Assembly: GCA_902797165.1 (NCBI GenBank)
Contig: CADBRU010000002.1
Location: 1 to 64,000 of the forward strand
Length of the DNA stretch: 64,000 nt
Direction of reading: 5' to 3'
From: an uncultured Elusimicrobium sp.
Lineage (GTDB): Bacteria; Elusimicrobiota; Elusimicrobia; Elusimicrobiales; Elusimicrobiaceae
The notes under the pieces: generated by a model
Seen by the model: the letters and a program-made list of their open reading frames with translations, nothing else
Database searches by the model: none
Told to the model about the DNA's origin: nothing
In this document: positions 1 to 64,000 of the stretch, piece after piece
How positions within the stretch are numbered: position 1 is the stretch's first letter
Layout of the letters: each line of letters opens with the position of its first letter
Program-made: the position numbers and the translations under genes

Positions 1-10
1 AACAAACACA

Positions 11-37
11 AAAAAATCCCCGTTCTATCGACGGGGA
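11..37 (-). terminator. Intrinsic terminator of tRNA-Val
   Basis: Read on the minus strand, a 7-bp stem (TCCCCGT/ACGGGGA, 7-nt loop) is followed by six U residues, just downstream of the tRNA-Val 3' end. Confidence 0.8.
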
Positions 38-46
38 AAATCAAAA

Positions 47-119
47 TGGACCGGAAGGGACTCGAACCCCTGACCTCCTGCGTGTAAAGCAGGCGCTCTA
101 CCAACTAAGCTACCGATCC
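47..119 (-). tRNA. tRNA-Val (anticodon TAC)
   Basis: The reverse complement folds as a full cloverleaf. The acceptor stem is GGATCGG/CCGGTCC, the D-arm contains TTGGTAGA, the anticodon stem is CCTGC/GCAGG with loop TTTACAC (anticodon TAC, reading GUA), and the T-loop is TTCGAGT. The discriminator base is A and the CCA end is not encoded. The tRNA stands alone and is followed by its own terminator. Confidence 0.95.
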
Positions 120-174
120 TTAAATTCGTACTTCTATATATCTATTCTAACAAAATTGAAGCAAGAACTCAACG

Positions 175-717
175 CTATTTTGTTTCTTCCTTGGTGGGCT
201 CTGCTCCACACGCGCAAGGTTCGCATGCTTTAATTTCTTCTGCAGAAGGCGTGGTGCGCGTCCACTCGTCTTCTTCCGGGCCCCATTTTGCTTTTACGGC
301 TTCGGGCAATTCATATAAAATGCTGGAGCATTTGGCGGTTACGGTACCGTCTAGCAATTGAATTTCACCTTCCACCAAAGCACGCTTGGGAGAATAACGC
401 AAGACGCGCCCGATGGCTTTTAGGGGAGTGTTAGTGGGGGTATTACGTTTATACACTACTTCCATTTTAAGCGTAACCATTAAATGTGCAAAGTCATTAT
501 TGAGCAAAATGGCGCGGCCGGATGTTTCGTCTAAAATGGTGGCCACAATGCCGCCGTGTGTCGTGCCGGGGTAGGAGCAATATTTGTCATCTAATTGGAA
601 CGTGGCTTCTACTTGTTTTGCTTCGTAATTATTAAACCATTCCAAATGCAAACCGAAGGGATTATTTTTACCGCAAGCAAAACATCCTAAAGAGGTAGGT
701 TGCCGTAATTTTTTCAT
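175..717 (-). CDS. PaaI-family hotdog-fold thioesterase
   Basis: A 180-aa protein with the hotdog-fold signature HGGI (residues 54-57) followed by an acidic LDET stretch (62-65), as in PaaI/YbgC-type acyl-CoA thioesterases. It probably hydrolyses an acyl-CoA, but the substrate cannot be read from the sequence. The N-terminus carries CFACGKNNPFGLH, a Cys-x-x-Cys motif seen in a subgroup of these enzymes, and a second Cys cluster (CEPCACG) lies near the C-terminus, so a bound metal is possible. The start is supported by an AGGAGA ribosome site and a TATAAT box upstream. It is divergent from the CYTH gene. Confidence 0.85.
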   Translation of the reverse strand: MKKLRQPTSLGCFACGKNNPFGLHLEWFNNYEAKQVEATFQLDDKYCSYPGTTHGGIVATILDETSGRAILLNNDFAHLMVTLKMEVVYKRNTPTNTPLKAIGRVLRYSPKRALVEGEIQLLDGTVTAKCSSILYELPEAVKAKWGPEEDEWTRTTPSAEEIKACEPCACGAEPTKEETK

Positions 718-757
718 AAATTCTCCTTTCTTATATTATACTTTTTATGAGATTTGA

Positions 758-772
758 TATACTGAAAGTATG
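758..772 (+). promoter_or_regulatory. Extended -10 promoter placing the transcript start on the ATG
   Basis: TGA-TATACT, an extended -10 box at 758-763, ends six bases before the ATG at 770. No Shine-Dalgarno sequence is present. Transcription would start at or next to the A of ATG, giving a leaderless mRNA. The -35 region is weak, as is usual with extended -10 promoters. Confidence 0.55.
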
Positions 773-1396
773 ACAAACCATATAGAACGTGAATTTAAAT
801 GGACCGTGCATAAAAAAGCGGAATTTGATGATTTTGCAAAGGCGCTGCGGTCTTTGTGCAAGCAGGTTACGTTCTTAAAACCGCTTCACATTACCGATTA
901 TTATTTAGAGGATACCAAGGGTTCTTTGTCCGCGCACAAGATTGCTTTGCGCATGCGGCATGCGGCGGGGAATTGGGAAGTTACATTTAAAACCCGCTCT
1001 TGTCTAAAAAACGGTTTGGCGTCCCGCAGAGAAATTACAAAACCGCTGCCGGGGGTACATACTTTTCGGGCGGCTTTATCTATACTAAAACAATATAAAA
1101 AATGGCAAGGAATTGATTTGACTACCCTACAAGTGCGCTTTGTAATCAAGAATTTGCGCCGTTTGTATAAAATTGTTTATAAACAATGTGTTTGCGAAGC
1201 GGCATTAGATGAATATATTACGCTGGCAAAAGGGCATCAATTTAAGCGCCGCGAAATTGAACTGGAACTAAAAAAAGGGCCCGCAAAAATGTTTGTGCAG
1301 TTAGCCAAAAATATAACAAACCAAACGCATTTAAATGCGGCAAAATGTTCCAAAGTAGCGGGTGCGGAAAAATGGATTTCCGGAAAGTTAGATTAA
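770..1396 (+). CDS. CYTH domain protein (triphosphate tunnel family)
   Basis: A 208-aa protein that begins with the CYTH hallmark ExExK (E6, E8, K10 in IEREFKW). Alternating charged strands follow (residues 68-76, 130-145, 160-175), as expected for the triphosphate tunnel metalloenzyme barrel. Family members hydrolyse inorganic triphosphate or thiamine triphosphate, or make cAMP; which reaction applies here is unknown. The C-terminal part has many Lys residues. It is transcribed alone, divergently from the thioesterase, and appears leaderless. The gene downstream encodes a histone-like protein and is separated by 260 AT-rich bases with its own promoter. Confidence 0.8.
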   Translation: MTNHIEREFKWTVHKKAEFDDFAKALRSLCKQVTFLKPLHITDYYLEDTKGSLSAHKIALRMRHAAGNWEVTFKTRSCLKNGLASRREITKPLPGVHTFRAALSILKQYKKWQGIDLTTLQVRFVIKNLRRLYKIVYKQCVCEAALDEYITLAKGHQFKRREIELELKKGPAKMFVQLAKNITNQTHLNAAKCSKVAGAEKWISGKLD

Positions 1397-1591
1397 ACTA
1401 ACTTTTGAAAAAGTACAGGTTTGTCAAACCTTTTTTAAAAATTTTTCAAAAAATTTTTTCCGCATTTTTCAGATTTCTAAATTTTTTCAAAAAATAATCT
1501 CTCCGTCGTAAAAAATGAAAAAAATTTTAAGTTTGATGTGCTTTTAAAAAATGTTTTTAAGATCTTAAAAATAATTTGAGACGGAAAAAAT
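1397..1591. other. AT-rich intergenic region with phased A/T tracts
   Basis: No gene is visible in this stretch. It is dominated by runs of four to seven A or T at roughly helical spacing, which suggests intrinsically curved DNA in front of the histone-like gene. No clear terminator hairpin was found for the CYTH gene. Confidence 0.4.
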
Positions 1592-1620
1592 TTGCATTTT
1601 GAAAAAAATTGTTGTATTAT
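1592..1620 (+). promoter_or_regulatory. Sigma-70-type promoter of the histone-like gene
   Basis: TTGCAT (1592-1597), a 17-bp spacer and TATTAT (1615-1620). It lies about 40 bp upstream of the ATG at 1660, next to the curved A-tract region. Confidence 0.6.
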
Positions 1621-1659
1621 TTTTATGAGGTTAATCTTATTATCTCAGGAGATAAAAAA

Positions 1660-1863
1660 ATGGCTGTAAAGAAAACTGTAAAAAAAGTAGCCGCCAAAAA
1701 ACCGGCTAAAAAAGTAGCCAAAAAAGTGGCTAAAAAAGTAACCAAAAAAGTAGCGAAAAAACCGGCTAAAAAAGTAGCCAAAAAAGTAGCGAAAAAACCG
1801 GCCAAAAAAGTAGCGAAAAAAGTAGCGAAAAAACCGGCCAAAAAAGTAGCAAAAAAGAAATAA
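1660..1863 (+). CDS. Small histone H1-like Lys/Ala-rich protein
   Basis: A 67-aa protein composed almost wholly of Lys, Ala, Val and Pro in AKKPAKKVAKKV-type repeats, like the C-terminal tail of eukaryotic H1 and bacterial Hc1/AlgP-type proteins. It probably binds nucleic acid non-specifically. An upstream in-frame ATG at 1609 would lie ahead of the -10 box, whereas the ATG at 1660 follows a TCAGGAGA ribosome site, so 1660 is the start. The coding DNA contains tandem 36-bp repeats. Similar Lys-rich tails end RsfS and Lon in this window. A strong terminator follows, so it is monocistronic. Confidence 0.8.
   Translation: MAVKKTVKKVAAKKPAKKVAKKVAKKVTKKVAKKPAKKVAKKVAKKPAKKVAKKVAKKPAKKVAKKK
1753..1860 (+). 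repeat. Three tandem 36-bp repeats inside the histone-like gene
   Basis: Three consecutive 36-bp units (1753-1788, 1789-1824, 1825-1860) each begin GCGAAAAAACCGGC and encode a 12-residue AKKPAKKV-containing block. They differ at only a few bases, mostly in the last unit. They keep the reading frame, so gain or loss of a unit would change protein length by 12 residues. Confidence 0.85.
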
Positions 1864-1880
1864 TTTGATGTTGCAACAAA

Positions 1881-1908
1881 AAACCGCTCCGAAAGGGGCG
1901 GTTTTTTT
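1881..1908 (+). terminator. Intrinsic terminator of the histone-like gene
   Basis: Stem ACCGCTCC/GGGGCGGT with a GAAA tetraloop, followed by seven T. It also lies between this gene and the converging alpha-2-macroglobulin gene. Confidence 0.85.
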
Positions 1909-1922
1909 GTGGTGTGTGAAAT

Positions 1923-4900
1923 TTATTTCTTTACGTCTAACACATTGGCTGCGGTATGCGCGCTAAACTCGGGCGCGTACATAGATTGCAATTGCGCGGG
2001 CAAAGCGTGATAGGTCCCTTGCAAAGAAGGGCGCAAGGTGTAGCGCAAGGTGTAGGTGCCGGCGGGTACGCGGTCAAAGAAGAAATTGGTTTGACCGTCG
2101 CGTATTTCGGTGTAATAAGACAATGCATTCCACGTCCAGCCGCTGGTCAGCACGGTGTTTTCAAAACCGGCGGGTTTGGGATCGGCCAGTAACACAAATT
2201 CAAAAGCAGCCGATGCATTTAACGTGAGTTGCACTTCCACTTCCGCTCCCACCGGGATTTCTTCTCCGACTTGTAACTGCCGCACTTTTTCACGTCCCTC
2301 TTCATTGTATTTGAGCAAATAGCGGCGCGAAACATTGAGCACACCGGGCTGCGAAGCGGCCGCGTTTGCCGTGGTATAAACAGCATCCAAGGTTACAAAC
2401 CCGGTCAGCCCGCCGCGTTTGGTTACTTGGGCAGTGTAATATTGCGGATTTACATTTTGTGCTTCTTTGGTCCAAGTCAGCGGGCTACTAAATTCCATGG
2501 GCTCAAAATTTACGGTTTTATGTTCATCACCCCACTCGATAATATATTGTGCGGGATCATCTATAAGTCCTTTGCGCTGCATATATTCAAGCAGTGTATA
2601 AACCGCTTGTGCGGCGGCTGTAGTGTCACGCCATTGTTGGGCTTTGCGGTTAAATAAAATCCATTTAAGTAAATCGGCGGCTTTGTCCGATTCCGGGCGG
2701 ATTTCAAGCAAAGTGCGCAGCGTAGCCGTTTGGGTCAAAAGCGTGTCGTTGTACCATAACCAACTTTGCGCTTCTGGTGCAAAATAAGCCCCCGTTACCG
2801 GGTCGGTTTTCATGCGCGCTAATACCAAGTCCAAATAATTTTGGGCTTTGGTGTTTTGCCCTAACCGATGATAAGCGGCGGCCGCATAGGTTTGACCTAA
2901 GGCCGTCATATAATCACTATGGGCATCGGCATAATCCAACCATTTTTTGACGGGTGCATTTTTAATTTCTTTCCATGTTTGCGGATACGCCGTAAACACA
3001 TAAGCACTGTACAATGCATAAGATACCGCCGAAACGGAGGGGGAAGATTCTTGCAAGTTCTTCTCAATGCGCGGGGCTAACCAAGCAAGGGCCTTTTTGG
3101 CGGAGTCTTGTGAAATTTGCCCACCGTAGCGTAAAATTTGCGCGTAAGAAGCCAAAATGCTTAATGTGATATATTCACTGGGTTGACCGCCCGGCATCCA
3201 CGTAAAACCGCCCGAAGATGTTTGGTATTTCTTGAGTTGTTTTTCTAAGTTATCGCGGGTGGAGGCTACCATTTTGGGGTTGAAAATATCCGTCAGGAAA
3301 TCTGCGCGCGAAGCACCTCCGCGGGAGAGTTGCAACCACGGAGTCTCTTCCAGTAAAAGTAAGCGGGCGGGATCGGTGTTATTCCACGCGGGAACTTGTG
3401 TGTTGCGCCGCGGCAATTTCTTAACCGCATTTTGTAAAAGCGGATAAGTTTGATAGAACGCATTGAGTATGGAAAGCGGCACATAGCGGTTTGTAATACT
3501 CAGCGCGTCATTATATCCGGGACGTAAAAGTTGCGGCATAGTATTGAGCACGCTTAAGAATAAACTGGGATCTACCCGCAGTGTTACTTCAGATACTTGG
3601 CGGGTATTGTCTGCGGTGAGCAGATTTTCCAAACGTAAAGTTTGACTACCGGTTTCTAAAGCGGCGGTGGTGCTTTCCGCGATACGTTCTTTGGCGGGCA
3701 AAATAGGAATTTGGCGGCTTTCCGCATCGGTGTTTTGTCCGCTGCGTACGGTAGCGGTTACGGTGGCAACGCCCACTCCCGGAGCAACGGTAAGCGGCCA
3801 TGTAACGGCTGTATTTCCGTTAGCGGGGACCGTTACGGTTTGAGTTAATTTTTCAAGTCCGAACGCGGCGGCGGCGTTTTTACCGTCTAACAAGAAGTCT
3901 AAAGTGACTTGCGTGGTAATTTTTTTGTCCGTTACATTGGTTACTTGCGCAACCAAAGTGCTCCGGTCCGTTTCGCGCCAAAAACGCGGCAGAGAGAGGC
4001 GCACCATGACATCTTTGCGGGTGACTGTTTGCGCGGTAAAGGTGCCGATATTGGCATCTTTAGTAAAAGCAAGTGCTTGCACGTTCCAACCGGTTAAACT
4101 TTGCGGCATGGTAAAATTAACTTTTCCTTTGCCGCCGGTAATGGGGAGCAAGGCATTAAAATACGCCGTCTCGGAAAAGTCCGTACGGGGGGTAACTTCG
4201 GCATTATTTGCTCCGTCCTCTTTGGCATCGGACGCAATACCGCGGGTAGGGAGAGCACTTTCTTCCATGCCCATTATCATATCCATAGCGTCATTTGTGA
4301 CGGCAGATTTTGCGGCTCTAGGAGCGGCACTTCTGACGGCCATTTGTACTACGGCACCTTTTGCCATTCCCAAACTATAACGATATCCCATGAAACGCAT
4401 TTCTAAATTGATTTGCGGCATTTGCGGTTCTGATACCTCTTTATAAATGTCGGGCAGTTCAGACAAATTTGAGGAATAGGCAGTATAGAAACTATTTGTT
4501 AGTGAGGTTGCTAAATTACCAATAGGATAGAAATTATCCAGTCCAAATACTTGTTTAATAGCGGCATAATAATCTAATGATTTATCATATACACGCACGG
4601 TAGCTTGTCCGTTGAGCGGGGCACCGGTTGCATTGGTTAGCGTGATAGGCCAGTTGACCTTTTGACCGGGTTTAACGGCTTGCGGTACTGTTACGTTTAG
4701 GTTGAGTGCTTTATTATCATGCGGAACGGTAAGGTAAGTATCTTCTTGATACATTTTCCAATTGCTAGCACCGAACCAACGCAGTCCCACGCCGCCGCGC
4801 CATTCATTTTCAATCGGCAATGTATAAATGCTTACACCGCTTTCTATTTGATCTCTTTTGGCTAAAAAGTTACTATCCTGATAGACTTCTATATATTTGG

Positions 4901-7775
4901 GTCCGATTAACTGACTATTACCGATTAAAATTTTGGCTTGATTGCCCGGATAGTAAGTTTTATATTGGGCAATAGCCACGGAGGGCAAAGCCAGTTTGCT
5001 TTGCGGTGCAGCAACAAAGAAAACAAATTCCGCCTCCTCTGCATTTTTGGCAGATAATTTGAGTTTATAGATACCTTCCGGCAAAGCGGGCAGTTGTAAA
5101 ACGGTTTCTTCTTTATCAAAAGAGAAAGTTTGTTTGGAAATGCTACGCAGTACTTTGTTATCTTTATACACATTTTCAAACGAATTATTTTCTTTAGTAG
5201 CAGTTTTGGGTAATGTGTTTTCCAGTTCTATGATTTCTGCGGTAAATTTGCCGCTTACGGGTTGGCTGTTTACATCTAATAATTTCACGCGGGCCAAGGT
5301 GGCGGTTGTATTAGCATCGTAAAATCCTTGGTCAAAAGAAGCCGCAAAGAAAGCCTCTTTTTCGCTGGCTTTATAGGTTTGCGAGGCATCAATACTGCGC
5401 CCGGAATCGTCGCGCACGGATACTTTCACATCAAAACTGTACGGGCGGTTTTTTTGCTCGCCGGGTTGCGGGGTGAAAGCAATGTCAAAAGTACCGTCCT
5501 TGCGGGTTTTTGTTTTACCCTGTGCAATTTGTTTTGATTCATAGGCGGACGGCCACCACCAGCAGAAAGGCAAGCGGTGCAGTTGACGTGTAATAGTATA
5601 TTCCACTTCAGCATTCTCAAGCGGAGCGCCGAAATAATAGAGGGCTTTGCCGGAAACGGTAGTTTCTTTATTATATTGCAAAGTACCGACCGGGTTTAAG
5701 GTTACTTCATATTCGGGGCGTTTATATTCTTCTACCTTAAAAGAAGAGTGTCTTGTATACGTGCGTCTACTAGATTTATAAGAAACCTCAATGTGATAGT
5801 TTCCGAGCAGACCCGTTTGCGGTAAAGTAAATTGGGTTTGGGCGGTTCCGTAAGCGTTTAGAAAAAGATTTTGCTCAAATGCTTTTTCATAGTTGGCATC
5901 TCGTACCAGTATTTTGACCGGTGTTTTTTCAGGTAGCGTTTTCCAACCGCGTCCGGCTTCTTCAAAACCATATACCGCTATTTGTACGGTTTGTCCGGGA
6001 CGGTAAATAGCACGGTCAGTTTCCGTGTAGAAGTTGATAGGGGCGCTCGGATAGTACGAGAATGTGATAGCATCTCTCAGTAAAGCGGTACTATTATTTT
6101 TGGTGGCTTTTGGTGTGATTTGGTAATACTTGGGATTATATAGATGTATTTCCCGTGCTAAAGCCAAAAAGCCTTTGTCATTTGTTTTTGCAGATACAAT
6201 CGGACTCTGCCATCCGGTAAAATAGGCAATGTTTGTGTCGGGTTCCGGTTGGCCTGTTTTTAAATTAACGGTATAGATACGAAATACATTGGGTTTAAAA
6301 GTACGGTCTTGGCTAGTATGATATTTGGCCGGATCGTCTTCAATACCGGTGGTAACAAACATAGCCAGTTCCGTTGCATTTAAAACGATTACTTCAATTT
6401 CTGTTTTTTCCGGATCAAAACTACTATCGTAGGCAACGGCTACGGCATAAAAGCCGGGTTCTAACGTGGGCAAAGCCAGCGTGGTATCCGCATACCCATA
6501 AGGTTTTTCATACGATACGGGTTTGACCAATTTGTGTATAGGATTTTTCTTGAGTAATTGCGGAATTTGATCAGAATCGATTCTGGTTAAATGAGCCCAA
6601 GAGGCAGCACGTTTTTCATTATTTAAAGTCAATAAATCTGATTCGCTGAGTTTGTAAATGCGAGCATAAATATTGGAACGATTTCGAATTTGGATGGACA
6701 ATTGCGTATGGGCCGGATCTTGAAGAGGAGAAGCAGTTTGCAAATTTAAAACAGGTTGACGAATACCGGCGGCCAAATTTGCGCACGATTGAACATAATA
6801 ACTCTCTTGCAGATTTTTGTCTGCCCAGTTGCATACATTGACGGCTTGTTCATATTGTTTATTCTCATTAAGCATTTCGGCGGCTTTGTATGCAGCATAA
6901 CTTTTACCATAGTCTGCGTTGACGGGGCGTAAGGTGCTAAGCAGTTTATTCCACCAATTTAATTTGGGTTGTATATAGCCGGATAATTGCTCTAACAGTT
7001 CGATGGCTTTGTTGCGCTCAGCGTCTTTATCTTCAAAAGTAAAACTGTCTTGATGGTCAAAGGGTAATGTGATGCGGTCTGCCTGCCAAATAATGCGGGC
7101 ATCTTCGCGGTTTGTACCACCCAAAGTGGCGGCTTCGGTCAATACGTAGAGCCATTTTTGTATATTTAAATCTTTAGTATCTTTGGCTTTATAATCTAAG
7201 GTTAATATGTCGGCAGTGCGTAAAGGATGTGCGGGAGCAGACTTGACTAAATATTCTCTCCATTTCAAAACCACAAAATCAAACAAGGTGGGAATGGCTT
7301 TGGTGTCTGTGTCTTTGACGTCTAAAACGAGGGTTTCTTTCTCAATAGGAGCGTAAATCAAATAAGAGCGCAAAGACCATAGTGTTTCCATGCTCTGATT
7401 GATTTTGTCGGCCCATTGCTCTTTACTTAAATTCTCAAAAGAGGCATCTTCTTCATCGGCATGATTTAAGACAGGACGATAGATGTTTTTAACTCTGTCT
7501 GCGGTTTGAACGCGGTATAATAAAAAGCGTGCTTTCCACAAAGGATCTTCGGGGAGGGGAGTGGAATAGGCCGTTTTGGCGGCGTTCATATATTCATCCA
7601 GCATATATTGACTGCGGATAACACCTAATTGGGCTGTATATAAATCGTCTCCCTTGGCAGTTTTGACTTGTTCTTGGTAATTGGCAAGTTCTTTGGCATA
7701 ATCGTGTGGTTGCTCTTCTTGCGCCATTAAAGATAAAGGTAATAATAAAACGAGCAGTAAAAGAAGTTTTTTCAT
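1923..7775 (-). CDS. Alpha-2-macroglobulin-like protein lacking the thioester
   Basis: A 1950-aa exported protein (signal peptide MKKLLLLLVLLLPLSLMAQ). A helical N-terminal region of about 500 residues is followed by an MG2-type domain near residue 580 (YTETDRAIYRPGQ), further macroglobulin strands, an A2M domain near 1220 (SLTGWNVQALAFTKD) and an alpha-toroid with GGFTWMPGG and SEYITLSILA near 1530. At the place where thioester-bearing members have CxEQ before the conserved RYVPL, this protein reads GYNDALSITNRYVPL near residue 1420, so the Cys and Gln are gone. Bacterial members are thought to trap proteases in the periplasm; without a thioester it resembles the YfaS subgroup. No pbpC gene is adjacent. 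Confidence 0.9.
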   Translation of the reverse strand: MKKLLLLLVLLLPLSLMAQEEQPHDYAKELANYQEQVKTAKGDDLYTAQLGVIRSQYMLDEYMNAAKTAYSTPLPEDPLWKARFLLYRVQTADRVKNIYRPVLNHADEEDASFENLSKEQWADKINQSMETLWSLRSYLIYAPIEKETLVLDVKDTDTKAIPTLFDFVVLKWREYLVKSAPAHPLRTADILTLDYKAKDTKDLNIQKWLYVLTEAATLGGTNREDARIIWQADRITLPFDHQDSFTFEDKDAERNKAIELLEQLSGYIQPKLNWWNKLLSTLRPVNADYGKSYAAYKAAEMLNENKQYEQAVNVCNWADKNLQESYYVQSCANLAAGIRQPVLNLQTASPLQDPAHTQLSIQIRNRSNIYARIYKLSESDLLTLNNEKRAASWAHLTRIDSDQIPQLLKKNPIHKLVKPVSYEKPYGYADTTLALPTLEPGFYAVAVAYDSSFDPEKTEIEVIVLNATELAMFVTTGIEDDPAKYHTSQDRTFKPNVFRIYTVNLKTGQPEPDTNIAYFTGWQSPIVSAKTNDKGFLALAREIHLYNPKYYQITPKATKNNSTALLRDAITFSYYPSAPINFYTETDRAIYRPGQTVQIAVYGFEEAGRGWKTLPEKTPVKILVRDANYEKAFEQNLFLNAYGTAQTQFTLPQTGLLGNYHIEVSYKSSRRTYTRHSSFKVEEYKRPEYEVTLNPVGTLQYNKETTVSGKALYYFGAPLENAEVEYTITRQLHRLPFCWWWPSAYESKQIAQGKTKTRKDGTFDIAFTPQPGEQKNRPYSFDVKVSVRDDSGRSIDASQTYKASEKEAFFAASFDQGFYDANTTATLARVKLLDVNSQPVSGKFTAEIIELENTLPKTATKENNSFENVYKDNKVLRSISKQTFSFDKEETVLQLPALPEGIYKLKLSAKNAEEAEFVFFVAAPQSKLALPSVAIAQYKTYYPGNQAKILIGNSQLIGPKYIEVYQDSNFLAKRDQIESGVSIYTLPIENEWRGGVGLRWFGASNWKMYQEDTYLTVPHDNKALNLNVTVPQAVKPGQKVNWPITLTNATGAPLNGQATVRVYDKSLDYYAAIKQVFGLDNFYPIGNLATSLTNSFYTAYSSNLSELPDIYKEVSEPQMPQINLEMRFMGYRYSLGMAKGAVVQMAVRSAAPRAAKSAVTNDAMDMIMGMEESALPTRGIASDAKEDGANNAEVTPRTDFSETAYFNALLPITGGKGKVNFTMPQSLTGWNVQALAFTKDANIGTFTAQTVTRKDVMVRLSLPRFWRETDRSTLVAQVTNVTDKKITTQVTLDFLLDGKNAAAAFGLEKLTQTVTVPANGNTAVTWPLTVAPGVGVATVTATVRSGQNTDAESRQIPILPAKERIAESTTAALETGSQTLRLENLLTADNTRQVSEVTLRVDPSLFLSVLNTMPQLLRPGYNDALSITNRYVPLSILNAFYQTYPLLQNAVKKLPRRNTQVPAWNNTDPARLLLLEETPWLQLSRGGASRADFLTDIFNPKMVASTRDNLEKQLKKYQTSSGGFTWMPGGQPSEYITLSILASYAQILRYGGQISQDSAKKALAWLAPRIEKNLQESSPSVSAVSYALYSAYVFTAYPQTWKEIKNAPVKKWLDYADAHSDYMTALGQTYAAAAYHRLGQNTKAQNYLDLVLARMKTDPVTGAYFAPEAQSWLWYNDTLLTQTATLRTLLEIRPESDKAADLLKWILFNRKAQQWRDTTAAAQAVYTLLEYMQRKGLIDDPAQYIIEWGDEHKTVNFEPMEFSSPLTWTKEAQNVNPQYYTAQVTKRGGLTGFVTLDAVYTTANAAASQPGVLNVSRRYLLKYNEEGREKVRQLQVGEEIPVGAEVEVQLTLNASAAFEFVLLADPKPAGFENTVLTSGWTWNALSYYTEIRDGQTNFFFDRVPAGTYTLRYTLRPSLQGTYHALPAQLQSMYAPEFSAHTAANVLDVKK

Positions 7776-7860
7776 ATATTCTCCTGTGTGTGCAGATATA
7801 GAAAATCCCTTTGCTATTTACAAAGAGATTTCCTAATAATTTTCAATACGGCTGACAAAC

Positions 7861-9453
7861 TTACATCTTTTCCGGTGCGCTAACACCTAAAAATTCTAAG
7901 CCTTTGCGGATTCGTTCCGCCACGCGTTGGCAAATAAGCAGGCGCGAGCGTGTGAGCGGAATATTATTTTCATCAATGACACGGCAACTGTCATAGAAAG
8001 AGTGAAATAATCCGGCCAGTTCCATTAAATAAGTAGGTAAATGGTGCGGGCTTAAATCGCGCAAGCAGTTCTGCAAAACAGGCTTAAACCAAACTAATTT
8101 AAGCAGCAGAGCCCTTTCTTGTGCAGATAACGGAGTGATAATCTCACCCGGTTCTAATCCTTTTTCGGTAGCCGCAGCAAAAATGGAATGAATACGCGCA
8201 TGCACATATTGCACGTAGAACACTGGGTTTTCATTGGATTGTTTCTTGGCCAGTTGAATATCAAAGGTCATTTGAGCGTTCGGCGTGCGGCTGGCAAAGA
8301 AAAAGCGGCAGGCATCGGCCCCTACATCATCAATTAGTTCGCGCAGTGTAATAAATTTACCGGCGCGTTTAGACATTTTGACTTGTTCGCCATTGTCCAG
8401 CAAATGTACCAACTGATGGATGATAGGTACAAAAGATTTTTCTTCTTTACCCAAAGCATGTACGGCGGCTTTCATGCGGGGAACATAGCCATGATGGTCT
8501 GCCCCTAAAATATCAATAAGTTGTGTATAACCGCGGTCATATTTATTTTTGTGATAGGCTATATCTGCCAAAAAGTAAGTGGGCCGTCCGTCGGTGCGCA
8601 CTAATACGCGGTCTTTATCATCTTTGGCTTCTTTGTCTTGCGTGGAACCGAACCACACGGCATCATCTTTTTTATAAGCATAACCGTTATCTTCCAAAGA
8701 TTTTAAGGCTTTTTGTACGGCACCTTCTTTGTGCAGTTCCGATTCTCTAAACCACCGGGTAAATTGCACGCGGAAGGCATTCATGTCATCCTGTTGGGTT
8801 TTGATGAGATATTCCATGGCCCAACGTCCGTAATCTTCTTCTTTCAAATCTTTGGGTGCTATCTTGGCCATATCGATTAAATAAGAACCGTGATATCCGT
8901 TTTCGGGCGGTTCTTTACCTTCGATACGTGCTTTAAGAGATTGCGCCAGCATTTGCGCTTGATTGCCGGCATCATTGACATAATATTCACTGTCGCACGG
9001 ATACCCTAAAGCCCGATAAATGCGTACCAAACTGTCTCCCAAGGCGGCGCCGCGTCCGGAAGCCATATGCAAAGGCCCCGTTGGGTTGGCGGAAACAAAT
9101 TCAATTAAAATTTTATGTTTAGAGCCGTAAGAGGCATCACTTCTTTTAATGCGTCTATCCAGTGCGGCTACGGTAATAAAATTGTCATCCAATTTTAAGT
9201 TAATAAAACCGGGGGTAGCAGGCTCTGCATCTGCAATTCCGTTTACTTCCTTGAGTAAAGCCGCTGCGGTTTTGGCAATTTCCAACGGGTTTTTGCGCAA
9301 TACTTTAGCCGCAGACATTGCCCAACTTAAGGATAAGTCCGCTCCTGTATGCTCGGGGGCGGGGGCAAACTCGACTGCGGGCAAAACCGCACCTTGAAAT
9401 TCCGGAGAGTTAGAGAGTTTTAATTCAATATCTTTTTTGAGGTTTTCAAACAT
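7861..9453 (-). CDS. argS: Arginyl-tRNA synthetase
   Basis: A 530-aa class I synthetase that charges tRNA-Arg. The N-terminal Add-1 tRNA-binding domain is short. The HIGH-type motif is HMASG (residues 129-133, in PTGPLHMASGRG) and the KMSKS-type motif is KMSKR near residue 360. The C-terminal DALR anticodon-binding domain ends in GLEFLGVSAPEKM. Length is slightly below the usual 550-580. It starts 12 bp after the stop of rsfS, with an AAGGAAA ribosome site, so the two are probably cotranscribed. Confidence 0.95.
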   Translation of the reverse strand: MFENLKKDIELKLSNSPEFQGAVLPAVEFAPAPEHTGADLSLSWAMSAAKVLRKNPLEIAKTAAALLKEVNGIADAEPATPGFINLKLDDNFITVAALDRRIKRSDASYGSKHKILIEFVSANPTGPLHMASGRGAALGDSLVRIYRALGYPCDSEYYVNDAGNQAQMLAQSLKARIEGKEPPENGYHGSYLIDMAKIAPKDLKEEDYGRWAMEYLIKTQQDDMNAFRVQFTRWFRESELHKEGAVQKALKSLEDNGYAYKKDDAVWFGSTQDKEAKDDKDRVLVRTDGRPTYFLADIAYHKNKYDRGYTQLIDILGADHHGYVPRMKAAVHALGKEEKSFVPIIHQLVHLLDNGEQVKMSKRAGKFITLRELIDDVGADACRFFFASRTPNAQMTFDIQLAKKQSNENPVFYVQYVHARIHSIFAAATEKGLEPGEIITPLSAQERALLLKLVWFKPVLQNCLRDLSPHHLPTYLMELAGLFHSFYDSCRVIDENNIPLTRSRLLICQRVAERIRKGLEFLGVSAPEKM

Positions 9454-9465
9454 TTAATTATTTCC

Positions 9466-9963
9466 TTATTTAGCAGATTTTTTAACTGTTTTCTTAGTGG
9501 TTTTCTTTTTAGTGGTTGCTTTTTTGGCAGAAACTTTTTTGGCAACCGATTTTTTAACAGTTTTTTTAGCAACCGTTTTCTTAGCAGTTGCTTTTTTAAC
9601 GGTCGTCTTTTTAGTTGTTTTCTTCTTATAGTCGATTTCTTTACCGAAATCAAAAATTTTATCTAAGGCGTAATAGTCACGCGCTTCGGGTGTCATGATA
9701 TGCACGAGAAAAGAACCGTAATCGGACACGCGCCAAATCATACTGTCTGCGCCGTCTCGGTTGGTTTTATAGACTCCGATTTTCTTTAACTGGGTGCTGA
9801 TTTCATCTTCGACAGCCTCTAAATGCGGTTTGGAGGTTACCGTGGCCAACACGATATATTCACATAAGGAAGATAATCCTTGTAAATCCAATACTTTGAT
9901 GTTTTCGGCTTTCTTGGCATCGGCATAACGCGCCGCCAGTACTGCAATTTCTTTGTTTTGCAT
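9466..9963 (-). CDS. rsfS: Ribosomal silencing factor RsfS with Lys-rich tail
   Basis: A 165-aa protein. Residues 1-110 match the RsfS/Iojap (DUF143) fold: VLDLQGLSSLCEYIVLAT, then DGADSMIWRVSDYGSFLVHI and RDYYALDKIF. RsfS binds ribosomal protein uL14 and blocks subunit joining in starvation. The last 50-odd residues are Lys, Thr and Ala repeats (KKTVKKSVAKK) absent from ordinary RsfS and like the histone-like protein at 1660. The ATG at 9963 is chosen because GAGGTG lies just upstream; the longer ORF start at 9990 has no ribosome site. It is first in an operon with argS. Confidence 0.9.
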   Translation of the reverse strand: MQNKEIAVLAARYADAKKAENIKVLDLQGLSSLCEYIVLATVTSKPHLEAVEDEISTQLKKIGVYKTNRDGADSMIWRVSDYGSFLVHIMTPEARDYYALDKIFDFGKEIDYKKKTTKKTTVKKATAKKTVAKKTVKKSVAKKVSAKKATTKKKTTKKTVKKSAK

Positions 9964-10026
9964 AATGCACCTCAGTTTTGTATATACCATTAGAATAGCA
10001 TTTTTAGACGGTTTTTACTATCCGAT

Positions 10027-10066
10027 TTGTAGATAATGGGCAAGAATTTTATATACTAATTTTATG
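10027..10066 (+). promoter_or_regulatory. Promoter of rsmI giving a leaderless or nearly leaderless start
   Basis: TTGTAG (10027-10032), a 17-bp spacer and TATATA (10050-10055), with an overlapping TATACT at 10052-10057 that ends six bases before the ATG at 10064. No ribosome site precedes the ATG. Confidence 0.5.
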
Positions 10067-10774
10067 CTGGCTATCGTACCGACCCCGTTAGGGAATCTGC
10101 AAGACATTACGCTTCGTGCTTTAGAAACACTAAAAGCGGCGGATTTTGTATTGTGTGAAGATACGCGCCGTACACAAATTTTACTGACCCATTTCGGCAT
10201 TTCCAAACCGACGGTTCGTTATAATGAAAATGATGCTTCGTCCATACGCCGCTGTTTGGAACTGGTGCGCCAAGGTAAAAACTGCGCATTAGTATCCGAT
10301 TGCGGTACACCGTGTATTTCCGACCCCGGTTGGAAACTGGTTAAAGAAGCCGCCAAAGAGAAATTGCCCATTACTTCTCTGCCCGGACCGAGTGCCGCGG
10401 CCTGTGCTTTGGCGGGGGCAGGTTTTACGGGGGGAGCATTCACTTTTTTAGGTTTTTTGCCGCGCAAACCGGGCAAGGCCGCAAAATTATTAACCGCCGC
10501 TTATAGCCAAAAGCATCCGGTTATTGTATATGAATCTCCTTTTCGCGTCATTAAACTATTAGAACTAATCGGCAAAACATTGGGGGAACAAACTCCTGTG
10601 GTAGCGGCGCGTGAAATTTCCAAAGTGTATGAGGAATGGCTGCGTGGAAGTGCTGCACAAGTAGCCGCTGATTTATCCAAGCGCAAAAAAGTGCAAGGTG
10701 AATTTGTGGTAGTAATAGGACTGCCGGAAACGGAACAAGAGCCAAATGATGAAAACACAGATTTTCCCTATTAA
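10064..10774 (+). CDS. rsmI: 16S rRNA 2'-O-methyltransferase RsmI
   Basis: A 236-aa member of the tetrapyrrole-methylase-fold family that methylates the 2'-OH of C1402 in 16S rRNA with SAM. The diagnostic N-terminal motif is VPTPLGNLQDITLRALETL, followed by LCEDTRRT (residues 30-37), VSDCGTPCISDPG and the SAM-loop LPGPSAAACALAGAGF. Length is slightly short because the C-terminal extension of some homologues is missing. It is the first gene of a unit that overlaps the next gene by 29 nt, and it is divergent from rsfS. Confidence 0.95.
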   Translation: MLAIVPTPLGNLQDITLRALETLKAADFVLCEDTRRTQILLTHFGISKPTVRYNENDASSIRRCLELVRQGKNCALVSDCGTPCISDPGWKLVKEAAKEKLPITSLPGPSAAACALAGAGFTGGAFTFLGFLPRKPGKAAKLLTAAYSQKHPVIVYESPFRVIKLLELIGKTLGEQTPVVAAREISKVYEEWLRGSAAQVAADLSKRKKVQGEFVVVIGLPETEQEPNDENTDFPY

Positions 10775-11378
10775 TCATTTAACCGAGTCGCAATTACAGC
10801 AACTCTCTGAGGCTACTAAAGCGGGGGCTGTGGTGGCTTGGGCAACGGATACGGTATACGGACTGGCGGCGGATGCTTTTAATGAAGAGGCTATTTCCCG
10901 CATTTATAAATTGAAAGGACGTCCGGCCTCTATGCCTTTGCAGATCTTAGTTGATTCGGTGCAGTCGGCGCGTCCTTTGGCGCAGTGGAATGACGCGGCC
11001 TTGCGTTTGGCAGAGGCTTATTGGCCCGGAGCACTGACACTCATTTTGCCTCCCAGTGCAAAAGGAAAAAATTTATGCCGCGGATTTAAAGGACTTGGCT
11101 TGCGTGTTCCCAACCATGCCGGACTTCTGCGCGTTTTGACTTATCTTAAAAAACCCATGGCCTGTACCAGTGCCAATATACATGGGGAACCTGTTATTAC
11201 CGATGAAACAATATTAACAAAAACTTTTGATAATAAGGTAGACTATATTTTGACGGACGGTAATTTGTCCGCAGTGGCTTCCTCCGTAGTAGATATGGTA
11301 GCAGAGCCGGCTTTGTTGCGGGAAGGGGCCATTTTTAAGAAAGAACTCGAACAAACATTGCACGTTCTATTAAAATAG
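10746..11378 (+). CDS. L-threonylcarbamoyladenylate synthase (TsaC/Sua5 family)
   Basis: A 210-aa YrdC-domain protein that makes threonylcarbamoyl-AMP for t6A37 modification of ANN-decoding tRNAs. Visible motifs are TDTVYGLAADA (residues 34-44), KLKGRPASMPLQILV (the KxR substrate site) and CTSANIHGEP (the SxN motif). It lacks the C-terminal Sua5 domain. ATGATG offers two starts at 10746 and 10749, both inside the end of rsmI, so translation is probably coupled. No other t6A genes are in the window. Confidence 0.88.
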   Translation: MMKTQIFPINHLTESQLQQLSEATKAGAVVAWATDTVYGLAADAFNEEAISRIYKLKGRPASMPLQILVDSVQSARPLAQWNDAALRLAEAYWPGALTLILPPSAKGKNLCRGFKGLGLRVPNHAGLLRVLTYLKKPMACTSANIHGEPVITDETILTKTFDNKVDYILTDGNLSAVASSVVDMVAEPALLREGAIFKKELEQTLHVLLK

Positions 11379-11394
11379 ATATAATACATATATG
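11358..11394 (+). promoter_or_regulatory. Promoter of the histidine kinase gene, leaderless arrangement
   Basis: TTGCAC (11358-11363), a 16-bp spacer and a perfect TATAAT (11380-11385). The -10 box ends six bases before the ATG at 11392, so the predicted transcript starts on the start codon. It overlaps the end of the preceding gene. Confidence 0.6.
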
Positions 11395-12351
11395 ATCGCA
11401 TACATACAAGCATTAGGTTATCCTACTTATTACATGACGTTGACCATTTTGTTGCTTTTGCTGACCTATTGGTTAGGGCGGCGTTTGACCATGCGTAAAA
11501 TGGAACATGCCGTAAAGAAAGCAGAACATGATTATCAGGAACAAATTACCAATTTGCAAATGGAACTTTCCGGTAAAGTAAATATGTTGGAAGGCATGGT
11601 AGAAAAATTAAAACTTTCCAACCAAGAATTAAACAGATTAAGTGAAATTCGTTCCAAATTTATGTCTATTGTCGCTCATGATTTGCGCCAACCGCTTACT
11701 TCTATTCAGGGGTTTACTTCCGTTTTGATGATGGATAACCCGAAAGACGGTGGGGGAAATAACGATCAAATTGCTTTGAATAATATTTTGAAAGCAACCG
11801 ATAATATGAACCAATTAATGGCCGATTTGATGGACATTTCGATGATTGAATCCGGTAAATTCAAAATGGATTTTAAGGAATTTCCGTTTAATCAATTAGT
11901 TGAAGATGTTTTTACATTGCAGCAAGTCAATGCGCAGAAAAAAGGTATTTCTTTAATTAAATATGAATATCCTACGGACGTTTTAATTTATGCAGACCGT
12001 TTCCGCATTTCGCAAGTATTAAACAACTTGATCGGTAATGCCATTAAGTTTTCACCCGAAGGCGGACATATTTCACTGCGTTACTTCGTAGATGAGGCCT
12101 ATTTAGTGTGTTATTTGCAAGATGAAGGGCCGGGAATTTTGCACCACGAACAAGTAAAAATCTTCCAAAAATTCCATCAGGCCGATAGCGGCAAAGATGC
12201 TCAAAAGCAAGGATGGGGCCTGGGGCTTTCTATCGCACAAGAAATTGTAAATGCCCATAACGGGGATATGTGTGTAACAAGTGCAGGACTCGGGCAAGGG
12301 TCCACTTTCTGGTTCCGTCTGCCCATTAAACCGATGGAAACTAAGATATAG
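11392..12351 (+). CDS. Membrane-anchored sensor histidine kinase
   Basis: A 319-aa kinase. One N-terminal membrane segment (about residues 13-27) is followed by a coiled coil (35-90), a HisKA dimerisation domain with phospho-acceptor H96 (VAHDLRQPL), and a HATPase_c domain with N-box NNLIGNAIKFSPEGG, G1 box DEGPGI and G2 box GWGLGLSIA. There is almost no periplasmic sensor region, so it probably senses a membrane or cytoplasmic cue. No response regulator gene is adjacent, which makes it an orphan kinase. Confidence 0.9.
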   Translation: MIAYIQALGYPTYYMTLTILLLLLTYWLGRRLTMRKMEHAVKKAEHDYQEQITNLQMELSGKVNMLEGMVEKLKLSNQELNRLSEIRSKFMSIVAHDLRQPLTSIQGFTSVLMMDNPKDGGGNNDQIALNNILKATDNMNQLMADLMDISMIESGKFKMDFKEFPFNQLVEDVFTLQQVNAQKKGISLIKYEYPTDVLIYADRFRISQVLNNLIGNAIKFSPEGGHISLRYFVDEAYLVCYLQDEGPGILHHEQVKIFQKFHQADSGKDAQKQGWGLGLSIAQEIVNAHNGDMCVTSAGLGQGSTFWFRLPIKPMETKI

Positions 12352-12364
12352 ATATAGACTAAAT

Positions 12365-12404
12365 TAAAAAGAAGAGCGGAACCTTTGGTTCCGCTTTTCT
12401 TTTA
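12365..12404. terminator. Bidirectional intrinsic terminator
   Basis: A 9-bp stem AGCGGAACC/GGTTCCGCT with a TTT loop, flanked by A-rich and T-rich runs. It serves both the histidine kinase gene and the converging LytR_C gene, whose last codons overlap it. Confidence 0.8.
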
Positions 12405-13325
12405 CCAAGGTTGTTTGAAATCTTGCCCGATAATAATGCGCGCATCAAAAATGGCAGTGCCTTGTTTTTCCGATACAATTTCACTATTGACGCCGATAGC
12501 GGTGCTGAGTTGTTTGACCTGTACGCGCCGTCCGGTTAAGTCAATAATACGGGTATAAGGTTGGACTTCACCGGGGTAATTGTCATAGCGGAACACATCT
12601 ACTTGTAAAAGTCCTTTTTGATTTTGTTCGCGTAAATATTGCGTCAAATCAAAAGCCGCTCCCTTAACTCCCGAAGCATTTAATATTTCCACTAGAAGCG
12701 GGCGGTCATCCATGGCCAGCGGGGCTTTGTCCTCTACGGGGGGCAAAATAGTATCCGGCTCTACTTGTTTGGCAGAAGACTTTTGTTTCTTTTTTGATTC
12801 GTTCAAATTTTTAACCGTAAAATCGGTCAGTTCTAATCTTGCTGCGTCCAGCGCAAGTAAAATAAATTCCGGCGGCGTTACATTAGTGCGTTTGTCATGC
12901 AATGCTTGCAAATAATCCCATACATTTTCAAAAGCAATAAACGGTTTATTGCGCCAAACGGTTAAATTGGTGCGGGCATTTTCCCAATAGTCCTCTTTCT
13001 TTAATTTTTTAGGTAAATAATAACGAACAGGGTCGGCAGAAATGCCGGCTGTTTTAAGTGCATCGGTAGCGTTTTCAAGAGGATTCTGCGGAGTTTTCCG
13101 GCGGGCTACCGTGGTTAAAATTACTTTGTGACTTTGCGGATTATAAGTGGCCACCATGGCCGGTTGTGTCAAAACCGCGATATGCAGCGAAGTATCTTCC
13201 CGATTGACTAAAGCGCGTACAATCGGATCTTTATGTTGCACCCATGCCGCGCCCAGCGTGGTCAGAAGTAGGAGCAAAACTAATAAATAACCTATCAAGC
13301 GGTATGTTTTACGAGGTGATTCCAT
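12402..13325 (-). CDS. Membrane-anchored LytR_C domain protein
   Basis: A 307-aa protein with an N-terminal membrane anchor (residues 9-30), a central region of about 150 residues that resembles a degraded LCP-like fold, a Lys/Ser linker, and a C-terminal LytR_C domain (VEILNASGVKGAAFDLTQYL, ending in ARIIIGQDF). LytR_C domains often follow LytR-CpsA-Psr domains in envelope proteins, but the catalytic Arg and Asp residues of LCP phosphotransferases are not evident. It is last in a four-gene operon and overlaps the nadD-HD gene by 31 nt. The role is unknown, probably at the envelope. Confidence 0.65.
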   Translation of the reverse strand: MESPRKTYRLIGYLLVLLLLLTTLGAAWVQHKDPIVRALVNREDTSLHIAVLTQPAMVATYNPQSHKVILTTVARRKTPQNPLENATDALKTAGISADPVRYYLPKKLKKEDYWENARTNLTVWRNKPFIAFENVWDYLQALHDKRTNVTPPEFILLALDAARLELTDFTVKNLNESKKKQKSSAKQVEPDTILPPVEDKAPLAMDDRPLLVEILNASGVKGAAFDLTQYLREQNQKGLLQVDVFRYDNYPGEVQPYTRIIDLTGRRVQVKQLSTAIGVNSEIVSEKQGTAIFDARIIIGQDFKQPW

Positions 13326-14428
13326 AATTCAATCCCGGTCGGACAAAGCCATTTTTGACTGTCAATGGTAAACCATAGTTTGCGGTTGGCTGCATACAAA
13401 AGTGCTTTTTCCAAATCTTGCATGGCAAGCGTGCGGATCACAAAAGCATCTTTGTATTTGCGATCTTTAGATGAAATATCCGCCACGAATAAAATTTTAC
13501 TTAAGGTCGTCATTTCCAAACTGCCCAGTGTATGTTCGGAAATGGCATTTAAAATTTCGGGGTCGTTAAGCCCAAACAATTCCTGTGCTAGTTCGGCCGA
13601 TACAAACGAGTGTAATAAAGCCGGTTCACAATGGCAAATATCTTCAAAATAAGGTATTTTTAAGTGATGTTTTTTACAAAAAGAAATGAGTTCCTCTGCC
13701 GAAAATCCTTTGCCGGCATCGTGGAAAATACCCGCCTGTACGGCTTTTTGTATAGGTACTTCGTAAATATCACTCAGCACCGCACATAATTCGGCTACCT
13801 TAATGGAGTGTAAATAGCGGTTTGGTTTTAAATGTGCGCGTAACCAACGATGTTGGTCTAATCCGTGCAAATCATTTTTGATAATAATATCCGCTACAGA
13901 CGAGGGGACTTTATCGGTCGGTATCTCTCCGCTAGACAAAATATGGGCGCGTACCCGGGTAGAGGACATCTTGGGAAATTGCCCCGGCAGAGAAATATGT
14001 TTAAAAGTAACTTTATGCTCCGGAAAACCCTTGCGGCGTCCGGCTACTATGGTAGCGTTGGCAAAGATATAATCGGAATTGTTCCAATCATGTAAATCGT
14101 TTAGGCAATCCGTGCCTACCAGTAAATAAATTTCCGGATGGTCGTAGCGTTTTTGCAAATATTGTACCAGTTGGTAAGAATAAGTCTTGCCGCCGCGTTG
14201 TAACTCATAATCATCAAAAATTAAATTCTTGCCAAGCCCTCCGAAAGCCGCCCGTGCCATTTCCATACGTAATTGAAACGGCGTGGGAGATTTGGCTTTG
14301 AACGGAGAATGATACACCGGCACCACATGCGTTACGTCCGGTTTAATAACGGATAAGGCTTTTTTAAGCATGGCCACATGGCCTTTATGAACCGGGTCAA
14401 AACTGCCCCCGAAAACGAGTACTTTCAT
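13295..14428 (-). CDS. nadD: Nicotinate-nucleotide adenylyltransferase fused to an HD hydrolase
   Basis: A 377-aa two-domain protein. Residues 1-190 are NadD, with the nucleotidyltransferase motif FGGSFDPVHKGH near the start and SSTRVR near 165; it makes deamido-NAD from NaMN. Residues 195-377 form an HD domain (RYLHSIKVAELC, then FHDAGKG and HCEPALLHSFVSAELA) like YqeK, a family with Ap4A hydrolase members. The start at 14428 is chosen because it forms an ATGA overlap with the upstream gene and follows AGGAAA. In Firmicutes nadD and yqeK are separate neighbours, so this is a fusion of the pair. Confidence 0.9.
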   Translation of the reverse strand: MKVLVFGGSFDPVHKGHVAMLKKALSVIKPDVTHVVPVYHSPFKAKSPTPFQLRMEMARAAFGGLGKNLIFDDYELQRGGKTYSYQLVQYLQKRYDHPEIYLLVGTDCLNDLHDWNNSDYIFANATIVAGRRKGFPEHKVTFKHISLPGQFPKMSSTRVRAHILSSGEIPTDKVPSSVADIIIKNDLHGLDQHRWLRAHLKPNRYLHSIKVAELCAVLSDIYEVPIQKAVQAGIFHDAGKGFSAEELISFCKKHHLKIPYFEDICHCEPALLHSFVSAELAQELFGLNDPEILNAISEHTLGSLEMTTLSKILFVADISSKDRKYKDAFVIRTLAMQDLEKALLYAANRKLWFTIDSQKWLCPTGIELWNHLVKHTA

Positions 14429-15729
14429 GAATGTTTTCCTAAAATTTGTTTGGCAAGATTTTGTCCTTGCAGTAAACTGCGTTCCATGAAGGAATATTCC
14501 CACAAACCATATCGACCCGCACAGAAACAGTTATATCGTTTTAGCCATTGCAAAATATGCCGCTTAGCGGTGCTTCTTTTGAAATTATAAACGGCATAAG
14601 CCGGAGAAAGAGTCCGCCAAAAAGAACATATTATTTTATCTTGCTTTTCTATTATACCTTTTTGCAATAAGGCCTTGCGAAAGGCTTTTTCGGCTTGTTT
14701 CAAATCAGTTATTTTTTGCGTACTTTCTATGTAAAAAGAGGTGGTACCTTTCGGGGCCAAATTTGGGGAGAAAGCACTTTGCATACCGACACGGAAAAAC
14801 GGTATTTCCGGTTGCGGAAAATAAATCCAGTGAAAAGTGGGAACTTTACGATTAACAGCCATTTGCCATACATGTACGGTAGTGTGTTTAAGTTGCCGCG
14901 CGGCGCGATATACCGCGTCGGGTACATTTTCACATGTTTTCACGAAATGAGGTAAAGGTAATGTATTAATCAGTTTTTCAAAATAAACAGTTTTTCCGTT
15001 AATAAGTGCTATGTGTTTTTTAAGATCAATCTTTTGCACGCTGGCATTGAGCCAAGTGTTTGGAACGTGTTTAGAGAGTGCCTCTGCCAGTGCCGCACAA
15101 CCGCCGCGGCGCGGATAATAGAAATAAGCATTGTATCCGAGGGCGGCAGATTTCTTTTTTGCACCGTTGGTAATTTGTTTTAAATTGGGCGTCGGCACAA
15201 AAGTATCGCACCAATCCCAAGTCATTTGTTTGGGCTTGGTTTGCCATAACTTTGTGTTATAAGGTTTTAAAAAATATTGATAAATGCCCTTGCCGAAGGC
15301 TTGCAAAAACCATTCTTCTAGATTTTTTGGTTTTTTGCTCCTGACACAAGCGGCCTGTTGCACACCGGCGAGGCATTGCGTGCGGATTTTCTTGGGAAGT
15401 GCCCATAAATTGGCTTGAAAAGGAAAGGGGACTCTTTGGCCCTGAAAATCAATAAAAGCCTGACGTTTATGACGTATTAAGTTGCCTTTGAGCAGACGGC
15501 GCACCAACGATATTGCATAAGGGTGATGCAAATGTAATAAATGCCCGGAGAAATCAAAGGTAAAATCTCCTTTTGTTTCACTGGCAGAAAGTCCGCCGAA
15601 AAATGAATTTTTTTCAACCAGTAAATAATCGGTATGTCCGAGTTGTTCCAAATGATAAGCAACGCTAAGACCTGTCAACCCACCGCCTAAAATAAGAGTA
15701 TGGACATGAAGTATTTCTGTCTGTTTCAT
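14425..15729 (-). CDS. FAD-dependent amine-oxidase-fold flavoprotein
   Basis: A 434-aa protein with an N-terminal dinucleotide-binding fold (LILGGGLTGLSVAYHLEQLG, then LLVEKNSFFGGLSAS) typical of the UDP-galactopyranose mutase, protoporphyrinogen oxidase and amine oxidase superfamily. The C-terminus ends in the FAD-contacting CAGRYGLWEYSFMERSLLQG. The start at 15729 overlaps the WecA-like gene by 4 nt (ATGA); the longer frame lies inside that gene. Company with a polyprenyl-phosphate sugar transferase suggests a sugar or glycolipid substrate, but this is inference. The motifs do not single out GlfU. Confidence 0.75.
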   Translation of the reverse strand: MKQTEILHVHTLILGGGLTGLSVAYHLEQLGHTDYLLVEKNSFFGGLSASETKGDFTFDFSGHLLHLHHPYAISLVRRLLKGNLIRHKRQAFIDFQGQRVPFPFQANLWALPKKIRTQCLAGVQQAACVRSKKPKNLEEWFLQAFGKGIYQYFLKPYNTKLWQTKPKQMTWDWCDTFVPTPNLKQITNGAKKKSAALGYNAYFYYPRRGGCAALAEALSKHVPNTWLNASVQKIDLKKHIALINGKTVYFEKLINTLPLPHFVKTCENVPDAVYRAARQLKHTTVHVWQMAVNRKVPTFHWIYFPQPEIPFFRVGMQSAFSPNLAPKGTTSFYIESTQKITDLKQAEKAFRKALLQKGIIEKQDKIICSFWRTLSPAYAVYNFKRSTAKRHILQWLKRYNCFCAGRYGLWEYSFMERSLLQGQNLAKQILGKHS

Positions 15730-16754
15730 TGGGGCATCCTGATTCGTGCAAGATAAAAGGCGGCCATTACCATACTTAGGACAACCAGTCCACACAAAGT
15801 TAATGCCCATTGCGCCGTCACTTGTGTCATGATAAAAGCAAGCACATTAAATACAAAACCTATTACTAAAAAAATCACCAATACCTGACGGGTATTAAAA
15901 CCGATTTGTTTAAGCCGCAGCGCCGCATGGTCATTGCTGCCGCGTAACGGATTTTTGTGTTTTAACAAACGGATAAACACTACAAAAGTGGTATCAAAAA
16001 TAGGAACGGCCAAAATGAGCAAGGGGGCCAAGAAACCCCAATTGGAATGTTCACTGTACCGGGTTGCCATGGCCAAAGCGGCTAAGGTAAATCCGAGCAG
16101 AGTGCTACCGCTGTCTCCCAAAAAGGTTTTGAAACGTGTGGAGTGATTGTAAGGCCAAAATCCTAAACAAGTTCCCAAGATGGCACACGCACAAAAATTA
16201 ACATAAATTTGTTCGGAAGGTAAAGCAATAAGCCAAAGCCCCAAGGCGGCTATTAAGGCTTGCGAAACACATAGTCCATCGGAAATATCCAATAAATTGA
16301 ACGCATTTGTAATACCGATTACCCACAAAAAAGTAAGCAGATACGACAATTGAGGTGAGTCAAATAAAGTAATATGTACTCCGTACACAATCAGGCAGGC
16401 TGTGGCTAATCCTTGCACGGCCAATTTAATTGCTACACCGACTCCTTTGGGTTTGCGTAAATCATCCACAAGGCCTAAGAGAAAAATTAAAGTAGCCCCG
16501 TACAAAATACCGCGCAGGCTATGCAAAGTTCCGGTCGGGAAATTGGTGTGCAGCCGAATAAAAATCAAACTGATAGCCAATCCGCATAAAATGGCACAGC
16601 CTCCCAGTAAAGGGACCGAATAAGCATGTTTTTTAAGCGGAGTAGGCGTGTCTAAGAATAAAAAGCCGACCATACGATGTAAAAGCGGCAATACGGCTGC
16701 GGTTATTAGTCCGGCCAGTAATATGGTTACAAAATAAAGTATAGTCGTCTGCAT
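15726..16754 (-). CDS. Polyprenyl-phosphate sugar-1-phosphate transferase (WecA/MraY superfamily)
   Basis: A 342-aa protein with about ten membrane segments. Conserved cytoplasmic motifs of the family are visible: GLVDDLRKPKGVGV (Asp-rich, Mg2+ binding), NAFNLLDISDGL, FLGDSGSTLLGF and a C-terminal loop RGSNDHAALRL in place of the usual HLHH. It should load a sugar phosphate onto undecaprenyl phosphate and so start a glycan such as O-antigen or teichoic-like polymer. It heads a four-gene operon, with a TATTAT-containing promoter region shared with the divergent lipoprotein gene. Confidence 0.88.
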   Translation of the reverse strand: MQTTILYFVTILLAGLITAAVLPLLHRMVGFLFLDTPTPLKKHAYSVPLLGGCAILCGLAISLIFIRLHTNFPTGTLHSLRGILYGATLIFLLGLVDDLRKPKGVGVAIKLAVQGLATACLIVYGVHITLFDSPQLSYLLTFLWVIGITNAFNLLDISDGLCVSQALIAALGLWLIALPSEQIYVNFCACAILGTCLGFWPYNHSTRFKTFLGDSGSTLLGFTLAALAMATRYSEHSNWGFLAPLLILAVPIFDTTFVVFIRLLKHKNPLRGSNDHAALRLKQIGFNTRQVLVIFLVIGFVFNVLAFIMTQVTAQWALTLCGLVVLSMVMAAFYLARIRMPQ

Positions 16755-16768
16755 AGCATTTATTATTC

Positions 16769-16774
16769 TATAAT
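16769..16774 (+). promoter_or_regulatory. -10 box of the lipoprotein gene
   Basis: TATAAT about 33 bp upstream of the ATG at 16807; no good -35 box is visible. The same AT-rich gap must also hold the promoter of the divergent WecA-like operon. Confidence 0.4.
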
Positions 16775-16806
16775 ATTAATAAGAAAGTTGCGTAAACCGG
16801 TTAAAA

Positions 16807-17430
16807 ATGATGCGAAAATATTGCTTACTAGGAATTTTAATTTGGGGACTGAGCGGGTGTGCTACCTTGCATACAGCCGACCGGTCTGCTTGCGCGCAAA
16901 ATCACCGGCTGCCCTCCTTTTTTGCCCAAGGGGAACAATTGGCTGCTTTTCGTCTGCAAGCACAGGCAAAGCAATACGGGTTAGAAGGCATTTTGCAAAT
17001 CAAAAAACAAGCAGAGGAAACCTACGAAGTTACGCTATTCTCAAATGTAGGTGCCTACCGTTTACTACAGGGTACTTTGACGCGTGAAGGCATGCAATAC
17101 AGTTATTTAGCACCGGGGGCAGATCAAAGTGCGGTACAGGTAAGAGTGGAGCGCTTTTTAACTTTACTGCTGATTCCGTCTTTATCGCAGGGAAGTTGTA
17201 AGGTAAAAAAAGAGAGTGTACAAATCAGTTACAAACACCCTATCAAAAAATATGAGTATGCGTTTGGCGCGTCTTATCCGCAACAAGCCATCGGGCCGAA
17301 GCCTTTCGGCAAAACCTATCTGACCTTTGATGAGTATCAACCCTACGGTCAAAATCAACTGCCGCATACCTTGTGGTATCGCGACGGAAAAATATATGTT
17401 TCACTTACCTTACTGCGCTTGAAAAAATAA
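16807..17430 (+). CDS. Predicted outer-membrane lipoprotein of unknown function
   Basis: A 207-aa protein with a signal peptide and lipobox LSGC (lipidated Cys at residue 18). The mature part is rich in beta strands: a GLEGILQIKK stretch, then EVTLFSNVGAYRLLQGTL and VERFLTLLLIP. The pattern loosely recalls LolB-like barrels, but no diagnostic motif is present. An equally possible start is the second Met. It is transcribed alone, between the divergent WecA-like operon and lon. The function is not recognised. Confidence 0.7.
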   Translation: MMRKYCLLGILIWGLSGCATLHTADRSACAQNHRLPSFFAQGEQLAAFRLQAQAKQYGLEGILQIKKQAEETYEVTLFSNVGAYRLLQGTLTREGMQYSYLAPGADQSAVQVRVERFLTLLLIPSLSQGSCKVKKESVQISYKHPIKKYEYAFGASYPQQAIGPKPFGKTYLTFDEYQPYGQNQLPHTLWYRDGKIYVSLTLLRLKK

Positions 17431-17451
17431 AACAGCGGCCACAATTTAAAA

Positions 17452-17478
17452 TTAGCAATCTAAAAAAGCGCTTGCTAA
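17452..17478. promoter_or_regulatory. CIRCE-like operator (HrcA binding site)
   Basis: TTAGCAATC, nine bases, then GCTTGCTAA. This matches 15 of 18 positions of the CIRCE element (TTAGCACTC-N9-GAGTGCTAA) with the exact 9-bp spacing. It sits inside a perfect 11-bp inverted repeat (17448-17458 and 17472-17482) and covers the -35 box of the lon promoter, so an HrcA-type repressor would block lon transcription until heat shock. Confidence 0.65.
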
Positions 17479-17500
17479 TTTTGAATAAATTTGTTATACT
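17472..17500 (+). promoter_or_regulatory. Sigma-70-type promoter of lon
   Basis: TTGCTA (17472-17477), a 17-bp spacer and TATACT (17495-17500), about 73 bp upstream of the lon ATG. The -35 box overlaps the right half of the CIRCE-like operator. Confidence 0.7.
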
Positions 17501-17572
17501 TTTCTTGTCTAATCTATTAAATGCGTTGAAAAAATGAGGGAAAAATTTTAGTCTGATAAGACGGAGTAAATT

Positions 17573-20026
17573 ATGCCAGAAATTACACAAAAAACACTTT
17601 CTTTGCCTACGGTTGTGCCCGCGGTGGCCATACGGGATGTGGTGATGTTCCCGGGGATGAATTTGCCCTTGTCGGTAGATCGTGCCAAATCGGTAGTGGC
17701 TATCGAACTTGCGTTAGAAGCGCCGGGTAAATATGTGCTTGCCTTGTCTCAAAAAGCGGCCGAAATAGAAGACCCCCAAGAAAATGAAATTTTTCATTTC
17801 GGGGTTTTGAGTAAAATTACGCAATCACTTAAAATGCCCGACGGTACCATTAAAGTATTTTTGCAAGGGTTAGTCCGCGCTAAAGTGCAAAAACTGGAAT
17901 TAAACCCGGCCACCGGCACTTGGTTTGCTACGGTAGATTATATTGAGGAGCAAGAAGACAATAGCCCCGTGGTTCAGGCACTCATGCGCAAAGTACTAGA
18001 CGAATTTGACCATTATGCCCGCGTATCGCACCGTATTGCGGTAGAAGGGGTGTCTTTCTTGCGGCAAATCGAAGATCCGTCTAAACTAGCCGATACGATT
18101 GCTTCCAATATGATGGTAAAGACGGAGCAACGGCAGAAAATTTTGGAAACGGCGCCCGTAAAAGCACGTTTGGAAGAAATTTTAAAACTGATTACCAGTG
18201 AAGTGGAAATCTTGGGCTTGGAAGAGAAAATTCATTCCAAAGTGCGCGCGCAAATTGAGAAAAACCAAAAAGAATATTATCTCAATGAGCAGATGAAAGC
18301 CATCCAAAAGGAACTGCGCCAAAAAGATGATTTTCAAAAAGAGTTAGACGATATTCGTGCGAAAATTAAGAAAAACGGACTGCCTCCGGCCGCCAAAGAA
18401 GCCGCGGAAAAAGAAGTGGACCGCTTGCAAAAAATGCAGCCGTTTTCGCCGGAAGCAACGGTGTCGCGCACGTTTTTAGATTGGCTTGTAAATATGCCGT
18501 GGAACATTACCACTAAAGATGTGTTGGATATCAAAGAAGCCAAAAAGATTTTAGATGAAGACCACTTCGGTCTAGATAAACCCAAAGAACGTATTTTGGA
18601 ATACATTGCCGTCAGTAAACTTACCGAAGGGCTGCGTGGACCGGTGCTGTGCTTTGTGGGGCCTCCGGGAGTCGGTAAGACTTCACTGGCTAAATCCATT
18701 GCACGTGCCATCGGACGCAAATTTGTGCGTATGTCACTGGGCGGAGTGCGTGATGAAAGTGAAATCCGCGGGCACCGCCGCACCTATATCGGCTCTATGC
18801 CGGGGCGCATTATTCAAGGTATCAGCAAAGCCAAAAGTGCCAACCCTGTATTTTTGTTAGACGAAATTGACAAAATGGGTTCGGACTGGCGCGGTGATCC
18901 GGCGGCGGCTCTATTGGAATTGTTAGATCCGGAGCAAAACAAAGATTTTGTGGATCACTTTTTAGATGTGCCGTATGACGTGTCTAAAGTGTTATTTATT
19001 ACGACGGCTAACTCACTGGGCAGTATCCCCAGTACCTTGCGTGACCGTTTAGAAATTATTGATTTCTCCGGCTATACCGAGTATGAAAAACATGAAATAG
19101 CAGATCACTATTTGATTCCCAAACAAATGAAATTGCACGGATTAAAACCTGGTACGCTGGAAATTGCCAAAGAGGCCATTGCGCTGATGATGCGCGAATA
19201 TGTGCGCGAAGCCGGCGTGCGTAATTTAGAGCGCGAAATTGGCACCCTCTGCCGCAAAGCCGCCAAACAATATGTGGAAAACGGCGGCAAAAAAATCAGC
19301 ATTACTGCCAAAAATCTACATGATTATTTAGGCGTACCCAAATATGCCAACTTTGCAACCGAAGAAAACGGAGTGGGCATTGCAACGGGTCTTGCGTGGA
19401 CGAGCGTGGGAGGGGAAACCCTGTCCATAGAAGCCACCAAAATACCGGGCAAGGGCGCGCTGATTTTGACGGGTATGCTAGGCAATGTAATGAAAGAATC
19501 TGTCCGCGCCGCGCTGACGTATGCGCGTAGTCGCGGGTTTGGCAAAAAGGTCAATTTTGACCGCACAGATTTTCATATTCACTTCCCCGAAGGTGCCGTG
19601 CCTAAAGACGGACCGTCTGCCGGTATTACCATTACTTCGGCGCTGGTGAGTTTGCTTTCCGGTTTGCCGGTGAAAAAGAAACTGGCCATGACTGGTGAGG
19701 TAACCATTACGGGGCGTGTACTTCCGGTGGGGGGCATTAAAGAGAAATTCCTAGCAGCCTACCGTGAAGGGGTAAAAACCATTTTGTTCCCGCATACCAA
19801 TGAAAAAGATGTGGCTGAACTGCCCGAAAAAGTGCGCAAAGAATTAACCCTTATTCCCGTTAAACACATGGATGAGGTATTGCCGCTTGCGCTAGAAGGG
19901 TATAAAGATGTGAAGGTAACCGTCAAAAAGGCGGTTAAGAAAAGCGCCAAAAAAGCAGTTAAGAAAACAGTGCGCAAAGCACCCAAGAAAGCAACTGCCA
20001 AAAAGTCCAAACGCAAACGGAAATGA
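17573..20026 (+). CDS. lon: ATP-dependent protease Lon with histone-like tail
   Basis: An 817-aa LonA. The LAN substrate-binding domain covers about residues 10-200, the AAA+ module has Walker A GPPGVGKT (363-370) and Walker [11 protein letters not shown], and the protease domain has the catalytic Ser in KDGPSAG (S682) and Lys in VGGIKEK (K723). Lon degrades damaged and regulatory proteins. About 35 extra residues follow the normal end ([15 protein letters not shown] through KKSKRKRK), very basic and like the tails of RsfS and the histone-like protein. A CIRCE-like operator lies on its promoter. It is monocistronic, with a terminator directly downstream. Confidence 0.97.
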
Positions 20027-20042
20027 GTATTTAAGAAATGAC

Positions 20043-20070
20043 AAAACCCCGCCAAGTGGCGGGGTTTTTT
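20043..20070. terminator. Terminator between lon and the HIT gene
   Basis: Stem CCCCGCC/GGCGGGG with loop AAGT, followed by six T on the plus strand and by four T on the minus strand. It can serve both converging genes. Confidence 0.85.
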
Positions 20071-20093
20071 ATTAAATCAATACCGATTCAAGT

Positions 20094-20429
20094 TTATCCC
20101 GCAGGCCACAAAAAGCGGCGGCCGGCCATTAAGTGAAAATGCAAATGATCTACACTTTGACCCGCGCCTTTGCCGTTATTGGTAACCAAACGGAAATCTT
20201 TAATATCGTATTTTTTGGCTAAATCGCGGGCGGCCAGTAAAACCTTGCCCAGCAACTCAGCATCACCGTCTTGAGCCTCACTCAAGCGGCTGATATGTTT
20301 TTTGGGGATAATCAACAAATGCGTCGGCGCTTGCGGATTTAAGTCCTTAAATGCCACCACATCCTCGTTTTCATAGACGAGCTGACTTTTGATTTCCCCG
20401 CTGACAATGCCACAAAATATACAGTTCAT
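20094..20429 (-). CDS. HIT family nucleotide hydrolase (HinT-like)
   Basis: A 111-aa histidine-triad protein. It begins with a CIFCGIVSGEI metal-site motif and ends with the catalytic triad HLHFHLMAGR (about residues 95-104). Family members hydrolyse nucleoside phosphoramidates or dinucleoside polyphosphates. The start codon lies six bases after a TGG-TATAAT extended -10 box, with no ribosome site between, so the mRNA appears leaderless. It converges on lon. Confidence 0.93.
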   Translation of the reverse strand: MNCIFCGIVSGEIKSQLVYENEDVVAFKDLNPQAPTHLLIIPKKHISRLSEAQDGDAELLGKVLLAARDLAKKYDIKDFRLVTNNGKGAGQSVDHLHFHLMAGRRFLWPAG

Positions 20430-20435
20430 AATTTT

Positions 20436-20444
20436 ATTATACCA
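20436..20444 (-). promoter_or_regulatory. Extended -10 promoter of the HIT gene
   Basis: On the minus strand TGG-TATAAT (-10 box 20441-20436) ends six bases before the ATG, predicting a leaderless transcript. Confidence 0.6.
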
Positions 20445-20478
20445 ATTTGCCTTTTATCTGACTAACCTCTTAAATGTC

Positions 20479-20518
20479 TTGACGAAACGGCTTGCGCTCT
20501 GCTATTCTAGAATAGATG
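20479..20518 (+). promoter_or_regulatory. Promoter of the Cys-rich lipoprotein gene, leaderless arrangement
   Basis: TTGACG (20479-20484), an 18-bp spacer and TATTCT (20503-20508). The -10 box ends seven bases before the ATG at 20516. No Shine-Dalgarno sequence is present. Confidence 0.6.
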
Positions 20519-21088
20519 AGAAAATTAAGTTTGCTTTTAGTGTTAACTTTGTGCGGTTGCACCTCTATGACACGTTCGGACGAGCCGAAGTATCGGGTTC
20601 AAACGGAGCGTCAAACGCCGTATTACTTGAGTACGGACGCGGACAAAGTAGAAGATACTTGCCCGGGGAACGATATCATCAAACAATACACTTGTTCGGC
20701 CAAAGACGAAGCGGACAGTACTTGCTTGGATGTGTATATGGTGCAAGGCAGCCCCGCCCCCAATGAGCGCTATACACTATTAAAAGAAACCATTGAGGCC
20801 CAACGCGTCACCGCCGAGCCGGGATGCCCCAAAGAGGTAACAGATTGTGCAAGTTTCTTAAAAGCACTGAATTATAATTTGGAATTTTCGTGGTATGTGG
20901 CCAATTTTCCGTCGTCTTCTTTCCCGCAATGCCGGGAAACGTATGATTGCGTGCGGCTGGATTGTTATCAGCCGGTTTCTACCTCCATTGATCAAAATTT
21001 GCAGTCTAATCTGATTTCTTGTGTCTATAAGAAAAACCAATTATTTTTCGTAGGCAGTGAAATTACTTGCCAAAAGACCGCGCGTTAA
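20516..21088 (+). CDS. Cys-rich predicted lipoprotein of unknown function
   Basis: A 190-aa protein with signal peptide and lipobox LCGC (Cys at residue 15). The mature part contains about twelve Cys, spaced through the chain (DTCPG, YTCSAKDEADSTC, PGCPKEVTDC, PQCRETYDCVRLDC, ITCQK), so several disulfides are likely in the periplasm. No known domain was recognised. It is transcribed alone from a promoter that seems to start on its ATG. The clear signal peptide makes the reading frame secure even without a ribosome site. Confidence 0.75.
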   Translation: MRKLSLLLVLTLCGCTSMTRSDEPKYRVQTERQTPYYLSTDADKVEDTCPGNDIIKQYTCSAKDEADSTCLDVYMVQGSPAPNERYTLLKETIEAQRVTAEPGCPKEVTDCASFLKALNYNLEFSWYVANFPSSSFPQCRETYDCVRLDCYQPVSTSIDQNLQSNLISCVYKKNQLFFVGSEITCQKTAR

Positions 21089-21181
21089 ATGCTTTTCTCT
21101 TGCAAGAAAGACCTGAATTTATTAGCATATTAGAGAATAGATTACAGGGGAGTGCCATTTTTTACATTTAGGATAAAAAAT

Positions 21182-24100
21182 ATGAAAAGATTATTTTCTT
21201 TATTTTCCAAAGATTCCGGTGCGCAAAATTATCGTCAAGTTTTCAAAGATAAACAATTTTTCGAAACCATTATGGAGCATTATCCGTTTGCCGTTTTGGT
21301 CCAAAATAAAGCCGGTAAATGCGTGGCTTGTAATAAAAATTTTGTGGAGTTGTTTGATATTAAATCCGTCGATATAACAGATAAAAGTATAGATTCTGTT
21401 TTGCCCGCTGATTTGTGCAAAGATTTGGCCAAAATAGACCGCGAACTCTACGATACACACCAATCTTCTCTGCCTAAGAAAATCAGTTTTAAAACCGCAG
21501 ACGGTAAAGTGATGGTGCTTTCGGTCACGAAGGTACTCATGCAGAAAAATAAATTCTTGTTAACCGTGTTTGAAGATATTACCGCCCGTCATGAACAAGA
21601 GGAAGAACTGCTGCATACGCGCACTTTGCTGCAAGCCATTTTGGATAATATCCCGCTGGGTGTTTATACCCGTACCGGGGCGGGGAAAATGGTGTATGCC
21701 AATAAACAATCCGACGAAATTTTGGGAGACGAAGACCCCGCTTACGGGGATACCCGCCACCCGAAACAAACCGAAGACATGGTGGAAAACTATAAGTCAC
21801 GCGAAATACAAATTATTGCAGACGGTCAAACGCGTGAATATCCGGCAGAAAGTTACATAGACTCGCGCGGACAAGAACGTATCATTCACATTATTAAAAT
21901 TCCGCTTTATCAAGCTGGTCCGGAACCGTTGGTTTTAACGATTGTAGATGATATTACCAAACGTCACCAACAAGAAAAAGAAATCAAACGGATGAACGCC
22001 TTCTTGTCTGCGGTGTTGGATAATGTGCCGGTCAGTTTGTATGCACGTACGGCGGAAGGGAAAATGTTATTCCAGAATAAACAACGTGACGATATTTTCC
22101 ATGATACCTTAGATGAATTGGATGAATACGGTCAAGGCACCAATGAAACCAAAGCCCAAAGCGCCAAATACTTGGAGCGTGAAGCGGAACTGCTTAAAAC
22201 GGGTCAAAGATTGGATATTCCGGAAGAAAACTATATTACCAAAGACAATCGGCAGTTGGTGCTGCACATGGTCAAAGTGCCGGTCAAAATGCCGGACGAA
22301 AAAGCCGGATTTGTACTTACCATGGTGGAAGATATTACCTTGCGTAAGCAACAGGAAAGAAATTTGGAAGAAGTGCGTTTGTTTCAGCAAGCCATTTTGG
22401 ACAATGCGCCTATTGCCATTTATGCATACGGTACCGAAAATAATCTTTTGTTTGCCAATAAAGCGGCTAAATACCTGTTTGAAAAAGAAGAAGGTACTGT
22501 CGAGGAAGAAGAATTTTATCGGTTGCGTGAGCAGAAACTCTTTGAAACGAAAGAAATTGTTGATATACCGGAAGAACAATTTGTGCTGGGAACAGGACAA
22601 AAACTGTTATTCCACTTAATTAAAGCGCCGGTATTTACCGCAGATGGGAAACCTTATATGGTGCTCACTATTGCCGAAGATATTACACTGCGTAAAGAAC
22701 AAGAAAAGGAAATCAGCAAAGCCCGTGAATTTTTACAAAAAGTAATTGATAACTTGCCCGTGGCCTTATCCGTAAAAAAGGCAGACGGAAAGTATATTTT
22801 GTGGAACAAACGCAGTGAGGAATTATTCGGCGTTAAGGCCCCGGCCGTTATCGGAAAAGAAAATTACAGGACGGATATTACGCGCGAACAGGCCGAGTTT
22901 ATGTTGGAATCGGACCGCAAAGTGTTTGAGAGTAAACGCGAACTTAATATCGCCCAGGAATTAATTTCTACTCCTACGGAAGGAGTAAAAATTATGCATA
23001 CCGTTAAAACTCCGCTTTATACTCCCACCGGAGAAGCCGACTATTTGTTAAACATATCCGAAGATATTACGGCTAAAACAAAAATGGAAAAGAAAATGCG
23101 GGAAGCCGGTGAAAAAAGTACGCTGCTGGTGGAAAACGCGCGTGAGGGTATTGTTATCTTGGAAGACCGCAATATTATTTATGCCAATGCGGCAGTGTGT
23201 CATCTGCTGGGACTTAAAAATCCGGCGGATGTGTTGGGTAAAAAATTATCTGATTTTATATCGGCAGATTATCAGTTGGTTGCCCAGGACAAATACGAGG
23301 CTATTATTAGTCAACTACCCAACGCCCAAGAGCCCATTTTGCTGAGATTTGTCCAGCCGAACATGCGGACCCGTGAAATTGAAGTGGCCGCCATCAGTTC
23401 GAAATATATGGGCAGACGTATTGTAATTGCTTTCTTGCGTGATATGACGGAAATCAATAAGAAAATGCGTGAAATACGTCATGACCGCGAAAAATTTAAG
23501 AATGTTTTTGAATATAGCAGAACTCCTTTGTTCATCCTTAATCACAAGGGATATATTGATCAAATGAATAAAGCCGCCCAGAATCTATTTCGGGTGACGG
23601 AACAAGACCGTAATTTCTACCGAAATGTGTATATTCGCCCGGCTCTAACCTTGTCCGTGAGACGTCATTTAGAGCAAGGCTTGCCGGCCCAGATGAATTA
23701 TTCATTTGATTTTGCACACGCACAGAAACAATTCCCCGGTTGGGTACGCGGAGAGGGGACTTTGCACTTACATCTTTGTTTTGATCCGTACCATATCCGA
23801 AATACCGAGCAAGGCACCATAGCAGCAGATTATATTGTCAGCGTGTATGATTTATCTGCTTTTAATCTGCAAGAACAGACAACGGAAGAAGAAATTATGC
23901 CTTCCGATCTCTCTATTGCCGCCAAGCCCCACCCGGAGCATAAAGAAAAAGCGCCGGCTGAGCAAGCGGTTGAAAAAGAAGTAAAACGCGAACCGGAAGA
24001 AGAAATGGTGGAAATCGGTAAGACTACTACATTGGGTAGTGTCTCAAAGCAGTGGATGCAGACATTAAACGAAGTAAAACTACCCGCCGTAATGATTGAT

Positions 24101-24397
24101 TTGCAATACATGATCGGCTACGCAAACGAGGGATTTTTAAGCCTGACGGGCAGCCGTAAGTCCGGAATAACACAAGAAAATTTCTTTATGAAATTTATTC
24201 GGCAGCCCGAACAAAGCAGTCAAAACTTTTCTCAATCGGCACGGACGGCCAGCGGAAATGCCTTCCAAGTCCAATTAGATCTGTTGGACGAGAATAAGCA
24301 ATATGTGCCTATACAGTGGGATGTGCTACTTATGAAAAATGAGGCCGGAGAAGTGGAAGGGTACGGTTTGATTGCTTGCAGTAAATCCAAAAAGTAA
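21182..24397 (+). CDS. Multi-PAS domain protein without an output domain
   Basis: A 1071-aa soluble protein made of about eight PAS domains in tandem. Repeats are marked by recurrent FLQ[AK][VI][LI]DN-type starts, an NK-containing middle and ED[IM]T ends (DITARHEQEEE, DITKRHQQEKE, DITLRKQQERN, DITLRKEQEKE, DITAKTKMEKK). An acidic linker near residue 910-950 precedes the last PAS. No kinase, GGDEF, EAL, HTH or chemoreceptor domain is present. The ATG at 21182 follows AGGA at good spacing; the GTG at 21152 does not. It may act as a multi-ligand scaffold or sensor for a partner protein. Confidence 0.85.
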   Translation: MKRLFSLFSKDSGAQNYRQVFKDKQFFETIMEHYPFAVLVQNKAGKCVACNKNFVELFDIKSVDITDKSIDSVLPADLCKDLAKIDRELYDTHQSSLPKKISFKTADGKVMVLSVTKVLMQKNKFLLTVFEDITARHEQEEELLHTRTLLQAILDNIPLGVYTRTGAGKMVYANKQSDEILGDEDPAYGDTRHPKQTEDMVENYKSREIQIIADGQTREYPAESYIDSRGQERIIHIIKIPLYQAGPEPLVLTIVDDITKRHQQEKEIKRMNAFLSAVLDNVPVSLYARTAEGKMLFQNKQRDDIFHDTLDELDEYGQGTNETKAQSAKYLEREAELLKTGQRLDIPEENYITKDNRQLVLHMVKVPVKMPDEKAGFVLTMVEDITLRKQQERNLEEVRLFQQAILDNAPIAIYAYGTENNLLFANKAAKYLFEKEEGTVEEEEFYRLREQKLFETKEIVDIPEEQFVLGTGQKLLFHLIKAPVFTADGKPYMVLTIAEDITLRKEQEKEISKAREFLQKVIDNLPVALSVKKADGKYILWNKRSEELFGVKAPAVIGKENYRTDITREQAEFMLESDRKVFESKRELNIAQELISTPTEGVKIMHTVKTPLYTPTGEADYLLNISEDITAKTKMEKKMREAGEKSTLLVENAREGIVILEDRNIIYANAAVCHLLGLKNPADVLGKKLSDFISADYQLVAQDKYEAIISQLPNAQEPILLRFVQPNMRTREIEVAAISSKYMGRRIVIAFLRDMTEINKKMREIRHDREKFKNVFEYSRTPLFILNHKGYIDQMNKAAQNLFRVTEQDRNFYRNVYIRPALTLSVRRHLEQGLPAQMNYSFDFAHAQKQFPGWVRGEGTLHLHLCFDPYHIRNTEQGTIAADYIVSVYDLSAFNLQEQTTEEEIMPSDLSIAAKPHPEHKEKAPAEQAVEKEVKREPEEEMVEIGKTTTLGSVSKQWMQTLNEVKLPAVMIDLQYMIGYANEGFLSLTGSRKSGITQENFFMKFIRQPEQSSQNFSQSARTASGNAFQVQLDLLDENKQYVPIQWDVLLMKNEAGEVEGYGLIACSKSKK

Positions 24398-24410
24398 AGA
24401 AAAAGATATA

Positions 24411-24443
24411 AAAAACCCCGGAATAGATTTCCGGGGTTTTTTG
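24411..24443. terminator. Bidirectional terminator after the PAS gene
   Basis: Stem CCCCGGAA/TTCCGGGG with a 5-nt loop, T-run on the plus strand and A-run upstream (T-run for the minus strand). It serves the PAS gene and the converging SlyD-like gene. Confidence 0.85.
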
Positions 24444-24445
24444 TT

Positions 24446-24865
24446 TTACTGGTTGATTTCTTTAATTTCTACTTCAAAGGTCAATTCTTTCCCGGCTAAC
24501 GGGTGATTAAAATCCAGCACTACTTCTTTATCGGTAATTTCTTTCACAACGGCGCGGAAAGTATGTCCGGCATTGCTGGCACCTACCATATCGCCTACTT
24601 TTAATTGATCGGCATTGTTGATGGCTTCTTTCGGTACCCGTTTGATGGCTTCTTGCAATACGGGGCCGTAGGCTTTTTCGGCGGGGATTTGTACGGTTTT
24701 TTTATCTCCGACGTTCATGGAGGCTAATTCTTCTTCCAACCCAATGATAATTTGTCCGCCTCCGTGTGTGTATTCTAAGGGACCGCGTCCGGCGGAAGTA
24801 TCGGTTACTTTTCCGTCAACTGTGAGCGTGTAGTCAAATTTGACCTTTGCACCTTTATTAATCAT
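24446..24865 (-). CDS. FKBP-type peptidyl-prolyl isomerase, SlyD-like
   Basis: A 139-aa protein with the SlyD/FkpA-like pattern: INKGAKVKFDYTLTVDGKV, SAGRGPLEYTHGGGQIIIGLEEEL, and an insert-in-flap (IF) domain around residues 65-120 ending in FNHPLAGKELTFEVEI. These isomerases catalyse Xaa-Pro isomerisation and act as chaperones; it is cytoplasmic, as there is no signal peptide. The His-rich metal-binding tail of E. coli SlyD is missing. An AGGAGA ribosome site precedes the ATG. Confidence 0.93.
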   Translation of the reverse strand: MINKGAKVKFDYTLTVDGKVTDTSAGRGPLEYTHGGGQIIIGLEEELASMNVGDKKTVQIPAEKAYGPVLQEAIKRVPKEAINNADQLKVGDMVGASNAGHTFRAVVKEITDKEVVLDFNHPLAGKELTFEVEIKEINQ

Positions 24866-24962
24866 GTCATTCTCCTTCTCTTATCTATAGGACTATTGTA
24901 GAATGGATATATCATAGCAAATTTGTCAGGAAAAAACAGTTTTCTTACATACAAATTTAAGT

Positions 24963-24968
24963 TATAAT
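24963..24968 (+). promoter_or_regulatory. -10 box of the three-pilin cluster
   Basis: TATAAT about 40 bp upstream of the first pilin ATG, which has an AAGGAG ribosome site. The -35 region is weak. Confidence 0.45.
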
Positions 24969-25007
24969 AAATAAAGTAGGTTTGGAGGGATATTAAGGAG
25001 TTAAATT

Positions 25008-25550
25008 ATGTTACTGAACAATAAAAAAGGTTTTTCATTGTTGGAATTAGTAATGGTGTGCTTGATGATAGGTATTTTGACCTCTATTGCCGTCCCTAAA
25101 TACCGTCGGGCAGTAGATCGCGCCCGCGTGGGGGAAGCGGTAACTTTGGTACATTCTATTTATGATTCGTGCGAACGGTACGCTTGGGAGAATGGACCTT
25201 GGACTTTGGATAATGGACTTAGCAGCCGTACATGTGCAACAGCCGTTGCGAAAGGTGGGGCTACTTTCAGAAATCTGGATATAACCATTAAAGGAACATA
25301 TTCCGATAACGGGAAAACGTTATTTACTAATAACTTTGATTATGAACTGACCGGTTTTGCGGGAATACCGATCATTGCCACTTATAACAAGGCCAATAAT
25401 CCTTATAACGGGGCAAAGATTTACTTAGATAGTAATATGCATTTGCAGTGTGATGCGTCAGGGACTGAACCAGGAGAAGGACAAAAGGCTTGCGAAGTGT
25501 GGGGCGCTTCTACGTGGAATCAAGACGGAGCATCCGGATATTGGAAATAA
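25008..25550 (+). CDS. Type IV pilin-like protein
   Basis: A 180-aa class III signal-peptide protein. Prepilin peptidase should cut KKG/FSLLE, leaving Phe1 and the conserved Glu5; the hydrophobic helix runs on through LMIGILTSIAVPKY. The globular part contains Cys residues (SCERYAW, RTCATA, LQCDASG, KACEVWG) that could close a C-terminal disulfide loop. It is the first of three successive pilin-like genes (25008, 25576, 26054) with short gaps, probably one mRNA. Whether it is a major or minor subunit cannot be decided. Confidence 0.88.
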   Translation: MLLNNKKGFSLLELVMVCLMIGILTSIAVPKYRRAVDRARVGEAVTLVHSIYDSCERYAWENGPWTLDNGLSSRTCATAVAKGGATFRNLDITIKGTYSDNGKTLFTNNFDYELTGFAGIPIIATYNKANNPYNGAKIYLDSNMHLQCDASGTEPGEGQKACEVWGASTWNQDGASGYWK

Positions 25551-25575
25551 ACGGATAGAAAATGAGGATTTGATT

Positions 25576-26052
25576 ATGACAAAGAAAGGATTTACATTAA
25601 TGGAAGTGTTAACTGTAGTGATTATCGTCAGTATTTTGACGGCCGTGGCTTTGCCGCGTTACAGTAAATTTTCGGAACGTGCCCGCTTTACAAAGGCGGA
25701 AGTCATGGCAAAATCTATCCATGAATCTTGTGACCGCTTGGTGGCTGAATTTGGGTATGAAGATTCCACTGCTTTGATAGCAAGAGAAGGAGCAAGCGTC
25801 TATACGCTTTCGCGTTTCGATATGGGATCTTCGGATTTATTGCCTGTCGGATTTGAACTTCATACGGAGGCAAGTCCACAATATATTACAGGGGCCGGAT
25901 TTAAGTATGAATTGCTGCCCAACTGTGGCGTAGCAATCACCAAACCGATTAATAATTCTTTCAAAATCATTTATCGGGGCAGCACTTTGCGTTGCTACGG
26001 AGATGAAGATACTTGTGATATTTACGGCGTTGAATATATGGGGGGAATGTAA
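25576..26052 (+). CDS. Type IV pilin-like protein
   Basis: A 158-aa pilin-like protein with leader MTKKG and mature start FTLME (Glu5 present). The hydrophobic N-terminal helix VLTVVIIVSILTAVALPRY is followed by a globular domain with a C-terminal Cys pair (LRCYGDEDTCDIYG). The ATG at 25576 is preferred over the in-frame one at 25450 because GAGGA lies seven bases upstream and the prepilin leader then has normal length. It is second in the three-pilin cluster, and its stop is one base from the next start. Confidence 0.88.
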   Translation: MTKKGFTLMEVLTVVIIVSILTAVALPRYSKFSERARFTKAEVMAKSIHESCDRLVAEFGYEDSTALIAREGASVYTLSRFDMGSSDLLPVGFELHTEASPQYITGAGFKYELLPNCGVAITKPINNSFKIIYRGSTLRCYGDEDTCDIYGVEYMGGM

Positions 26053-26053
26053 A

Positions 26054-26587
26054 ATGAAAATGAACAAATCCGGTTTTACGTTATCAGAAATATTGATGGC
26101 TGTTTTGATTATGTCCGTTTTGGTTACGATGGCAGTACCTATGTACAAGAAAGCCATTGAAAAATCCCGCGTCGGTGAAGTGGGTATTACACTAAAAAAC
26201 TTAAATGAATCCAAGTTACGCGCTATGGATACTTATCACATGGATACTTTCCGGCAAGATCATAGTTTCGGTTTGGCGCAGTTGGACATGCGTGTGCCGC
26301 CCAATGATGAGTTTGCGTTTCGCTTATTTCCGGCAAGTTATGTAAATTCCGTATGTGCTGTGCGTTCACGCGGGCCCAATGCCGGTACCAAGTTTTTGTA
26401 TATTGGGGAAGAGGCCGTAGATTACTGTAATTGCAGCCAATCTTATGAAGCGGGTAGTTTATGCCGTGCTTACTGCGTGGACGGAAGACATTTTTTCTGT
26501 GAAAATGCCCCGGGAACGACGAGTTGCGAAGCATATAGTATGCCGGCTTTTACAATCGGAAATTGTTTGGCATCGAGTTTAAATTAG
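26054..26587 (+). CDS. Cys-rich type IV pilin-like protein
   Basis: A 177-aa pilin-like protein with leader MKMNKSG and mature start FTLSE. The C-terminal third holds a dense set of Cys residues (YCNCSQSYEAGSLCRAYC, HFFCENAPGTTSCEAY, GNCLA), far more than in the other pilins here, so a disulfide-stabilised adhesin-like head is possible. The start at 26054 gives a standard leader; the upstream frame overlaps the previous gene. It is last in the cluster, and a strong terminator follows. Confidence 0.86.
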   Translation: MKMNKSGFTLSEILMAVLIMSVLVTMAVPMYKKAIEKSRVGEVGITLKNLNESKLRAMDTYHMDTFRQDHSFGLAQLDMRVPPNDEFAFRLFPASYVNSVCAVRSRGPNAGTKFLYIGEEAVDYCNCSQSYEAGSLCRAYCVDGRHFFCENAPGTTSCEAYSMPAFTIGNCLASSLN

Positions 26588-26601
26588 AATCAGTTAGATA
26601 T

Positions 26602-26634
26602 AAAAAACCCCCGGAATTAAATTCCGGGGGTTTT
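26602..26634. terminator. Bidirectional terminator after the three-pilin cluster
   Basis: A perfect stem CCCCCGGAATT/AATTCCGGGGG flanked by A6 and T4. It separates the pilins from the converging lptB. Confidence 0.85.
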
Positions 26635-26650
26635 ATGTGTATAAATAAAC

Positions 26651-27370
26651 TTACATTTTGAAGTCTTCACCTAAATATAAGCGGCGGGCATTGGGGTCAT
26701 TAAGTAAAGTGTTTTGATCTCCCTCTACCAAAATCTTACCGTCATAAATTAAATAGGCGCGTTCCGTCAGCGGTAAAGTTTCCCGCACGTTGTGGTCTGT
26801 AATCAAAACACCGATACCTTTATCTTTCAGTTTAAAAATCATTTGTCGTAAATCAGATACGGTAATCGGGTCAATCCCCACAAAAGGTTCGTCCAAGAGA
26901 ATAATATGCGGGTTACTGATCATGCAGCGTGCAATTTCCATACGGCGTTTTTCTCCGCCGGAGAGCGTCCAGGCTTTTTGGCGTGCCAGTTTGGTAAGAC
27001 CAAACTCCTCTAGCAAAGATTCCACGCGGCTTTTTTGTTCCTTTTTATCATCTAAAATACGTTCCAAAACCGCCAGTAGATTTTCTTCTACCGTCAGTCC
27101 CTTGAAAATGGTCGGTTCCTGTGCTAAATAGCCGAGTCCGTGTCGGGCGCGTTCGTACATAGGTAAAGACGTTACTTCTTCTTGGTCGATAAAAACGCGG
27201 CCTTCTGTGGGGCGGATAAAACCTACCATCATGTAAAAGGTAGTAGTTTTTCCGGCTCCGTTGGGACCTAATAAACCCACAATTTCACCGGACTTAACGT
27301 GGATGTTAACTCCCTTTACTACAATGCGGTCCTTGTATGCTTTTACGACGTTATCACTGCGTAGTTCCAT
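26651..27370 (-). CDS. lptB: LPS export ABC transporter ATPase LptB
   Basis: A 239-aa ABC ATPase with Walker A GPNGAGKT (about residues 35-42), signature LSGGEKRR, Walker B IILLDEPFVGID and the H-loop TDHNVRETL. The extended match to LptB (NVVKAYKDRIVVKGVN, YLAQEPTIFKGLTVEENL) separates it from generic ABC proteins. It powers extraction of LPS from the inner membrane with LptFG, which are not in this window. It is the last gene of the kdsA-lptB operon, eight bases after lptA. Confidence 0.95.
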   Translation of the reverse strand: MELRSDNVVKAYKDRIVVKGVNIHVKSGEIVGLLGPNGAGKTTTFYMMVGFIRPTEGRVFIDQEEVTSLPMYERARHGLGYLAQEPTIFKGLTVEENLLAVLERILDDKKEQKSRVESLLEEFGLTKLARQKAWTLSGGEKRRMEIARCMISNPHIILLDEPFVGIDPITVSDLRQMIFKLKDKGIGVLITDHNVRETLPLTERAYLIYDGKILVEGDQNTLLNDPNARRLYLGEDFKM

Positions 27371-27378
27371 AAATATCC

Positions 27379-28284
27379 TTAAAAACTTTCATTGGCCTTG
27401 GATTGGTTGATTTTATCGGATACTACCCAACCTTGTATATTGCCTTCTAAATGAATTTTACGGCTATCGGTTTGAGCGGTTACCTTGTCTGCTATTATAG
27501 CAAATGTACCGTCTTTCGTGGAGCCGGTGGCTAAGGGTCTGTCACCGTAAGCGTATGCTTGTTGCGCTACGCCGTCATATTCCAATGTTTTTGCTTGGAA
27601 ATGATATTGCTCGTTTTCCACACTGGCATTTCCTTGTAACAAAGCATATTGGTCTTGTTTGCGCACGGACATCTTGTCGGCTTTCAAAGTTACCGTGTTT
27701 CCTTGGGCATTTGTATGTATTACAATGGCATTGCCGGAGAGTTGATAGATTTCTTTTTTAGTATCAATTTCGGCCCGCTGCGCATAGGCGGTGACTAAAT
27801 CGTCTTTCTCGGTATGATAGACCAGTTTAATGGGTTGCTTTTTAGAGGATTTGGCCGTACCCAAGCCCGTTTTGTAGTTATACACTACTTCGTGTGCGTA
27901 CAATTCATACCAAACATTATTTTGATCATTGTGACGTATATAAACATTGCCGCGTGCCGTAAAACGATTTTGTTTGCGTTGGGAAAGGGCATAATCGGCG
28001 CGGAATATATATTGGGCATTGTCATAACGCACGTTCCCTTCAAATTCTTCTTCGGCCTTGTCTTGATAAACGGTCCAAGTGTCACTGAGCAACACACCGC
28101 CCAACATATCCGGAAAAGAAGCAGTGGGGGCGGATTTTTGTAAGGTTTGTTTATGTTGCTGCACGGATTGTTGCACATCAGGCAATTTGTTGGCAATGAC
28201 GGGACCTTCTTTGTCTTTCACAGAAAAACAACCGCATAGACATAAACTCAATAAGAAAACAATTCCGCTCAAAAACCCTCTCAT
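27379..28284 (-). CDS. lptA: LptA-like LPS transport lipoprotein
   Basis: A 301-aa protein with signal peptide and lipobox LCGC (Cys near residue 19), then an OstA/LptA beta-jellyroll with repeated strand patterns (EFEGNVRYDNAQYIFRAD, FTARGNVYIRHND, YQLSGNAIVIHTN, ALLQGNASVENEQYHF, LEGNIQGWVVS). LptA forms the periplasmic bridge that carries LPS to LptDE. It is nearly twice the E. coli length and lipidated, so it may hold two jellyroll units. It overlaps lptC by 4 nt and precedes lptB. Confidence 0.85.
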   Translation of the reverse strand: MRGFLSGIVFLLSLCLCGCFSVKDKEGPVIANKLPDVQQSVQQHKQTLQKSAPTASFPDMLGGVLLSDTWTVYQDKAEEEFEGNVRYDNAQYIFRADYALSQRKQNRFTARGNVYIRHNDQNNVWYELYAHEVVYNYKTGLGTAKSSKKQPIKLVYHTEKDDLVTAYAQRAEIDTKKEIYQLSGNAIVIHTNAQGNTVTLKADKMSVRKQDQYALLQGNASVENEQYHFQAKTLEYDGVAQQAYAYGDRPLATGSTKDGTFAIIADKVTAQTDSRKIHLEGNIQGWVVSDKINQSKANESF

Positions 28285-28817
28285 TTGATAACTCCTTGCA
28301 ATTCGTCGGGGTTAGTAGGCAGTTGCGTAGTTTGCTTCTTGAATTGAATTTTATGCAATTTAGAATCGGTTTCAATTCCGTTTTTAGCGGTAATTTTACC
28401 GCTGCCGCGTGTGACAACCGTTTTGCTGTCGGACCAAATGCGGTCTTTATCAATGTCGTAGTAGATATGATCGGAAGTAAGTAAGATTTTTTGTAATAAG
28501 GAATTGACCCGTACATTTCCGTCGATGCTGACTAATTTATTGGCGTAATCAAGCGTGCCGCGCTTACCGCTTACTTCCGTGCTGTCTTGTCCGTTTTCGC
28601 GTAACATGAGATGCGGATTAATCAGTACCGCGCGGGTCATATCTTCAAAATTTACTTTATCGGCGTGTAATACCCATTTGTTTTGACTGTCTTTGGACTC
28701 AAACAGTGTAACATCGGTTGCTTGCTGTACATCCTCGTCGTCGGAAGACAACGGTTTATCTGCGCTGCAAGCCGCCAAGCATACTAAAACAAAGAGTAAG
28801 CCGAAAAATTTTTTCAT
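28281..28817 (-). CDS. lptC: LptC-like LPS transport protein
   Basis: A 178-aa protein beginning with a lipoprotein signal (LVCLAACSADKP, Cys near residue 18) where E. coli LptC has a membrane helix. The LptC jellyroll follows: VTLFESKDSQNKWVLHADKVNFED, KRGTLDYANKLVSIDGNV, ILLTSDHIYYDIDKDRIWS, GSGKITAKNGIETD. It should pass LPS from LptBFG to LptA. It overlaps kdsD and lptA by 4 nt each, so all are translationally coupled. Confidence 0.88.
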   Translation of the reverse strand: MKKFFGLLFVLVCLAACSADKPLSSDDEDVQQATDVTLFESKDSQNKWVLHADKVNFEDMTRAVLINPHLMLRENGQDSTEVSGKRGTLDYANKLVSIDGNVRVNSLLQKILLTSDHIYYDIDKDRIWSDSKTVVTRGSGKITAKNGIETDSKLHKIQFKKQTTQLPTNPDELQGVIK

Positions 28818-29809
28818 TCTTTTTTATCCAATAATGCAATAAATTCGATTAAATCTTTTTCGTCGATAATGCCAACCACCTTGCCCGTTTTGTCCAAAAC
28901 GGGAATATTATCTACATGCGTAGCGTGAATCATTTTGGCGGCATCAATGGCCGGGGCGGTATCTAAAATATGATACGGATTACGGGTCATTACTTCCGTG
29001 ATTTTCTTATGAATTACGGCTTCGTCTTTTTGGAGTTCCCGCCGCAAATCACCATCCGTAAAATAGCCCAGCAATTTGCCTTTTTTATCCACGATACTAA
29101 CGGCCCCTGCCCCATGGTTGCGCGTCATAATGAGTAGGGCATCTTTGACGGTGGCCTTTTCGGAAATGGTGGGATTGTCTTTGCCTTTGCGCATCAAATC
29201 TTTCACATATTGGGTCAGTAATTTGCCCAAAGAGCCCCCGGGGTGAAAGAGCGCAAAATCCGTTTTTTCAAAATGTTTGATTTGCATTAAGCACACCGCC
29301 AAAGCATCTCCGACCGCCAGTGTAGCAGTAGTAGAAGCCGTAGGGGCTAAATTATAGGGGCATGCTTCGCGGTCAATGTGAATTTTAATATGAATATCAG
29401 ACATGAGGGCCAATTTGGAATGTTCATGTCCGGTCATGGAAATAATGGTCAATTTCCGGCGGGCTAAAGAGGGGAGAATTTTGTTGATTTCTTCGGTTTG
29501 TCCCGAAAAAGAAATGGCCAAAATAACATCTCCGCTTACAATCATGCCCAAATCACCATGTAAGGCTTCCACGGGGTGCACAAAGAAAGAAGGGGTGCCG
29601 GTTGAGGCTAGCGTGGCGGAAATTTTGCGTCCGATTAGCCCGCTTTTACCAATACCCAAAACAATGACGCGGCCTTTTGTTTGAGCGCAGGCCTTTACGG
29701 CTTTTAAAAAACCTTCGTCTAAACTTTTACGAGATAATGCCAGCGCCGTATGTTCTACGTCCAATACGTGCTTGGCAGTTTTGAGAATTTCTTTTGTGTT
29801 AAATTTCAT
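28814..29809 (-). CDS. kdsD: Arabinose-5-phosphate isomerase
   Basis: A 331-aa protein. The N-terminal SIS sugar-isomerase domain (GIGKSGLIGRKISATLASTGTPSFFVHPVEALHGDLG, with the catalytic His in that stretch split here only for description) is followed by two CBS domains (about 205-260 and 270-325). It converts ribulose-5-phosphate to arabinose-5-phosphate, the first step of Kdo synthesis. KpsF/GutQ paralogues share this layout, but linkage to kdsA and lptC favours KdsD. Confidence 0.94.
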   Translation of the reverse strand: MKFNTKEILKTAKHVLDVEHTALALSRKSLDEGFLKAVKACAQTKGRVIVLGIGKSGLIGRKISATLASTGTPSFFVHPVEALHGDLGMIVSGDVILAISFSGQTEEINKILPSLARRKLTIISMTGHEHSKLALMSDIHIKIHIDREACPYNLAPTASTTATLAVGDALAVCLMQIKHFEKTDFALFHPGGSLGKLLTQYVKDLMRKGKDNPTISEKATVKDALLIMTRNHGAGAVSIVDKKGKLLGYFTDGDLRRELQKDEAVIHKKITEVMTRNPYHILDTAPAIDAAKMIHATHVDNIPVLDKTGKVVGIIDEKDLIEFIALLDKKE

Positions 29810-29988
29810 TTGTTCACCTCAGGATGCAGCCAAGGAGTTAACTCCGCTGCAGGGGTTTTGTGCTGATAAGGCGGCGGAAGACGTTTGGTAATTACTACCA
29901 CGCCGATCCAAGCAATTATACACGCGACCAGTAAACAAGCCAACACTTTTACATGCCATTTAAGAGTAGGGGTAAACGGTTGGCTCAT
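29806..29988 (-). CDS. Small single-pass membrane protein in the Kdo/Lpt operon
   Basis: A 60-aa protein with one membrane helix (about residues 15-34, VLACLLVACIIAWIGVVVI) and a Pro-rich C-terminal part (LPPPYQHKTP). Its stop overlaps the kdsD start by 4 nt (ATGA) and its start lies seven bases after the kdsA stop, a spacing that strongly supports real translation. No homologue is recognised. The position suggests a role in coupling Kdo synthesis or LPS export, but that is inference. Confidence 0.7.
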   Translation of the reverse strand: MSQPFTPTLKWHVKVLACLLVACIIAWIGVVVITKRLPPPYQHKTPAAELTPWLHPEVNK

Positions 29989-29995
29989 AAATCAC

Positions 29996-30823
29996 CTATT
30001 TGAATTTTTTAACTAATTTGTCAATCAAAACTAACTCGTGAGTCATCTTGGTTACTTGTTTCATGTCTAACGAGTTGGGCCCATCCGAAAGTGCTTGCTT
30101 GGGATTGGGATGCGCTTCAAAAAATACGCCGGCAATACCTAAAGCGGTGGCCGCTTTGGCTAGTATGGGGGCTAATGCACTGTTGCCGCCGGTGGCGCTG
30201 CCCAAAGCACCCGGTTTTTGTACGGAATGGGTAGCATCAAAAATGACCGGATAGCCGAATTGTTTCATAATTTCCAAAGAGCGCATATCGACTACTAAAT
30301 CTCCGTAGCCGAAACTGGCCCCGCGTTCCGTGAGTAGGATATTGTGATTGCCTTGCGATTCGATTTTTTTAATGATTTGCTCCATGGCGGCCGGTGCTAG
30401 GAATTGTCCTTTTTTCACATTGACGGCCTTGCCGGTAGCGGCGCAGGCTAATACTAAATCGGTTTGGCGGCACAAAAAGGCCGGAATTTGCAGCATGTCT
30501 GCCACTTTGGCTACTTCTTCGGCTTGCCACGGTTCGTGCACGTCTACCACCAGCGGAAGACCGGTCAATTTTTTGGCCTTTTCCAAAATGGCAAGCCCCT
30601 TGGCAAGCCCCGGGCCGCGATAGGCAGTAATCGAAGTGCGGTTGGCTTTATCAAAGGACGCTTTTAAAATGTACGGATGACCTGTTTTGGCAATAATTTT
30701 GCGAAGTGTTTTGGCAGTATCGATGTAATGTTTTTCACTTTCAATGACACAGGTGCCCGCCATAAAAACAAGCGGGAGAGTATTAGAAATTTTTACGGAT
30801 CCTACTTTTATTGTTTTTTGCAT
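29996..30823 (-). CDS. kdsA: 3-deoxy-8-phosphooctulonate (Kdo-8-P) synthase
   Basis: A 275-aa TIM-barrel enzyme that condenses arabinose-5-phosphate with phosphoenolpyruvate. Motifs are MAGTCVIESEKH, KASFDKANRTS, TERGASFGYGDLVVDMRSL, FDATHSVQKPG and FFEAHPNPKQALSDGPN. It is the first gene of the kdsA to lptB operon. A TATGAT box sits eight bases before the ATG without any ribosome site, so it may have a very short leader or none. Confidence 0.96.
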   Translation of the reverse strand: MQKTIKVGSVKISNTLPLVFMAGTCVIESEKHYIDTAKTLRKIIAKTGHPYILKASFDKANRTSITAYRGPGLAKGLAILEKAKKLTGLPLVVDVHEPWQAEEVAKVADMLQIPAFLCRQTDLVLACAATGKAVNVKKGQFLAPAAMEQIIKKIESQGNHNILLTERGASFGYGDLVVDMRSLEIMKQFGYPVIFDATHSVQKPGALGSATGGNSALAPILAKAATALGIAGVFFEAHPNPKQALSDGPNSLDMKQVTKMTHELVLIDKLVKKFK

Positions 30824-30880
30824 ACACTTACATCATAGCAAATTTACTGCGTATGCGCGCGCGTTCCCGCGTTCTCAAGA

Positions 30881-31372
30881 CTAATAGCGGATCAGATAGG
30901 CCGTTTTGCCGTCTACGGTATAATCTAAAGGTTTATCTTGACTGGATTGATTCTGACAGAAAGAATCACCTGCACCGTTTAACGGTACGCAGAGTAATTC
31001 TTGCAGATTCTTCTGGGTGGTTAAGTAATATTGGATGTGCTGAGAAGAGTCTTTTAAATGCAGTTCACCTTCCCAACAAGACTCATTTGGGTCTTCTTTT
31101 TCACGACAAATGATTTTAAGTGTGAAATATTTTAATTTTTCGTTATTATTGACTTTGTTTTCAATGCTGTCGGCCCGCTGACGAGTTGTGTTTTTGTCCA
31201 TGGGGAAACGTTTGACTTGTCCCCACCAAATAACAGCCTCAGTGTTGCGTGTGTTTTGCACCGCATTGAGGTAATACGGGATAGCCGAAGCGGTCAGAAT
31301 TGCTATGATAACAAAGCAAATCAGTAGTTCAAGCAAAGAAAATCCGCGTGCGGAAAGGAATTTATTTTTCAT
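30881..31372 (-). CDS. Type IV pilin-like protein
   Basis: A 163-aa prepilin-like protein with leader MKNKFLSARG and mature start FSLLE (Glu5), a hydrophobic helix LICFVIIAILTASAIPYY, and a globular part with Cys at IICREKEDPNESCWEG and ELLCVPLNGAGDSFCQ. Its start overlaps the end of the AlbA_2 gene by 11 nt, so the two are cotranscribed. It is remote from the main pilus operon. Confidence 0.85.
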   Translation of the reverse strand: MKNKFLSARGFSLLELLICFVIIAILTASAIPYYLNAVQNTRNTEAVIWWGQVKRFPMDKNTTRQRADSIENKVNNNEKLKYFTLKIICREKEDPNESCWEGELHLKDSSQHIQYYLTTQKNLQELLCVPLNGAGDSFCQNQSSQDKPLDYTVDGKTAYLIRY

Positions 31373-32537
31373 GGGCTTGTTTGAGTAAACCTTGTACTAA
31401 ATTTTCCAAATCTTCACTTGTCAGTTGCAACCCCAGTGACCATGCCGCCGTGTGTAAAGTATGGCATAGTATTGACGGCAATTGTGCTTCTAATTGAGAA
31501 ACACTGTAATTTTCATCTAAACGAATATAATCTTCCAGTGCGGTGGCCTGTTTGGTTTTGAAATGGCTTTGCAGACCGCGCATTTTATTCATTTTTAGAC
31601 GGAAATACAGCGGCCCGCCAAAGGATAATTTGTTAATAAAACAAACTGCCGTCTGAAAAAATTGTACTGTGGTGGCGGCAAAAGCCTGAAAATCAATGGT
31701 TTGTACTTTGTTTACATTGAAAGGTACGATTTGAGAAGCACTCCATTTCGTCATGAGTAAACCGTAGGAATTAAATTCCCACATGCGGTGATTGTCCCGA
31801 CGGGGATCAATCAAGGCAGCCCCGTCTTGTACAGGTTGTAAAGTTAGGGAACTGTCTTTCAAATTAGGTGCGCATTGATGAATCACTTCGGGCAATTTGG
31901 GATAAGGAAGCAACGGCTCTTCCGGATATAAAGGCAGTAAAGATAAAGAAGCAATGCTCAGTTCACTCATGTCGGCATTTTTCATTTTGACATAATTGTC
32001 GAAATGGCTCTCGGCTTTATCGTACAAGATATGGCGCAAATGTTCTGATTTTTTGCGGTGATCGAGTAGCCACGGCAAACGGGTAGGATGTACAATCACT
32101 TCGGGGCGGCTGCTCTGCCCGGTGCGTACATAAGCACGTTTAAGTTTGCCGACCAAATGCGGCGTTAAATTGCTCTGCGGAATGTCAATGACCACAAACA
32201 TACGTTTCCCGTCGCGGCTGATACAAATATTAACATCCACAAAAACTACCGGATCAATATAGGCTTGAATAATATCTTCTATCGTATTGCGCATTTTTTC
32301 GTGATACGCAATACCGGTAAAGGGCGGGCGCGGTTTATCATTTTTATCATCATTGACACCGATAATAATAGTACCGCCCAAAGCATTGGCAAAAGAAGCA
32401 ATCACTTTAGCAAATTTTTCGGTATTTTTCGGTAAGAGATATTTATAATCTAATTGTTTCCCTTCCGGGATTTGGCGTTTGCAAAACTCTACAACATCGT
32501 CAAATGTTAAATCATGAATCGGTTTATTAAAAAACAT
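31362..32537 (-). CDS. AlbA_2 (Schlafen-like) domain protein
   Basis: A 391-aa protein. Residues about 15-145 form an AlbA_2/divergent AAA-4 domain (EGKQLDYKYLLP, ASFANALGGTIIIGVNDD, RMFVVIDIPQSNLTPHLV, RAYVRTGQSSRPE). Many such proteins are regulators or defence-associated; the family name reflects a Schlafen-type nucleotide-binding fold. The C-terminal 240 residues match nothing recognised and contain no membrane segment. A GGGAGG ribosome site precedes the ATG. It is cotranscribed with the pilin gene at 30881. Confidence 0.75.
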   Translation of the reverse strand: MFFNKPIHDLTFDDVVEFCKRQIPEGKQLDYKYLLPKNTEKFAKVIASFANALGGTIIIGVNDDKNDKPRPPFTGIAYHEKMRNTIEDIIQAYIDPVVFVDVNICISRDGKRMFVVIDIPQSNLTPHLVGKLKRAYVRTGQSSRPEVIVHPTRLPWLLDHRKKSEHLRHILYDKAESHFDNYVKMKNADMSELSIASLSLLPLYPEEPLLPYPKLPEVIHQCAPNLKDSSLTLQPVQDGAALIDPRRDNHRMWEFNSYGLLMTKWSASQIVPFNVNKVQTIDFQAFAATTVQFFQTAVCFINKLSFGGPLYFRLKMNKMRGLQSHFKTKQATALEDYIRLDENYSVSQLEAQLPSILCHTLHTAAWSLGLQLTSEDLENLVQGLLKQAHEK

Positions 32538-32618
32538 ACGGCCTCCCTTTTTGATAGATTAAACAGGCACAGGCTATTTCATATTTATTATAATAAAAAC
32601 AACTGATAATAAAAGCAG

Positions 32619-32633
32619 TATTTTAAACTTATG
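32619..32633 (+). promoter_or_regulatory. Possible -10 box giving a leaderless MgtE-N/CBS transcript
   Basis: TATTTT (32619-32624) ends six bases before the ATG at 32631. No ribosome site and no good -35 box are present, so this is the weakest of the leaderless candidates. Confidence 0.35.
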
Positions 32634-33371
32634 AACGGACCGAATTTAAATTTATTGCCTTGGGTAACGGAAAAATTTATTTCCGCCGCGCCGCTGGCCG
32701 CCGCAAAAGCGTTAGATTCTTTGGCAACGCATGAAGCGTTATTACTGCTTAAACCGCTCAAAGCAGAACAACTCATTACGTGTCTAAATCAAATGGATAC
32801 CGCCAAAGCGGCCGCAGTACTGCGCCGGTTACCTTCGCGCCAAGCGGCCCATATTTTGTCTCGTTTGTCTTTGCCGCAAGCCGTGCAAATTTACAAAGCG
32901 TTTTCTATCGCGCAACGGGAAAAAATGAAAACTTTATTGGCCGCCTCTTGGGTGGAACTTTTAGAAAAAGGCAACACCTTTGCAGCGGGCAGTGCCGGCG
33001 CGCAAATGAACCGCGATTTCGTTACCTTTAAGACGGAAATGAAAGTTGCGGATGTTTTGGAAAAACTTAAAACTATACCGCGCAAAAAACTGCCGCTTGC
33101 CTGTTTGATTGTGGGGGGAAAAGAAGGCAAATTAAAAGGAATTATCCGCACGGCGGAACTTGCTTTTTTTGCTCCCAATTCATTAGTAGGGTCGGTGATG
33201 GGGGAAGTAAAATCTCTTTCACTGGGTAGTGCGGCGCAAGAGGCGCAACCCCTTTTACAACTGCAACCGCTGGTGCCTGTCCTGGATGAAAACGGGGTGC
33301 CGCAAGGCATTTTAACTTTGGCGGAACTGATGGGTCGCACTACTACCAAGAAACGATTCGGCTGGTTTTAA
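32631..33371 (+). CDS. Cytoplasmic MgtE N-domain and CBS protein without transporter
   Basis: A 246-aa soluble protein. Residues about 10-125 form an armadillo-like helical repeat of the MgtE intracellular N-domain type (LLKPLKAEQLITCLNQMDTAKAAAVLRRLPSRQAAHILSRL). Residues 130-240 look like a CBS pair (LACLIVGGKEGKLKGIIRTAEL, PLVPVLDENGVPQGILTLAELM). The MgtE membrane domain that moves Mg2+ is absent. It may sense Mg2+ or adenine nucleotides and act on a partner. FliG-type domains share the N-terminal repeat, which is an alternative relationship. Confidence 0.7.
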   Translation: MNGPNLNLLPWVTEKFISAAPLAAAKALDSLATHEALLLLKPLKAEQLITCLNQMDTAKAAAVLRRLPSRQAAHILSRLSLPQAVQIYKAFSIAQREKMKTLLAASWVELLEKGNTFAAGSAGAQMNRDFVTFKTEMKVADVLEKLKTIPRKKLPLACLIVGGKEGKLKGIIRTAELAFFAPNSLVGSVMGEVKSLSLGSAAQEAQPLLQLQPLVPVLDENGVPQGILTLAELMGRTTTKKRFGWF

Positions 33372-33378
33372 TGATTAC

Positions 33379-33407
33379 AAAACCCCGCTCAAAGGAGCGG
33401 GGTTTTT
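33379..33407. terminator. Bidirectional terminator (copy 1 of a repeated hairpin)
   Basis: Stem CCCCGCTC/GAGCGGGG, loop AAAG, T5 on the plus strand and T4 on the minus strand. It ends both the MgtE-N/CBS gene and the converging pilin. The same hairpin recurs at 33995-34025. Confidence 0.85.
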
Positions 33408-33410
33408 AAT

Positions 33411-33911
33411 TTACAGATCTGCATCTGCATATTTCCAACCTACACTTTCATACTGTTTGCAGATTTTTCGTCCTAAATCTGTTGATTCCGTAACACAAGA
33501 TTGATACCAATTCCCGACAGGGGAATCATTATTATAATTGTTAGGGTTAGTGGTCGCGTAAAAATCATAATATAAATCTGCATTAGGGGTGGTCTCTATT
33601 TCGACACCAGTAGAAAGGAATCTAATGCAATAAGTAAAATATTTAGTAGCATAACACTGCGAACTTTCCCAGGTGCCACCAGATAGATCTACCGAAGCAA
33701 TATCTTTATAAGAAACACTACCGCTGCTTGGCAGTCCATTTTCCATAATATATAGGTCTATTTGTTGTTTTATGGTGGCCACATTAGACATTACTTCCGC
33801 TACGCGTGCCTTTTCCACCGCTACGGTATATTGCGGTAGTGCAATAGCCGATAAGATGCCGATAATTAAAACTACCACTAATAGTTCAATTAAAGTAAAA
33901 CCTTTTTTCAT
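33411..33911 (-). CDS. Type IV pilin, PilA-like (major-pilin candidate)
   Basis: A 166-aa pilin with leader MKKG and mature start FTLIELLVV, with the following helix and ALPQY identical to the pilins at 37864 and 57704. The globular domain ends in a Cys-bearing region (SQCYATKYFTYCIRF, QSCVTESTDLGRKICKQY), giving a likely disulfide loop. It is a single-gene unit with its own promoter and a terminator on each side, as expected for a highly expressed subunit. Confidence 0.9.
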   Translation of the reverse strand: MKKGFTLIELLVVVLIIGILSAIALPQYTVAVEKARVAEVMSNVATIKQQIDLYIMENGLPSSGSVSYKDIASVDLSGGTWESSQCYATKYFTYCIRFLSTGVEIETTPNADLYYDFYATTNPNNYNNDSPVGNWYQSCVTESTDLGRKICKQYESVGWKYADADL

Positions 33912-33947
33912 AATACTACCTCCAAAATAAAATGTACTACTATATAA

Positions 33948-33975
33948 ATTATAGTTTTTTTAAGTGATTTGTCGA
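33948..33975 (-). promoter_or_regulatory. Promoter of the pilin at 33911
   Basis: On the minus strand TCGACA (33975-33970), a 16-bp spacer and a perfect TATAAT (33953-33948), followed by a leader of about 30 nt with a GGAGG ribosome site. It lacks the T13 element found at the other two pilins with the same N-terminus. Confidence 0.65.
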
Positions 33976-33994
33976 GTGCTTGCAAGATAAAAAC

Positions 33995-34025
33995 AAAAAA
34001 CCCCGCTCAAAGGAGCGGGGTTTTT
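33995..34025. terminator. Terminator of the DUF885 gene (copy 2 of a repeated hairpin)
   Basis: The same stem CCCCGCTC/GAGCGGGG and AAAG loop as at 33379-33407, with T6 on the minus strand. It closes the DUF885 gene. Confidence 0.85.
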
Positions 34026-34038
34026 GATTGTGTTTTGT

Positions 34039-35964
34039 TTAGTTCATGTAGAACGGTGTATTTAAGGCTTGGCTGACGCGGTTCTTTTCAATTAGGTATG
34101 CGTTTTCCATTTCCGCTTCCAAGCGTTTGGGAGGAATATCACCCATGGACATCACTTTAGCATGGAAGTCAGACAAGGAGAATTTTTTGCCTTGTTTCTT
34201 TTGATATTTCGTGCGCAAATTCTTAATAGCGTCATATCCGTAGATATAACTGACCGCTTCGCCCGGTTGCGTGGCAATTTCTTTGAGCATTTGTTCGGCT
34301 TGTGCTTGTTCAAAGCCATTGTTTTCCGTCAACCAGTTTAAGGCTTCTACATACGTAAATTGTAAGGTATGTAAGTAGAAATCTACCAAGGCTTTGGCGG
34401 CGCGTACATAGTCGGCCCACGCCAAGAATAATTGTTCTTCGTCCGTAATAATGTAGCCGCGTTCGTTGGCTAAGTGTTGGGCATATACTTCCCAACCGTT
34501 GCGCAAGGTCGGCACGTGGTACATTTTGCGGAAAGAAGAAATGGTTCCGTGGTTGTAAGCCGAACGGTATGCCAACCCCGGTACTAACTGTCCGGCCACC
34601 AGTAATTTCAAAGTAGGAATATTGAAATCACGGTTTAACATTTCTTGTTTGGTCGTTTCATTGCCGGAAGGCAAGCGTACAAAGAAATCTACGGTCGGAT
34701 CGGTTTGCGTGCCGAAAGGAGGCATAAATTTGTAAGGCAGTGTATAAGCATAATAGCCGGGCAATTCGCGAATTTTAAATGATACATTTGCAATCGGCAA
34801 GGTTTCGTCTTGTACCAATAATTTATTCAAATTCGTGGCCTCGTTGGAAAGAGCCGAAATGAAATTTTGAGACTCTACGTTTTGGGTTAAACGTTGCGCC
34901 AACGGATAAAAATCTTCCACGGTAACGATCGGAGCATTTTTATCTTTTTTATTTTTGTTTTTAGGTTTGGCGGGTTTCTCAATTTCGGAAACGGTGACCC
35001 CTTCTTGTGCTTCTTCTCCGGGGACTTTCATTTCTTCCATCACCACCATCTCTTCCGGCATTAAATCGGCCGGCAAAGCAAAACCTTCGATGGCTTTAAG
35101 TAAATTGCGTTGGGCCAAAGCAAAATTCTTGTTTAAGTAACGAGACATTTTGCTGAAATTTTGGTCGATGAAATAGTAATTCTTTAACAGTTGTTCGTAC
35201 GGTCTTTCACCTAAGCGGAAATCCCGATCCGTGTTTTCCTGTGCGAGTTTTTTGAATAAATCAAACATGCCTTTGACGGCCGTTCTGGAGGAACGGGCAT
35301 CTGCGCGGGTTTGTGCTAAACTGACATCATCTTGCGCACGGGACAACAAATATTGCGGAATAGCATCAAATGACAAATAAGCGTAATAGGCTTGTTCCAT
35401 GGCCAGTTGCGCAAAGAAGGACGGTACGGCGGTTAAGTTATTTTCCGCTTGTTTGGTAACCGTAGGCAAAGCCGCAAAACGAGCCCCCAAATCGCGATCT
35501 TGTAATTCTTGATAGTTTAATGTCTTCATTCTCAAGTCATACAAGGCATCAAACACATTGGAATAGAATAAAGGATCGTTCGCCGGGCGGTTATGGTTGG
35601 CATTGTAAATGTCCATGGTCAACAACCCTTCTAACATATCGTATTCCGTCTTTTTTTGTTCGGATAATCTTTTGCGATTGAGTTGTTTAAAGTTATCTTG
35701 TACGATATGTAAAGCACGCAAAGCACGAGCATCACGTTCTTCATCACGGGCGTCTAATTTGTTATCGGCGGATTCAAACCCTAAGCGCGTTGCGCGTTCG
35801 GGGAAATAAGACAATTGCACTGCGGAATAGCGGTTGGCCGTATCGGTGAAAGAGTTATCTTCCATGATGGTATCTATATTGTCAAAACCCGCGAAATCAA
35901 GCACTTGTGCTGACGGGGCCGTAAAGAGAGAAAGACTGAGTAAGGCACAAACTATTTTTTTCAT
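34039..35964 (-). CDS. DUF885 family exported protein with degenerate metal motif
   Basis: A 641-aa exported protein (signal MKKIVCALLSLSLFTAPSAQ). The C-terminal half matches DUF885: FFVRLPSGNETTK, NGWEVYAQHLANERGY (usual GWALYAE), and AVSYIYGYDAIKNLRTKY. DUF885 proteins generally carry a metal-protease-like HExxPGHH motif before GWALYAE; here the aligned stretch reads VAGQLVPGLAYRSA, with no His. A Lys/Glu-rich insert lies around residues 320-350. The start at 35964 follows AGAGGG; the in-frame ATG at 36000 has none. Probably a non-catalytic or altered member. Confidence 0.8.
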   Translation of the reverse strand: MKKIVCALLSLSLFTAPSAQVLDFAGFDNIDTIMEDNSFTDTANRYSAVQLSYFPERATRLGFESADNKLDARDEERDARALRALHIVQDNFKQLNRKRLSEQKKTEYDMLEGLLTMDIYNANHNRPANDPLFYSNVFDALYDLRMKTLNYQELQDRDLGARFAALPTVTKQAENNLTAVPSFFAQLAMEQAYYAYLSFDAIPQYLLSRAQDDVSLAQTRADARSSRTAVKGMFDLFKKLAQENTDRDFRLGERPYEQLLKNYYFIDQNFSKMSRYLNKNFALAQRNLLKAIEGFALPADLMPEEMVVMEEMKVPGEEAQEGVTVSEIEKPAKPKNKNKKDKNAPIVTVEDFYPLAQRLTQNVESQNFISALSNEATNLNKLLVQDETLPIANVSFKIRELPGYYAYTLPYKFMPPFGTQTDPTVDFFVRLPSGNETTKQEMLNRDFNIPTLKLLVAGQLVPGLAYRSAYNHGTISSFRKMYHVPTLRNGWEVYAQHLANERGYIITDEEQLFLAWADYVRAAKALVDFYLHTLQFTYVEALNWLTENNGFEQAQAEQMLKEIATQPGEAVSYIYGYDAIKNLRTKYQKKQGKKFSLSDFHAKVMSMGDIPPKRLEAEMENAYLIEKNRVSQALNTPFYMN

Positions 35965-36009
35965 GTAAACCCTCTGTGTTTTGAAATGATAAAACAGCAA
36001 CTCCCTAAC

Positions 36010-36039
36010 ATTATAACTAAATTCTCCGATTTATTTCAA
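36010..36039 (-). promoter_or_regulatory. Promoter of the DUF885 gene
   Basis: On the minus strand TTGAAA (36039-36034), an 18-bp spacer and a perfect TATAAT (36015-36010). Confidence 0.6.
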
Positions 36040-36100
36040 TAAAAAATAATATAATAGAGAAGTCCTGTGGAGGCTGTTTTCCCGCGGCCTCATTTTTTGA

Positions 36101-36106
36101 TATAAT
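36101..36106 (+). promoter_or_regulatory. -10 box of the tRNA-Lys/tRNA-Leu/tig unit
   Basis: TATAAT about 16 bp before the tRNA-Lys gene. The two tRNAs and trigger factor follow with gaps of 16 and 35 bp and no terminator, so they may share this promoter. Confidence 0.5.
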
Positions 36107-36121
36107 ATCTTATCTGATTTA

Positions 36122-36194
36122 GGGCCATTAGCTCAGTTGGTAGAGCAGACGCCTCTTAAGCGTAAGGTCGAGAGTTCGAGCCTCTCATGGCCCA
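36122..36194 (+). tRNA. tRNA-Lys (anticodon CTT)
   Basis: A full cloverleaf with acceptor GGGCCAT/ATGGCCC, D-arm GCTC-AGTTGGTA-GAGC, anticodon loop CTCTTAA (anticodon CTT, reading AAG) and T-loop TTCGAGC. The discriminator is A and CCA is not encoded. The first anticodon-stem pair is a mismatch, which is tolerated in many tRNAs. Confidence 0.93.
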
Positions 36195-36210
36195 TTTCTT
36201 AAATAAATGA

Positions 36211-36292
36211 GGACGGATGGCGGAATTGGTATACGCGCATGCCTTAGGAGCATGTGGGGAAACCCTTGAGGGTTCAAGTCCCTCTCCGTCCA
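36211..36292 (+). tRNA. tRNA-Leu (anticodon TAG)
   Basis: An 82-nt class II tRNA. The acceptor is GGACGGA/TCCGTCC, the anticodon loop is CTTAGGA (anticodon TAG, reading CUA), the variable arm is GTGGGGAAACCCTT and the T-loop is TTCAAGT. CCA is not encoded. It lies 16 bp after tRNA-Lys. Confidence 0.94.
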
Positions 36293-36327
36293 CTTTAATC
36301 ATATATAAAAGGTAAGGAGTTCATAAA

Positions 36328-37617
36328 ATGTCCATTTTCAAAACCGCTTCGGCGGGTGATGTAAAAACCAAACAATTAGGTAAAGAAGGATGTCGGGTTA
36401 CGCTGCAAGTAACTGCCGAAACCAATTTAATCAATCAATCTTTTCAAAATGCGGCCGTACAAGTGCAATCTCGCGCGCAAATGCAAGGTTTCCGCGCCGG
36501 AAAAGTACCCCTTGATTTAGTCAAACAAAATTTTGCCGGACATATTAAGGAGCGAGCCTTGGACTTAGCGGTTAAAGCCGCCATTACCGCCGCGCTGGAG
36601 CAAACTAAATTAAATCCGGTAACTATTCCCGCTTTGACCAAAGCCGATTTCAATACCTTTGATGAAGGAAAACCGTTTGAATTTGAATTGGCTATTGATG
36701 TAGCGCCGGAATTTGAAGTAAAAGATTACAAAGCCATTCCCGTTACTAAAAAATCTGAAACCGCTACTGAAAAAGAAGTGACGGAACAATTAAACCGCAT
36801 TTTAGAAGGTAATGCCCGCTTGGAAAGTGCTGCCGAAGGGGCCACTATTACCGACAAAGTATATGCAGTTGTCAAATACACCGGTAAACGCAACGGAACC
36901 GATGATTATAAATTGTGTGCCGACAGTGAACTGGTAGATATGGCTGCCCCGCAAACTATGCCGGACTTGGCCAAAAATATTTTAGGTCTTAAAAAAGGCG
37001 AGAGCAAAGATTACGAAGTTAAAGAAGGCAAGGACACTTTGTCTTTCCATGTAACGGTGGATGATATTAAAAACAAAATTATACCGGAGTTGAACGATTC
37101 TTTTGCCAAAGATATGGGCTTTGATAATTTGGATGCCTTAAAAGCGCGCGTAAAAGAAGGTTTGAACGCCGAAGCAAAAGCCAACGCAGAGCGTGATTTT
37201 ACCGCCCAAATCGAAGATCATTTAGTTAAAATGAATCATTTTGAATTGCCGCAAACTTTAGTAGAAGAATATACGCAACATTCGTTAAATAATTTTGTGC
37301 GCAATGTAACGCAAATGAAAGTGGAAGATTTGACTGCCGAGCAACGCAAAAGTTTTGAAGAACGTATCCGCCCGACGGTAGAAAAAGATTTACGCATTGG
37401 CTATATTATTCATGCCATTGCCCATAAAGAAAACCTAGAAGCCACTGAAGCAGATTGGCAAGCCGAGTTAGACAAGAGTTTAACCGCCAATGCCAAAAAC
37501 AAAGAGGATGAAAAGAAAATACGTGCTTTCTTTGAAGAGCGCAAAGAACATATCTTGGCTACTTTAAACGAACGCAAAGTATTTGATTTCCTCAAAAAAG
37601 AAGCAGTTGTAAAATAA
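36328..37617 (+). CDS. tig: Trigger factor
   Basis: A 429-aa ribosome-bound chaperone. The N-terminal ribosome-binding domain has the signature MQGFRAGKVPLDLV (usual GFRxGKxP), the middle PPIase-like domain spans about 150-235, and the C-terminal arm domain runs to FDFLKKEAVVK. It meets nascent chains at the ribosome exit. Usual tig-clpP-clpX linkage is absent; instead it follows two tRNA genes. Confidence 0.95.
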   Translation: MSIFKTASAGDVKTKQLGKEGCRVTLQVTAETNLINQSFQNAAVQVQSRAQMQGFRAGKVPLDLVKQNFAGHIKERALDLAVKAAITAALEQTKLNPVTIPALTKADFNTFDEGKPFEFELAIDVAPEFEVKDYKAIPVTKKSETATEKEVTEQLNRILEGNARLESAAEGATITDKVYAVVKYTGKRNGTDDYKLCADSELVDMAAPQTMPDLAKNILGLKKGESKDYEVKEGKDTLSFHVTVDDIKNKIIPELNDSFAKDMGFDNLDALKARVKEGLNAEAKANAERDFTAQIEDHLVKMNHFELPQTLVEEYTQHSLNNFVRNVTQMKVEDLTAEQRKSFEERIRPTVEKDLRIGYIIHAIAHKENLEATEADWQAELDKSLTANAKNKEDEKKIRAFFEERKEHILATLNERKVFDFLKKEAVVK

Positions 37618-37716
37618 CTTTTCTTATAAAAATACTCCCGCGCTCAACGGTGCGGGGAGTGTTGCCTACCCTTTTAAACGATTGCTGCTCCTGAGTAGCA
37701 ACAGTTTAACCTCAAA

Positions 37717-37746
37717 CGCGCCCTTTACAACAAGGGCGCGTTTTTT
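37717..37746 (+). terminator. Intrinsic terminator of tig
   Basis: Stem CGCGCCCTT/AAGGGCGCG with a 6-nt loop and six T. Two further hairpins without T-runs lie between the tig stop and this one (around 37626-37655 and 37682-37701). Confidence 0.85.
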
Positions 37747-37776
37747 GTTTACTTAAAAAGGACCTATATAAAAATA

Positions 37777-37821
37777 GGTCCAAAAAAGACTTGACAAACG
37801 CAGTTTTTTTTTTTTTACTAT
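37777..37821 (+). promoter_or_regulatory. Pilin promoter with T13 tract (copy 1)
   Basis: TTGACA (37791-37796), then AACGCAG, a run of 13 T (37804-37816) and TACTAT as the best -10 box (37816-37821). The spacer is 19 bp, two above optimum. The segment from CTTGACA through T13 is identical at 57615-57641. A ribosome site GGAGG follows before the ATG at 37864. Confidence 0.55.
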
Positions 37822-37863
37822 AGTAATAGTAATATGCTACAGTAAAATAAAAAGGAGGAAAGC

Positions 37864-38346
37864 ATGAAAAAAGGTTTTACCTTAATTGAACTGTTGGTGG
37901 TTGTGCTGATTATTGGGATATTGTCTGCTATTGCATTGCCGCAATATGAAAAGGCGGTAGAAAAAGCCCGGATCAGTGAAGCAAGAATAGTACTTAATTT
38001 TATTTTAAGACAACATCAATTGTGTGTTTTGGAAAACGGATCTTCCGCTACTATTTGCTCCGATGAAGACCGAGCATTTTTTAATCAATATTTATCAGAC
38101 ATGCCCGGCACATTAAATACGGATATAGATACTTGCCCTTCAAGTGGATCTTACTGCTGGGTAACGAAAGATTGGGCTTACGATACAGATAGTGATGATT
38201 TTTATGCAAATCGTATTTTTAGTGGAAATACGAGTTCATCCCCGTATTTCTTAGCTATGGCTCCAAGTGGCACTATTACTTGTATTAACAATGGCACCAA
38301 AGATTACTGCAAAATGATTTGTGGCGTAAACAGATGCACCTTATAA
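37864..38346 (+). CDS. Type IV pilin, PilA-like
   Basis: A 160-aa pilin with leader MKKG and mature start FTLIELLVV, ending the helix in ALPQYEKAVEKAR. The globular domain has many Cys (QLCVLENG, TICSDED, DTCPSSGSYCW, ITCINNGTKDYCKMICGVNRC), so a disulfide-rich head is likely. It is a single-gene unit with the T13 promoter and its own terminator. It lies just before the O-antigen-ligase-like gene. Confidence 0.9.
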   Translation: MKKGFTLIELLVVVLIIGILSAIALPQYEKAVEKARISEARIVLNFILRQHQLCVLENGSSATICSDEDRAFFNQYLSDMPGTLNTDIDTCPSSGSYCWVTKDWAYDTDSDDFYANRIFSGNTSSSPYFLAMAPSGTITCINNGTKDYCKMICGVNRCTL

Positions 38347-38377
38347 GTTAGAAAATAATTTTAATCAATTTTTTAAT

Positions 38378-38410
38378 AAAAGAGGAAATTTTTAAAATTT
38401 CCTCTTTTGT
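38378..38410 (+). terminator. Terminator of the pilin at 37864
   Basis: A perfect stem AAAAGAGGAAATTT/AAATTTCCTCTTTT around a short loop, ending in TTTTGTTTT. Confidence 0.75.
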
Positions 38411-38504
38411 TTTCGTCCGAAAAAAACTACAATATAAACAAAGTGATTTTTGGGGACCGATGCGCGGGGTGGTTCTTGCCGCGTATTTCCGGTCGGGGTG
38501 AGAT

Positions 38505-41108
38505 ATGCTTCCAGTAACCAAAGAGGTAAACGAAGGGCGCTATATTAGGGTATTGCGTTGGCTGCTTTCTGCCTGTTTTTTGATGGTGCCTCTTTTGTTT
38601 TTTACCGATTTGACGGCCAATCCGTTTGCGGTACAAAGCGTTTTATTATACATATTAATTGCCTTGATGTATGGCGCATCTGCGGTGCGTTTTTTGCGCG
38701 CGAAAAAAATAAATTTTACCCGCACTTTCTTTGATTTGGCTTTCCTTATGTATATATTGGCAACGGTGGTGGGCTGGCTCTCTTCCATGTCGGCGGCTGC
38801 ACAATATATGCGGCAAACTCTATTCTTCAATTTACTGGATTTCGGTACTCTGCTGCTTGTAGTGTCTATGGGCGCATATGTGTTTAGTAAAAATGTGGTG
38901 TTTAGCGGTATTATCGAAAGTAAAACCCATTATATTTTGCTTTTTATCGTATGGGGGGGAATGTGGCTCATGCTCCCTTGGCTCAAAACCAATTTAACGG
39001 GAGATGGTTTTTGGGCCCATGTGTTTGACGTGTATGGCGTTGTTTTGTGGGCGACTGGTATTTGGCTCGGTACACGTATTTTGCGCAAATTGACGCAAGA
39101 AAATGTACTGGTGCTCAGTTTTATTGCGTGCGCGCTTGCCTGTATGTATGGGGTGTTTCAGGGGTTTGGCTTAGATGTGTTGTGGCCCTTTGATATGCAC
39201 CAATTTATCAGTAATGCATTCTCCACCTTCGGAAATCCGAACTTTTTGTCTGCTTTTGTGGTGATGTTATTACCGGCTCTGCTGGTTTATTATATGCGGG
39301 CGGAGACCAAACGGGATATTTTGGTATATGGCTTTTTGGTGCTGGTCTATTTGTTCTATTTGTCCTTTGGATTGTGCCGTTCGTGTTGGTTAGCCGCTGC
39401 GGCCGGACTTACCATGATGTGGATGTTTGGTACCTTGCGCGCATTGATTTGGCACCGCAAAGGACGGGTATTTTTACTAGTGGTGCTTGGGGTGGCCGTT
39501 ACCTATTTGCCTGTTTTTGTGCAAAGTTCACGCGAAGCGGTAATCGAAAAAGTAGCGGAATCTACGCAAGTAACGCCGGCTAATATTACGCTGCAAGTAG
39601 CGCGTGAAAATATTTTTCCGGCTTTGCACCAACGCTTATATATGTGGGATGTGTCTAAAGAAATTTTCTTAGGCCGTCCGGTGTTGGGAGCGGGGCTGGG
39701 TAATTTCCAAACTGCTTTTGCACGTACCCAATCTAAAACCTTGCGTCATTACCCCAATTTGCGCGAAATGAAAACAATGACGCAATCTCCGCATAATGAA
39801 TTATTCTTCCAGTTGGCGCAAGGCGGCATTGTGGGAATCGGGCTATTCCTATTTATGTTCATGGTGTTGTTTTTGGAAGTGCATGATTTTGCGGCCCGCA
39901 AAAAAGAGGGGGATAAAAAACAATTATTACAGGCTTTGTTCTGCGGTATTTTGGCTATGCTTGTAGATAATATGCTTAATATCTCTCTGCATACGGTGGT
40001 GCCGGCCTTTATGTTTTGGTGGTTAGTTGGGGCGGAAGTGAGCGGCGTCGGACGGGAGGAAAGCAATGTGGAAATTGTGGCCAACCCCGTGACCAAAACA
40101 GTGGCTTTTACTATTTTGATAGGTAGTGTGCTGATTATCGGTTGGCAAGTATTGGTTTTGCGCAGTCAATTTTTATCCTTCCGCGGTCAAAAAGCATTTG
40201 CTCAACAAAAAATAGAAATGGCCTATACCGATTTGGCAACCGCGTTGCATACCTACCGTGCTAACAGCGAAGCGGGTTTCTCTTTGGGAAATTTATATTT
40301 GGCCGACGGAAAATACGACAAAGCCTTGGAAACTTTTGAAAAAACCTTGTCTGCAGCAGCCTATCGGGATCAAGTTTATTATCATGCGGCTTTGGCGGCT
40401 TTGGGAGAAAAAAATTATGCCAAAGCCGTGCGTTATTTACGTGAAACGGTGCGGCTCGATCCTTTTAACTTAAGTGCTTATGAAACCTTGTCCGAACTGG
40501 TTAAAAATGATGTTATCTACGCCGAAGAGGATACCTTGCAACTCCTGGAGCGGGGCGTCAAATTGTTCCCGCATGACACCACTTTGTGGCATAACTTGGG
40601 AACTATTTATCTAAAACGCGGTGAACAGGAATATGCCAAAACCATTTATAAAAATGCCTTAACCATTGATACATTGGACAAATCTTTACTGCGCAGTTTG
40701 AAAAAATTATATACGTCGGAAGATGAATTGCCTGAGGTATTGGCGCAAGCCACCGAACTACAAAAGTATTATGACCAAATTCAAAATTTACGCGGGGCTT
40801 CCAAGGCTACTTTGAAAACTTTGCGAGATAATTTGGAGGCTTATATTGAAAAATATCCGGAAGATACCAACGGCCCTATTTTACTGGCAAAGTATTTTTC
40901 GTTGACCGGAAATGATATAAAATCCAAAGAATTACTGGAGGATGTACTGGCGCTGCATCCGGATAATTTATCGGCCAATTTGGCATTATCCTCTTTGTTG
41001 CATAGAGCGGAGGATGAACAAACCGCCAAACAATATTTGGAAAATGTCTTATTTTATTATCCAAATAATCAAACGGCTGTCCGACGGTTGGAACGTTTGA
41101 AAGAGTAA
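38505..41108 (+). CDS. O-antigen ligase/Wzy-like membrane protein with TPR domain
   Basis: An 867-aa protein. About twelve membrane helices fill residues 15-560, with an O-antigen-ligase (Wzy_C) signature: FSTFGNPNFLSAFVVMLLPA, a large periplasmic loop, and QSPHNELFFQLAQGG with its conserved His. Residues about 580-867 form TPR repeats (SLGNLYLADGKYDKALETFEK, NLGTIYLKRGEQEYAKTIYK). Such proteins move lipid-linked glycans onto lipid A core or pilin. Its place between a pilin and the pilus operon favours pilin glycosylation, but LPS ligation is equally possible. GGGGTGA precedes the ATG. Confidence 0.8.
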   Translation: MLPVTKEVNEGRYIRVLRWLLSACFLMVPLLFFTDLTANPFAVQSVLLYILIALMYGASAVRFLRAKKINFTRTFFDLAFLMYILATVVGWLSSMSAAAQYMRQTLFFNLLDFGTLLLVVSMGAYVFSKNVVFSGIIESKTHYILLFIVWGGMWLMLPWLKTNLTGDGFWAHVFDVYGVVLWATGIWLGTRILRKLTQENVLVLSFIACALACMYGVFQGFGLDVLWPFDMHQFISNAFSTFGNPNFLSAFVVMLLPALLVYYMRAETKRDILVYGFLVLVYLFYLSFGLCRSCWLAAAAGLTMMWMFGTLRALIWHRKGRVFLLVVLGVAVTYLPVFVQSSREAVIEKVAESTQVTPANITLQVARENIFPALHQRLYMWDVSKEIFLGRPVLGAGLGNFQTAFARTQSKTLRHYPNLREMKTMTQSPHNELFFQLAQGGIVGIGLFLFMFMVLFLEVHDFAARKKEGDKKQLLQALFCGILAMLVDNMLNISLHTVVPAFMFWWLVGAEVSGVGREESNVEIVANPVTKTVAFTILIGSVLIIGWQVLVLRSQFLSFRGQKAFAQQKIEMAYTDLATALHTYRANSEAGFSLGNLYLADGKYDKALETFEKTLSAAAYRDQVYYHAALAALGEKNYAKAVRYLRETVRLDPFNLSAYETLSELVKNDVIYAEEDTLQLLERGVKLFPHDTTLWHNLGTIYLKRGEQEYAKTIYKNALTIDTLDKSLLRSLKKLYTSEDELPEVLAQATELQKYYDQIQNLRGASKATLKTLRDNLEAYIEKYPEDTNGPILLAKYFSLTGNDIKSKELLEDVLALHPDNLSANLALSSLLHRAEDEQTAKQYLENVLFYYPNNQTAVRRLERLKE

Positions 41109-41205
41109 CCTATGTTGGTAATTGTGGCACAAATAGGTTATATAAATAATATAAGTTCTACTTGCATAAATAGTTTTTATTTGCTTGAATAATTAAGTAA
41201 GGCTT

Positions 41206-41234
41206 TTGTTAAGCCAAGATGTATGTTCAATAAT
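41206..41234 (+). promoter_or_regulatory. Probable promoter of the type IV pilus operon
   Basis: TTGTTA (41206-41211), a 17-bp spacer and AATAAT (41229-41234). The roughly 60-nt leader can form a hairpin AATCTGC/GCAGATT before the first gene. Confidence 0.45.
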
Positions 41235-41303
41235 AAACAAGAAATCTGCTTGTCAGAATCGTTTTAGTATCAGGCAGATTAATAGGGAAGGGTATTCTGT
41301 AAT

Positions 41304-43058
41304 ATGAATAAAACAACTAAACATGTCAGTAAATTTTTTGTTACCCTGCTGGCCATCGCATTGGCTTGCAGTCCGTTGTTCGCAGCACTTTCTCCGGCGA
41401 AACAATTAGAAAAAGGGAAGCAATTATTTGCCCAGAATAAAAATGACGAGGCCATGGAAGCCTTTATTGAAGTGTTGGTGAACGGTTCTCGTGCGGAAGT
41501 AGATGAGGCAAATAAATATATTAACAAGATTCACAACCGCGTGGGTGGTATTCAAGACCCGGTGGATGTGAGTGAAAATTTTGAAGAAGGTGCAGTCTCT
41601 CATGCTCCGGTTGAAATTACTCCGGAAGTTGCACAAAAACAATTAGAAGCGGAAACCGCTCCGATTGTAGAAGATGTAAAAGATGCCACGTCAAAAGCAA
41701 AAGCCGATGCCGATGCCGCTGCCTTGAAAGCACAACAGGAAGCGCAAGCCTTGGCTCAAGCCCAAGAAGAAGCGGCTCAAGCATTGCGGGAAAAAGAAGC
41801 GCAATTGGCTGCCCAAGCCCAACAGGCCCAAGCAGAAATGGAAGCGGCCGCCCAGGCTAAAGCAGCAGATTTGGAAGCGGCTGCAGCAGCCCAAGCGGAA
41901 GAAGCAGAAGAAAAAGCCACTTCTACTTTTACGGAATTAACCTCTCCTGCCGCGTTACAAGCGCGTCAAGTTTACAGCCAACAAAAATTGGATAGCATGC
42001 AACAAGCGGCTATTGAAAAATTGAGTAAAGAAAAAGGAATTCGTTTATATTTCCGTAACGGACAACCGGATGCTATTGATATTGACAGTGACGTATTGTT
42101 TGACGGATATAAATTCCGTCAGGATGCTTTCCCGGTGTTAAACGAAATCTATACTTTAATGGCGTTAACCCAAGGTGCCAAATATGTAATTTTACCTCCG
42201 GGTTCTTATACCGATAATATCACTTTGTCGGGTATCCGCCATGCCATGGCTTTAAATTCTTTCTTTGTACATAAAGGTTTATCTGCTGGTAAAATCAGTT
42301 ACAATATGGGTCTTTATGATCAAGAACCTCCGGCTAAATTTGCCAATTTGGACGGAGTATCCATTGTTTTTGATTATGATGCTGAGTTACCGGCTTCTTT
42401 ACCGGATGCCACTTCTGTAAGCAAACAGCCGCTGTTAAGCATGGCCGTAGTTCCGGTGAGCAATAAGATAGATCCGTCTGCCGGAGAAGCATTTGCCATT
42501 GATTTCTCCGTCATTGAAACAGAAAATCCGATTGAAAATTGGGTATTCCAAGTAGTACAACATGGTACTATGGATACCTATTATGTAGTGAGACAATTAG
42601 AAGGTTTCTCTCCCGTGTATCATCAGGTATTGTGGAATGCCCGCAAAGGCATTATTGGGCGTGAATTGGCTTGCGGTCAATATACCTTAGTATTGACTGC
42701 TACGGACGTACAAGGCGGAAAACGCACCTTGCGCCGTCAAGTAGAAGTAGCATGTTCTGCCGGTCAGAAAACAGCCTCTAAAGCAGCCAAATCTACGTCT
42801 GCATCTACCGCCAAGGAAGGTACACTCGACTATAAGACACCTCGTTTGTGGACCAAGCCGGGACGTGTCATGAAAGGTACGGGAGCAGCGGTACAAGAAG
42901 AACCGGAAACGGCGGCTTACGTAGATCCGTTGGCCGCGGAACCGTCTGCTTATGCCAATACAGATAATCAATCCGCCGGCAATTACGGAGCAAATCCGGC
43001 AACAGGTGCTCAGTCACAAGGAGTTTCTCCTTATGACATGCCTTATGATGAAAATTAA
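41304..43058 (+). CDS. Periplasmic TPR/coiled-coil/OmpA-like/Ig-like protein of the pilus operon
   Basis: A 584-aa exported protein (signal about 1-28). In order: a TPR-like pair (AKQLEKGKQLFAQNKNDEAMEAFIEVL), an Ala/Gln/Glu coiled coil (about 110-215), an OmpA-like domain (about 250-365; VLFDGYKFRQDAFPVLNEI then YTDNITLSGIRHAMALNSFFVHKGLSAGKI), an Ig-like domain resembling FlgD (about 385-485; FQVVQHGTMDTYYV, GQYTLVLTATDVQGG), and a low-complexity tail. The peptidoglycan-contact residues of OmpA domains are only partly kept. As the first gene before the PilM-PilN fusion, it may anchor the pilus machine to the cell wall, like FimV or TsaP. Confidence 0.65.
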   Translation: MNKTTKHVSKFFVTLLAIALACSPLFAALSPAKQLEKGKQLFAQNKNDEAMEAFIEVLVNGSRAEVDEANKYINKIHNRVGGIQDPVDVSENFEEGAVSHAPVEITPEVAQKQLEAETAPIVEDVKDATSKAKADADAAALKAQQEAQALAQAQEEAAQALREKEAQLAAQAQQAQAEMEAAAQAKAADLEAAAAAQAEEAEEKATSTFTELTSPAALQARQVYSQQKLDSMQQAAIEKLSKEKGIRLYFRNGQPDAIDIDSDVLFDGYKFRQDAFPVLNEIYTLMALTQGAKYVILPPGSYTDNITLSGIRHAMALNSFFVHKGLSAGKISYNMGLYDQEPPAKFANLDGVSIVFDYDAELPASLPDATSVSKQPLLSMAVVPVSNKIDPSAGEAFAIDFSVIETENPIENWVFQVVQHGTMDTYYVVRQLEGFSPVYHQVLWNARKGIIGRELACGQYTLVLTATDVQGGKRTLRRQVEVACSAGQKTASKAAKSTSASTAKEGTLDYKTPRLWTKPGRVMKGTGAAVQEEPETAAYVDPLAAEPSAYANTDNQSAGNYGANPATGAQSQGVSPYDMPYDEN

Positions 43059-43083
43059 TAAATAAGTAAATAGGGTTCTTATT

Positions 43084-44709
43084 ATGAGTATAGCAGATGT
43101 ACTAATAGGTAAAAATATGAAAGCCCATCCGGATGCATTGGGGCTTTATATCGGTTTGGATGAAATGTACATTGCGCAAAGTTCCCATAAGGATGGCAGC
43201 GTGGTGCTGGAGTCCTTATTGCGGGTACCCATCAGTGATGTAGATCATAGCAAACTTAAACCTCTAGATTTGAATGAAGGGTTTTTTTCAGAGGAAAATT
43301 GGTTGGAAACTTTAAATAAAGTGGCGGCTCGGAAAAAATGGAAGAATACGCAGGTAGTGGTATCGTTATCTTCTTCATTTTCCTTGGTACGCCATTTTGT
43401 AATTCCGACTGTTATAGAAAGAAAACATTGGCCGAATGCGATTCCGTTGCAAGCGCGCAAATATATCCATTTCCCGTTTGAGAAAATGGTGCATTCTTAT
43501 TATGCCTACGAATTTGAAACGGCTGCTTCCAAGCAGAAACGTTTAGGTGTCATTTTTACTATGACGACCAAATCGATTATTGAGAAACTGGAAAAGGGTC
43601 TTAAGAGTGTGGGACTGGATTTGGTAGCGGTAGAACCGGCGGCTTTTTCTCTAAGCCGTGCCTATATTGAAAATGACAAAGAAGCAGTCAATGAAGCAGG
43701 ACGTATCTACTCTTTCTTCGGCACGGATATGGCGAGTTTTGTGTTTACCAACCAAAATTCTCCCGTACTGGTGCGTGAGGTAGAAATTGCAGGTAGTTCC
43801 CCGGCAGAGCGTCGCCGTTTCGAAATTACCAACTGTACCGAGTTTATCAGCAAACAGTTGGAGCGCGATCCTTTTGAAGAGGCCGTAATTATGGGAGTCG
43901 ATACAGACAACTGGATTCCTTTATTAGAGGCAGATTCCCGCAAGCCGGTACGCAAATGGAATTTAAGAGAAGTATATGGCATTGAAACCAAATCGGCAGC
44001 AGAAATTGCGGCCATAGGGGCCAGTTGTAAGTTCTATGATACCAAAAGCCCGGATGTCGATTTTATTAAACGTAATCGTTTGAGCGATTATGAATTCAAT
44101 GCCGGACTTATGTGTTGGAAGATTATGTGTGTCATAGCCGTGATATTGATCCTACTGATGATTAAACATTGGTGGGGGGTTCACAGTGATGAACAACGTT
44201 TAGTTGCACATAAGAAACAACATGCGGATGTGTTGCCCGATTTCGCGGGCCTAACTGCCCAGCAGATTAGTGACAACTTAAACCGCCTTAAAAATCAAAA
44301 TAGCAATTTGGAGGGGTTGATTGTTAAAAATTCGACAACTCCGGTGTTATCCGATTTGGTGGGCGCGATTCCGACGGAAGCGTGGATTACAAAATTAAGT
44401 TACAAAGAAAGTTTTCCGCCCAAGCCGCGTGATAATATGCGTGCTTTGGCATTTAGCGGTTCTATTAAAACCGGAGATCCCGCCAAAAACTTAGCGGTCG
44501 GAAAACAGTTTGAAGAAAAATTAAATCAAATGCCGGCCATTAAAAGTGTATGCGGAAATCAACAAATCGAGTTAAAATATAAGGACTTGGCTTTGTCAGG
44601 GGATGCGGAGAATGCCCAGGCCACATCTCGAGGAAGCAATACGACATCCGGTAAAAATCAGGAAATTTCCTTCGAGTTCGCATGTGGACAAGGAGGTTCT
44701 TCAAGATGA
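43084..44709 (+). CDS. PilM-PilN fusion protein of the type IV pilus
   Basis: A 541-aa protein. Residues 1-335 resemble the actin-like PilM (GLYIGLDEMYIAQ, VSLSSSFSLVRHFVIP, DLVAVEPAAFSLSRAY, AAEIAAIGASCKFY). A single membrane helix follows (about 344-362, WKIMCVIAVILILLMI), then a coiled coil and a PilN-like ferredoxin-fold domain (PVLSDLVGAIPTEAWITKLSYKE, ISFEFAC). In most bacteria PilM is cytoplasmic and binds the short N-terminal tail of separate PilN. Here one chain does both. It overlaps the PilO gene by 4 nt. Confidence 0.82.
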   Translation: MSIADVLIGKNMKAHPDALGLYIGLDEMYIAQSSHKDGSVVLESLLRVPISDVDHSKLKPLDLNEGFFSEENWLETLNKVAARKKWKNTQVVVSLSSSFSLVRHFVIPTVIERKHWPNAIPLQARKYIHFPFEKMVHSYYAYEFETAASKQKRLGVIFTMTTKSIIEKLEKGLKSVGLDLVAVEPAAFSLSRAYIENDKEAVNEAGRIYSFFGTDMASFVFTNQNSPVLVREVEIAGSSPAERRRFEITNCTEFISKQLERDPFEEAVIMGVDTDNWIPLLEADSRKPVRKWNLREVYGIETKSAAEIAAIGASCKFYDTKSPDVDFIKRNRLSDYEFNAGLMCWKIMCVIAVILILLMIKHWWGVHSDEQRLVAHKKQHADVLPDFAGLTAQQISDNLNRLKNQNSNLEGLIVKNSTTPVLSDLVGAIPTEAWITKLSYKESFPPKPRDNMRALAFSGSIKTGDPAKNLAVGKQFEEKLNQMPAIKSVCGNQQIELKYKDLALSGDAENAQATSRGSNTTSGKNQEISFEFACGQGGSSR

Positions 44710-45365
44710 CAAATTGGAAAGAAAAATACCGTCAATTCTTAGATTCCTCTAAGAGAGGTTGGGCCGATATGAAGGCTGTTTTTGCGGAGGGGAATTATAA
44801 ACTCTTCGTCAAACAGTTCGTGTTTATCGTTCTTATTATTTTGGCCTATCGTTATGTAAATAATAAACTAAACGAGAAAGATACGCAAATCTTGGGGCAA
44901 ATAAATGCTGCTCAGGCACAACAAGATAATGAGCAAGAATATTTGATAAACAAGAAAAAATTATTGGAGTTAGAGCCGAGATTCCCGGACATTGAGACGA
45001 AGAACGATTGGTTATTAAGACAAATTGTAGAGATCTTCCGTGATTCTCCGTTAACTCCGAAAGTAGGTTCTTCGCAGACTGAAAACACGAGCAATAACGG
45101 TTATACTACCGTGCAAATTCCGGTTGAATTAACTGCCTCTTACGGAGACTTTGCCCGTTTGTTAGCGGATTTGGAAAATAAGGAAGAATATTTACGCGTA
45201 ACTGAATTTTCTTTAGATAAGAGTAATGAGAATTTAGGACAAAACGGTATTAAAATGAAAATAGAAACCATTTTCCCGAAAGAGAAAATAGGAAAGAATA
45301 TGTTCAAAAATACCGATACGGGTACAACTACTAACAAGACTGCGAGAAAAGGGGGACGCAAATGA
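44706..45365 (+). CDS. pilO: PilO-like pilus alignment protein
   Basis: A 219-aa bitopic membrane protein with a helix at about residues 39-56, a coiled coil (60-90), and a PilO-type ferredoxin-like domain (TVQIPVELTASYGDFARLLADLENKEEYLRVTEF, with VELTA and GDFARLL typical). It partners PilN and PilP in the periplasm. The start at 44706 is preferred over 44682 because AAGGAGG precedes it and it forms an ATGA overlap with the previous gene. It also overlaps the next gene by 4 nt. Confidence 0.85.
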   Translation: MTNWKEKYRQFLDSSKRGWADMKAVFAEGNYKLFVKQFVFIVLIILAYRYVNNKLNEKDTQILGQINAAQAQQDNEQEYLINKKKLLELEPRFPDIETKNDWLLRQIVEIFRDSPLTPKVGSSQTENTSNNGYTTVQIPVELTASYGDFARLLADLENKEEYLRVTEFSLDKSNENLGQNGIKMKIETIFPKEKIGKNMFKNTDTGTTTNKTARKGGRK

Positions 45366-46219
45366 AAAAACTATTATTTTGCTCCCTATTAATAGGGTGT
45401 TTGAGTTTATATGGATGGGCGTCCGATTTCGCTCCGGCCATTCCGGATTTGGACTTGCCGGCTGATTTAAGTGCCGCAGAAGAGCCTGCTGCAGAGCCGG
45501 TTCAAGAGGTTGCTCCGGCCAAAAAGGCGGTGCATTCTAAAACGATTAGCAGTTCCAAAGGTAAATCTTCGGCTAATCGTGCCAAAGCAGCCAAACCGGA
45601 CGATGATGCCCCTGTGATCAGTGTAGACAATAAGATGTTGGCAAATGATACACAAGTGGAAGCCGTGGTGATTGACCCGGAAATGCTAAAGCCTATTTCA
45701 CAGGAAGTAGTGTTGCCGGAGGAACCGGCAGCGGAAAAACCCGCAGAAGTGGTAACCGCTCGAAACGAAAATAGTGATTCTTTTGTGGCAGCACGTGAAG
45801 AAGGCAACGCGGGGGAAGAACCCACCGAAACCAAAGTTGCCAAAGTGGTCTATAATCCGCCTACGGATAGAGACCCAACCCTTTCACCGGATGATACTTT
45901 GTTGTTGAAACATCGCGAAGAAGAACGTTTGAAAGCCATAGAGGCAGAACGTCAACGTAAGATTGAAGCAGAACGTCAACGTTTAGCCGAATTGGAACGT
46001 CAACGTCAGTTGGAATTGGAACGTTTACGTGATCCTTCTCGTGAAGTTCGCGGTAAAATCCACATTAGTGGTATTATCGGCCAAGAAGTATTCATTGGTG
46101 ATAAGGTGTATACAGTAGGAAAGAGTATATTGGGGGCACGTATCGTAAGCGTGCAGCCGGATAGTGTTGTCTTTATATATAAAGGACAAAAATTTACGAA
46201 GAAAGTACAATTACAATAA
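45362..46219 (+). CDS. PilP-like pilus assembly protein
   Basis: A 285-aa exported protein. The signal region contains LLIGC, a possible lipobox (Cys13), as in lipidated PilP. A long low-complexity stretch (about 30-175) and an Arg/Glu-rich helix (EAERQRKIEAERQRLAELE, about 190-225) precede a small C-terminal beta domain (VRGKIHISGIIGQEVFIGDKVYTVGKSILGA, VVFIYKGQKFTKKVQ) of PilP type. PilP links PilNO to the secretin. Similarity is confined to the last 60 residues, so the name rests partly on position before pilQ. Confidence 0.75.
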   Translation: MKKLLFCSLLIGCLSLYGWASDFAPAIPDLDLPADLSAAEEPAAEPVQEVAPAKKAVHSKTISSSKGKSSANRAKAAKPDDDAPVISVDNKMLANDTQVEAVVIDPEMLKPISQEVVLPEEPAAEKPAEVVTARNENSDSFVAAREEGNAGEEPTETKVAKVVYNPPTDRDPTLSPDDTLLLKHREEERLKAIEAERQRKIEAERQRLAELERQRQLELERLRDPSREVRGKIHISGIIGQEVFIGDKVYTVGKSILGARIVSVQPDSVVFIYKGQKFTKKVQLQ

Positions 46220-46243
46220 GTTGGTCAAATTATAGGAGGATGG

Positions 46244-47839
46244 ATGAAAAATAGGTTAGGACTCATTCTGGCATTGTTCTTGGTTGCCGGAATATGCCCG
46301 GTAAAAGCCGGAGCGCAAAATGTAGCACAAGATGCTACTGTAACAGCAGAAGAAACTGTCAAATTGGCAGGGGAGTCAGATTTGTATAAGGAGACAGAAG
46401 TTACCTCGCCGTTGGATCGCAAGGTGTCTATTCGTGTGTCCAATGTACCTATATCTGCCTTCTTAAACAGTATTACTACTCAGGCCAAAATTAACTTTAT
46501 TATGAGCGAAGAATTCGCGAATAAAAAAGTGACAGCCTCTTTGACTAAAGTAACCGTGCGTGAAGCATTAGATACTTTGCTGCGCGTTCATGGTTTAACG
46601 TATCAGCGTATTGGAAAAAGTGACAGTTATGTAGTCACCAAACGTTCTAATGATGCTCCGGATACCATTACAAAGATTTATACATTAAGTTATATTTCTT
46701 TACAATCTATCGGAACGGCTAGCAGTGAAATGTCTAACATCATGCCGCAAGATGTGTCATATAGCGGCGGTGGTTCTACCAGCATGTCTTCGACAGGTAG
46801 CGGCATGGGTGGCGGACAATCTACCGGCGGAAACTCTTCCGGTTCGGATGCTTATTCGGGTTCTGCCGAAATTATCGGTATTGTAAAGAGTATGTTGTCT
46901 CCGGTGGGACGTTTAGCCGTAGATGCCCGTACCAATAAATTAATTATTACGGACGTGGCGGAAATCTTCCCCCAAGTAGAAAATATTTTAGCGGAATTGG
47001 ATATTAAACCGCCCCAAATCTTAATCGAAGCCCAAATCGTAGAAGTAGTGAAAACAAGCGGTTTGAGTTTAGGTTTCGAATACGGTGGTTCTGATGGTAC
47101 GATTGTATCTTTTAAAGGACCTACCCGCAAAGTAACTTCTGATTATCTGCGCGGATATAATGCCGACGGTGAAAAGATGCACGGATGGGATTGGATTTTC
47201 CCGAGCAGTTCGGAAGAATCCAGCGGCAGTTCCTCCGGTAGCGGAAGTTCTTCTTCCAGTTCCAGCAGTGATGGTAGCAGTTCCGGCAGCAACTCCAGCG
47301 GTTTATTGGATTTCTCTGCTTTCAGAATCGTATTGAGAACCTTATTAACCCGCGGTGAGGCTAAATATTTAGGAAAACCGAAAGTAGTTACCTTGAACAA
47401 CAAGACGGCTACAATTACCGCCTCTACAGATGCTACCGTAGGTTTCACTCAATCTTTATCCGGTACCGGTGGTACTGAAATGGCTACCTCCTCTGCGGAA
47501 AGAAAACGTGTAGGTTTAACCTTGCAAGTAACCCCGCAGGTAAACCGTGAAGGCTACGTTACTTTGTACGTACAACCTTCTTATTCGGATTTGGTCAGTT
47601 CCGGTTTCGATAACACCAAAGATACAACCACTCGTGCGGCTTCTACGTTAGTACGTGTGAAAAACGGTCAAACGGTAGTTATCGGCGGATTGCTCAGTTC
47701 TCGTGAAACCGATCAAACCCGCAAAGTACCCCTTTTGGGAGATATCCCCATATTGGGATGGTTATTTACCAGCCGCAGCACGTCTAAAACGACGACCGAC
47801 TTGGTACTCTTTATTACACCGACTATTTTGGCAGAATAA
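46244..47839 (+). CDS. pilQ: Type IV pilus secretin PilQ
   Basis: A 531-aa secretin (signal about 1-24). A secretin N0/STN-like domain (VSIRVSNVPISAFLNSITTQAKINFIMSEE) and an N1 domain (VTVREALDTLLRVHGLTY) lead to the C-terminal secretin barrel (RLAVDARTNKLIITDV, AKYLGKPKVVTLNNKTATI, VRVKNGQTVVIGGLLSSRETDQTRKVPLLGDIPILGWLF). It forms the outer-membrane pore for the pilus. A Gly/Ser linker (about 165-205) and a nearly pure Ser run (about 321-352) interrupt the fold. It lacks AMIN domains, so it is short for PilQ. Confidence 0.92.
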   Translation: MKNRLGLILALFLVAGICPVKAGAQNVAQDATVTAEETVKLAGESDLYKETEVTSPLDRKVSIRVSNVPISAFLNSITTQAKINFIMSEEFANKKVTASLTKVTVREALDTLLRVHGLTYQRIGKSDSYVVTKRSNDAPDTITKIYTLSYISLQSIGTASSEMSNIMPQDVSYSGGGSTSMSSTGSGMGGGQSTGGNSSGSDAYSGSAEIIGIVKSMLSPVGRLAVDARTNKLIITDVAEIFPQVENILAELDIKPPQILIEAQIVEVVKTSGLSLGFEYGGSDGTIVSFKGPTRKVTSDYLRGYNADGEKMHGWDWIFPSSSEESSGSSSGSGSSSSSSSSDGSSSGSNSSGLLDFSAFRIVLRTLLTRGEAKYLGKPKVVTLNNKTATITASTDATVGFTQSLSGTGGTEMATSSAERKRVGLTLQVTPQVNREGYVTLYVQPSYSDLVSSGFDNTKDTTTRAASTLVRVKNGQTVVIGGLLSSRETDQTRKVPLLGDIPILGWLFTSRSTSKTTTDLVLFITPTILAE

Positions 47840-47863
47840 TTGCCGTTAGTTGGTTAGTTTTAG

Positions 47864-47897
47864 ATGCTTGCCCCCTTTGCTGAAAGGGGGCAAGCAT
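47864..47897 (+). other. Perfect 15-bp hairpin between pilQ and pilB
   Basis: ATGCTTGCCCCCTTT, a GCTG loop and the exact complement. No T-run follows on the plus strand, so it is not a standard intrinsic terminator. It lies in the only long gap (about 90 bp) of the pilus operon and could stabilise or process the mRNA. Confidence 0.7.
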
Positions 47898-47931
47898 TAG
47901 CAAGAAAAGGGGAAGTCTAAAGGAAAGAAAT

Positions 47932-49662
47932 ATGGCAAAAGAATTAGGTGACATATTATTAGAACAAGGCATTTTAGATGAGGAACAACTCAAACGTGCT
48001 CAGTTATATGCCAAGCAAAATAACACCGGTTTGGCAGAGGCGGTAATAAGTTTCGGTTTTGCCACGGAAGAGCAAGTTACTGCTGCACGTGCAAAACATC
48101 TTTCTTTCCCTTATGCTTCTAAAGAAAACGGTATTTTAACCCCGGAACGCGAGCAAAATTTACAAGGTTTAATTCCGGAAAAATTTGCCCGTGACAATTT
48201 TGTCGTACCTTTGTTTATTGAAGATAATGAATTGGCGGCCGCTTTCTATGATCCGTCAAACTTATTTTTGATTGATAACTTGCGCATGATGGTTGGTAAG
48301 GAAATTCAACCGTTTATTGCGAGTAAAAGCCAAATTTTGTCTGTTATCGATTCTTTCTACGGTAATAAAAACTTATTGGAAGAAGTAGTTAACGAAGCCG
48401 AAAAAACCCCGGAAAGTACGACGGCCGCTGATGAAGATGTACAAATTGATGCCGGAAACCTTGACTTGGATAAGGCAGCCGGGTCCAGTTCGCAGTATAT
48501 TAAATTAGTAAACGCAATCTTGAAACAAGCCATTGCGGAACGTACCTCCGATATTCACTTGGAAATGTTTGATGAACGTGTCAGTTTGCGTTTCCGTATT
48601 GACGGTTCTTTGTATGAACGTACACCGCCTAATAAGGAATCTGTAGCGGCCATTATTTCCCGTATTAAAATTTTGTCTAAACTAGATATCGCGGAAAAAC
48701 GTTTGCCTCAGGACGGTAGTTTTGGTTTGAAATATCAGAACCGTACCATTGAGGTCCGTGTGTCTGTGTGTCCGGCAGTGTATGGAGAAAAACTGGTGCT
48801 TCGTATTTTGGACCGCGGTACCGGTGAAATGAACGTAGATAAATTGGGTTTTGAACCGGAGCAAAAACAGGCCTTCTTGGAAGCCGCCAATTTGCCGCAC
48901 GGTTTGATTTTCTTGACAGGGCCTACCGGATCTGGTAAATCTACTACGTTAAACGCCATATTGACGACGATTCGTACACCGAAACTCAATTTTATGACCT
49001 TGGAAGACCCGGTAGAATACAAATTGGCCGGTATCAGCCAAGTGCAGGTAAAGCCTCAGATCGGTTTAACTTTTGCGGCCGGTCTGCGTTCTTTCTTGCG
49101 TCAAGACCCTGACGTTATTCTGGTAGGGGAGGTCCGCGATACGGAGACGGCCGAAGCCTGCTTGAAAGCGGCCTTGACGGGTCACTTGGTGTTGTCTACC
49201 TTGCACACGAACGATGCTTTGGGTGCTATTCCCCGTTTGATTGATATGGGAATGGAACCGTTCTTATTATCCAGTTCATTGGAACTGGTGGCTGCTCAGC
49301 GTTTGGTACGTATCTTGTGTCCGTATTGCAAGACTCCGTATCATCCGGAATCGTCCATGATTGCCAAAATTATCAATGAAGGGCACTTTAATCCGAAAGA
49401 CGTCAGCACATGGACCTTCTATAAAGCGGTCGGTTGTCCCAAATGTGTAGGAACGGGATATCAGGGCCGCCGTGCTATTTACGAAGTATACCGCGTATCG
49501 GAACAATTGCGTAACATTATTTATAAAACGCAAGACTTGGTGGAAATGCGCAGAGTAATGAATGAAAGCGGGGTGTTGAATTTGCGCGGAAACGGTTGGA
49601 GAAAAGTTGTAAAAGGTTTGACAACTGTAGACGAAATTTTAGGTATTACTACGGAGGGTTAG
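47932..49662 (+). CDS. pilB: Type IV pilus extension ATPase PilB
   Basis: A 576-aa GspE/PilB ATPase. The N-terminal MshEN domain (about 5-145) may bind c-di-GMP; then come Walker A GPTGSGKST (330-338), the Asp box and Walker B (ILVGEVRDTETAE), the His box HLVLSTLHTND, and a tetra-cysteine zinc site (CPYCKTPYHPE and CPKCVGTGYQGRR). It drives pilus extension from the cytoplasm by turning PilC. AGGAAAG precedes the ATG. No pilT retraction gene is nearby. Confidence 0.95.
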   Translation: MAKELGDILLEQGILDEEQLKRAQLYAKQNNTGLAEAVISFGFATEEQVTAARAKHLSFPYASKENGILTPEREQNLQGLIPEKFARDNFVVPLFIEDNELAAAFYDPSNLFLIDNLRMMVGKEIQPFIASKSQILSVIDSFYGNKNLLEEVVNEAEKTPESTTAADEDVQIDAGNLDLDKAAGSSSQYIKLVNAILKQAIAERTSDIHLEMFDERVSLRFRIDGSLYERTPPNKESVAAIISRIKILSKLDIAEKRLPQDGSFGLKYQNRTIEVRVSVCPAVYGEKLVLRILDRGTGEMNVDKLGFEPEQKQAFLEAANLPHGLIFLTGPTGSGKSTTLNAILTTIRTPKLNFMTLEDPVEYKLAGISQVQVKPQIGLTFAAGLRSFLRQDPDVILVGEVRDTETAEACLKAALTGHLVLSTLHTNDALGAIPRLIDMGMEPFLLSSSLELVAAQRLVRILCPYCKTPYHPESSMIAKIINEGHFNPKDVSTWTFYKAVGCPKCVGTGYQGRRAIYEVYRVSEQLRNIIYKTQDLVEMRRVMNESGVLNLRGNGWRKVVKGLTTVDEILGITTEG

Positions 49663-49669
49663 AAACTTT

Positions 49670-50896
49670 ATGCAGAAATACAATTACGTAGTAAAAGATG
49701 GCTCGGGCAAGACACGCAGAGGCAGTATTGCCGCCGAAAGCCGTGACCGGGTTATCTTTGCGTTACAAAATAAGGGATTTGTCGTATTAGAAGTGTCAGA
49801 AGGGGGATCTTCCCTATTCGGCAAAGGTGGAGAACGGAAGAAAGTCGGCGGAAAAGTGCCGGGACACGTGCTGGCATTCTTTGCCGAACAGCTATCTACA
49901 CTGATTGCCGGCGGTGTGCCTTTGGTGCGCGCTATTTCGCTACTCAGTGAATACTCTTCCAACGCTAGATTAGGGATGGTATTAAACCAAGTAGCCAAAG
50001 ATATTGCGGGTGGTAACTCTTTACATTCCGCATTATCTCACCATCCGAAGACCTTTGATAACATTTGGCTATCCTTGGTAGAAGCGGGTGAAGTCGGCGG
50101 TAACTTGGCAGATACGTTGGGACAAATTGCCGGCTATATTAAGACGCAGAATGCGATGCGCAGTAAAATTATTACAGCCATTACATACCCGGCCATCTTG
50201 GCACTGGCCTCCGTGGGTGTATTAATTTACTTCATTTTGGGTATCGTACCTACCTTCGCACAAATCTTTAAAGATTTCAATATTGAGTTGCCTTTAATCA
50301 CCACGATCGTATTAGGTGTGTCCGGATTCTTAATTAACTACGGTGTGCTTATTATATTCGGTTTAGTCTTCTTATTTGTGGCTTTCCGTTTTTACATTAA
50401 AACTCCGGAAGGAAAGAAACGTTGGCATGCTTTCTTAATTGCAATGCCGCTGTTTGGTAATTTCTTGCGCAATATTTACTATTCGCGTATGTTGACCACC
50501 TTGGCTACGCTCTTACGCAGCGGTGTTACCATTTTGAACGCTATCGTAGTATTGGAAGATTCTTTTGATACGAACGTTATCATTAAAAACGCGTTACACA
50601 CGGCTAAACAGGACGTGGCGGCCGGACATTCCATTTCCGATTCTTTCCGGGCGGCAGGCGTTTTCCCCGGCCTGATGACAGAAATGATGCTGATGGGTGA
50701 AGAATCAGGTAAATTGCCGGGTATTATCGCTACGTTGTCTCGGTTCTATTCCGATAACGTAGATCAGTTTATTGCCCGTTTCTCCGCGGTTATTGACCCG
50801 ATCTTAATTGTCGGTATCGGTTCTTTGATCGGTATTATTGTGGCGTCCATTTTCTTACCGATTTTCAAATTGTCTCAAATCGGCAGTGGACAATAA
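49670..50896 (+). CDS. pilC: Type IV pilus inner-membrane platform protein PilC
   Basis: A 408-aa GspF/PilC protein. An N-terminal YNYVVKDGSGKTRRGSIAAES segment is followed by two GspF domains (about 65-190 and 270-395; FFAEQLSTLIAGGVPLVRAISLL, YSRMLTTLATLLRSGVTILNAI), each with membrane helices, and a final helix ending in IFKLSQIGSGQ. It is the rotor on which PilB assembles pilins. It starts eight bases after pilB. Confidence 0.95.
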   Translation: MQKYNYVVKDGSGKTRRGSIAAESRDRVIFALQNKGFVVLEVSEGGSSLFGKGGERKKVGGKVPGHVLAFFAEQLSTLIAGGVPLVRAISLLSEYSSNARLGMVLNQVAKDIAGGNSLHSALSHHPKTFDNIWLSLVEAGEVGGNLADTLGQIAGYIKTQNAMRSKIITAITYPAILALASVGVLIYFILGIVPTFAQIFKDFNIELPLITTIVLGVSGFLINYGVLIIFGLVFLFVAFRFYIKTPEGKKRWHAFLIAMPLFGNFLRNIYYSRMLTTLATLLRSGVTILNAIVVLEDSFDTNVIIKNALHTAKQDVAAGHSISDSFRAAGVFPGLMTEMMLMGEESGKLPGIIATLSRFYSDNVDQFIARFSAVIDPILIVGIGSLIGIIVASIFLPIFKLSQIGSGQ

Positions 50897-50905
50897 GAGG
50901 AATAT

Positions 50906-51424
50906 ATGTTTTACAAGAAACCCAATAAACGAGGTTTTACATTAATAGAGGTCATGGTGGTTGTATTGATTGCCGTGATGATTACCATGGCTTCTGTGCC
51001 GTTATATACAAAAAATCAGGACAGAAACCGTTATTTAGCGGCGTCGGGAGTACTAATAGAATTGGGCACTGCCATGAAATTAGTGGCGGAAGATTTCCCT
51101 AATTTTTCCGGAGATACTATTGCTATAGTTTCCAATGCTTCCGATAGTGACATTTCATCCCAAGGAAGTGTATCCGCTCCGACAAAGGATACGCTGGTGG
51201 CGTGGTTACAGGCCAATCAGTATTTGAATCGGATTCCGTTTGTGACCGGCAAGTATAAAGACTACACTTTCAAAGTAAGCAAAAGTGGGAGTGCAGATTG
51301 CAGTGTAACCGGGATTACCTGTAAAGGTACTGGCCTTGCCTGTATGAGCGGGACCAATTCTTCTTTCCCGGAATATCAATGCGCATGGGTTGACAAATTC
51401 GGTTTATTGCACAATAATGAATAA
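50906..51424 (+). CDS. Type IV pilin-like protein (minor pilin)
   Basis: A 172-aa prepilin with leader ending KRG and mature start FTLIE, a helix VMVVVLIAVMITMASVPLY, and a C-terminal Cys region (ADCSVTGITCKGTGLACMSG, YQCAWVD). It is the first of six pilin-like genes directly after pilC, so it belongs to the minor-pilin set or is a GspG-like core subunit. AGAGGAA precedes the ATG. Confidence 0.88.
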   Translation: MFYKKPNKRGFTLIEVMVVVLIAVMITMASVPLYTKNQDRNRYLAASGVLIELGTAMKLVAEDFPNFSGDTIAIVSNASDSDISSQGSVSAPTKDTLVAWLQANQYLNRIPFVTGKYKDYTFKVSKSGSADCSVTGITCKGTGLACMSGTNSSFPEYQCAWVDKFGLLHNNE

Positions 51425-51437
51425 TAAAGGAGTTTTT

Positions 51438-51974
51438 ATGAAGAATCGCAAAGGATTTACGCTTGTTGAATTATTAGTAGCCGCTACTATTATCGGGGCT
51501 TTGGCCGTATTTGCTACCGTCAGTTACCGTAACAGTTCGGCGGAGGCTCGTTGGACGGCGGCAAAAGCAAGAGCAGATCGTTTGGCGGGTGCGGTGCAAC
51601 AATTCAGAATGGACTTTCACGGAGTGCGTTTGTACAATCACGTAATGTCAGATGTTGCCAATATGCATGGCGCCACTTGCCCGATATCCAGAAATTCCAT
51701 TTATAACAGGCATAATGAATACGATCCCCAAGTGTTAATTCTGTGCGGTTACATAGAAAACGGGGGATGGACAAATAATGATTGGGAATATATGGTGGAC
51801 GGGCAACCCAGAGGAGCCATGAAAGATAATCCGTGTTCTGGGAAATTGGCATGTGTTCAGGCAAAAGAAACTGCCAAAGTACCCAGTCAGTATAAACAAA
51901 TATGGTACTATGTGAATAGAAACGGTGTCGGTATTCAAGATAATGTATCGTCAGGTGGCGGTTACGGTTATTAA
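51438..51974 (+). CDS. Type IV pilin-like protein (minor pilin)
   Basis: A 178-aa prepilin with leader MKNRKG and mature start FTLVE, a helix LLVAATIIGALAVFATVSY, and a globular domain ending in a Gly-rich segment (SSGGGYGY). Cys pairs occur at ATCPISRN, ILCGYIE, NPCSGKLACVQ. The start at 51438 follows AAAGGAG and gives a normal leader; the upstream frame overlaps the previous gene. Second in the minor-pilin run. Confidence 0.88.
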   Translation: MKNRKGFTLVELLVAATIIGALAVFATVSYRNSSAEARWTAAKARADRLAGAVQQFRMDFHGVRLYNHVMSDVANMHGATCPISRNSIYNRHNEYDPQVLILCGYIENGGWTNNDWEYMVDGQPRGAMKDNPCSGKLACVQAKETAKVPSQYKQIWYYVNRNGVGIQDNVSSGGGYGY

Positions 51975-51983
51975 GAAGGGCCT

Positions 51984-52529
51984 ATGAAAAAAGGATTTAC
52001 ATTAATGGAAGTTTTATTCGTGCTCTTGGTGATAGCGCTGGTATTAAGTTTTGCTTTACCGGCGTTCCGCGCGGTGCGTTATGATGTATATAATTCCAGA
52101 GCCAAAGATGCACTCGCCAAACTGGCAGAAGCACGTCGTTCTTTCTATCAATTTAATAAAGGGGTAGATATTAAATCGCAAGGGGGAGAGGATATATCTT
52201 ATTTTATGGCCAGCAGTGCGCGCACCTATGCTTCCCAAGCGTGTAGCAACTTGGCGGCAAGCGGTATTCCGTCCAATTCGCACCCCGATGCTCCGGTGAG
52301 CCAGTTATTTTCTTGCGGATTTTTAGATTGGCATGACTTTGAAGGATTGCCCTACACTTTTTACATATGTGATATGAATCAGGCACTTGGTTTTGAGCCT
52401 TGCAATGCAACAGGTCGATATGCCGGAGCGAGAGGAAACGGTGAGAGCGCCGGTAGCAAATACAGTACGGCGGCAAACTATAGTATGTATGTATCTTCTA
52501 CAATGAAAGTTACGGATACATTGGATTAA
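51984..52529 (+). CDS. Type IV pilin-like protein (minor pilin)
   Basis: A 181-aa prepilin with leader MKKG and mature start FTLME, a helix VLFVLLVIALVLSFALPAF and a globular domain with Cys residues (QACSNLAASG, LFSCGFLDWHD, YICDMNQALGFEPCNATG). Nine bases separate it from the previous stop. Third in the minor-pilin run. Confidence 0.87.
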   Translation: MKKGFTLMEVLFVLLVIALVLSFALPAFRAVRYDVYNSRAKDALAKLAEARRSFYQFNKGVDIKSQGGEDISYFMASSARTYASQACSNLAASGIPSNSHPDAPVSQLFSCGFLDWHDFEGLPYTFYICDMNQALGFEPCNATGRYAGARGNGESAGSKYSTAANYSMYVSSTMKVTDTLD

Positions 52530-52533
52530 AAAT

Positions 52534-52974
52534 ATGAAAAAATGGTTAAAGAATAAAGCAGGGGTTACTTTGTTGGAAGGACTTATTGCACTATTATTGC
52601 TCTCGATAGTTGCTACGGGGACGTTGGGAGTATTGTTGTCTATTTCCCGCAAAACCAATACCACCGAAATGGAAGCGGCTATGATGTCTGCCATCGAACA
52701 GGCCAGAAACGTGCTTAAATATCATCAGGATGATTTAAGTAATTATAGTGCTTGCGGCGGAAGTGATTATGACGACCTGACTTGTTTTCTGCCGAGTATG
52801 TGTGACAGATATCGGTCCTCTTTTTCATATTCCTTAAATTCTTCATACAAGCATGAAATAGATTTGCCGGACCATGATAAGGATGCTAATTTGACCGATT
52901 TGCTCAATTCCAATGATGAAATTAGTGTTCCGCATTTAACATTTCAAATTTCATGTAACGGATATACTTTATGA
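52534..52974 (+). CDS. PilV/GspI-like minor pilin
   Basis: A 146-aa prepilin with leader MKKWLKNKAG and mature start VTLLEGLIALLLL, the Val1/Glu5/G pattern typical of PilV and GspI-type subunits. A short globular domain contains Cys (YSACGGSDYDDLTCFLPSMC, ISCNGYTL). It starts four bases after the previous stop and overlaps the next gene by 4 nt. Confidence 0.82.
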   Translation: MKKWLKNKAGVTLLEGLIALLLLSIVATGTLGVLLSISRKTNTTEMEAAMMSAIEQARNVLKYHQDDLSNYSACGGSDYDDLTCFLPSMCDRYRSSFSYSLNSSYKHEIDLPDHDKDANLTDLLNSNDEISVPHLTFQISCNGYTL

Positions 52975-53696
52975 ACAAGCACTTTTTTATAAAAAAGAAT
53001 TTTTTAATTCAACGTGCCGGTTTTACGTTGACGGAAATTTTGTTGGCGGTTATGATTGTGGGATTGATCGGGGTGGCTTTGGCCTCTATCTCACGTGCGG
53101 CCGCCCGGGAATCCGGTGTGGGTCGTAGTAAAATTATGCTGCGTAATAATTTATCCAGTTTCGAGCGTCAATTACGCAAAGATTTAAATGCGGCTACGAT
53201 TGTTAAAAGTGTGAAAGGGCCTCTGCAAGACGGAGATGTTTCCGGATCTAATCCTTATGTGGCTCTAATTGAGTTTATCACGAACGGAAAGCGCAATGAG
53301 ACGAATGTTGTTTCTTCCTTGCCCGGTAAAAAGGTAGTTTATTGTTTTAAATTAGGGGCCAATACTAATAATATTGTTCCCGCTACGGCCAGAAGAGGGG
53401 GTGAAATTTTCCGTTTAGAGGGAAATTTGTCAAACGCATACCCGACTTGTTCCGGTTCCACTTATAACACGAATAAAGTTATTTTGAATAACGTAAAGTT
53501 TATCCCTTCCAACTATAACGGAGGGGAGTATCCGGTCCCTTTGTTTGAAAATTATACAAGAGATTATGAAGGTAACACGTATTTGGGTTATGTCAAAATC
53601 AATATTATTACAGAACTTGATTCTACACCGGTAGTTAATGAAGTGTTGGAAGAAATTATTGCTTTACCTACCGAAGTCATTATGGAAGAGGACTAA
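52971..53696 (+). CDS. PilW/GspJ-like minor pilin
   Basis: A 241-aa prepilin with a long leader ending QRAG and mature start FTLTEILLAVMIVGLIGVALA. Length and the LRNNLSSFERQLRKDL segment after the helix resemble PilW/GspJ. The globular domain is larger than in the others and has few Cys. It overlaps the PilV-like gene by 4 nt and is followed three bases later by the next gene. Confidence 0.82.
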   Translation: MNKHFFIKKNFLIQRAGFTLTEILLAVMIVGLIGVALASISRAAARESGVGRSKIMLRNNLSSFERQLRKDLNAATIVKSVKGPLQDGDVSGSNPYVALIEFITNGKRNETNVVSSLPGKKVVYCFKLGANTNNIVPATARRGGEIFRLEGNLSNAYPTCSGSTYNTNKVILNNVKFIPSNYNGGEYPVPLFENYTRDYEGNTYLGYVKINIITELDSTPVVNEVLEEIIALPTEVIMEED

Positions 53697-53699
53697 TGT

Positions 53700-54137
53700 A
53701 TGAATAAAAAAGGTGCTGCTTTGATGCAAGTTTTATTAATCGCGGTCATTTTGGCGGGTATCTCCGCTATGTTGCTGCGGGCCAATTTGTCTACTTCGGT
53801 ATCTTCTCGTAAAACACGTCGTAATGTTTCCGCGCAAATGTTAATCGATACGTGTATGGCGGAAGTAAATATGTTATGGAGTATGAAAAACGAGGAAGCC
53901 ATTCGGCGTGATTTAACGGAACAAACCAATCCCTACATGTTTTGTAAAACATATTCCTCCTATTCGGCAAAATGTACCGAGCGCAGTTCGTCTTATGATT
54001 GTAATATCCCCATAGATGCGGATGGAGACGGAACGTCCGATTTTACATATGTTGTACAAGCCACAATAAGTAAAGATACCACGAATAATAAGTATCAGAT
54101 TAAGTATGAAATAACGGAAGGAAGTGAATACCTATAA
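53700..54137 (+). CDS. PilX/GspK-like minor pilin lacking Glu5
   Basis: A 145-aa prepilin-like protein with leader MNKKG and mature start AALMQVLLIAVILAG. Position 5 is Gln instead of the conserved Glu, as in GspK/PilX-type tip subunits that do not need to neutralise a neighbour's N-terminus. The C-terminal part has Cys (DTCMAEV, MFCKTYSSYSAKCTERSSSYDCNI) and an acidic DADGDGTSD segment that could bind Ca2+. It is last of the six. Confidence 0.8.
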   Translation: MNKKGAALMQVLLIAVILAGISAMLLRANLSTSVSSRKTRRNVSAQMLIDTCMAEVNMLWSMKNEEAIRRDLTEQTNPYMFCKTYSSYSAKCTERSSSYDCNIPIDADGDGTSDFTYVVQATISKDTTNNKYQIKYEITEGSEYL

Positions 54138-54155
54138 GGATAAACAAAACGGCAA

Positions 54156-55571
54156 ATGAAAAAATATATTCTTCTTATTTGTGCGGCTGTATGTGCAAGT
54201 GTTTTATTAGCCCAAATGACAGAGTATCCTTCGTCTTTAGATTCATCTGATGCGGTGGCTGCGCCCCCGTCCAATATCGAATTTTTACGGCGTTCTTTGG
54301 AATCTTCGGATTTGTCGGGCATTGCCTCTTCCTCCGAACCTAAAAGCACTCCCAAACCGGCCTCAACTGCCAAAGCGGCTGATACGCAAACAACTACCGC
54401 GGCCCCGGTCGTGGCAGAAGCCAAGCCGCAGGCGTCTGCCGCTACTCAACCTACCGAGACTGAGACTGATTTGTTGCCGGAAAGAGAAATGACCGCAGAA
54501 GAAGCCGCAGAAGCGGCGGAATTAGATTATGCGGCACGTATGATGCAGCAAGCCAAAAAAGAAGCAAATCAAGGCCGTTTTATTCCGCAAACACCCAATC
54601 AAACAAAGTATGTGCCGCGTGCAAACACACAAGGCAAGGCTTACAACCCCAATGATTATCGTCCGGGGGTGGAGTGGCAACGCACGAACAGTACCCATTT
54701 TATTATTTATACCCAAAAAAGAGACGGGGGAATCGGCTCGTCTAATATGAGCCTGACTTTCGAATCTTCCTATGAAACCTTACGCCGCAATATTCCGTGG
54801 ATGATGTCGGATAAAGTGCGGGTATTTGTGTATCAAGATCACACCAATTATCTAAAGTACGAACCGAATGCTAAGGCTTGGACGCGGGCACTGGCCTACC
54901 CGACCCGCGGGGAAATTGTAGTTTATGATGAACCGGGTAAACAACAGGAATTAAAAGAAGTCTTTACCCATGAATTGGTGCATATTTTTACGCAGAAATT
55001 TTTTGATAAACACAATACCGGCCGTTTGATGACGCCTACTTGGTTAGACGAAGGATTGGCGGTTTACATAGAGGACCAAGCCTATAGCGGCAACAAAGGC
55101 GGTCCTTGGTCCAAAGATTTGAAAACATTAAATTTACGTCCTGATCCTCAATCCGTAGGATTTGTTTCAGCAAATTCCATGAAACCTTCCCGGCCTATGG
55201 GGCGTAAAGGGCGTCCTTTGTATTTTATGCCCTTTGATGAATTTATGAAAGAGAGTTCTCTTTCTACCATGGAAGGGCGCGGTAAAACGCAGGACTGGTA
55301 TTTACAGGCTTATGCTATGGTGCAATTTTTGCTCAATTCCTCTTGGGGAAGTTCTCCGTCTAACCGTATGCAATTTCAGCAGTTTACTAACCTAATTGCC
55401 CAAGGGGAACAAATGCGCGATCCCGTAAACGGATTCCCCGTGAAAGGAGCCGACGGTAAACCGGTGTATCGTCCTTTCTCCGCGGAAAAGGCCTTAAACA
55501 AGGCTTATCATTACACGAACATCGGTGCGTTCGAACAGGCCTTCTGGCGGTGGCAAGCCGGACAACGTTGA
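54156..55571 (+). CDS. Exported peptidase-MA-like zinc metallopeptidase
   Basis: A 471-aa exported protein (signal about 1-20, a possible cleavage at LLAQ). A disordered Ala/Pro/Thr region (about 25-130) precedes a gluzincin domain with HELVH (His272, Glu273, His276) and the third ligand Glu299 in TWLDEGLAVY, the peptidase-MA layout. It starts 19 bp after the last minor pilin with no terminator between, so it is probably part of the pilus operon. A role in processing surface or pilus proteins is inference. Confidence 0.8.
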   Translation: MKKYILLICAAVCASVLLAQMTEYPSSLDSSDAVAAPPSNIEFLRRSLESSDLSGIASSSEPKSTPKPASTAKAADTQTTTAAPVVAEAKPQASAATQPTETETDLLPEREMTAEEAAEAAELDYAARMMQQAKKEANQGRFIPQTPNQTKYVPRANTQGKAYNPNDYRPGVEWQRTNSTHFIIYTQKRDGGIGSSNMSLTFESSYETLRRNIPWMMSDKVRVFVYQDHTNYLKYEPNAKAWTRALAYPTRGEIVVYDEPGKQQELKEVFTHELVHIFTQKFFDKHNTGRLMTPTWLDEGLAVYIEDQAYSGNKGGPWSKDLKTLNLRPDPQSVGFVSANSMKPSRPMGRKGRPLYFMPFDEFMKESSLSTMEGRGKTQDWYLQAYAMVQFLLNSSWGSSPSNRMQFQQFTNLIAQGEQMRDPVNGFPVKGADGKPVYRPFSAEKALNKAYHYTNIGAFEQAFWRWQAGQR

Positions 55572-55591
55572 TTAAATTTAGGATACTTTAA

Positions 55592-55634
55592 AAGGTATTT
55601 TGTCGTCTGCAATTTGACAAAATACTTTTTTTTT
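55592..55634 (+). terminator. Terminator of the pilus operon
   Basis: A stem GTATTTTGTC/GACAAAATAC (extended by A/T pairs, one mismatch) with an 11-nt loop, followed by nine T. The right arm also contains the TTGACA of an overlapping promoter. Confidence 0.75.
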
Positions 55635-55642
55635 GCTATAAT
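55614..55642 (+). promoter_or_regulatory. Consensus promoter at the left end of the phage module
   Basis: TTGACA (55614-55619), a 17-bp spacer containing nine T, and TATAAT (55637-55642), a perfect sigma-70 consensus. It lies about 105 bp before the small terminase gene. Confidence 0.65.
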
Positions 55643-55648
55643 ATATAA

Positions 55649-55676
55649 ATACAAACAGCCCTGTTTGTATTTTTTT
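55649..55676 (+). terminator. Hairpin plus U-tract at the predicted transcript start
   Basis: ATACAAACAG, CC, CTGTTTGTAT, then seven T in a row (counting the last stem base). It begins seven bases after the -10 box, so it would be the 5' end of the RNA and could act as an early attenuator. Confidence 0.5.
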
Positions 55677-55747
55677 GTCCTCTTTTTGTTCTGCAGTAGT
55701 ATTCTGGTTATTTATTTTGTTGCTTACTTCCTATCAAGGGGATATTT

Positions 55748-56260
55748 ATGCCTAAAAAATCATTACCGATGTCGGCAGATTTGTTTGGCACGGTCGAAAA
55801 TACCGTGCCGGTGCAGTCGCCAATCGTTGTTGCGGCCCGAAAATCGGCCCCTAAACGCGTTAAAAAGAGAAAAGAAGGATGTCCTTATCAGCCGGAGTTT
55901 GCGGCACGTCTGCTGGCGTTTTTTGATGTGCCGCCCTTTCGAGTGACGGAAGTGCAGAAAAAGGACGGGTCTATTACTCTACTAGAAACCGCTTCGGAAT
56001 TACCTACTTTTGCGGCTTTTGCCCGGCAACTGGGGGTCACGCAGAAACAACTCATGCAATGGGAAGAAGAACATGCCGACTTTGCCGAAGCCGCCAAAAA
56101 AGCGCGTGATTTACAGGGGGATATTCTGATTCAAAACAGTTTGCGGGGCAATTATTCTGCCTCTTTTGCGGTATTTACTGCCAAAAATATTTTGGGTTGG
56201 ACCGACGGAAAGGAAATGCCGGTACTGCCGCAAACCCTGGTGGTAAGGTGGGAAAAATAA
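55748..56260 (+). CDS. Phage terminase small subunit
   Basis: A 170-aa DNA-packaging protein. A basic N-terminal part (RKSAPKRVKKRK) is followed by a helix-turn-helix region (LPTFAAFARQLGVTQKQLMQWEEEHADFAEA, about 90-120) and LQGDILIQNSLRGNYSASFAVFTAKNILGW, the helical oligomerisation pattern of Gp3/terminase small subunits. It recognises phage DNA and hands it to TerL. Its stop overlaps the TerL start by one base (TAATG). First gene of the phage module. Confidence 0.82.
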   Translation: MPKKSLPMSADLFGTVENTVPVQSPIVVAARKSAPKRVKKRKEGCPYQPEFAARLLAFFDVPPFRVTEVQKKDGSITLLETASELPTFAAFARQLGVTQKQLMQWEEEHADFAEAAKKARDLQGDILIQNSLRGNYSASFAVFTAKNILGWTDGKEMPVLPQTLVVRWEK

Positions 56261-57585
56261 TGCCACGCAAAAAGAAGTCTGCTTCTGATATTTCGGTGGT
56301 AATTCCCTATAAGCCGCGATATCCGCAGACGATTATTCATCCGGCGCTGGAAAGCCACCGCTTTAGTGTGCTTGTTACACACCGGCAACTGGGCAAAACC
56401 GTTTGTGCAATTAATCATTTGCTTAAATGTGCCTTGCAAAATTCATTACCGTCGGCACGTTATTTTTATATTGCTCCGTTTTTAAAACAAGCCAAATTAA
56501 TTGCGTGGGATTATATTCGGCGGTTTTCCGCCCCGATTCCGGGAGTTAAATTATCCGAAACGGAGTTGTGTGTCAGTTTGCCCACAGGTGCAAAAATTTG
56601 GTTGTTGGGGGCGGATAATCCCGATGCTTTGCGCGGTACGTATGCCGACGGAGTAGTTTTGGATGAATATGCGCAAATTAAACCTGAGGTGTACGATGAA
56701 ATCATACGGCCGATGCTACTATCGCGGCAAGGGTGGGTTGTTTTTACAGGAACGCCGAAGGGACAAAATCAATTTTATCAGTTATATCAAGCGGCTCAAA
56801 AAGCCATGCAGACCGACCCGGAGCATTGGTGGTGCGGCGTGTTTCGTGCCGACGAAACAGGCATTATTTCTCCTGCCGAATTAGCCGAACTGCAACGTCG
56901 TACGCCGGAGCATTTGTTTCGGCAAGAATATTTATGCGATTTTACCGCCGATGCCGAGGATATCTTTATTCCTATGGATTTGATTTCACAGGCTTGCGGG
57001 CGCAGTTATGCGCCGGCCGAACTTGCGTATGCGCCCAAAATTATCGGCGTAGATCCCGCGCGTTTCGGGGCGGATAGAAGCGTTATTTTTAAGCGGCGCG
57101 GTTTGCAATCTTATCCGCCGGAGATTTACCAAAAAATAGACCAAATGCAACTGGCAGCCCATGTAGCGGCGGCCATTAAAAGTTTTGCACCGGACGGCGT
57201 GTTTATTGACAGCGGTTGCGGAGGTGGCGTGATAGACCGTTTGCGTCAACTAGGTTTTGAAATTACGGAAGTTAATTTCGGCTCCTCACCGATAAAAGCC
57301 GGACAATATGTTAATAAACGTGCCGAAATATGGGGAAATATGAAGGCATGGCTTGAGGCGGGGGGAGCCTTGCCTGCTTTGCCGGAACTAAAAGCGGATT
57401 TATGTGCGGTGCGTTATGATTTTGATGCGGCGGGGCGGCTGCGCTTAGAAAGCAAAGATATACTTAAAGCACGTTGCGGACACAGCCCCGATTTGGCAGA
57501 TGCGCTGGCCCTTACCTTTGCTATGCCGGTGCAAAAAAGGTCTTTGCACAGTTGTTTCGCACGTAGCGATTACGACGTATTGTGA
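56260..57585 (+). CDS. Phage terminase large subunit
   Basis: A 441-aa packaging motor. The ATPase has a Walker A-like HRQLGKT (Arg42 to Thr47), Walker B VVLDEYAQ (Asp135, Glu136) and a coupling motif VFTGTPKGQNQF. The RuvC-like nuclease has IGVDPARFGADRS (Asp265), FIDSGCGGG and ADALALTFA. It cuts and pumps phage DNA. The start at 56260 abuts terS; the longer frame from 56197 overlaps it. A pilin gene interrupts the usual step to portal. Confidence 0.92.
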   Translation: MPRKKKSASDISVVIPYKPRYPQTIIHPALESHRFSVLVTHRQLGKTVCAINHLLKCALQNSLPSARYFYIAPFLKQAKLIAWDYIRRFSAPIPGVKLSETELCVSLPTGAKIWLLGADNPDALRGTYADGVVLDEYAQIKPEVYDEIIRPMLLSRQGWVVFTGTPKGQNQFYQLYQAAQKAMQTDPEHWWCGVFRADETGIISPAELAELQRRTPEHLFRQEYLCDFTADAEDIFIPMDLISQACGRSYAPAELAYAPKIIGVDPARFGADRSVIFKRRGLQSYPPEIYQKIDQMQLAAHVAAAIKSFAPDGVFIDSGCGGGVIDRLRQLGFEITEVNFGSSPIKAGQYVNKRAEIWGNMKAWLEAGGALPALPELKADLCAVRYDFDAAGRLRLESKDILKARCGHSPDLADALALTFAMPVQKRSLHSCFARSDYDVL

Positions 57586-57602
57586 CTCCTTTTTTAAAAA
57601 AA

Positions 57603-57650
57603 CTGAAAAAAAGGCTTGACAAACGCAGTTTTTTTTTTTTTAAGAATAAT
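57603..57650 (+). promoter_or_regulatory. Pilin promoter with T13 tract (copy 2)
   Basis: TTGACA (57616-57621), AACGCAG and 13 T (57629-57641), identical from CTTGACA through T13 to 37790-37816. The best -10 box is poor at 19-bp spacing (TAAGAA), with AATAAT further downstream (57645-57650). Confidence 0.5.
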
Positions 57651-57703
57651 TATTGTAGTAGTTTGCATAAAAAATTGTATATTATGGGAAAAAGGAGAAA
57701 ATT

Positions 57704-58195
57704 ATGAAAAAAGGTTTTACACTTATCGAACTATTGGTAGTTGTTTTGATTATCGGCATTTTGTCTGCTATTGCTTTGCCGCAGTATCAGGTAGCGGTAG
57801 CCAAATCGCGTGCCGCCACTGTGTTGCCTGTGTTAAAAAATATGAATGATGCGGCCAAGATATATTATATGGGAAATAATACTTATGTGACGGATCTTCG
57901 TGATTTAGATATCGAATTGCCAAGTGGCGGAGAGTATAATAATGACTATACCGAAATGACCTATCCCCATCAGAAATTCAAATTATGTGCCGTCTGTAAT
58001 ACAGATGGTAGTATGCAGGCTTATCCCGATACGACGGGTTTACCTGATTTGTATATAGAATTTTATTACGGCGGAAATAAGATGTGTTGGGCTTCTGCTA
58101 CTTCTACTTTAGAAAATAAAGTTTGTAAATCTTTGGCGGGCGCCGGTGATACTATTACCAGTGGTTCTCGCAAAGGATATGTCTTGAATTTTTAA
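57704..58195 (+). CDS. Type IV pilin lying inside the phage module
   Basis: A 163-aa pilin with leader MKKG and mature start FTLIELLVV, ending the helix in ALPQYQVAVAKSR, nearly identical over 28 residues to the chromosomal pilins at 33411 and 37864. Its nucleotide sequence over that stretch differs at many synonymous sites, so the copy is not recent. The globular part has Cys (KLCAVCNTDG, KMCWAS, KVCKSLAG). GGAGA precedes the ATG. It sits between the terminase large subunit and portal genes with its own promoter, a position where phage morons occur. Confidence 0.9.
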   Translation: MKKGFTLIELLVVVLIIGILSAIALPQYQVAVAKSRAATVLPVLKNMNDAAKIYYMGNNTYVTDLRDLDIELPSGGEYNNDYTEMTYPHQKFKLCAVCNTDGSMQAYPDTTGLPDLYIEFYYGGNKMCWASATSTLENKVCKSLAGAGDTITSGSRKGYVLNF

Positions 58196-58223
58196 GAGAC
58201 TTTTTCTTCTTACTAACAAAAAA

Positions 58224-58266
58224 CTTGACAATGCTAACAAAATATGCTATAATTAGCATTGTCAAG
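58224..58266 (-). terminator. Perfect 14-bp inverted repeat, terminator of the minus-strand small gene
   Basis: CTTGACAATGCTAA and its exact complement around a 15-nt loop. On the minus strand it is followed by six T, making an intrinsic terminator for the 58-aa membrane protein gene. It also encloses the plus-strand promoter at 58225-58253 and could act as an operator. Confidence 0.7.
58225..58253 (+). promoter_or_regulatory. Perfect-consensus promoter for the phage structural genes
   Basis: TTGACA (58225-58230), a 17-bp spacer and TATAAT (58248-58253). It would produce an mRNA that crosses the small minus-strand gene in antisense and reaches the portal gene at 58581. Confidence 0.65.
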
Positions 58267-58300
58267 TATAAACCTAATAAATTCTTATTTTAGACGATAA

Positions 58301-58477
58301 TTATATCGTTCCTATCATTAAAAACGTTAAGACAGATACTAACAATACTGTCAAAACAATCGAAATCCAAGTTGCTTTCTTTTTGCTGCCGCGCGGAAAC
58401 ATAGCGCGGGTAATAATATAAAACCCCGGCAGTGCCAGTAATGCTGCGAAAATCAAAATTGCAATTAAGCCACCCAT
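58301..58477 (-). CDS. Small two-helix membrane protein, antisense in the phage module
   Basis: A 58-aa protein starting MGGLIAILIFAALLALPG. Two membrane helices (about residues 3-25 and 36-56) flank a basic loop (FPRGSKKKATW). GGAGG lies six bases before the ATG at 58477, and a 14-bp intrinsic terminator follows on the same strand, so it is a complete minimal gene. A longer frame starting at 58490 on the same strand is out of register and lacks these signals. It could be a holin-like or small regulatory membrane protein; nothing proves either. Confidence 0.7.
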   Translation of the reverse strand: MGGLIAILIFAALLALPGFYIITRAMFPRGSKKKATWISIVLTVLLVSVLTFLMIGTI

Positions 58478-58580
58478 GGTGCGCCTCCAAATAGTTGTTT
58501 CTTATATACTAATAAATTTTGTTTTTGTTTGTTCGTTTCTTTTTAATGAGTCTGATTAATTTATCTTACAAAGGGGAATT

Positions 58581-60143
58581 ATGAATCAAGAAAAAAACCT
58601 ATCGGCGGAAATTTTCCGCCAAGAATACGACCGTATGAAAGCCGACGGACAGGAATGGCAAAAAACGTGGAAGGAATTATCCCGTTTTATTGCGCCGACC
58701 CGCGGATTTTTTGAGGGAGATAAAGCCAACGATGGTAAAAAAATCGATCACCGCAGTTTAATCGATTCTGATCCGCTGCTGGCGGTGGAAGTATTAAGTG
58801 CGGGTATGGTGTCGGGACTGACAAGCCCAAGCCGCAGTTGGTTCGAACTTAGCCTTTCCGACGGGCAATTAAATAAACAAAGTGATGTAAAAACATGGCT
58901 CTATGAGGTGCGCCGACGCATGGAAGATGTGTTTTCTCGCTCCAACTTGTATCACGTTTTGCATGGGTTTTATCAAGAAATTTCCGTGTTTGGCACGGCG
59001 GCATTTTTGCTGGAAGAAGATTTTGACCGGGTGATTTCTTGCCGCAGTTTTACCGCCGGAGAATATGTATTAGGGGCGGATGCCAAAGGACAAATTAATT
59101 CCTTCGGGCGTGAGTTTTTTATGACCGCTTCCCAAATGGCCGAACAATTTGGCAAGGAAAATTTGCCGCTCTCTATTCGTCGCGCCGCGGAAGAAAAACG
59201 CACGCAGTGGTTTAAGGTGCTGCATGTAATTATGCCCAATCCGCAAGCAAATGAAAATAAATTAGATGCCGCTCACATGCCTTTTGTGTCTGCTTATTTT
59301 ACACCGGAGGGGCATTTGTTAAAACGCGGGGGATATCATGAATTTCCGGTAATTGCGGCCCGTTGGGAAGTTAAAAATTCGACGGATATTTACGGACGCG
59401 GCCCGGGGTGGAAGGCCTTGGGTGATGTAAAAATGTTGCAGAAAATGCAAAAAACAAAACTCATTGCCCTTGATAAAAATACCAATCCGCCCATGATGGT
59501 ATCTTCAAATGTGCAAGGGGAAGTAAATTTATTGCCGGGCGGTCTGACCCGCTACAATGGTACGACGGACGCCGCCGTAAAACCCGCCTATCAAGTGCCG
59601 GTTGATCTTCATGCGTTGGAAGCCAGTATCGAGAAAGTTAAACAAACCATTCGCAGCCAATTTTTTGCAGATGTGTTTTTGATGTTAAGTGCGCAAAATT
59701 TTTCACACATGACTGCGACCGAAGTAGCTGAGCGGCATCAAGAAAAAATGTTAGTGTTGGGACCGGTACTGGAACGACTTAAAAATGAATTATTAGATCC
59801 GCTTATTGAGCGTACATTTGCCATTATGATTCGCCGAGGGGTACTACCTTTCCCGCCGGAAAATATGCAAGGACAAGACGTTAAAATTCATTATGTGTCT
59901 ATGATTGCACAAGCCCAAAAACAAAGCGGTATGGCGGCTATCGAACAAGGCATTGCCTTTACCGCCCAACTGGCTCAAGCCAATCCGCAAGTGTTGGACC
60001 GTGTCAACTTTGATGCGGCCTTGGAAGAAGGACTTGATTTATTGGGGGTGCCCGCGGTGATGTTGCGCTCGCCAGCAGAAACTTCGCAGTTGCGTGCGCA
60101 ACGTCAGATGGCAGAAATAACTGCAGTCACGACTCCTAAATAG
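58581..60143 (+). CDS. Phage portal (head-tail connector) protein
   Basis: A 520-aa podovirus-type portal. N-terminal FRQEYDRMKADGQEWQKTWKELSRFIAPTRG and SLIDSDPLLAVEVLSAGMVSGLTSPSRSWFEL are typical of the head-to-tail connecting family, as is the VFGTAAFLLEED segment. The C-terminal part contains SHMTATEVAERHQEKMLVLGPVLERL. It forms the dodecameric DNA gate in the head. AAGGGGA precedes the ATG. About 120 bp with two hairpins follow before the next gene. Confidence 0.9.
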   Translation: MNQEKNLSAEIFRQEYDRMKADGQEWQKTWKELSRFIAPTRGFFEGDKANDGKKIDHRSLIDSDPLLAVEVLSAGMVSGLTSPSRSWFELSLSDGQLNKQSDVKTWLYEVRRRMEDVFSRSNLYHVLHGFYQEISVFGTAAFLLEEDFDRVISCRSFTAGEYVLGADAKGQINSFGREFFMTASQMAEQFGKENLPLSIRRAAEEKRTQWFKVLHVIMPNPQANENKLDAAHMPFVSAYFTPEGHLLKRGGYHEFPVIAARWEVKNSTDIYGRGPGWKALGDVKMLQKMQKTKLIALDKNTNPPMMVSSNVQGEVNLLPGGLTRYNGTTDAAVKPAYQVPVDLHALEASIEKVKQTIRSQFFADVFLMLSAQNFSHMTATEVAERHQEKMLVLGPVLERLKNELLDPLIERTFAIMIRRGVLPFPPENMQGQDVKIHYVSMIAQAQKQSGMAAIEQGIAFTAQLAQANPQVLDRVNFDAALEEGLDLLGVPAVMLRSPAETSQLRAQRQMAEITAVTTPK

Positions 60144-60261
60144 CAGAACAAAAAAAGAAACGGGGTTTCGCCTAAGAAGGGTGGCCTAAAATTAACGAGC
60201 GCCCCTTGGCGAAGGGGAGAGGAAAGGACGTCATTTTCCTCTCTACCCCGAAGGGAAATAT
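60144..60261 (+). other. Intergenic hairpins between portal and the Bbp19-like gene
   Basis: CCCCTT/AAGGGG (loop GGCG) followed by GAGAGGAAA/TTTCCTCTC (60217-60225 and 60235-60243). Neither is followed by a T-run. They could be RNA-processing sites in the late mRNA. Confidence 0.4.
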
Positions 60262-60570
60262 ATGAGTAAACGATCTCGTGAAAAAAGAAATACAGCCGAT
60301 TTGGCTTGCCTGTTAAAGTTACCGCAAGGCCGACGTGTTTTGTGGCGTATCATGCAAGCAGCACGTTTGGATGAACACGGTTTTGTCCCCGCAGATCCGT
60401 ATGCAACGGCTTTCCATTGCGGACAAAAAAGTATCGGCCTTTTTTTACAGGCAGAAATTGCCCAAATTTCGCCGCTGATGTTAGCGCAAATGCGTGCGGA
60501 ATATATTTCAGAGACCACCTCTGAACAAAATCAAATTAATAAAGAAAACGAGGAAATGCACAATGTCTGA
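60262..60570 (+). CDS. Bbp19-like phage protein
   Basis: A 102-aa protein with the pattern of the Bbp19 family: GRRVLWRIMQAARLDEHGF, an aromatic loop, then HCGQKSIGLFLQAEIAQISPLMLAQMRAE. The family is small, widespread in podovirus head modules and of uncertain role. It lies between portal and the scaffold-like gene, as in phage BPP-1. It overlaps the next gene by 8 nt. Confidence 0.8.
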   Translation: MSKRSREKRNTADLACLLKLPQGRRVLWRIMQAARLDEHGFVPADPYATAFHCGQKSIGLFLQAEIAQISPLMLAQMRAEYISETTSEQNQINKENEEMHNV

Positions 60571-61156
60571 AACCTCCCAAGAAAACAGTACACCCGTTAC
60601 AAATTTAACCGATAAACAGGTCGCCGAAGTATCCGACCGGCCGAGCCAAGCGGAAGTGATTTCCGAGAAGGATCGGTTGCCAGAAAATCAAACAACTTGT
60701 TTTGATGTGGACGTCTACAAAGACGTGCAATTACCCCAGTCGTTGCAAGGTGGTGAGGAGCATTTTGCTTCTTTTAAAACCTTAGCGGCGCAACTTAACT
60801 TGCCCGCCGAAACCGTGCAGAAATTGGTGGCATGGGAAGCCGCTATTGCCGATGACGAACAGAAAAAAACGCAAGCGGATCGTGCCGATATTCTGCAGAA
60901 ATGGACGGACCGAACCAAAGAAATATTGGGGCCGTCTTATCAGCGGGAAATCTGCCGTGCGTTGGAAGCGGTAGATCGTTTCGGCGGGCCGCAGTTGCGG
61001 GAATTGTTAGAAGTGACGGGACTGGGAAATCATCCCGTTATCGTCAAAACGTTTCAACAAATCAGTGCGCAAATCGGGGAAGATATTTCTGTGAGCGGGC
61101 GGACGCGCCATCAAATAGATAAAACTTTTGCCGAAGCACTTTACGGAAAGGAGTAA
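60563..61156 (+). CDS. Probable phage scaffold or capsid-assembly protein
   Basis: A 197-aa acidic, mostly helical protein, placed directly before the major capsid gene. The N-terminal 60 residues look disordered (SETSQENSTPVTNLTDKQ). The middle has LAAQLNLPAETVQKLVAWEAAIADDEQ and WTDRTKEILGPSYQREICRALEAVDRFGG, which resemble the C-terminal helical region of podovirus scaffold proteins. The assignment rests on composition and position. The start at 60563 is chosen over 60494 because it avoids long overlap and follows GAGGAAA. Confidence 0.65.
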   Translation: MSETSQENSTPVTNLTDKQVAEVSDRPSQAEVISEKDRLPENQTTCFDVDVYKDVQLPQSLQGGEEHFASFKTLAAQLNLPAETVQKLVAWEAAIADDEQKKTQADRADILQKWTDRTKEILGPSYQREICRALEAVDRFGGPQLRELLEVTGLGNHPVIVKTFQQISAQIGEDISVSGRTRHQIDKTFAEALYGKE

Positions 61157-61202
61157 CCTCTCTTTCCCGTCCTATCAGGACCAACTTTAACAAGGAAATT
61201 TT

Positions 61203-62180
61203 ATGGCAATTATTGCAGAGAAACAATATAACTTGCTCGATTATGCCAAACAATTTGACGAATCGGGCCAAGAACTTGCGATCGCCGAAGTACTGAGTAA
61301 ATCTAATCCGATTATCGGCGATGCATTAGTGATTGAAAGTAATTTAGACAGCGGCCATGAGTATGCCGTACGTACCGGAATTCCGGAAGGTACTTGGCGC
61401 CGCGCTTATCAAGGCATTGAACCGGCCAAAGCCACTACTAAAGTGGTGGTAGAAGGATACGGTACTTTGTCTGCTTATTCCGTCGTCGATAAACTCATTG
61501 CGGAAAAGGGCGGCAATTTACAAGCCGTACGTACCGGCCAAAGTAAAGCCATTATTGCCGGTATGTCTAACACCATGGCACACAATATAATTTACGGAAA
61601 CGCGGGGGAAACTCCGGAACGCTTTACCGGACTGGCTGCCCGTTACAGTGCGCTTTCCGGTGCCGAAAGTGCCAAAAACGTAATCGATGCGGGGGGAAGT
61701 ACCGACGGTCAAAATTCATCTATTTACTTAGTGGTATGGGACAGTGACAAAGTCTTTACTTTCTTTCCGAAAGGCTCTAAAGCCGGTATTGAGCGTGTCG
61801 ATCATGGTTTAGTAAATCACGTCGATGCCAGCAACAATGAATATCCCGCCTACAAAGAATATTTCGAGTGGAAACTGGGCCTTGCCGTGCAAGATTGGCG
61901 TTATGCCGGACGTATTTGCAACATTGATGTGACTAATGTCCCGTCTACGTTGATTGACAAGATGTGTGAATTGGAAGAAAAAATTCAAAGTTTAAACTTG
62001 GGCAAACCGGTTTGGTATATGAACCGTACCGTCAAGGCTGCCTTGCGTAAATTAGCCAGCAGCAAACAAAATGTCCAATACACACCGGACCAAATTACCA
62101 GCCGTCCTATGATGACGTTTAACGAAATTCCGGTCCACGTATGTGATGCAATCGTCGATACGGAAAATGTGGTGGCTTAG
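61203..62180 (+). CDS. Phage major capsid protein
   Basis: A 325-aa capsid protein of the BPP-1/Bbp17 type: NLLDYAKQFDESGQELAIAEVLSKSNPIIGDALVIES, then GIPEGTWRRAYQGIEPAKATTKVV and NTMAHNIIYGNAGETPERFTGLAARY, ending near a PVHVCDAI strand. It forms the icosahedral shell with an HK97-like fold. CAAGGAA precedes the ATG. A cement-protein gene follows 14 bp later. Confidence 0.9.
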   Translation: MAIIAEKQYNLLDYAKQFDESGQELAIAEVLSKSNPIIGDALVIESNLDSGHEYAVRTGIPEGTWRRAYQGIEPAKATTKVVVEGYGTLSAYSVVDKLIAEKGGNLQAVRTGQSKAIIAGMSNTMAHNIIYGNAGETPERFTGLAARYSALSGAESAKNVIDAGGSTDGQNSSIYLVVWDSDKVFTFFPKGSKAGIERVDHGLVNHVDASNNEYPAYKEYFEWKLGLAVQDWRYAGRICNIDVTNVPSTLIDKMCELEEKIQSLNLGKPVWYMNRTVKAALRKLASSKQNVQYTPDQITSRPMMTFNEIPVHVCDAIVDTENVVA

Positions 62181-62194
62181 TAGAGGGGGAGATT

Positions 62195-62572
62195 ATGTTA
62201 ATTGATAATAGTTTGGTTCTTTCCGAAGGACAATCTGTCTTGGCCACTGCGGCTTCTACCAATGTAATTGATCAAACTGCCGCCGGTGGCGCACATACGC
62301 ACGCTGCTTTTATAGTGCGGGTAGATCAAACCTTTGCGGGGTCTACCGCAGTTAAGATTGCATTGGAAACTTCCGCGGCTTCTGCTTTCGGTACCAAAAA
62401 AGAAGTCTTTGCTACGTCCGTGGCAGCAGCGGACTTGGTAGCGGGGGCAACTGTGGTAAAAGCGGTATTGCCGGCTGGGCTCTTGCGGTATATCCGCGGT
62501 TATTATACGGTTACCGGAGAAGGTACTGCAGGGAAACTGTCTATGTATATTACAGAAGCAGTGGACCTATAA
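62195..62572 (+). CDS. Bbp16-like capsid cement protein
   Basis: A 125-aa protein rich in Ala, Val and Thr with a beta-jellyroll look (MLIDNSLVLSEGQSV, then FIVRVDQTFAGSTAVKIALET and RYIRGYYTVTGEGTAGKLSMYI). In BPP-1 a similarly sized protein directly after the major capsid gene stabilises the shell from outside. Here the gene follows the capsid gene by 14 bp, with GGGGAGA before the ATG. A terminator-like hairpin ends the head operon after it. Confidence 0.8.
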   Translation: MLIDNSLVLSEGQSVLATAASTNVIDQTAAGGAHTHAAFIVRVDQTFAGSTAVKIALETSAASAFGTKKEVFATSVAAADLVAGATVVKAVLPAGLLRYIRGYYTVTGEGTAGKLSMYITEAVDL

Positions 62573-62581
62573 AATAAGCAA

Positions 62582-62614
62582 GGGGGCGCGCTTTTCTGCC
62601 CGCGCGCCTCTTTT
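62582..62614 (+). terminator. Terminator-like hairpin after the head genes
   Basis: GGCGCGC (62585-62591), a 10-nt loop, GCGCGCC (62602-62608) and then TCTTTT. It is the likely end of the head-gene transcript. Confidence 0.6.
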
Positions 62615-63074
62615 GCGCACTCTTTTAATTAGTTTTTATTCGAAAACAGGGGAAATAAAAGAGATTTTTCTATATCAATACTCATCTTATCATCCGAAAA
62701 CCGCATTAAAGGGTAAAAATGGGCAAAAACAATGAAAAATAGTACATTTTTACGCCGAAATGTTCCTTGAAATAGCCAAAACGACACAGTATTAGTTCAT
62801 TTGTTTTTAAAATGTTTTTCCCCGGATTTTGTATCAATGGCTACATAATTAATTGAAAATAAAATAATTAGTAATTTTAAAAATACTTATTATTTAAGTA
62901 TTTTTAAAATTAATATAAAAAATTAATAATTTAAATTTTTGCATTTTAAGTTATTAATAAAAAATATAATTTATTTTGAAAATAGTTAAAAAATAAATAT
63001 TTTTTATAAAAATTAAATTTTAGTTAAAAATAAAAATACTTAAAATTTAATATAAATTAGAATGGAGACTAAAA
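62615..63074. other. Gene-free, extremely AT-rich region before the tail genes
   Basis: No gene is seen over about 460 bases. Between 62881 and 63060 only about ten of 180 bases are G or C. Several TATAAT-like boxes occur (for example 62965-62970), and TGGAGAC near 63063 is the ribosome site of the next gene. The region probably holds the tail-operon promoter and may be bent or a target of an AT-binding silencer protein. Confidence 0.6.
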
Positions 63075-63662
63075 ATGGTATCAAAAATAGATATATGTAA
63101 TTTAGCCTTAGCACAATTAGGGCAAGAGCCGATTAGTTCTTTGGAACAAGAGGATGAAAGGGCAAGACGTTGTCGTTTATTTTATGATCCGATACGCAGG
63201 GAAGTACTGCGAACACACAACTGGAGTTTCGCTTGTGCGCAGGCCGATTTGGCGCTTATAGATACCCAAAATAGGGGAATAAAAACCCAATATATCTATA
63301 CTTATCCGCAAGATTGCCTGTTTTTACGCAAAGTTTACGGGGCGGACGGCTCTCAAAACGTACCTTTCCAAGAAATGTACCGTACGGACCAACAAGTGCG
63401 GGTAATTGCGTGCGCAGTGCCCCAAGCACAGGCGGAATATACGCGGGATATCTCCGATACCAGTCAATTCGATCCCGCTTTTGTAAAAGCACTATCGTTG
63501 GCACTGGCAACCGATTTGGCGATGACACTTAGTGCAGACCCTTCTTTGGCACGGCAAATTCTGCAGAAATATACCCTATCTTTAGACGAGGCTAGACGCA
63601 GTAATATGAGTGAAAATTTGGAAATTCATCAGGCCGAAAGTTCTTTTGTGGAGCAACGTTAA
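63075..63662 (+). CDS. Phage tail adaptor (tail tubular protein A-like)
   Basis: A 195-aa protein with the gp11/tail-tubular-A style start (SKIDICNLALAQLGQEPISSLEQEDERARRCRLFYDPIRREVLRTHNWSFA is the family region, residues 3-52). It probably joins portal and tail. The rest has FDPAFVKALSLALATDLAMTLS, typical of these proteins. It starts after the AT-rich gap and is followed one base later by the next tail gene. Confidence 0.82.
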   Translation: MVSKIDICNLALAQLGQEPISSLEQEDERARRCRLFYDPIRREVLRTHNWSFACAQADLALIDTQNRGIKTQYIYTYPQDCLFLRKVYGADGSQNVPFQEMYRTDQQVRVIACAVPQAQAEYTRDISDTSQFDPAFVKALSLALATDLAMTLSADPSLARQILQKYTLSLDEARRSNMSENLEIHQAESSFVEQR

Positions 63663-63663
63663 T

Positions 63664-64000
63664 ATGCCGCTACACTTGTTAAACAGTAATTTTTCCGGCG
63701 GAGAAGTCAGTCCGCATTTGTATACACGTACGGATGCCCCGACTTACGCTACTTGGGTCAAAACAGCCTGTAATTTCTTTGTACATCCGCAGGGCGGGGC
63801 TTCCAACCGCCCGGGTACCGCTTACATTAATACGGCCAAATATGCTGCGAAAGCGTGCCGTTTAATTCCTTTTGTGCTCAGTGAACAGGAAGCCTATGTG
63901 TTGGAAGTGGGGCACGGTTATATGCGGGTGCATACACAAGCGGGAACGGTATTACAAAATAATTCTATTTATGAGATCGTGTCTCCTTACACGGAACATG
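63664..64000 (+). CDS. Phage tail protein, cut by the window edge
   Basis: A partial frame open to the right edge (112 codons seen). It begins MPLHLLNSNFSGGEVSPHLY and continues NFFVHPQGGASNRPGT and RLIPFVLSEQEAYVLEVGHG, a pattern shared by large podovirus tail proteins that follow the tail adaptor (Bbp13-like). The start is one base after the previous stop. The C-terminus is outside the window. Confidence 0.8.
   Translation, partial: MPLHLLNSNFSGGEVSPHLYTRTDAPTYATWVKTACNFFVHPQGGASNRPGTAYINTAKYAAKACRLIPFVLSEQEAYVLEVGHGYMRVHTQAGTVLQNNSIYEIVSPYTEH

What the first reader, a model, noticed from the sequence alone, without database searches (positions are those of the whole stretch)
1660..20026. 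Histone-H1-like Lys/Ala tails on three unrelated proteins
A free 67-aa Lys/Ala protein, the last 50-odd residues of RsfS and the last 35 residues of Lon share the same AKK/VKK repeat composition, within 20 kb. The tails lie outside the normal family lengths. They may target these proteins to nucleic acid, ribosomes or polyphosphate; Lon in E. coli is known to bind polyphosphate and then degrade ribosomal proteins, and RsfS acts on ribosomes, so a shared stress-targeting tail is plausible. The CYTH protein next door belongs to a family that handles polyphosphate-like substrates.
Basis: partly seen in the sequence, partly recalled or inferred. Interest (0 to 1): 0.62.

Follow-up and report, generated by a model that had tools for sequence, protein, structure and literature searches.

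The report
Lysine-alanine tails across a gut bacterium
A gut bacterium of the phylum Elusimicrobiota carries histone-H1-like lysine/alanine tails on about a dozen proteins, mostly ones that touch DNA, RNA or the ribosome, plus a small stand-alone protein made almost only of such repeats; evolution keeps these tails by composition rather than exact sequence, so they probably work as nucleic-acid grips, a device known elsewhere but not recorded for this set of proteins in the papers I could search.

Summary
In detail: a free 67-aa Lys/Ala protein (1660-1863), a 53-aa tail on RsfS and a ~40-aa tail on Lon. The tails are not a property of these three proteins. Function-blind searches of the 1.31-Mb genome add uS2, bL27, bS20, TrmD, a sigma-70 factor, an unnamed small protein (C-terminal tails), and IF2, biotin carboxyl carrier protein and PPDK (N-terminal). 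RsfS and Lon tails occur in every same-genus genome where the C-terminus could be read. Lengths vary, but composition and lysine positions are kept. RsfS tails span the order and also occur in the distant family f9 and in Nitrospira. The free gene is a conserved single-gene unit under strong purifying selection (up to 21 silent to 0 replacement changes). It belongs to an H1-like family with ACAKKACAKK cysteine modules that this genome has lost. Most likely the tails are disordered polycations that hold their carriers on rRNA or DNA, as lysine repeats do on Streptomyces TopA. The polyphosphate idea is not supported: no PPK1 or PPK2 in 37/37 same-genus genomes. A stress link is not supported either: most carriers are housekeeping, two are metabolic. 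The 20-kb clustering is not kept in relatives. New variant of a known kind.

The parts
1660..1863 (+). free 67-aa Lys/Ala/Val/Pro protein, H1-like; 36-bp tandem repeat inside (1708-1857); lacks the cysteine module of relatives
1591..1620 (+). sigma-70-like promoter of the free gene (TTTGCA - 18 - TATTAT), strongly conserved in relatives
   Evidence: a single consensus match is at chance level; conservation in 29 genomes is the evidence
1647..1651 (+). Shine-Dalgarno AGGAG of the free gene, in 29 of 29 orthologues
1884..1908 (+). intrinsic terminator of the free gene (CCGCTCC-GAAA-GGGGCGG then T run); a hairpin with different sequence sits at the same place in relatives
   Evidence: read by eye; the scanner did not list it
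9466..9990 (-). RsfS, ribosomal silencing factor (PF02410/TIGR00090)
9469..9627 (-). Lys/Thr/Ala/Val tail of RsfS, 53 aa
17573..20026 (+). Lon protease (TIGR00763)
19904..20023 (+). Lys/Ala/Val/Arg tail of Lon, about 40 aa

Best explanation
The tails are intrinsically disordered polycations of the histone-H1 C-terminal type, added in this lineage to the ends of a small set of proteins, most of which work on DNA, RNA or the ribosome. Each probably gives its carrier a non-specific electrostatic hold on nearby nucleic acid: RsfS and the ribosomal proteins on rRNA, TrmD on tRNA, the sigma factor and Lon on DNA. This would raise residence time and local concentration without changing the specific site. 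The free protein is the same polymer without a carrier domain and is probably a small, well-expressed nucleoid- or RNA-binding polycation. Shown: presence, distribution, disorder prediction for RsfS, conservation of composition, lysine positions and reading frame, and the free gene's own conserved expression signals. Inferred: binding to nucleic acid and its effect on the carriers.
For: Carriers found by codon patterns blind to function are mostly nucleic-acid/ribosome proteins against 9/30 random proteins: 8 of 10 classified carriers, binomial P about 0.002 at 30%. RsfS tails in 33 same-genus genomes: 64.5 +/- 9.7 aa, Lys+Arg 42.5 +/- 2.4%, 0.18 acidic residues per tail; in close pairs aligned lysines are mostly kept (31 kept/1 changed, 26/1) while A/T/V/P/S interchange; tail pN/pS 0.29 with pS 0.71. 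Codon usage in the three window tails is near that of the genome for Lys and Ala, and one or both other frames of each contain stops, so selection is on the peptide. The free gene: 21 synonymous, 0 nonsynonymous changes between L194 and L196, mean pS 0.51 against pN 0.09, only the residues A C K M P T V (plus I in two) in 29 orthologues, conserved promoter, leader, SD and a terminator. RsfS tails span the order, are short in family f7 and long again in family f9. AlphaFold: RsfS core pLDDT about 77-93, tail mostly under 50. Precedent: lysine repeats of Streptomyces TopA give processivity, with similar repeats on HrdB, Ku and HupS (PMC7398561); KPAA repeats of AlgP bind DNA (PMC9239181); lysine-rich low-complexity regions are enriched in prokaryotic DNA-binding proteins (PMC6821194).
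Against: No binding was measured. PPDK and the biotin carboxyl carrier protein carry N-terminal versions without any known nucleic-acid role. Most DNA/RNA proteins of the genome have no tail (4 Lys/Ala C-terminal tails among 438 sampled ORFs), so being a nucleic-acid protein does not predict a tail. Lon is only loosely a nucleic-acid protein. Conservation across the genus was checked for RsfS, Lon, the free protein and PPDK only.
Confidence: 0.62

Rival explanations
1. Neutral low-complexity growth: A-rich triplet repeats expand by slippage at gene ends and are tolerated because basic ends do little harm.
For: Tail lengths vary among species; the free gene of this genome has a 36-bp tandem repeat, 4.2 copies, 91% match; Lon tails are less constrained (pN/pS 0.45).
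Against: Tails never lost in the same-genus genomes that could be read for RsfS and Lon; lysine positions kept and almost no acidic residues; near-normal synonymous codon mix; free protein under strong purifying selection; carriers not random by function.
Confidence: 0.12
2. Polyphosphate targeting or lysine polyphosphorylation.
For: H1-like AlgP localises to polyP granules in Pseudomonas (PMC9239181); E. coli Lon binds polyP (own knowledge); a CYTH protein is next door.
Against: No PPK1 and no PPK2 in any of 37 same-genus genomes, and few in the sister family; tails lack the acidic/serine context of PASK motifs; the CYTH homologue was not found in the sister family.
Confidence: 0.05
3. Condensate or charge-buffer role: the tails and the free protein together drive coacervation with RNA or DNA and gather translation and transcription proteins, with PPDK and the biotin carrier drawn in as clients.
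For: Same polymer on proteins of several processes, plus a free version; explains the metabolic carriers.
Against: No direct evidence; only a small set of proteins is tagged.
Confidence: 0.13
4. Regulated tails: lysine acetylation switches nucleic-acid affinity on and off, as reported for mycobacterial HupB.
For: HupB and Ku lysine stretches are acetylated (PMC7398561); the genome holds a Sir2-type deacetylase (L285:12477-13193).
Against: No acetyltransferase was linked to the tails; Sir2 proteins are common; no modification data.
Confidence: 0.08

Closest known systems
Lysine repeats of Streptomyces TopA, HrdB, Ku, HupS (and mycobacterial HupB)
   Same: H1-like lysine repeats shared by several unrelated proteins of one genome, including a sigma factor
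   Different: There the named carriers are DNA-binding proteins in high-GC actinobacteria; here they include the ribosome silencing factor, Lon, ribosomal proteins, TrmD and two metabolic enzymes, in a gut lineage of another phylum
Histone H1-like Hc2 of Chlamydia and the Burkholderia/Bordetella relatives (PF07382, NF038052, NF038053)
   Same: Free proteins of short lysine-rich units that vary in number by duplication and deletion
   Different: The free protein scores below the curated cut-offs, has no arginine, is shorter, uses KKxA/KKxxA units, and most orthologues carry regular ACAKK cysteine units
AlgP and PhaF of Pseudomonas (KPAA repeats)
   Same: Long Lys/Ala/Pro disordered tail that binds DNA and tethers a partner
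   Different: KPAA units with single lysines rather than KK pairs; linked to polyP or PHA granules; PPK absent here
Lysine-rich low-complexity regions of prokaryotic proteins (IF-2, TopA, ribosomal proteins), PMC6821194
   Same: Same protein classes (IF-2, S2 and other ribosomal proteins), mostly C-terminal in ribosomal proteins; lysine-rich ones linked to nucleic-acid binding
   Different: That survey is global; RsfS and Lon did not appear in the passages I read

Membership tests
RsfS (PF02410/TIGR00090) | Profile score above curated cut-off over the whole domain | tested here: met
   87.6 bits against 21.6; 88.2 against 56.9; PDB RsfS chains match residues 10-122
RsfS (PF02410/TIGR00090) | Ordinary length, as in solved bacterial RsfS chains of 105-152 aa (not a strict family criterion) | tested here: not met
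   174 aa with 53-60 extra residues; this is the unusual part and does not affect membership by domain
Lon (TIGR00763) | Full LonA architecture above cut-off | tested here: met
   951.5 bits against 608; LON_substr_bdg, AAA, lid and Lon_C domains
Hc2 histone H1-like (PF07382/NF038052) | Score above curated cut-off | tested here: not met
   Window free protein: no match; an orthologue 26.9 bits against 40 in Pfam and 15.7 against 135 in NCBIfam
Hc2 histone H1-like (PF07382/NF038052) | DNA/RNA binding in vitro | not testable with these tools
   needs protein
Streptomyces-type lysine-repeat tails (a kind, not a homologous family) | Lysine-repeat terminal extensions shared by several unrelated nucleic-acid proteins of a genome | tested here: met
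Streptomyces-type lysine-repeat tails (a kind, not a homologous family) | Tail needed for tight or processive nucleic-acid binding | not testable with these tools
   needs truncation assays
PASK-type polyphosphorylated proteins | Acidic, serine- and lysine-rich target motif (own knowledge) | tested here: not met
   0.18 acidic residues per RsfS tail, none in the free protein
PASK-type polyphosphorylated proteins | A polyphosphate kinase in the cell | tested here: not met
   0 of 37 same-genus genomes for PF02503 and for PF03976; the window genome is 88.7% complete, several relatives 95-99%

The most novel reading that the evidence does not exclude
The free protein founds a new family of cysteine-patterned, arginine-poor linker-histone-like proteins in Elusimicrobiota. 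Its ACAKKACAKK units would link or sense metal or redox state while the KK units bind DNA or RNA, and the tails on housekeeping proteins would be the same polymer recruited to gather translation, transcription and two metabolic enzymes on nucleic acid.
Probability: 0.18. Interest if true: 0.68.

Novelty: new variant of a known kind. Interest (0 to 1): 0.5.

Why it matters
It shows a lineage that has put one cheap electrostatic module on many core proteins, with composition and lysine spacing conserved but not sequence. RsfS carries such tails in at least two distant groups of the phylum and in Nitrospira, which makes the tail of a ribosome-silencing factor a testable adaptation. A cultivated carrier exists: genome G090, whose single contig of 1,643,562 bases equals the published length of Elusimicrobium minutum Pei191 (PMC2613244), has a 92-aa RsfS tail.

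Tried and rejected
Polyphosphate: tested with PPK1 and PPK2 and rejected. Conserved gene cluster: rejected from positions in long-contig relatives. Slippage-only origin: rejected for RsfS and the free protein. Tail-bearing Nitrospira RsfS (L170, L171): real, but they may have been fetched by a tail peptide pattern, so they show occurrence and not frequency. Viral contigs: no exact match to the ACAKK DNA pattern. Structure of the unnamed 132-aa carrier from a single sequence: pLDDT 56, not used. A first version of the RsfS tail comparison kept only 3 genomes because of a strict boundary pattern and was replaced. Literature: no paper with both Elusimicrobi- and lysine-rich; a search for RsfS plus C-terminal extension listed none with a lysine tail by title or abstract.

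Full report
WHAT IS THERE. The three features are in the sequence as described. The free ORF 1660-1863 uses only M, A, V, K, T, P. RsfS (9466-9990, minus) matches PF02410 and TIGR00090 and then runs about 60 residues past the profile; Lon (17573-20026) matches TIGR00763 to residue 773 of 817. In a sample of 438 ORFs from 464 kb of the same genome (the window plus 20 stretches chosen without regard to the pattern hits), only five C-termini reach net charge 9 in 25 residues. They are these three, one further Lys/Ala tail, and one basic end of different make-up. So the tails are rare and real.

WHO CARRIES THEM. Codon patterns for KK-x-x-KK runs, blind to function, were searched in the whole genome and the places read. 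C-terminal carriers besides RsfS and Lon: uS2 (L048), bL27 (L051), bS20 (L029), TrmD (L028), a sigma-70 factor (L052) and an unnamed 132-aa protein (L160/L300). RecA ends in a short KKTAKK (L049). N-terminal carriers: IF2 (L026), biotin carboxyl carrier protein and pyruvate phosphate dikinase (L027). Families were confirmed with Pfam. Thirty random proteins of the genome gave 9 with a nucleic-acid or tRNA/DNA-linked family by my reading. Against that 30%, 8 of 10 classified carriers (P about 0.002), or 7 of 7 C-terminal ones (P about 0.0002), are so linked; without Lon, 7 of 10 and 6 of 7. PPDK and the biotin carrier are true exceptions, and the PPDK extension (MVKKTVKKAA...KKAVKYVYSFGAGK) is kept in the relatives read. 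The list is limited by the patterns and by a genome 88.7% complete.

CONSERVATION OF TAILS. In 36 same-genus relatives every RsfS and Lon whose C-terminus could be read has a tail. RsfS tails average 64.5 aa with Lys+Arg 42.5 +/- 2.4% and almost no acidic residues. Between close species the core differs at pN/pS 0.09 and the tail at 0.29, with aligned lysines mostly kept and A, T, V, P, S swapping (alignment of repeats favours lysine matches, so the lysine count is somewhat flattering). Lon tails are looser (0.45). Synonymous codon use in the three window tails is near that of the genome for Lys and Ala, and one or both of the other frames of each contain stops, so this is not just an open DNA repeat. 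In the sister family of the order, RsfS tails persist (21-100 aa) while Lon ends shrink to 11-27 aa. Across the phylum, RsfS ends are 2-31 aa in the other families read of the class and 0-27 aa in several distant families, but reach 25-123 aa in many members of family f9. Long lysine-rich RsfS tails therefore probably arose or expanded more than once, and also occur in Nitrospira (possible ascertainment bias noted).

THE FREE PROTEIN. It sits beside the CYTH gene in all 28 relatives where that gene was found. All 29 orthologues begin M[A/P]VKK and end in AKKK, with 64-117 residues from the alphabet A, C, K, M, P, T, V (two also have I). Pairs show 21 silent and 0 replacement changes, 23 and 1, 9 and 1; overall pS 0.51 and pN 0.09. 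A TTTGCA/TATTAT promoter, the leader GAGGTTAAAACTAATTGTCTTAGGAGA and a terminator hairpin of changing sequence are kept at the same places (the promoter match in this one sequence is at chance level, conservation is the argument). Of these 29, 28 carry two to six cysteines, mostly in ACAKK/KKAC units; the window genome has none and instead a 36-bp tandem repeat. One further relative (L326) also lacks cysteine. A profile search finds the family in the genus and, weakly, in the sister genus g12; family f9 has a protein with an N-terminal domain and a tail ending in KKACAKKGCAKK (L332). It scores below the cut-offs of Hc2 and Burkholderia H1-like models.

ORGANISM. The nearest named records are Elusimicrobiaceae/Elusimicrobiales metagenome-assembled genomes from yak rectum and reindeer.

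HOW IT MOST LIKELY WORKS. AlphaFold gives an RsfS core at pLDDT about 77-93 and a tail mostly below 50, with no secondary structure, in keeping with a disordered polycation. Precedents with measured function: lysine repeats of Streptomyces TopA (processivity), with similar repeats on HrdB, Ku and HupS (PMC7398561); KPAA repeats of AlgP (PMC9239181); lysine-rich regions enriched in DNA-binding proteins (PMC6821194). I infer an electrostatic hold on rRNA, tRNA or DNA. That step is not shown here.

WHAT FAILS. Polyphosphate: no PPK1 or PPK2 in 37 of 37 same-genus genomes, with the control genomes ringing. Stress set: carriers are mostly housekeeping. Gene cluster: positions in relatives with long contigs are scattered.

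VERDICT. It is a new variant of a known kind. The least expected piece is the cysteine-patterned free protein family, which the window genome itself hides by lacking the cysteines.

Noticed in passing
window 1660-1863; L173-L200, L306-L334: Orthologues of the free protein carry regular ACAKKACAKK cysteine units; the window genome and one relative (L326) lack them.
   Followed up: partly
L332 (minus strand, ORF from base 1171 of the reverse complement): A protein of family f9 with a duplicated N-terminal motif (GYLYFxDKNGDxSR) and a Lys/Ala tail with KKACAKKGCAKK.
   Followed up: no
window 1621-1651: The leader GAGGTTAAAACTAATTGTCTTAGGAGA before the free gene is nearly invariant in the genus, more than an SD needs; possible regulatory site.
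   Followed up: no
L027:560-3367 and 7912-8445: PPDK and biotin carboxyl carrier protein have N-terminal Lys/Ala extensions; the PPDK one is conserved in relatives.
   Followed up: partly
L170, L171: Nitrospira-type RsfS with PAKKAPAKKAP-like tails.
   Followed up: no
window 62195-62569: Bbp16-type phage protein, so the end of the window may lie in a prophage.
   Followed up: no
window 33414-33911, 50906-51421, 57704-58192: Several small proteins with type IV pilin N-terminal methylation motifs.
   Followed up: no
L285:12477-13193: Sir2-type deacetylase, of interest if tail lysines are acetylated.
   Followed up: no

What the first reader, a model, noticed from the sequence alone, without database searches (positions are those of the whole stretch)
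37777..37821. Identical 27-base promoter segment with a 13-T run upstream of two pilin genes
CTTGACAAACGCAG followed by exactly 13 T precedes the pilins at 37864 and 57704, 20 kb apart and in different contexts, although their coding DNA has diverged. The T-run lies between the -35 box and the presumed -10 box and makes the spacer about 19 bp. Loss of two T would give the optimal 17 bp, so slippage could switch pilin expression on and off. The third pilin with the same N-terminus has no such element.
Basis: partly seen in the sequence, partly recalled or inferred. Interest (0 to 1): 0.62.

Follow-up and report, generated by a model that had tools for sequence, protein, structure and literature searches.

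The report
Slippery-spacer promoters of a pilin family
Two identical DNA stretches with 13 T's before pilus-protein genes belong to a large set of such gene switches in this bacterium and its relatives, probably letting each cell turn different pilus proteins up or down by chance copying slips; the slipping itself has not yet been seen.

Summary
In detail: CTTGACAAACGCAG+T13 occurs exactly twice in the window, each time upstream of a pilin. It is not a private pair. The 1.31 Mb genome has 131 pilin N-terminus matches and 20 exact copies of the CTTGACAANNNNAGT8 element, plus a sister form with A tracts. Of only 31 A/T runs of 10 or more in the genome, 22 lie just upstream of a pilin start, and 7 more are the same promoter without a complete pilin in reach. 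In this genome, promoters without a long run keep a 17 bp -35/-10 spacer (16 of 27), while tract promoters do so in 1 of 28 and scatter over 12-22 bp. Copies with identical flanks differ in tract length (3 of 3 pairs). CTTGAC plus a T tract occurs in 64 of 90 genomes of the family; in sampled relatives different leads and A or T tracts add up to a 16 bp spacer in 33 of 56 rows. Best reading: a family of simple-sequence contingency promoters that tune or switch pilins by spacer slippage, like Mycoplasma hyorhinis vlp but far larger. Slippage and its effect on transcription were not shown; no reads or strains were available. The second window pilin sits inside a prophage head module.

The parts
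37760..37781 (.). inverted repeat GGACCTAT...ATAGGTCC just upstream of the promoter; left part of the inserted pilin unit
   Evidence: sequence; absent at the matching pilin-free site of relative G027
37790..37821 (+). tract promoter 1: -35 TTGACA 37791-37796, lead AACGCAG, T13 37804-37816, presumed -10 TACTAT 37816-37821 (19 bp spacer)
   Evidence: paralogous copies
37854..37858 (+). ribosome-binding site GGAGG
   Evidence: sequence
37864..38346 (+). type IV pilin-like protein, 160 aa, between trigger factor (36328-37617) and an O-antigen ligase/TPR protein (38505-41108)
   Evidence: PF07963 and TIGR02532 matches
38380..38407 (+). hairpin of the likely own terminator after the pilin
   Evidence: sequence; inference
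57615..57647 (+). tract promoter 2: -35 TTGACA 57616-57621, T13 57629-57641, presumed -10 at 57641-57646 (TAAGAA, spacer 19) or 57642-57647 (AAGAAT, spacer 20)
57694..57697 (+). ribosome-binding site GGAG
   Evidence: sequence
57704..58195 (+). type IV pilin-like protein, 163 aa, inside a prophage head module
   Evidence: neighbours
55748..57585 (+). prophage terminase small (55748-56260) and large (56197-57585) subunits, left neighbours of promoter 2
58581..63662 (+). prophage head-tail connector (58581-60143), protease (60494-61156), major head protein (61203-62180), tail protein (63075-63662)
33411..33911 (-). third pilin with the same N-terminus
33948..33975 (-). A-tract relative of the promoter before the third pilin: TCGACA, 16 bp spacer with A7, TATAAT
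46244..50896 (+). pilus machine genes: PilQ-like secretin 46244-47839, PilB-like ATPase 47932-49662, PilC/GspF-like platform protein 49670-50896
   Evidence: matches below NCBIfam's curated cut-offs

Best explanation
The 27-mer is one copy of a dispersed promoter that drives single-gene type IV pilin units. Its -35 and -10 boxes are separated by a spacer made mainly of an A or T homopolymer. Replication slippage in the homopolymer changes the spacer in 1 bp steps, moving a pilin between strong (about 16-17 bp), weaker (15, 18) and nearly silent (14 or less, 19 or more) transcription. With dozens of such promoters per genome, each slipping independently, cells in a population would carry different pilin sets. 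Shown here: the promoter anatomy, its genome-wide repetition before pilins, the concentration of long homopolymers there, the variable tract length at constant flanks, and conserved total spacing in relatives. Inferred: slippage within populations, sigma-70-type use of these boxes, strength by spacer, and the biological benefit (surface variation towards host, phage or partners).
For: 31 A/T runs of 10 or more in the genome; 22 of 31 lie within 250 bp upstream of a pilin start, 7 more carry the same promoter, 2 are unrelated; binomial P about 1e-28 for 22 of 31 in 2.5% of the genome. Spacer 17 in 16 of 27 promoters without a run of 7 or more, 1 of 28 with one (Fisher p 6e-6). All 3 pairs identical over 32 flank positions differ in tract length (T13, T14, T16). 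In relatives 33 of 56 rows have a 16 bp spacer, built from lead 2+T12, lead 3+T11 or lead 4+A11. CTTGAC-N2-8-T10 in 64 of 90 family genomes; the reversed control matched once in all. In G004 15 of 15 sampled tracts follow a TTGACA/TTGAAA box and 14 of 15 have a pilin within 420 nt. Both T and A polarity occur before pilins in one genome, which argues against recognition of a strand-specific sequence. Precedents: vlp (PMC10502178, passage), porA (references in PMC7864442 and PMC5084427).
Against: No reads, second strain or transcription starts: variation within a population and any effect on expression are unseen. Tract lengths come from draft assemblies. In this genome most tract promoters sit at 18-20 bp and none of the T-class copies at 17, so either most are OFF or the assumed optimum is wrong here. 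The two window copies have weakened -10 boxes, so they may be poor promoters at any tract length. In some relatives tract length is nearly uniform (G038: T12 in 11 of 12 T-tract rows), which could mean a stable design.
Confidence: 0.7

Rival explanations
1. Static architecture: the A/T tract is a fixed stiff or easily melted spacer element that helps RNA polymerase; its length drifts a little but switching is not its role.
For: T-rich spacers persist in interrupted form (TTTTTCTTTTT) with 17 bp; tract length nearly uniform in G038 (T12 in 11 of 12 T-tract rows) and mostly A11/T11 in G004 (10 of 13).
Against: Interrupted tracts would serve as well, yet many copies are uninterrupted; both polarities are used; spacers range from 12 to 22 in one genome, beyond what a static strong promoter tolerates; tract length is the only difference over the compared flanks of the closest copies.
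Confidence: 0.17
2. Shared ancestry only: pilin genes spread by duplication with their promoter, so the identical 27-mer is a relic and tract length is neutral noise.
For: Promoter and conserved pilin start travel together; pilin absent at the matching site of G027; promoters left behind without a pilin or with a relic.
Against: Explains the identity but not the concentration of the genome's long homopolymers there, the different leads and A/T forms in relatives, or conserved total spacing.
Confidence: 0.08
3. Tract as rheostat by DNA shape, as in H. pylori sabA, where the T tract lies beside the -35 box and shifts UP-element alignment rather than the core spacer.
For: A/T tracts of similar length; a short A run (AAAAAAGA) precedes many -35 boxes here; sabA model seen in abstract and passages of PMC4081817.
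Against: Here the tract lies between -35 and -10, so the core spacing itself must change.
Confidence: 0.05

Closest known systems
vlp gene family of Mycoplasma hyorhinis
   Same: multigene surface-protein family; each gene has its own promoter with a homopolymeric A tract whose length goes with ON/OFF (passage of PMC10502178)
   Different: lipoproteins, not pilins; few genes (recalled); here T and A tracts, dozens of dispersed genes, another lineage; switching not shown here
porA of Neisseria meningitidis
   Same: spacing between -10 and -35 sets expression (title of van der Ende 1995 as cited in PMC7864442 and PMC5084427)
   Different: one gene, poly-G (recalled)
sabA and similar T/A-tract promoters of Helicobacter pylori
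   Same: T or A tracts in several promoters, varying by slippage (PMC4081817 abstract and passages)
   Different: tract next to the -35 element, outside the core spacer; works by axial alignment
Neisseria pilE/pilS antigenic variation (recalled, no call)
   Same: diversifies type IV pilins with a constant N-terminus and variable remainder
   Different: gene conversion into one expressed locus; here many complete genes, each with its own promoter

Membership tests
promoter-spacer simple-sequence contingency loci | mononucleotide tract between recognisable -35 and -10 boxes | tested here: met
promoter-spacer simple-sequence contingency loci | tract is over-represented at these loci against the genome background | tested here: met
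   22 of 31 genome-wide runs
promoter-spacer simple-sequence contingency loci | tract length varies while flanks are constant | tested here: met
   between paralogous copies only: 3 of 3 identical-flank pairs differ; not between strains
promoter-spacer simple-sequence contingency loci | reversible length change within a population | not testable with these tools
   no reads and no second strain held
promoter-spacer simple-sequence contingency loci | length change alters transcription | not testable with these tools
   needs reporters or RNA data
type IV pilin family | prepilin N-terminal cleavage/methylation motif | tested here: met
   PF07963 and TIGR02532 over cut-off for the three window pilins with the shared N-terminus
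vlp-like multigene switching system | each gene of the family carries its own tract promoter | tested here: inconclusive
   22 of 131 pilins in G000 have a run of 10 or more upstream, others have interrupted, shorter or no tract; sampled tracts in G004 lead to pilins in 14 of 15

The most novel reading that the evidence does not exclude
In this bacterial family the long, slippage-prone homopolymers of a genome are devoted almost wholly to one job: a set of dozens to perhaps a hundred or more independently slipping pilin promoters, in both A and T polarity, that gives each cell its own pilin mix, and whose units have also entered a prophage between terminase and portal, where they could alter the host's pili from the phage genome.
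Probability: 0.4. Interest if true: 0.82.

Novelty: new variant of a known kind. Interest (0 to 1): 0.66.

Why it matters
Spacer-slippage promoters are known for single genes or small families. A family-wide set of pilin promoters in this lineage would be one of the largest contingency systems, would help explain why these small genomes keep so many pilins, and can be tested at once by re-reading existing metagenome reads for tract-length mixtures. It also supplies a natural series (T7 to T18, A7 to A14, different leads) for how spacer length sets promoter strength.

Tried and rejected
Strain-level variation through IMG/VR: 14 viral contigs carry TTGACAANNNNAGT8, none before a pilin; 14 portal relatives carry no pilin motif in the stretches held. 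Exact element in named species genomes: 1 hit in genome contigs, a Rhodothermus MAG by its title, not examined further. The narrow form TTGAYAANNNNAGT8 is confined to the own genome among 66 congeners. That looked like a private element until wider patterns showed the same design with other leads. MerR-type regulation of 19-20 bp spacers (recalled) was considered and set aside: the spacer is a homopolymer with no dyad. Sigma-54 was set aside because -35/-10 boxes of the sigma-70 type are present. Taxon: no call names it; likeness to Elusimicrobium pilins is recalled only. Literature: no paper on tract promoters in Elusimicrobiota pilins in searches (listings only; abstracts' beginnings); the genome paper of E. 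minutum is not held; PMC3162934 was looked at in passages and gave nothing on pilins.

Limits of counts: minus-strand counts, and plus-strand rows, list several starts or ends for one tract, so only presence per genome is used from them. The blind promoter finder gave a pair for 96 of 131 pilins, many of them probably spurious where no tract is present; the strict finder kept 55. The strict finder assigned one T5CT5 promoter (C12:3130) a 22 bp spacer where 17 with TAGAAT is also possible. The 56 rows include a few spurious ones (for example spacers 6, 11, 12). The self-trained Markov null gave mean 8.2, max 17, against 21 observed upstreams with a run of 10 or more; that null is inflated because it was trained on the tracts. 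The regex count of palindrome insertions gave 9, one of them (C3:5901) a match that I do not count.

Full report
Observation. The 27-mer CTTGACAAACGCAG+T13 is present twice, at 37790-37816 and 57615-57641, with no other match up to 3 mismatches and none in 100 shuffles. These are the only T/A runs of 10 or more in the 64 kb. Both precede pilin-like genes whose proteins are identical for 28 residues and then diverge. The first lies between trigger factor and an O-antigen ligase/TPR protein; the second lies inside a prophage head module, between terminase large subunit and head-tail connector.

Genome scale. In the own genome (1.31 Mb, 33 contigs, 88.7% complete) the N_methyl family has 131 matches (130 over the cut-off). 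The core element occurs in 20 exact copies; with three mismatches allowed the longer form gives 21, and its reversed control 0. I read the upstream DNA of all 131 pilins (part of the listing was cut, the later scripts used all). Besides the T class there is an A class (CTTGACAAGCCT+A12-14 and similar), an interrupted class (TTGATA...TTTTTCTTTTTAGAAT), and genes without any such promoter.

Where the homopolymers are. The whole genome has only 31 A/T runs of 10 or more. Twenty-two lie within 250 bp upstream of a pilin start. Seven more have the same promoter but no complete pilin in reach: C10 (a relic reading MKKGFTLE-stop), C32:29024, and five near contig ends (C14, C15, C26, C27, C28). Two are unrelated: C4:27276, and C9:81705, which looks as if it follows a tRNA gene (read from the sequence, not tested). 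For 22 of 31 in about 2.5% of the genome the binomial probability is about 1e-28; tracts copied by gene duplication are not independent, so this figure overstates the evidence.

Spacing. With a strict finder (55 of 131 pilins), promoters without a run of 7 or more have a 17 bp spacer in 16 of 27; promoters with one have it in 1 of 28 and spread over 12-15 (7) and 18-22 (20). A perfect TTGACA goes with the tract (24 of 28 against 2 of 27). So promoters that cannot slip easily sit at the textbook spacing, with a weaker -35 box, while tract promoters have a perfect -35 box at off-optimum spacing. For the two window copies the -10 box at that place is weaker than in their paralogues.

Tract is the fastest-changing position. 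Of the T-class pairs compared, all 3 with identical 32-nt flanks differ in tract length (T13/T14/T16); at up to 2 flank differences 12 of 17 differ.

Relatives. The narrow element is absent from the 65 congeners searched, but wider patterns find the design elsewhere. TTGACA followed within 45-75 nt by a pilin start: 8 of 66 genomes, most rows with an A or T tract in the spacer. T10 then a pilin start: 10 of 90. A10 then a pilin start: 4 of 90. CTTGAC-N2-8-T10: 64 of 90, in 2 of 6 genera, with a single reversed-control match. G004 has 205 A/T runs of 10 or more. I fetched 14 stretches that I chose from the listed ones, holding 15 tracts: all 15 follow a TTGACA/TTGAAA box and 14 of 15 have a pilin within 420 nt. 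In G014 6 stretches with 7 tracts gave a pilin for 6 of 7. Over the relatives' rows (56, spurious ones included) the spacer is 16 in 33; it is reached by lead 2+T12, lead 3+T11 and lead 4+A11. Different parts adding up to one total argue that spacing is what selection sees.

Unit structure. At the matching site of relative G027 the intergenic DNA runs on without the pilin; the extra DNA in the window spans about 37760 to 38400 and holds inverted repeat, promoter, pilin and a terminator-like hairpin. Of the relatives' loci that held both flanks, only L157 also showed a pilin there. The pilin is thus a self-contained single-gene unit that appears in unrelated places, including a prophage.

Interpretation. 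The anatomy is that of promoter-spacer contingency loci, as described for vlp (PMC10502178, passage) and porA (titles in reference lists). The sabA tract of H. pylori lies beside the -35 box and works differently (PMC4081817, abstract and passages). I found no report of such promoters for pilins of this group in searches, though the group's name itself is recalled. What remains unshown is slippage in a population and its effect on transcription; assembly lengths cannot replace reads.

What is known and unknown. Shown: repetition, location bias, anatomy, length differences between copies, conserved total spacing in relatives. Inferred: promoter use by the housekeeping sigma factor, expression by spacer length, reversibility, benefit. 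Taxonomy was not established by any search.

Noticed in passing
window 57615-58195 between 56197-57585 and 58581-60143: A complete pilin unit with tract promoter sits inside a prophage head module between terminase large subunit and portal; 14 viral relatives of the portal held no pilin motif in the fetched stretches.
   Followed up: partly
own genome, e.g. L069, L104, L097, L107, L064, L048, L230, L238: Palindromic repeat elements of roughly 100 bp (with CTGGATCCCGG and GGGATGAC, and a second type) lie between promoter and ribosome-binding site of 8 of 131 pilins, and after 5 further tract promoters (C10:7477 and the contig-end copies C14, C15, C26, C27).
   Followed up: partly
genus genomes G000-G065: Pilin N-terminus matches are expanded in all 66 genomes of the genus (28 to 257 first-look candidates per genome).
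   Followed up: partly
own genome, 55 strict promoters: A perfect TTGACA box goes with tract promoters (24 of 28) and is rare in promoters without a run (2 of 27), as if strength and spacing were balanced.
   Followed up: no
L205, L207, L214, L216, L260-L263 (G022, G025): The start of the presumed transcript could form a hairpin (CAATTTTTTCGGACGGAAAAATTG and variants) directly after the -10 box of many pilin promoters (seen, not folded).
   Followed up: no
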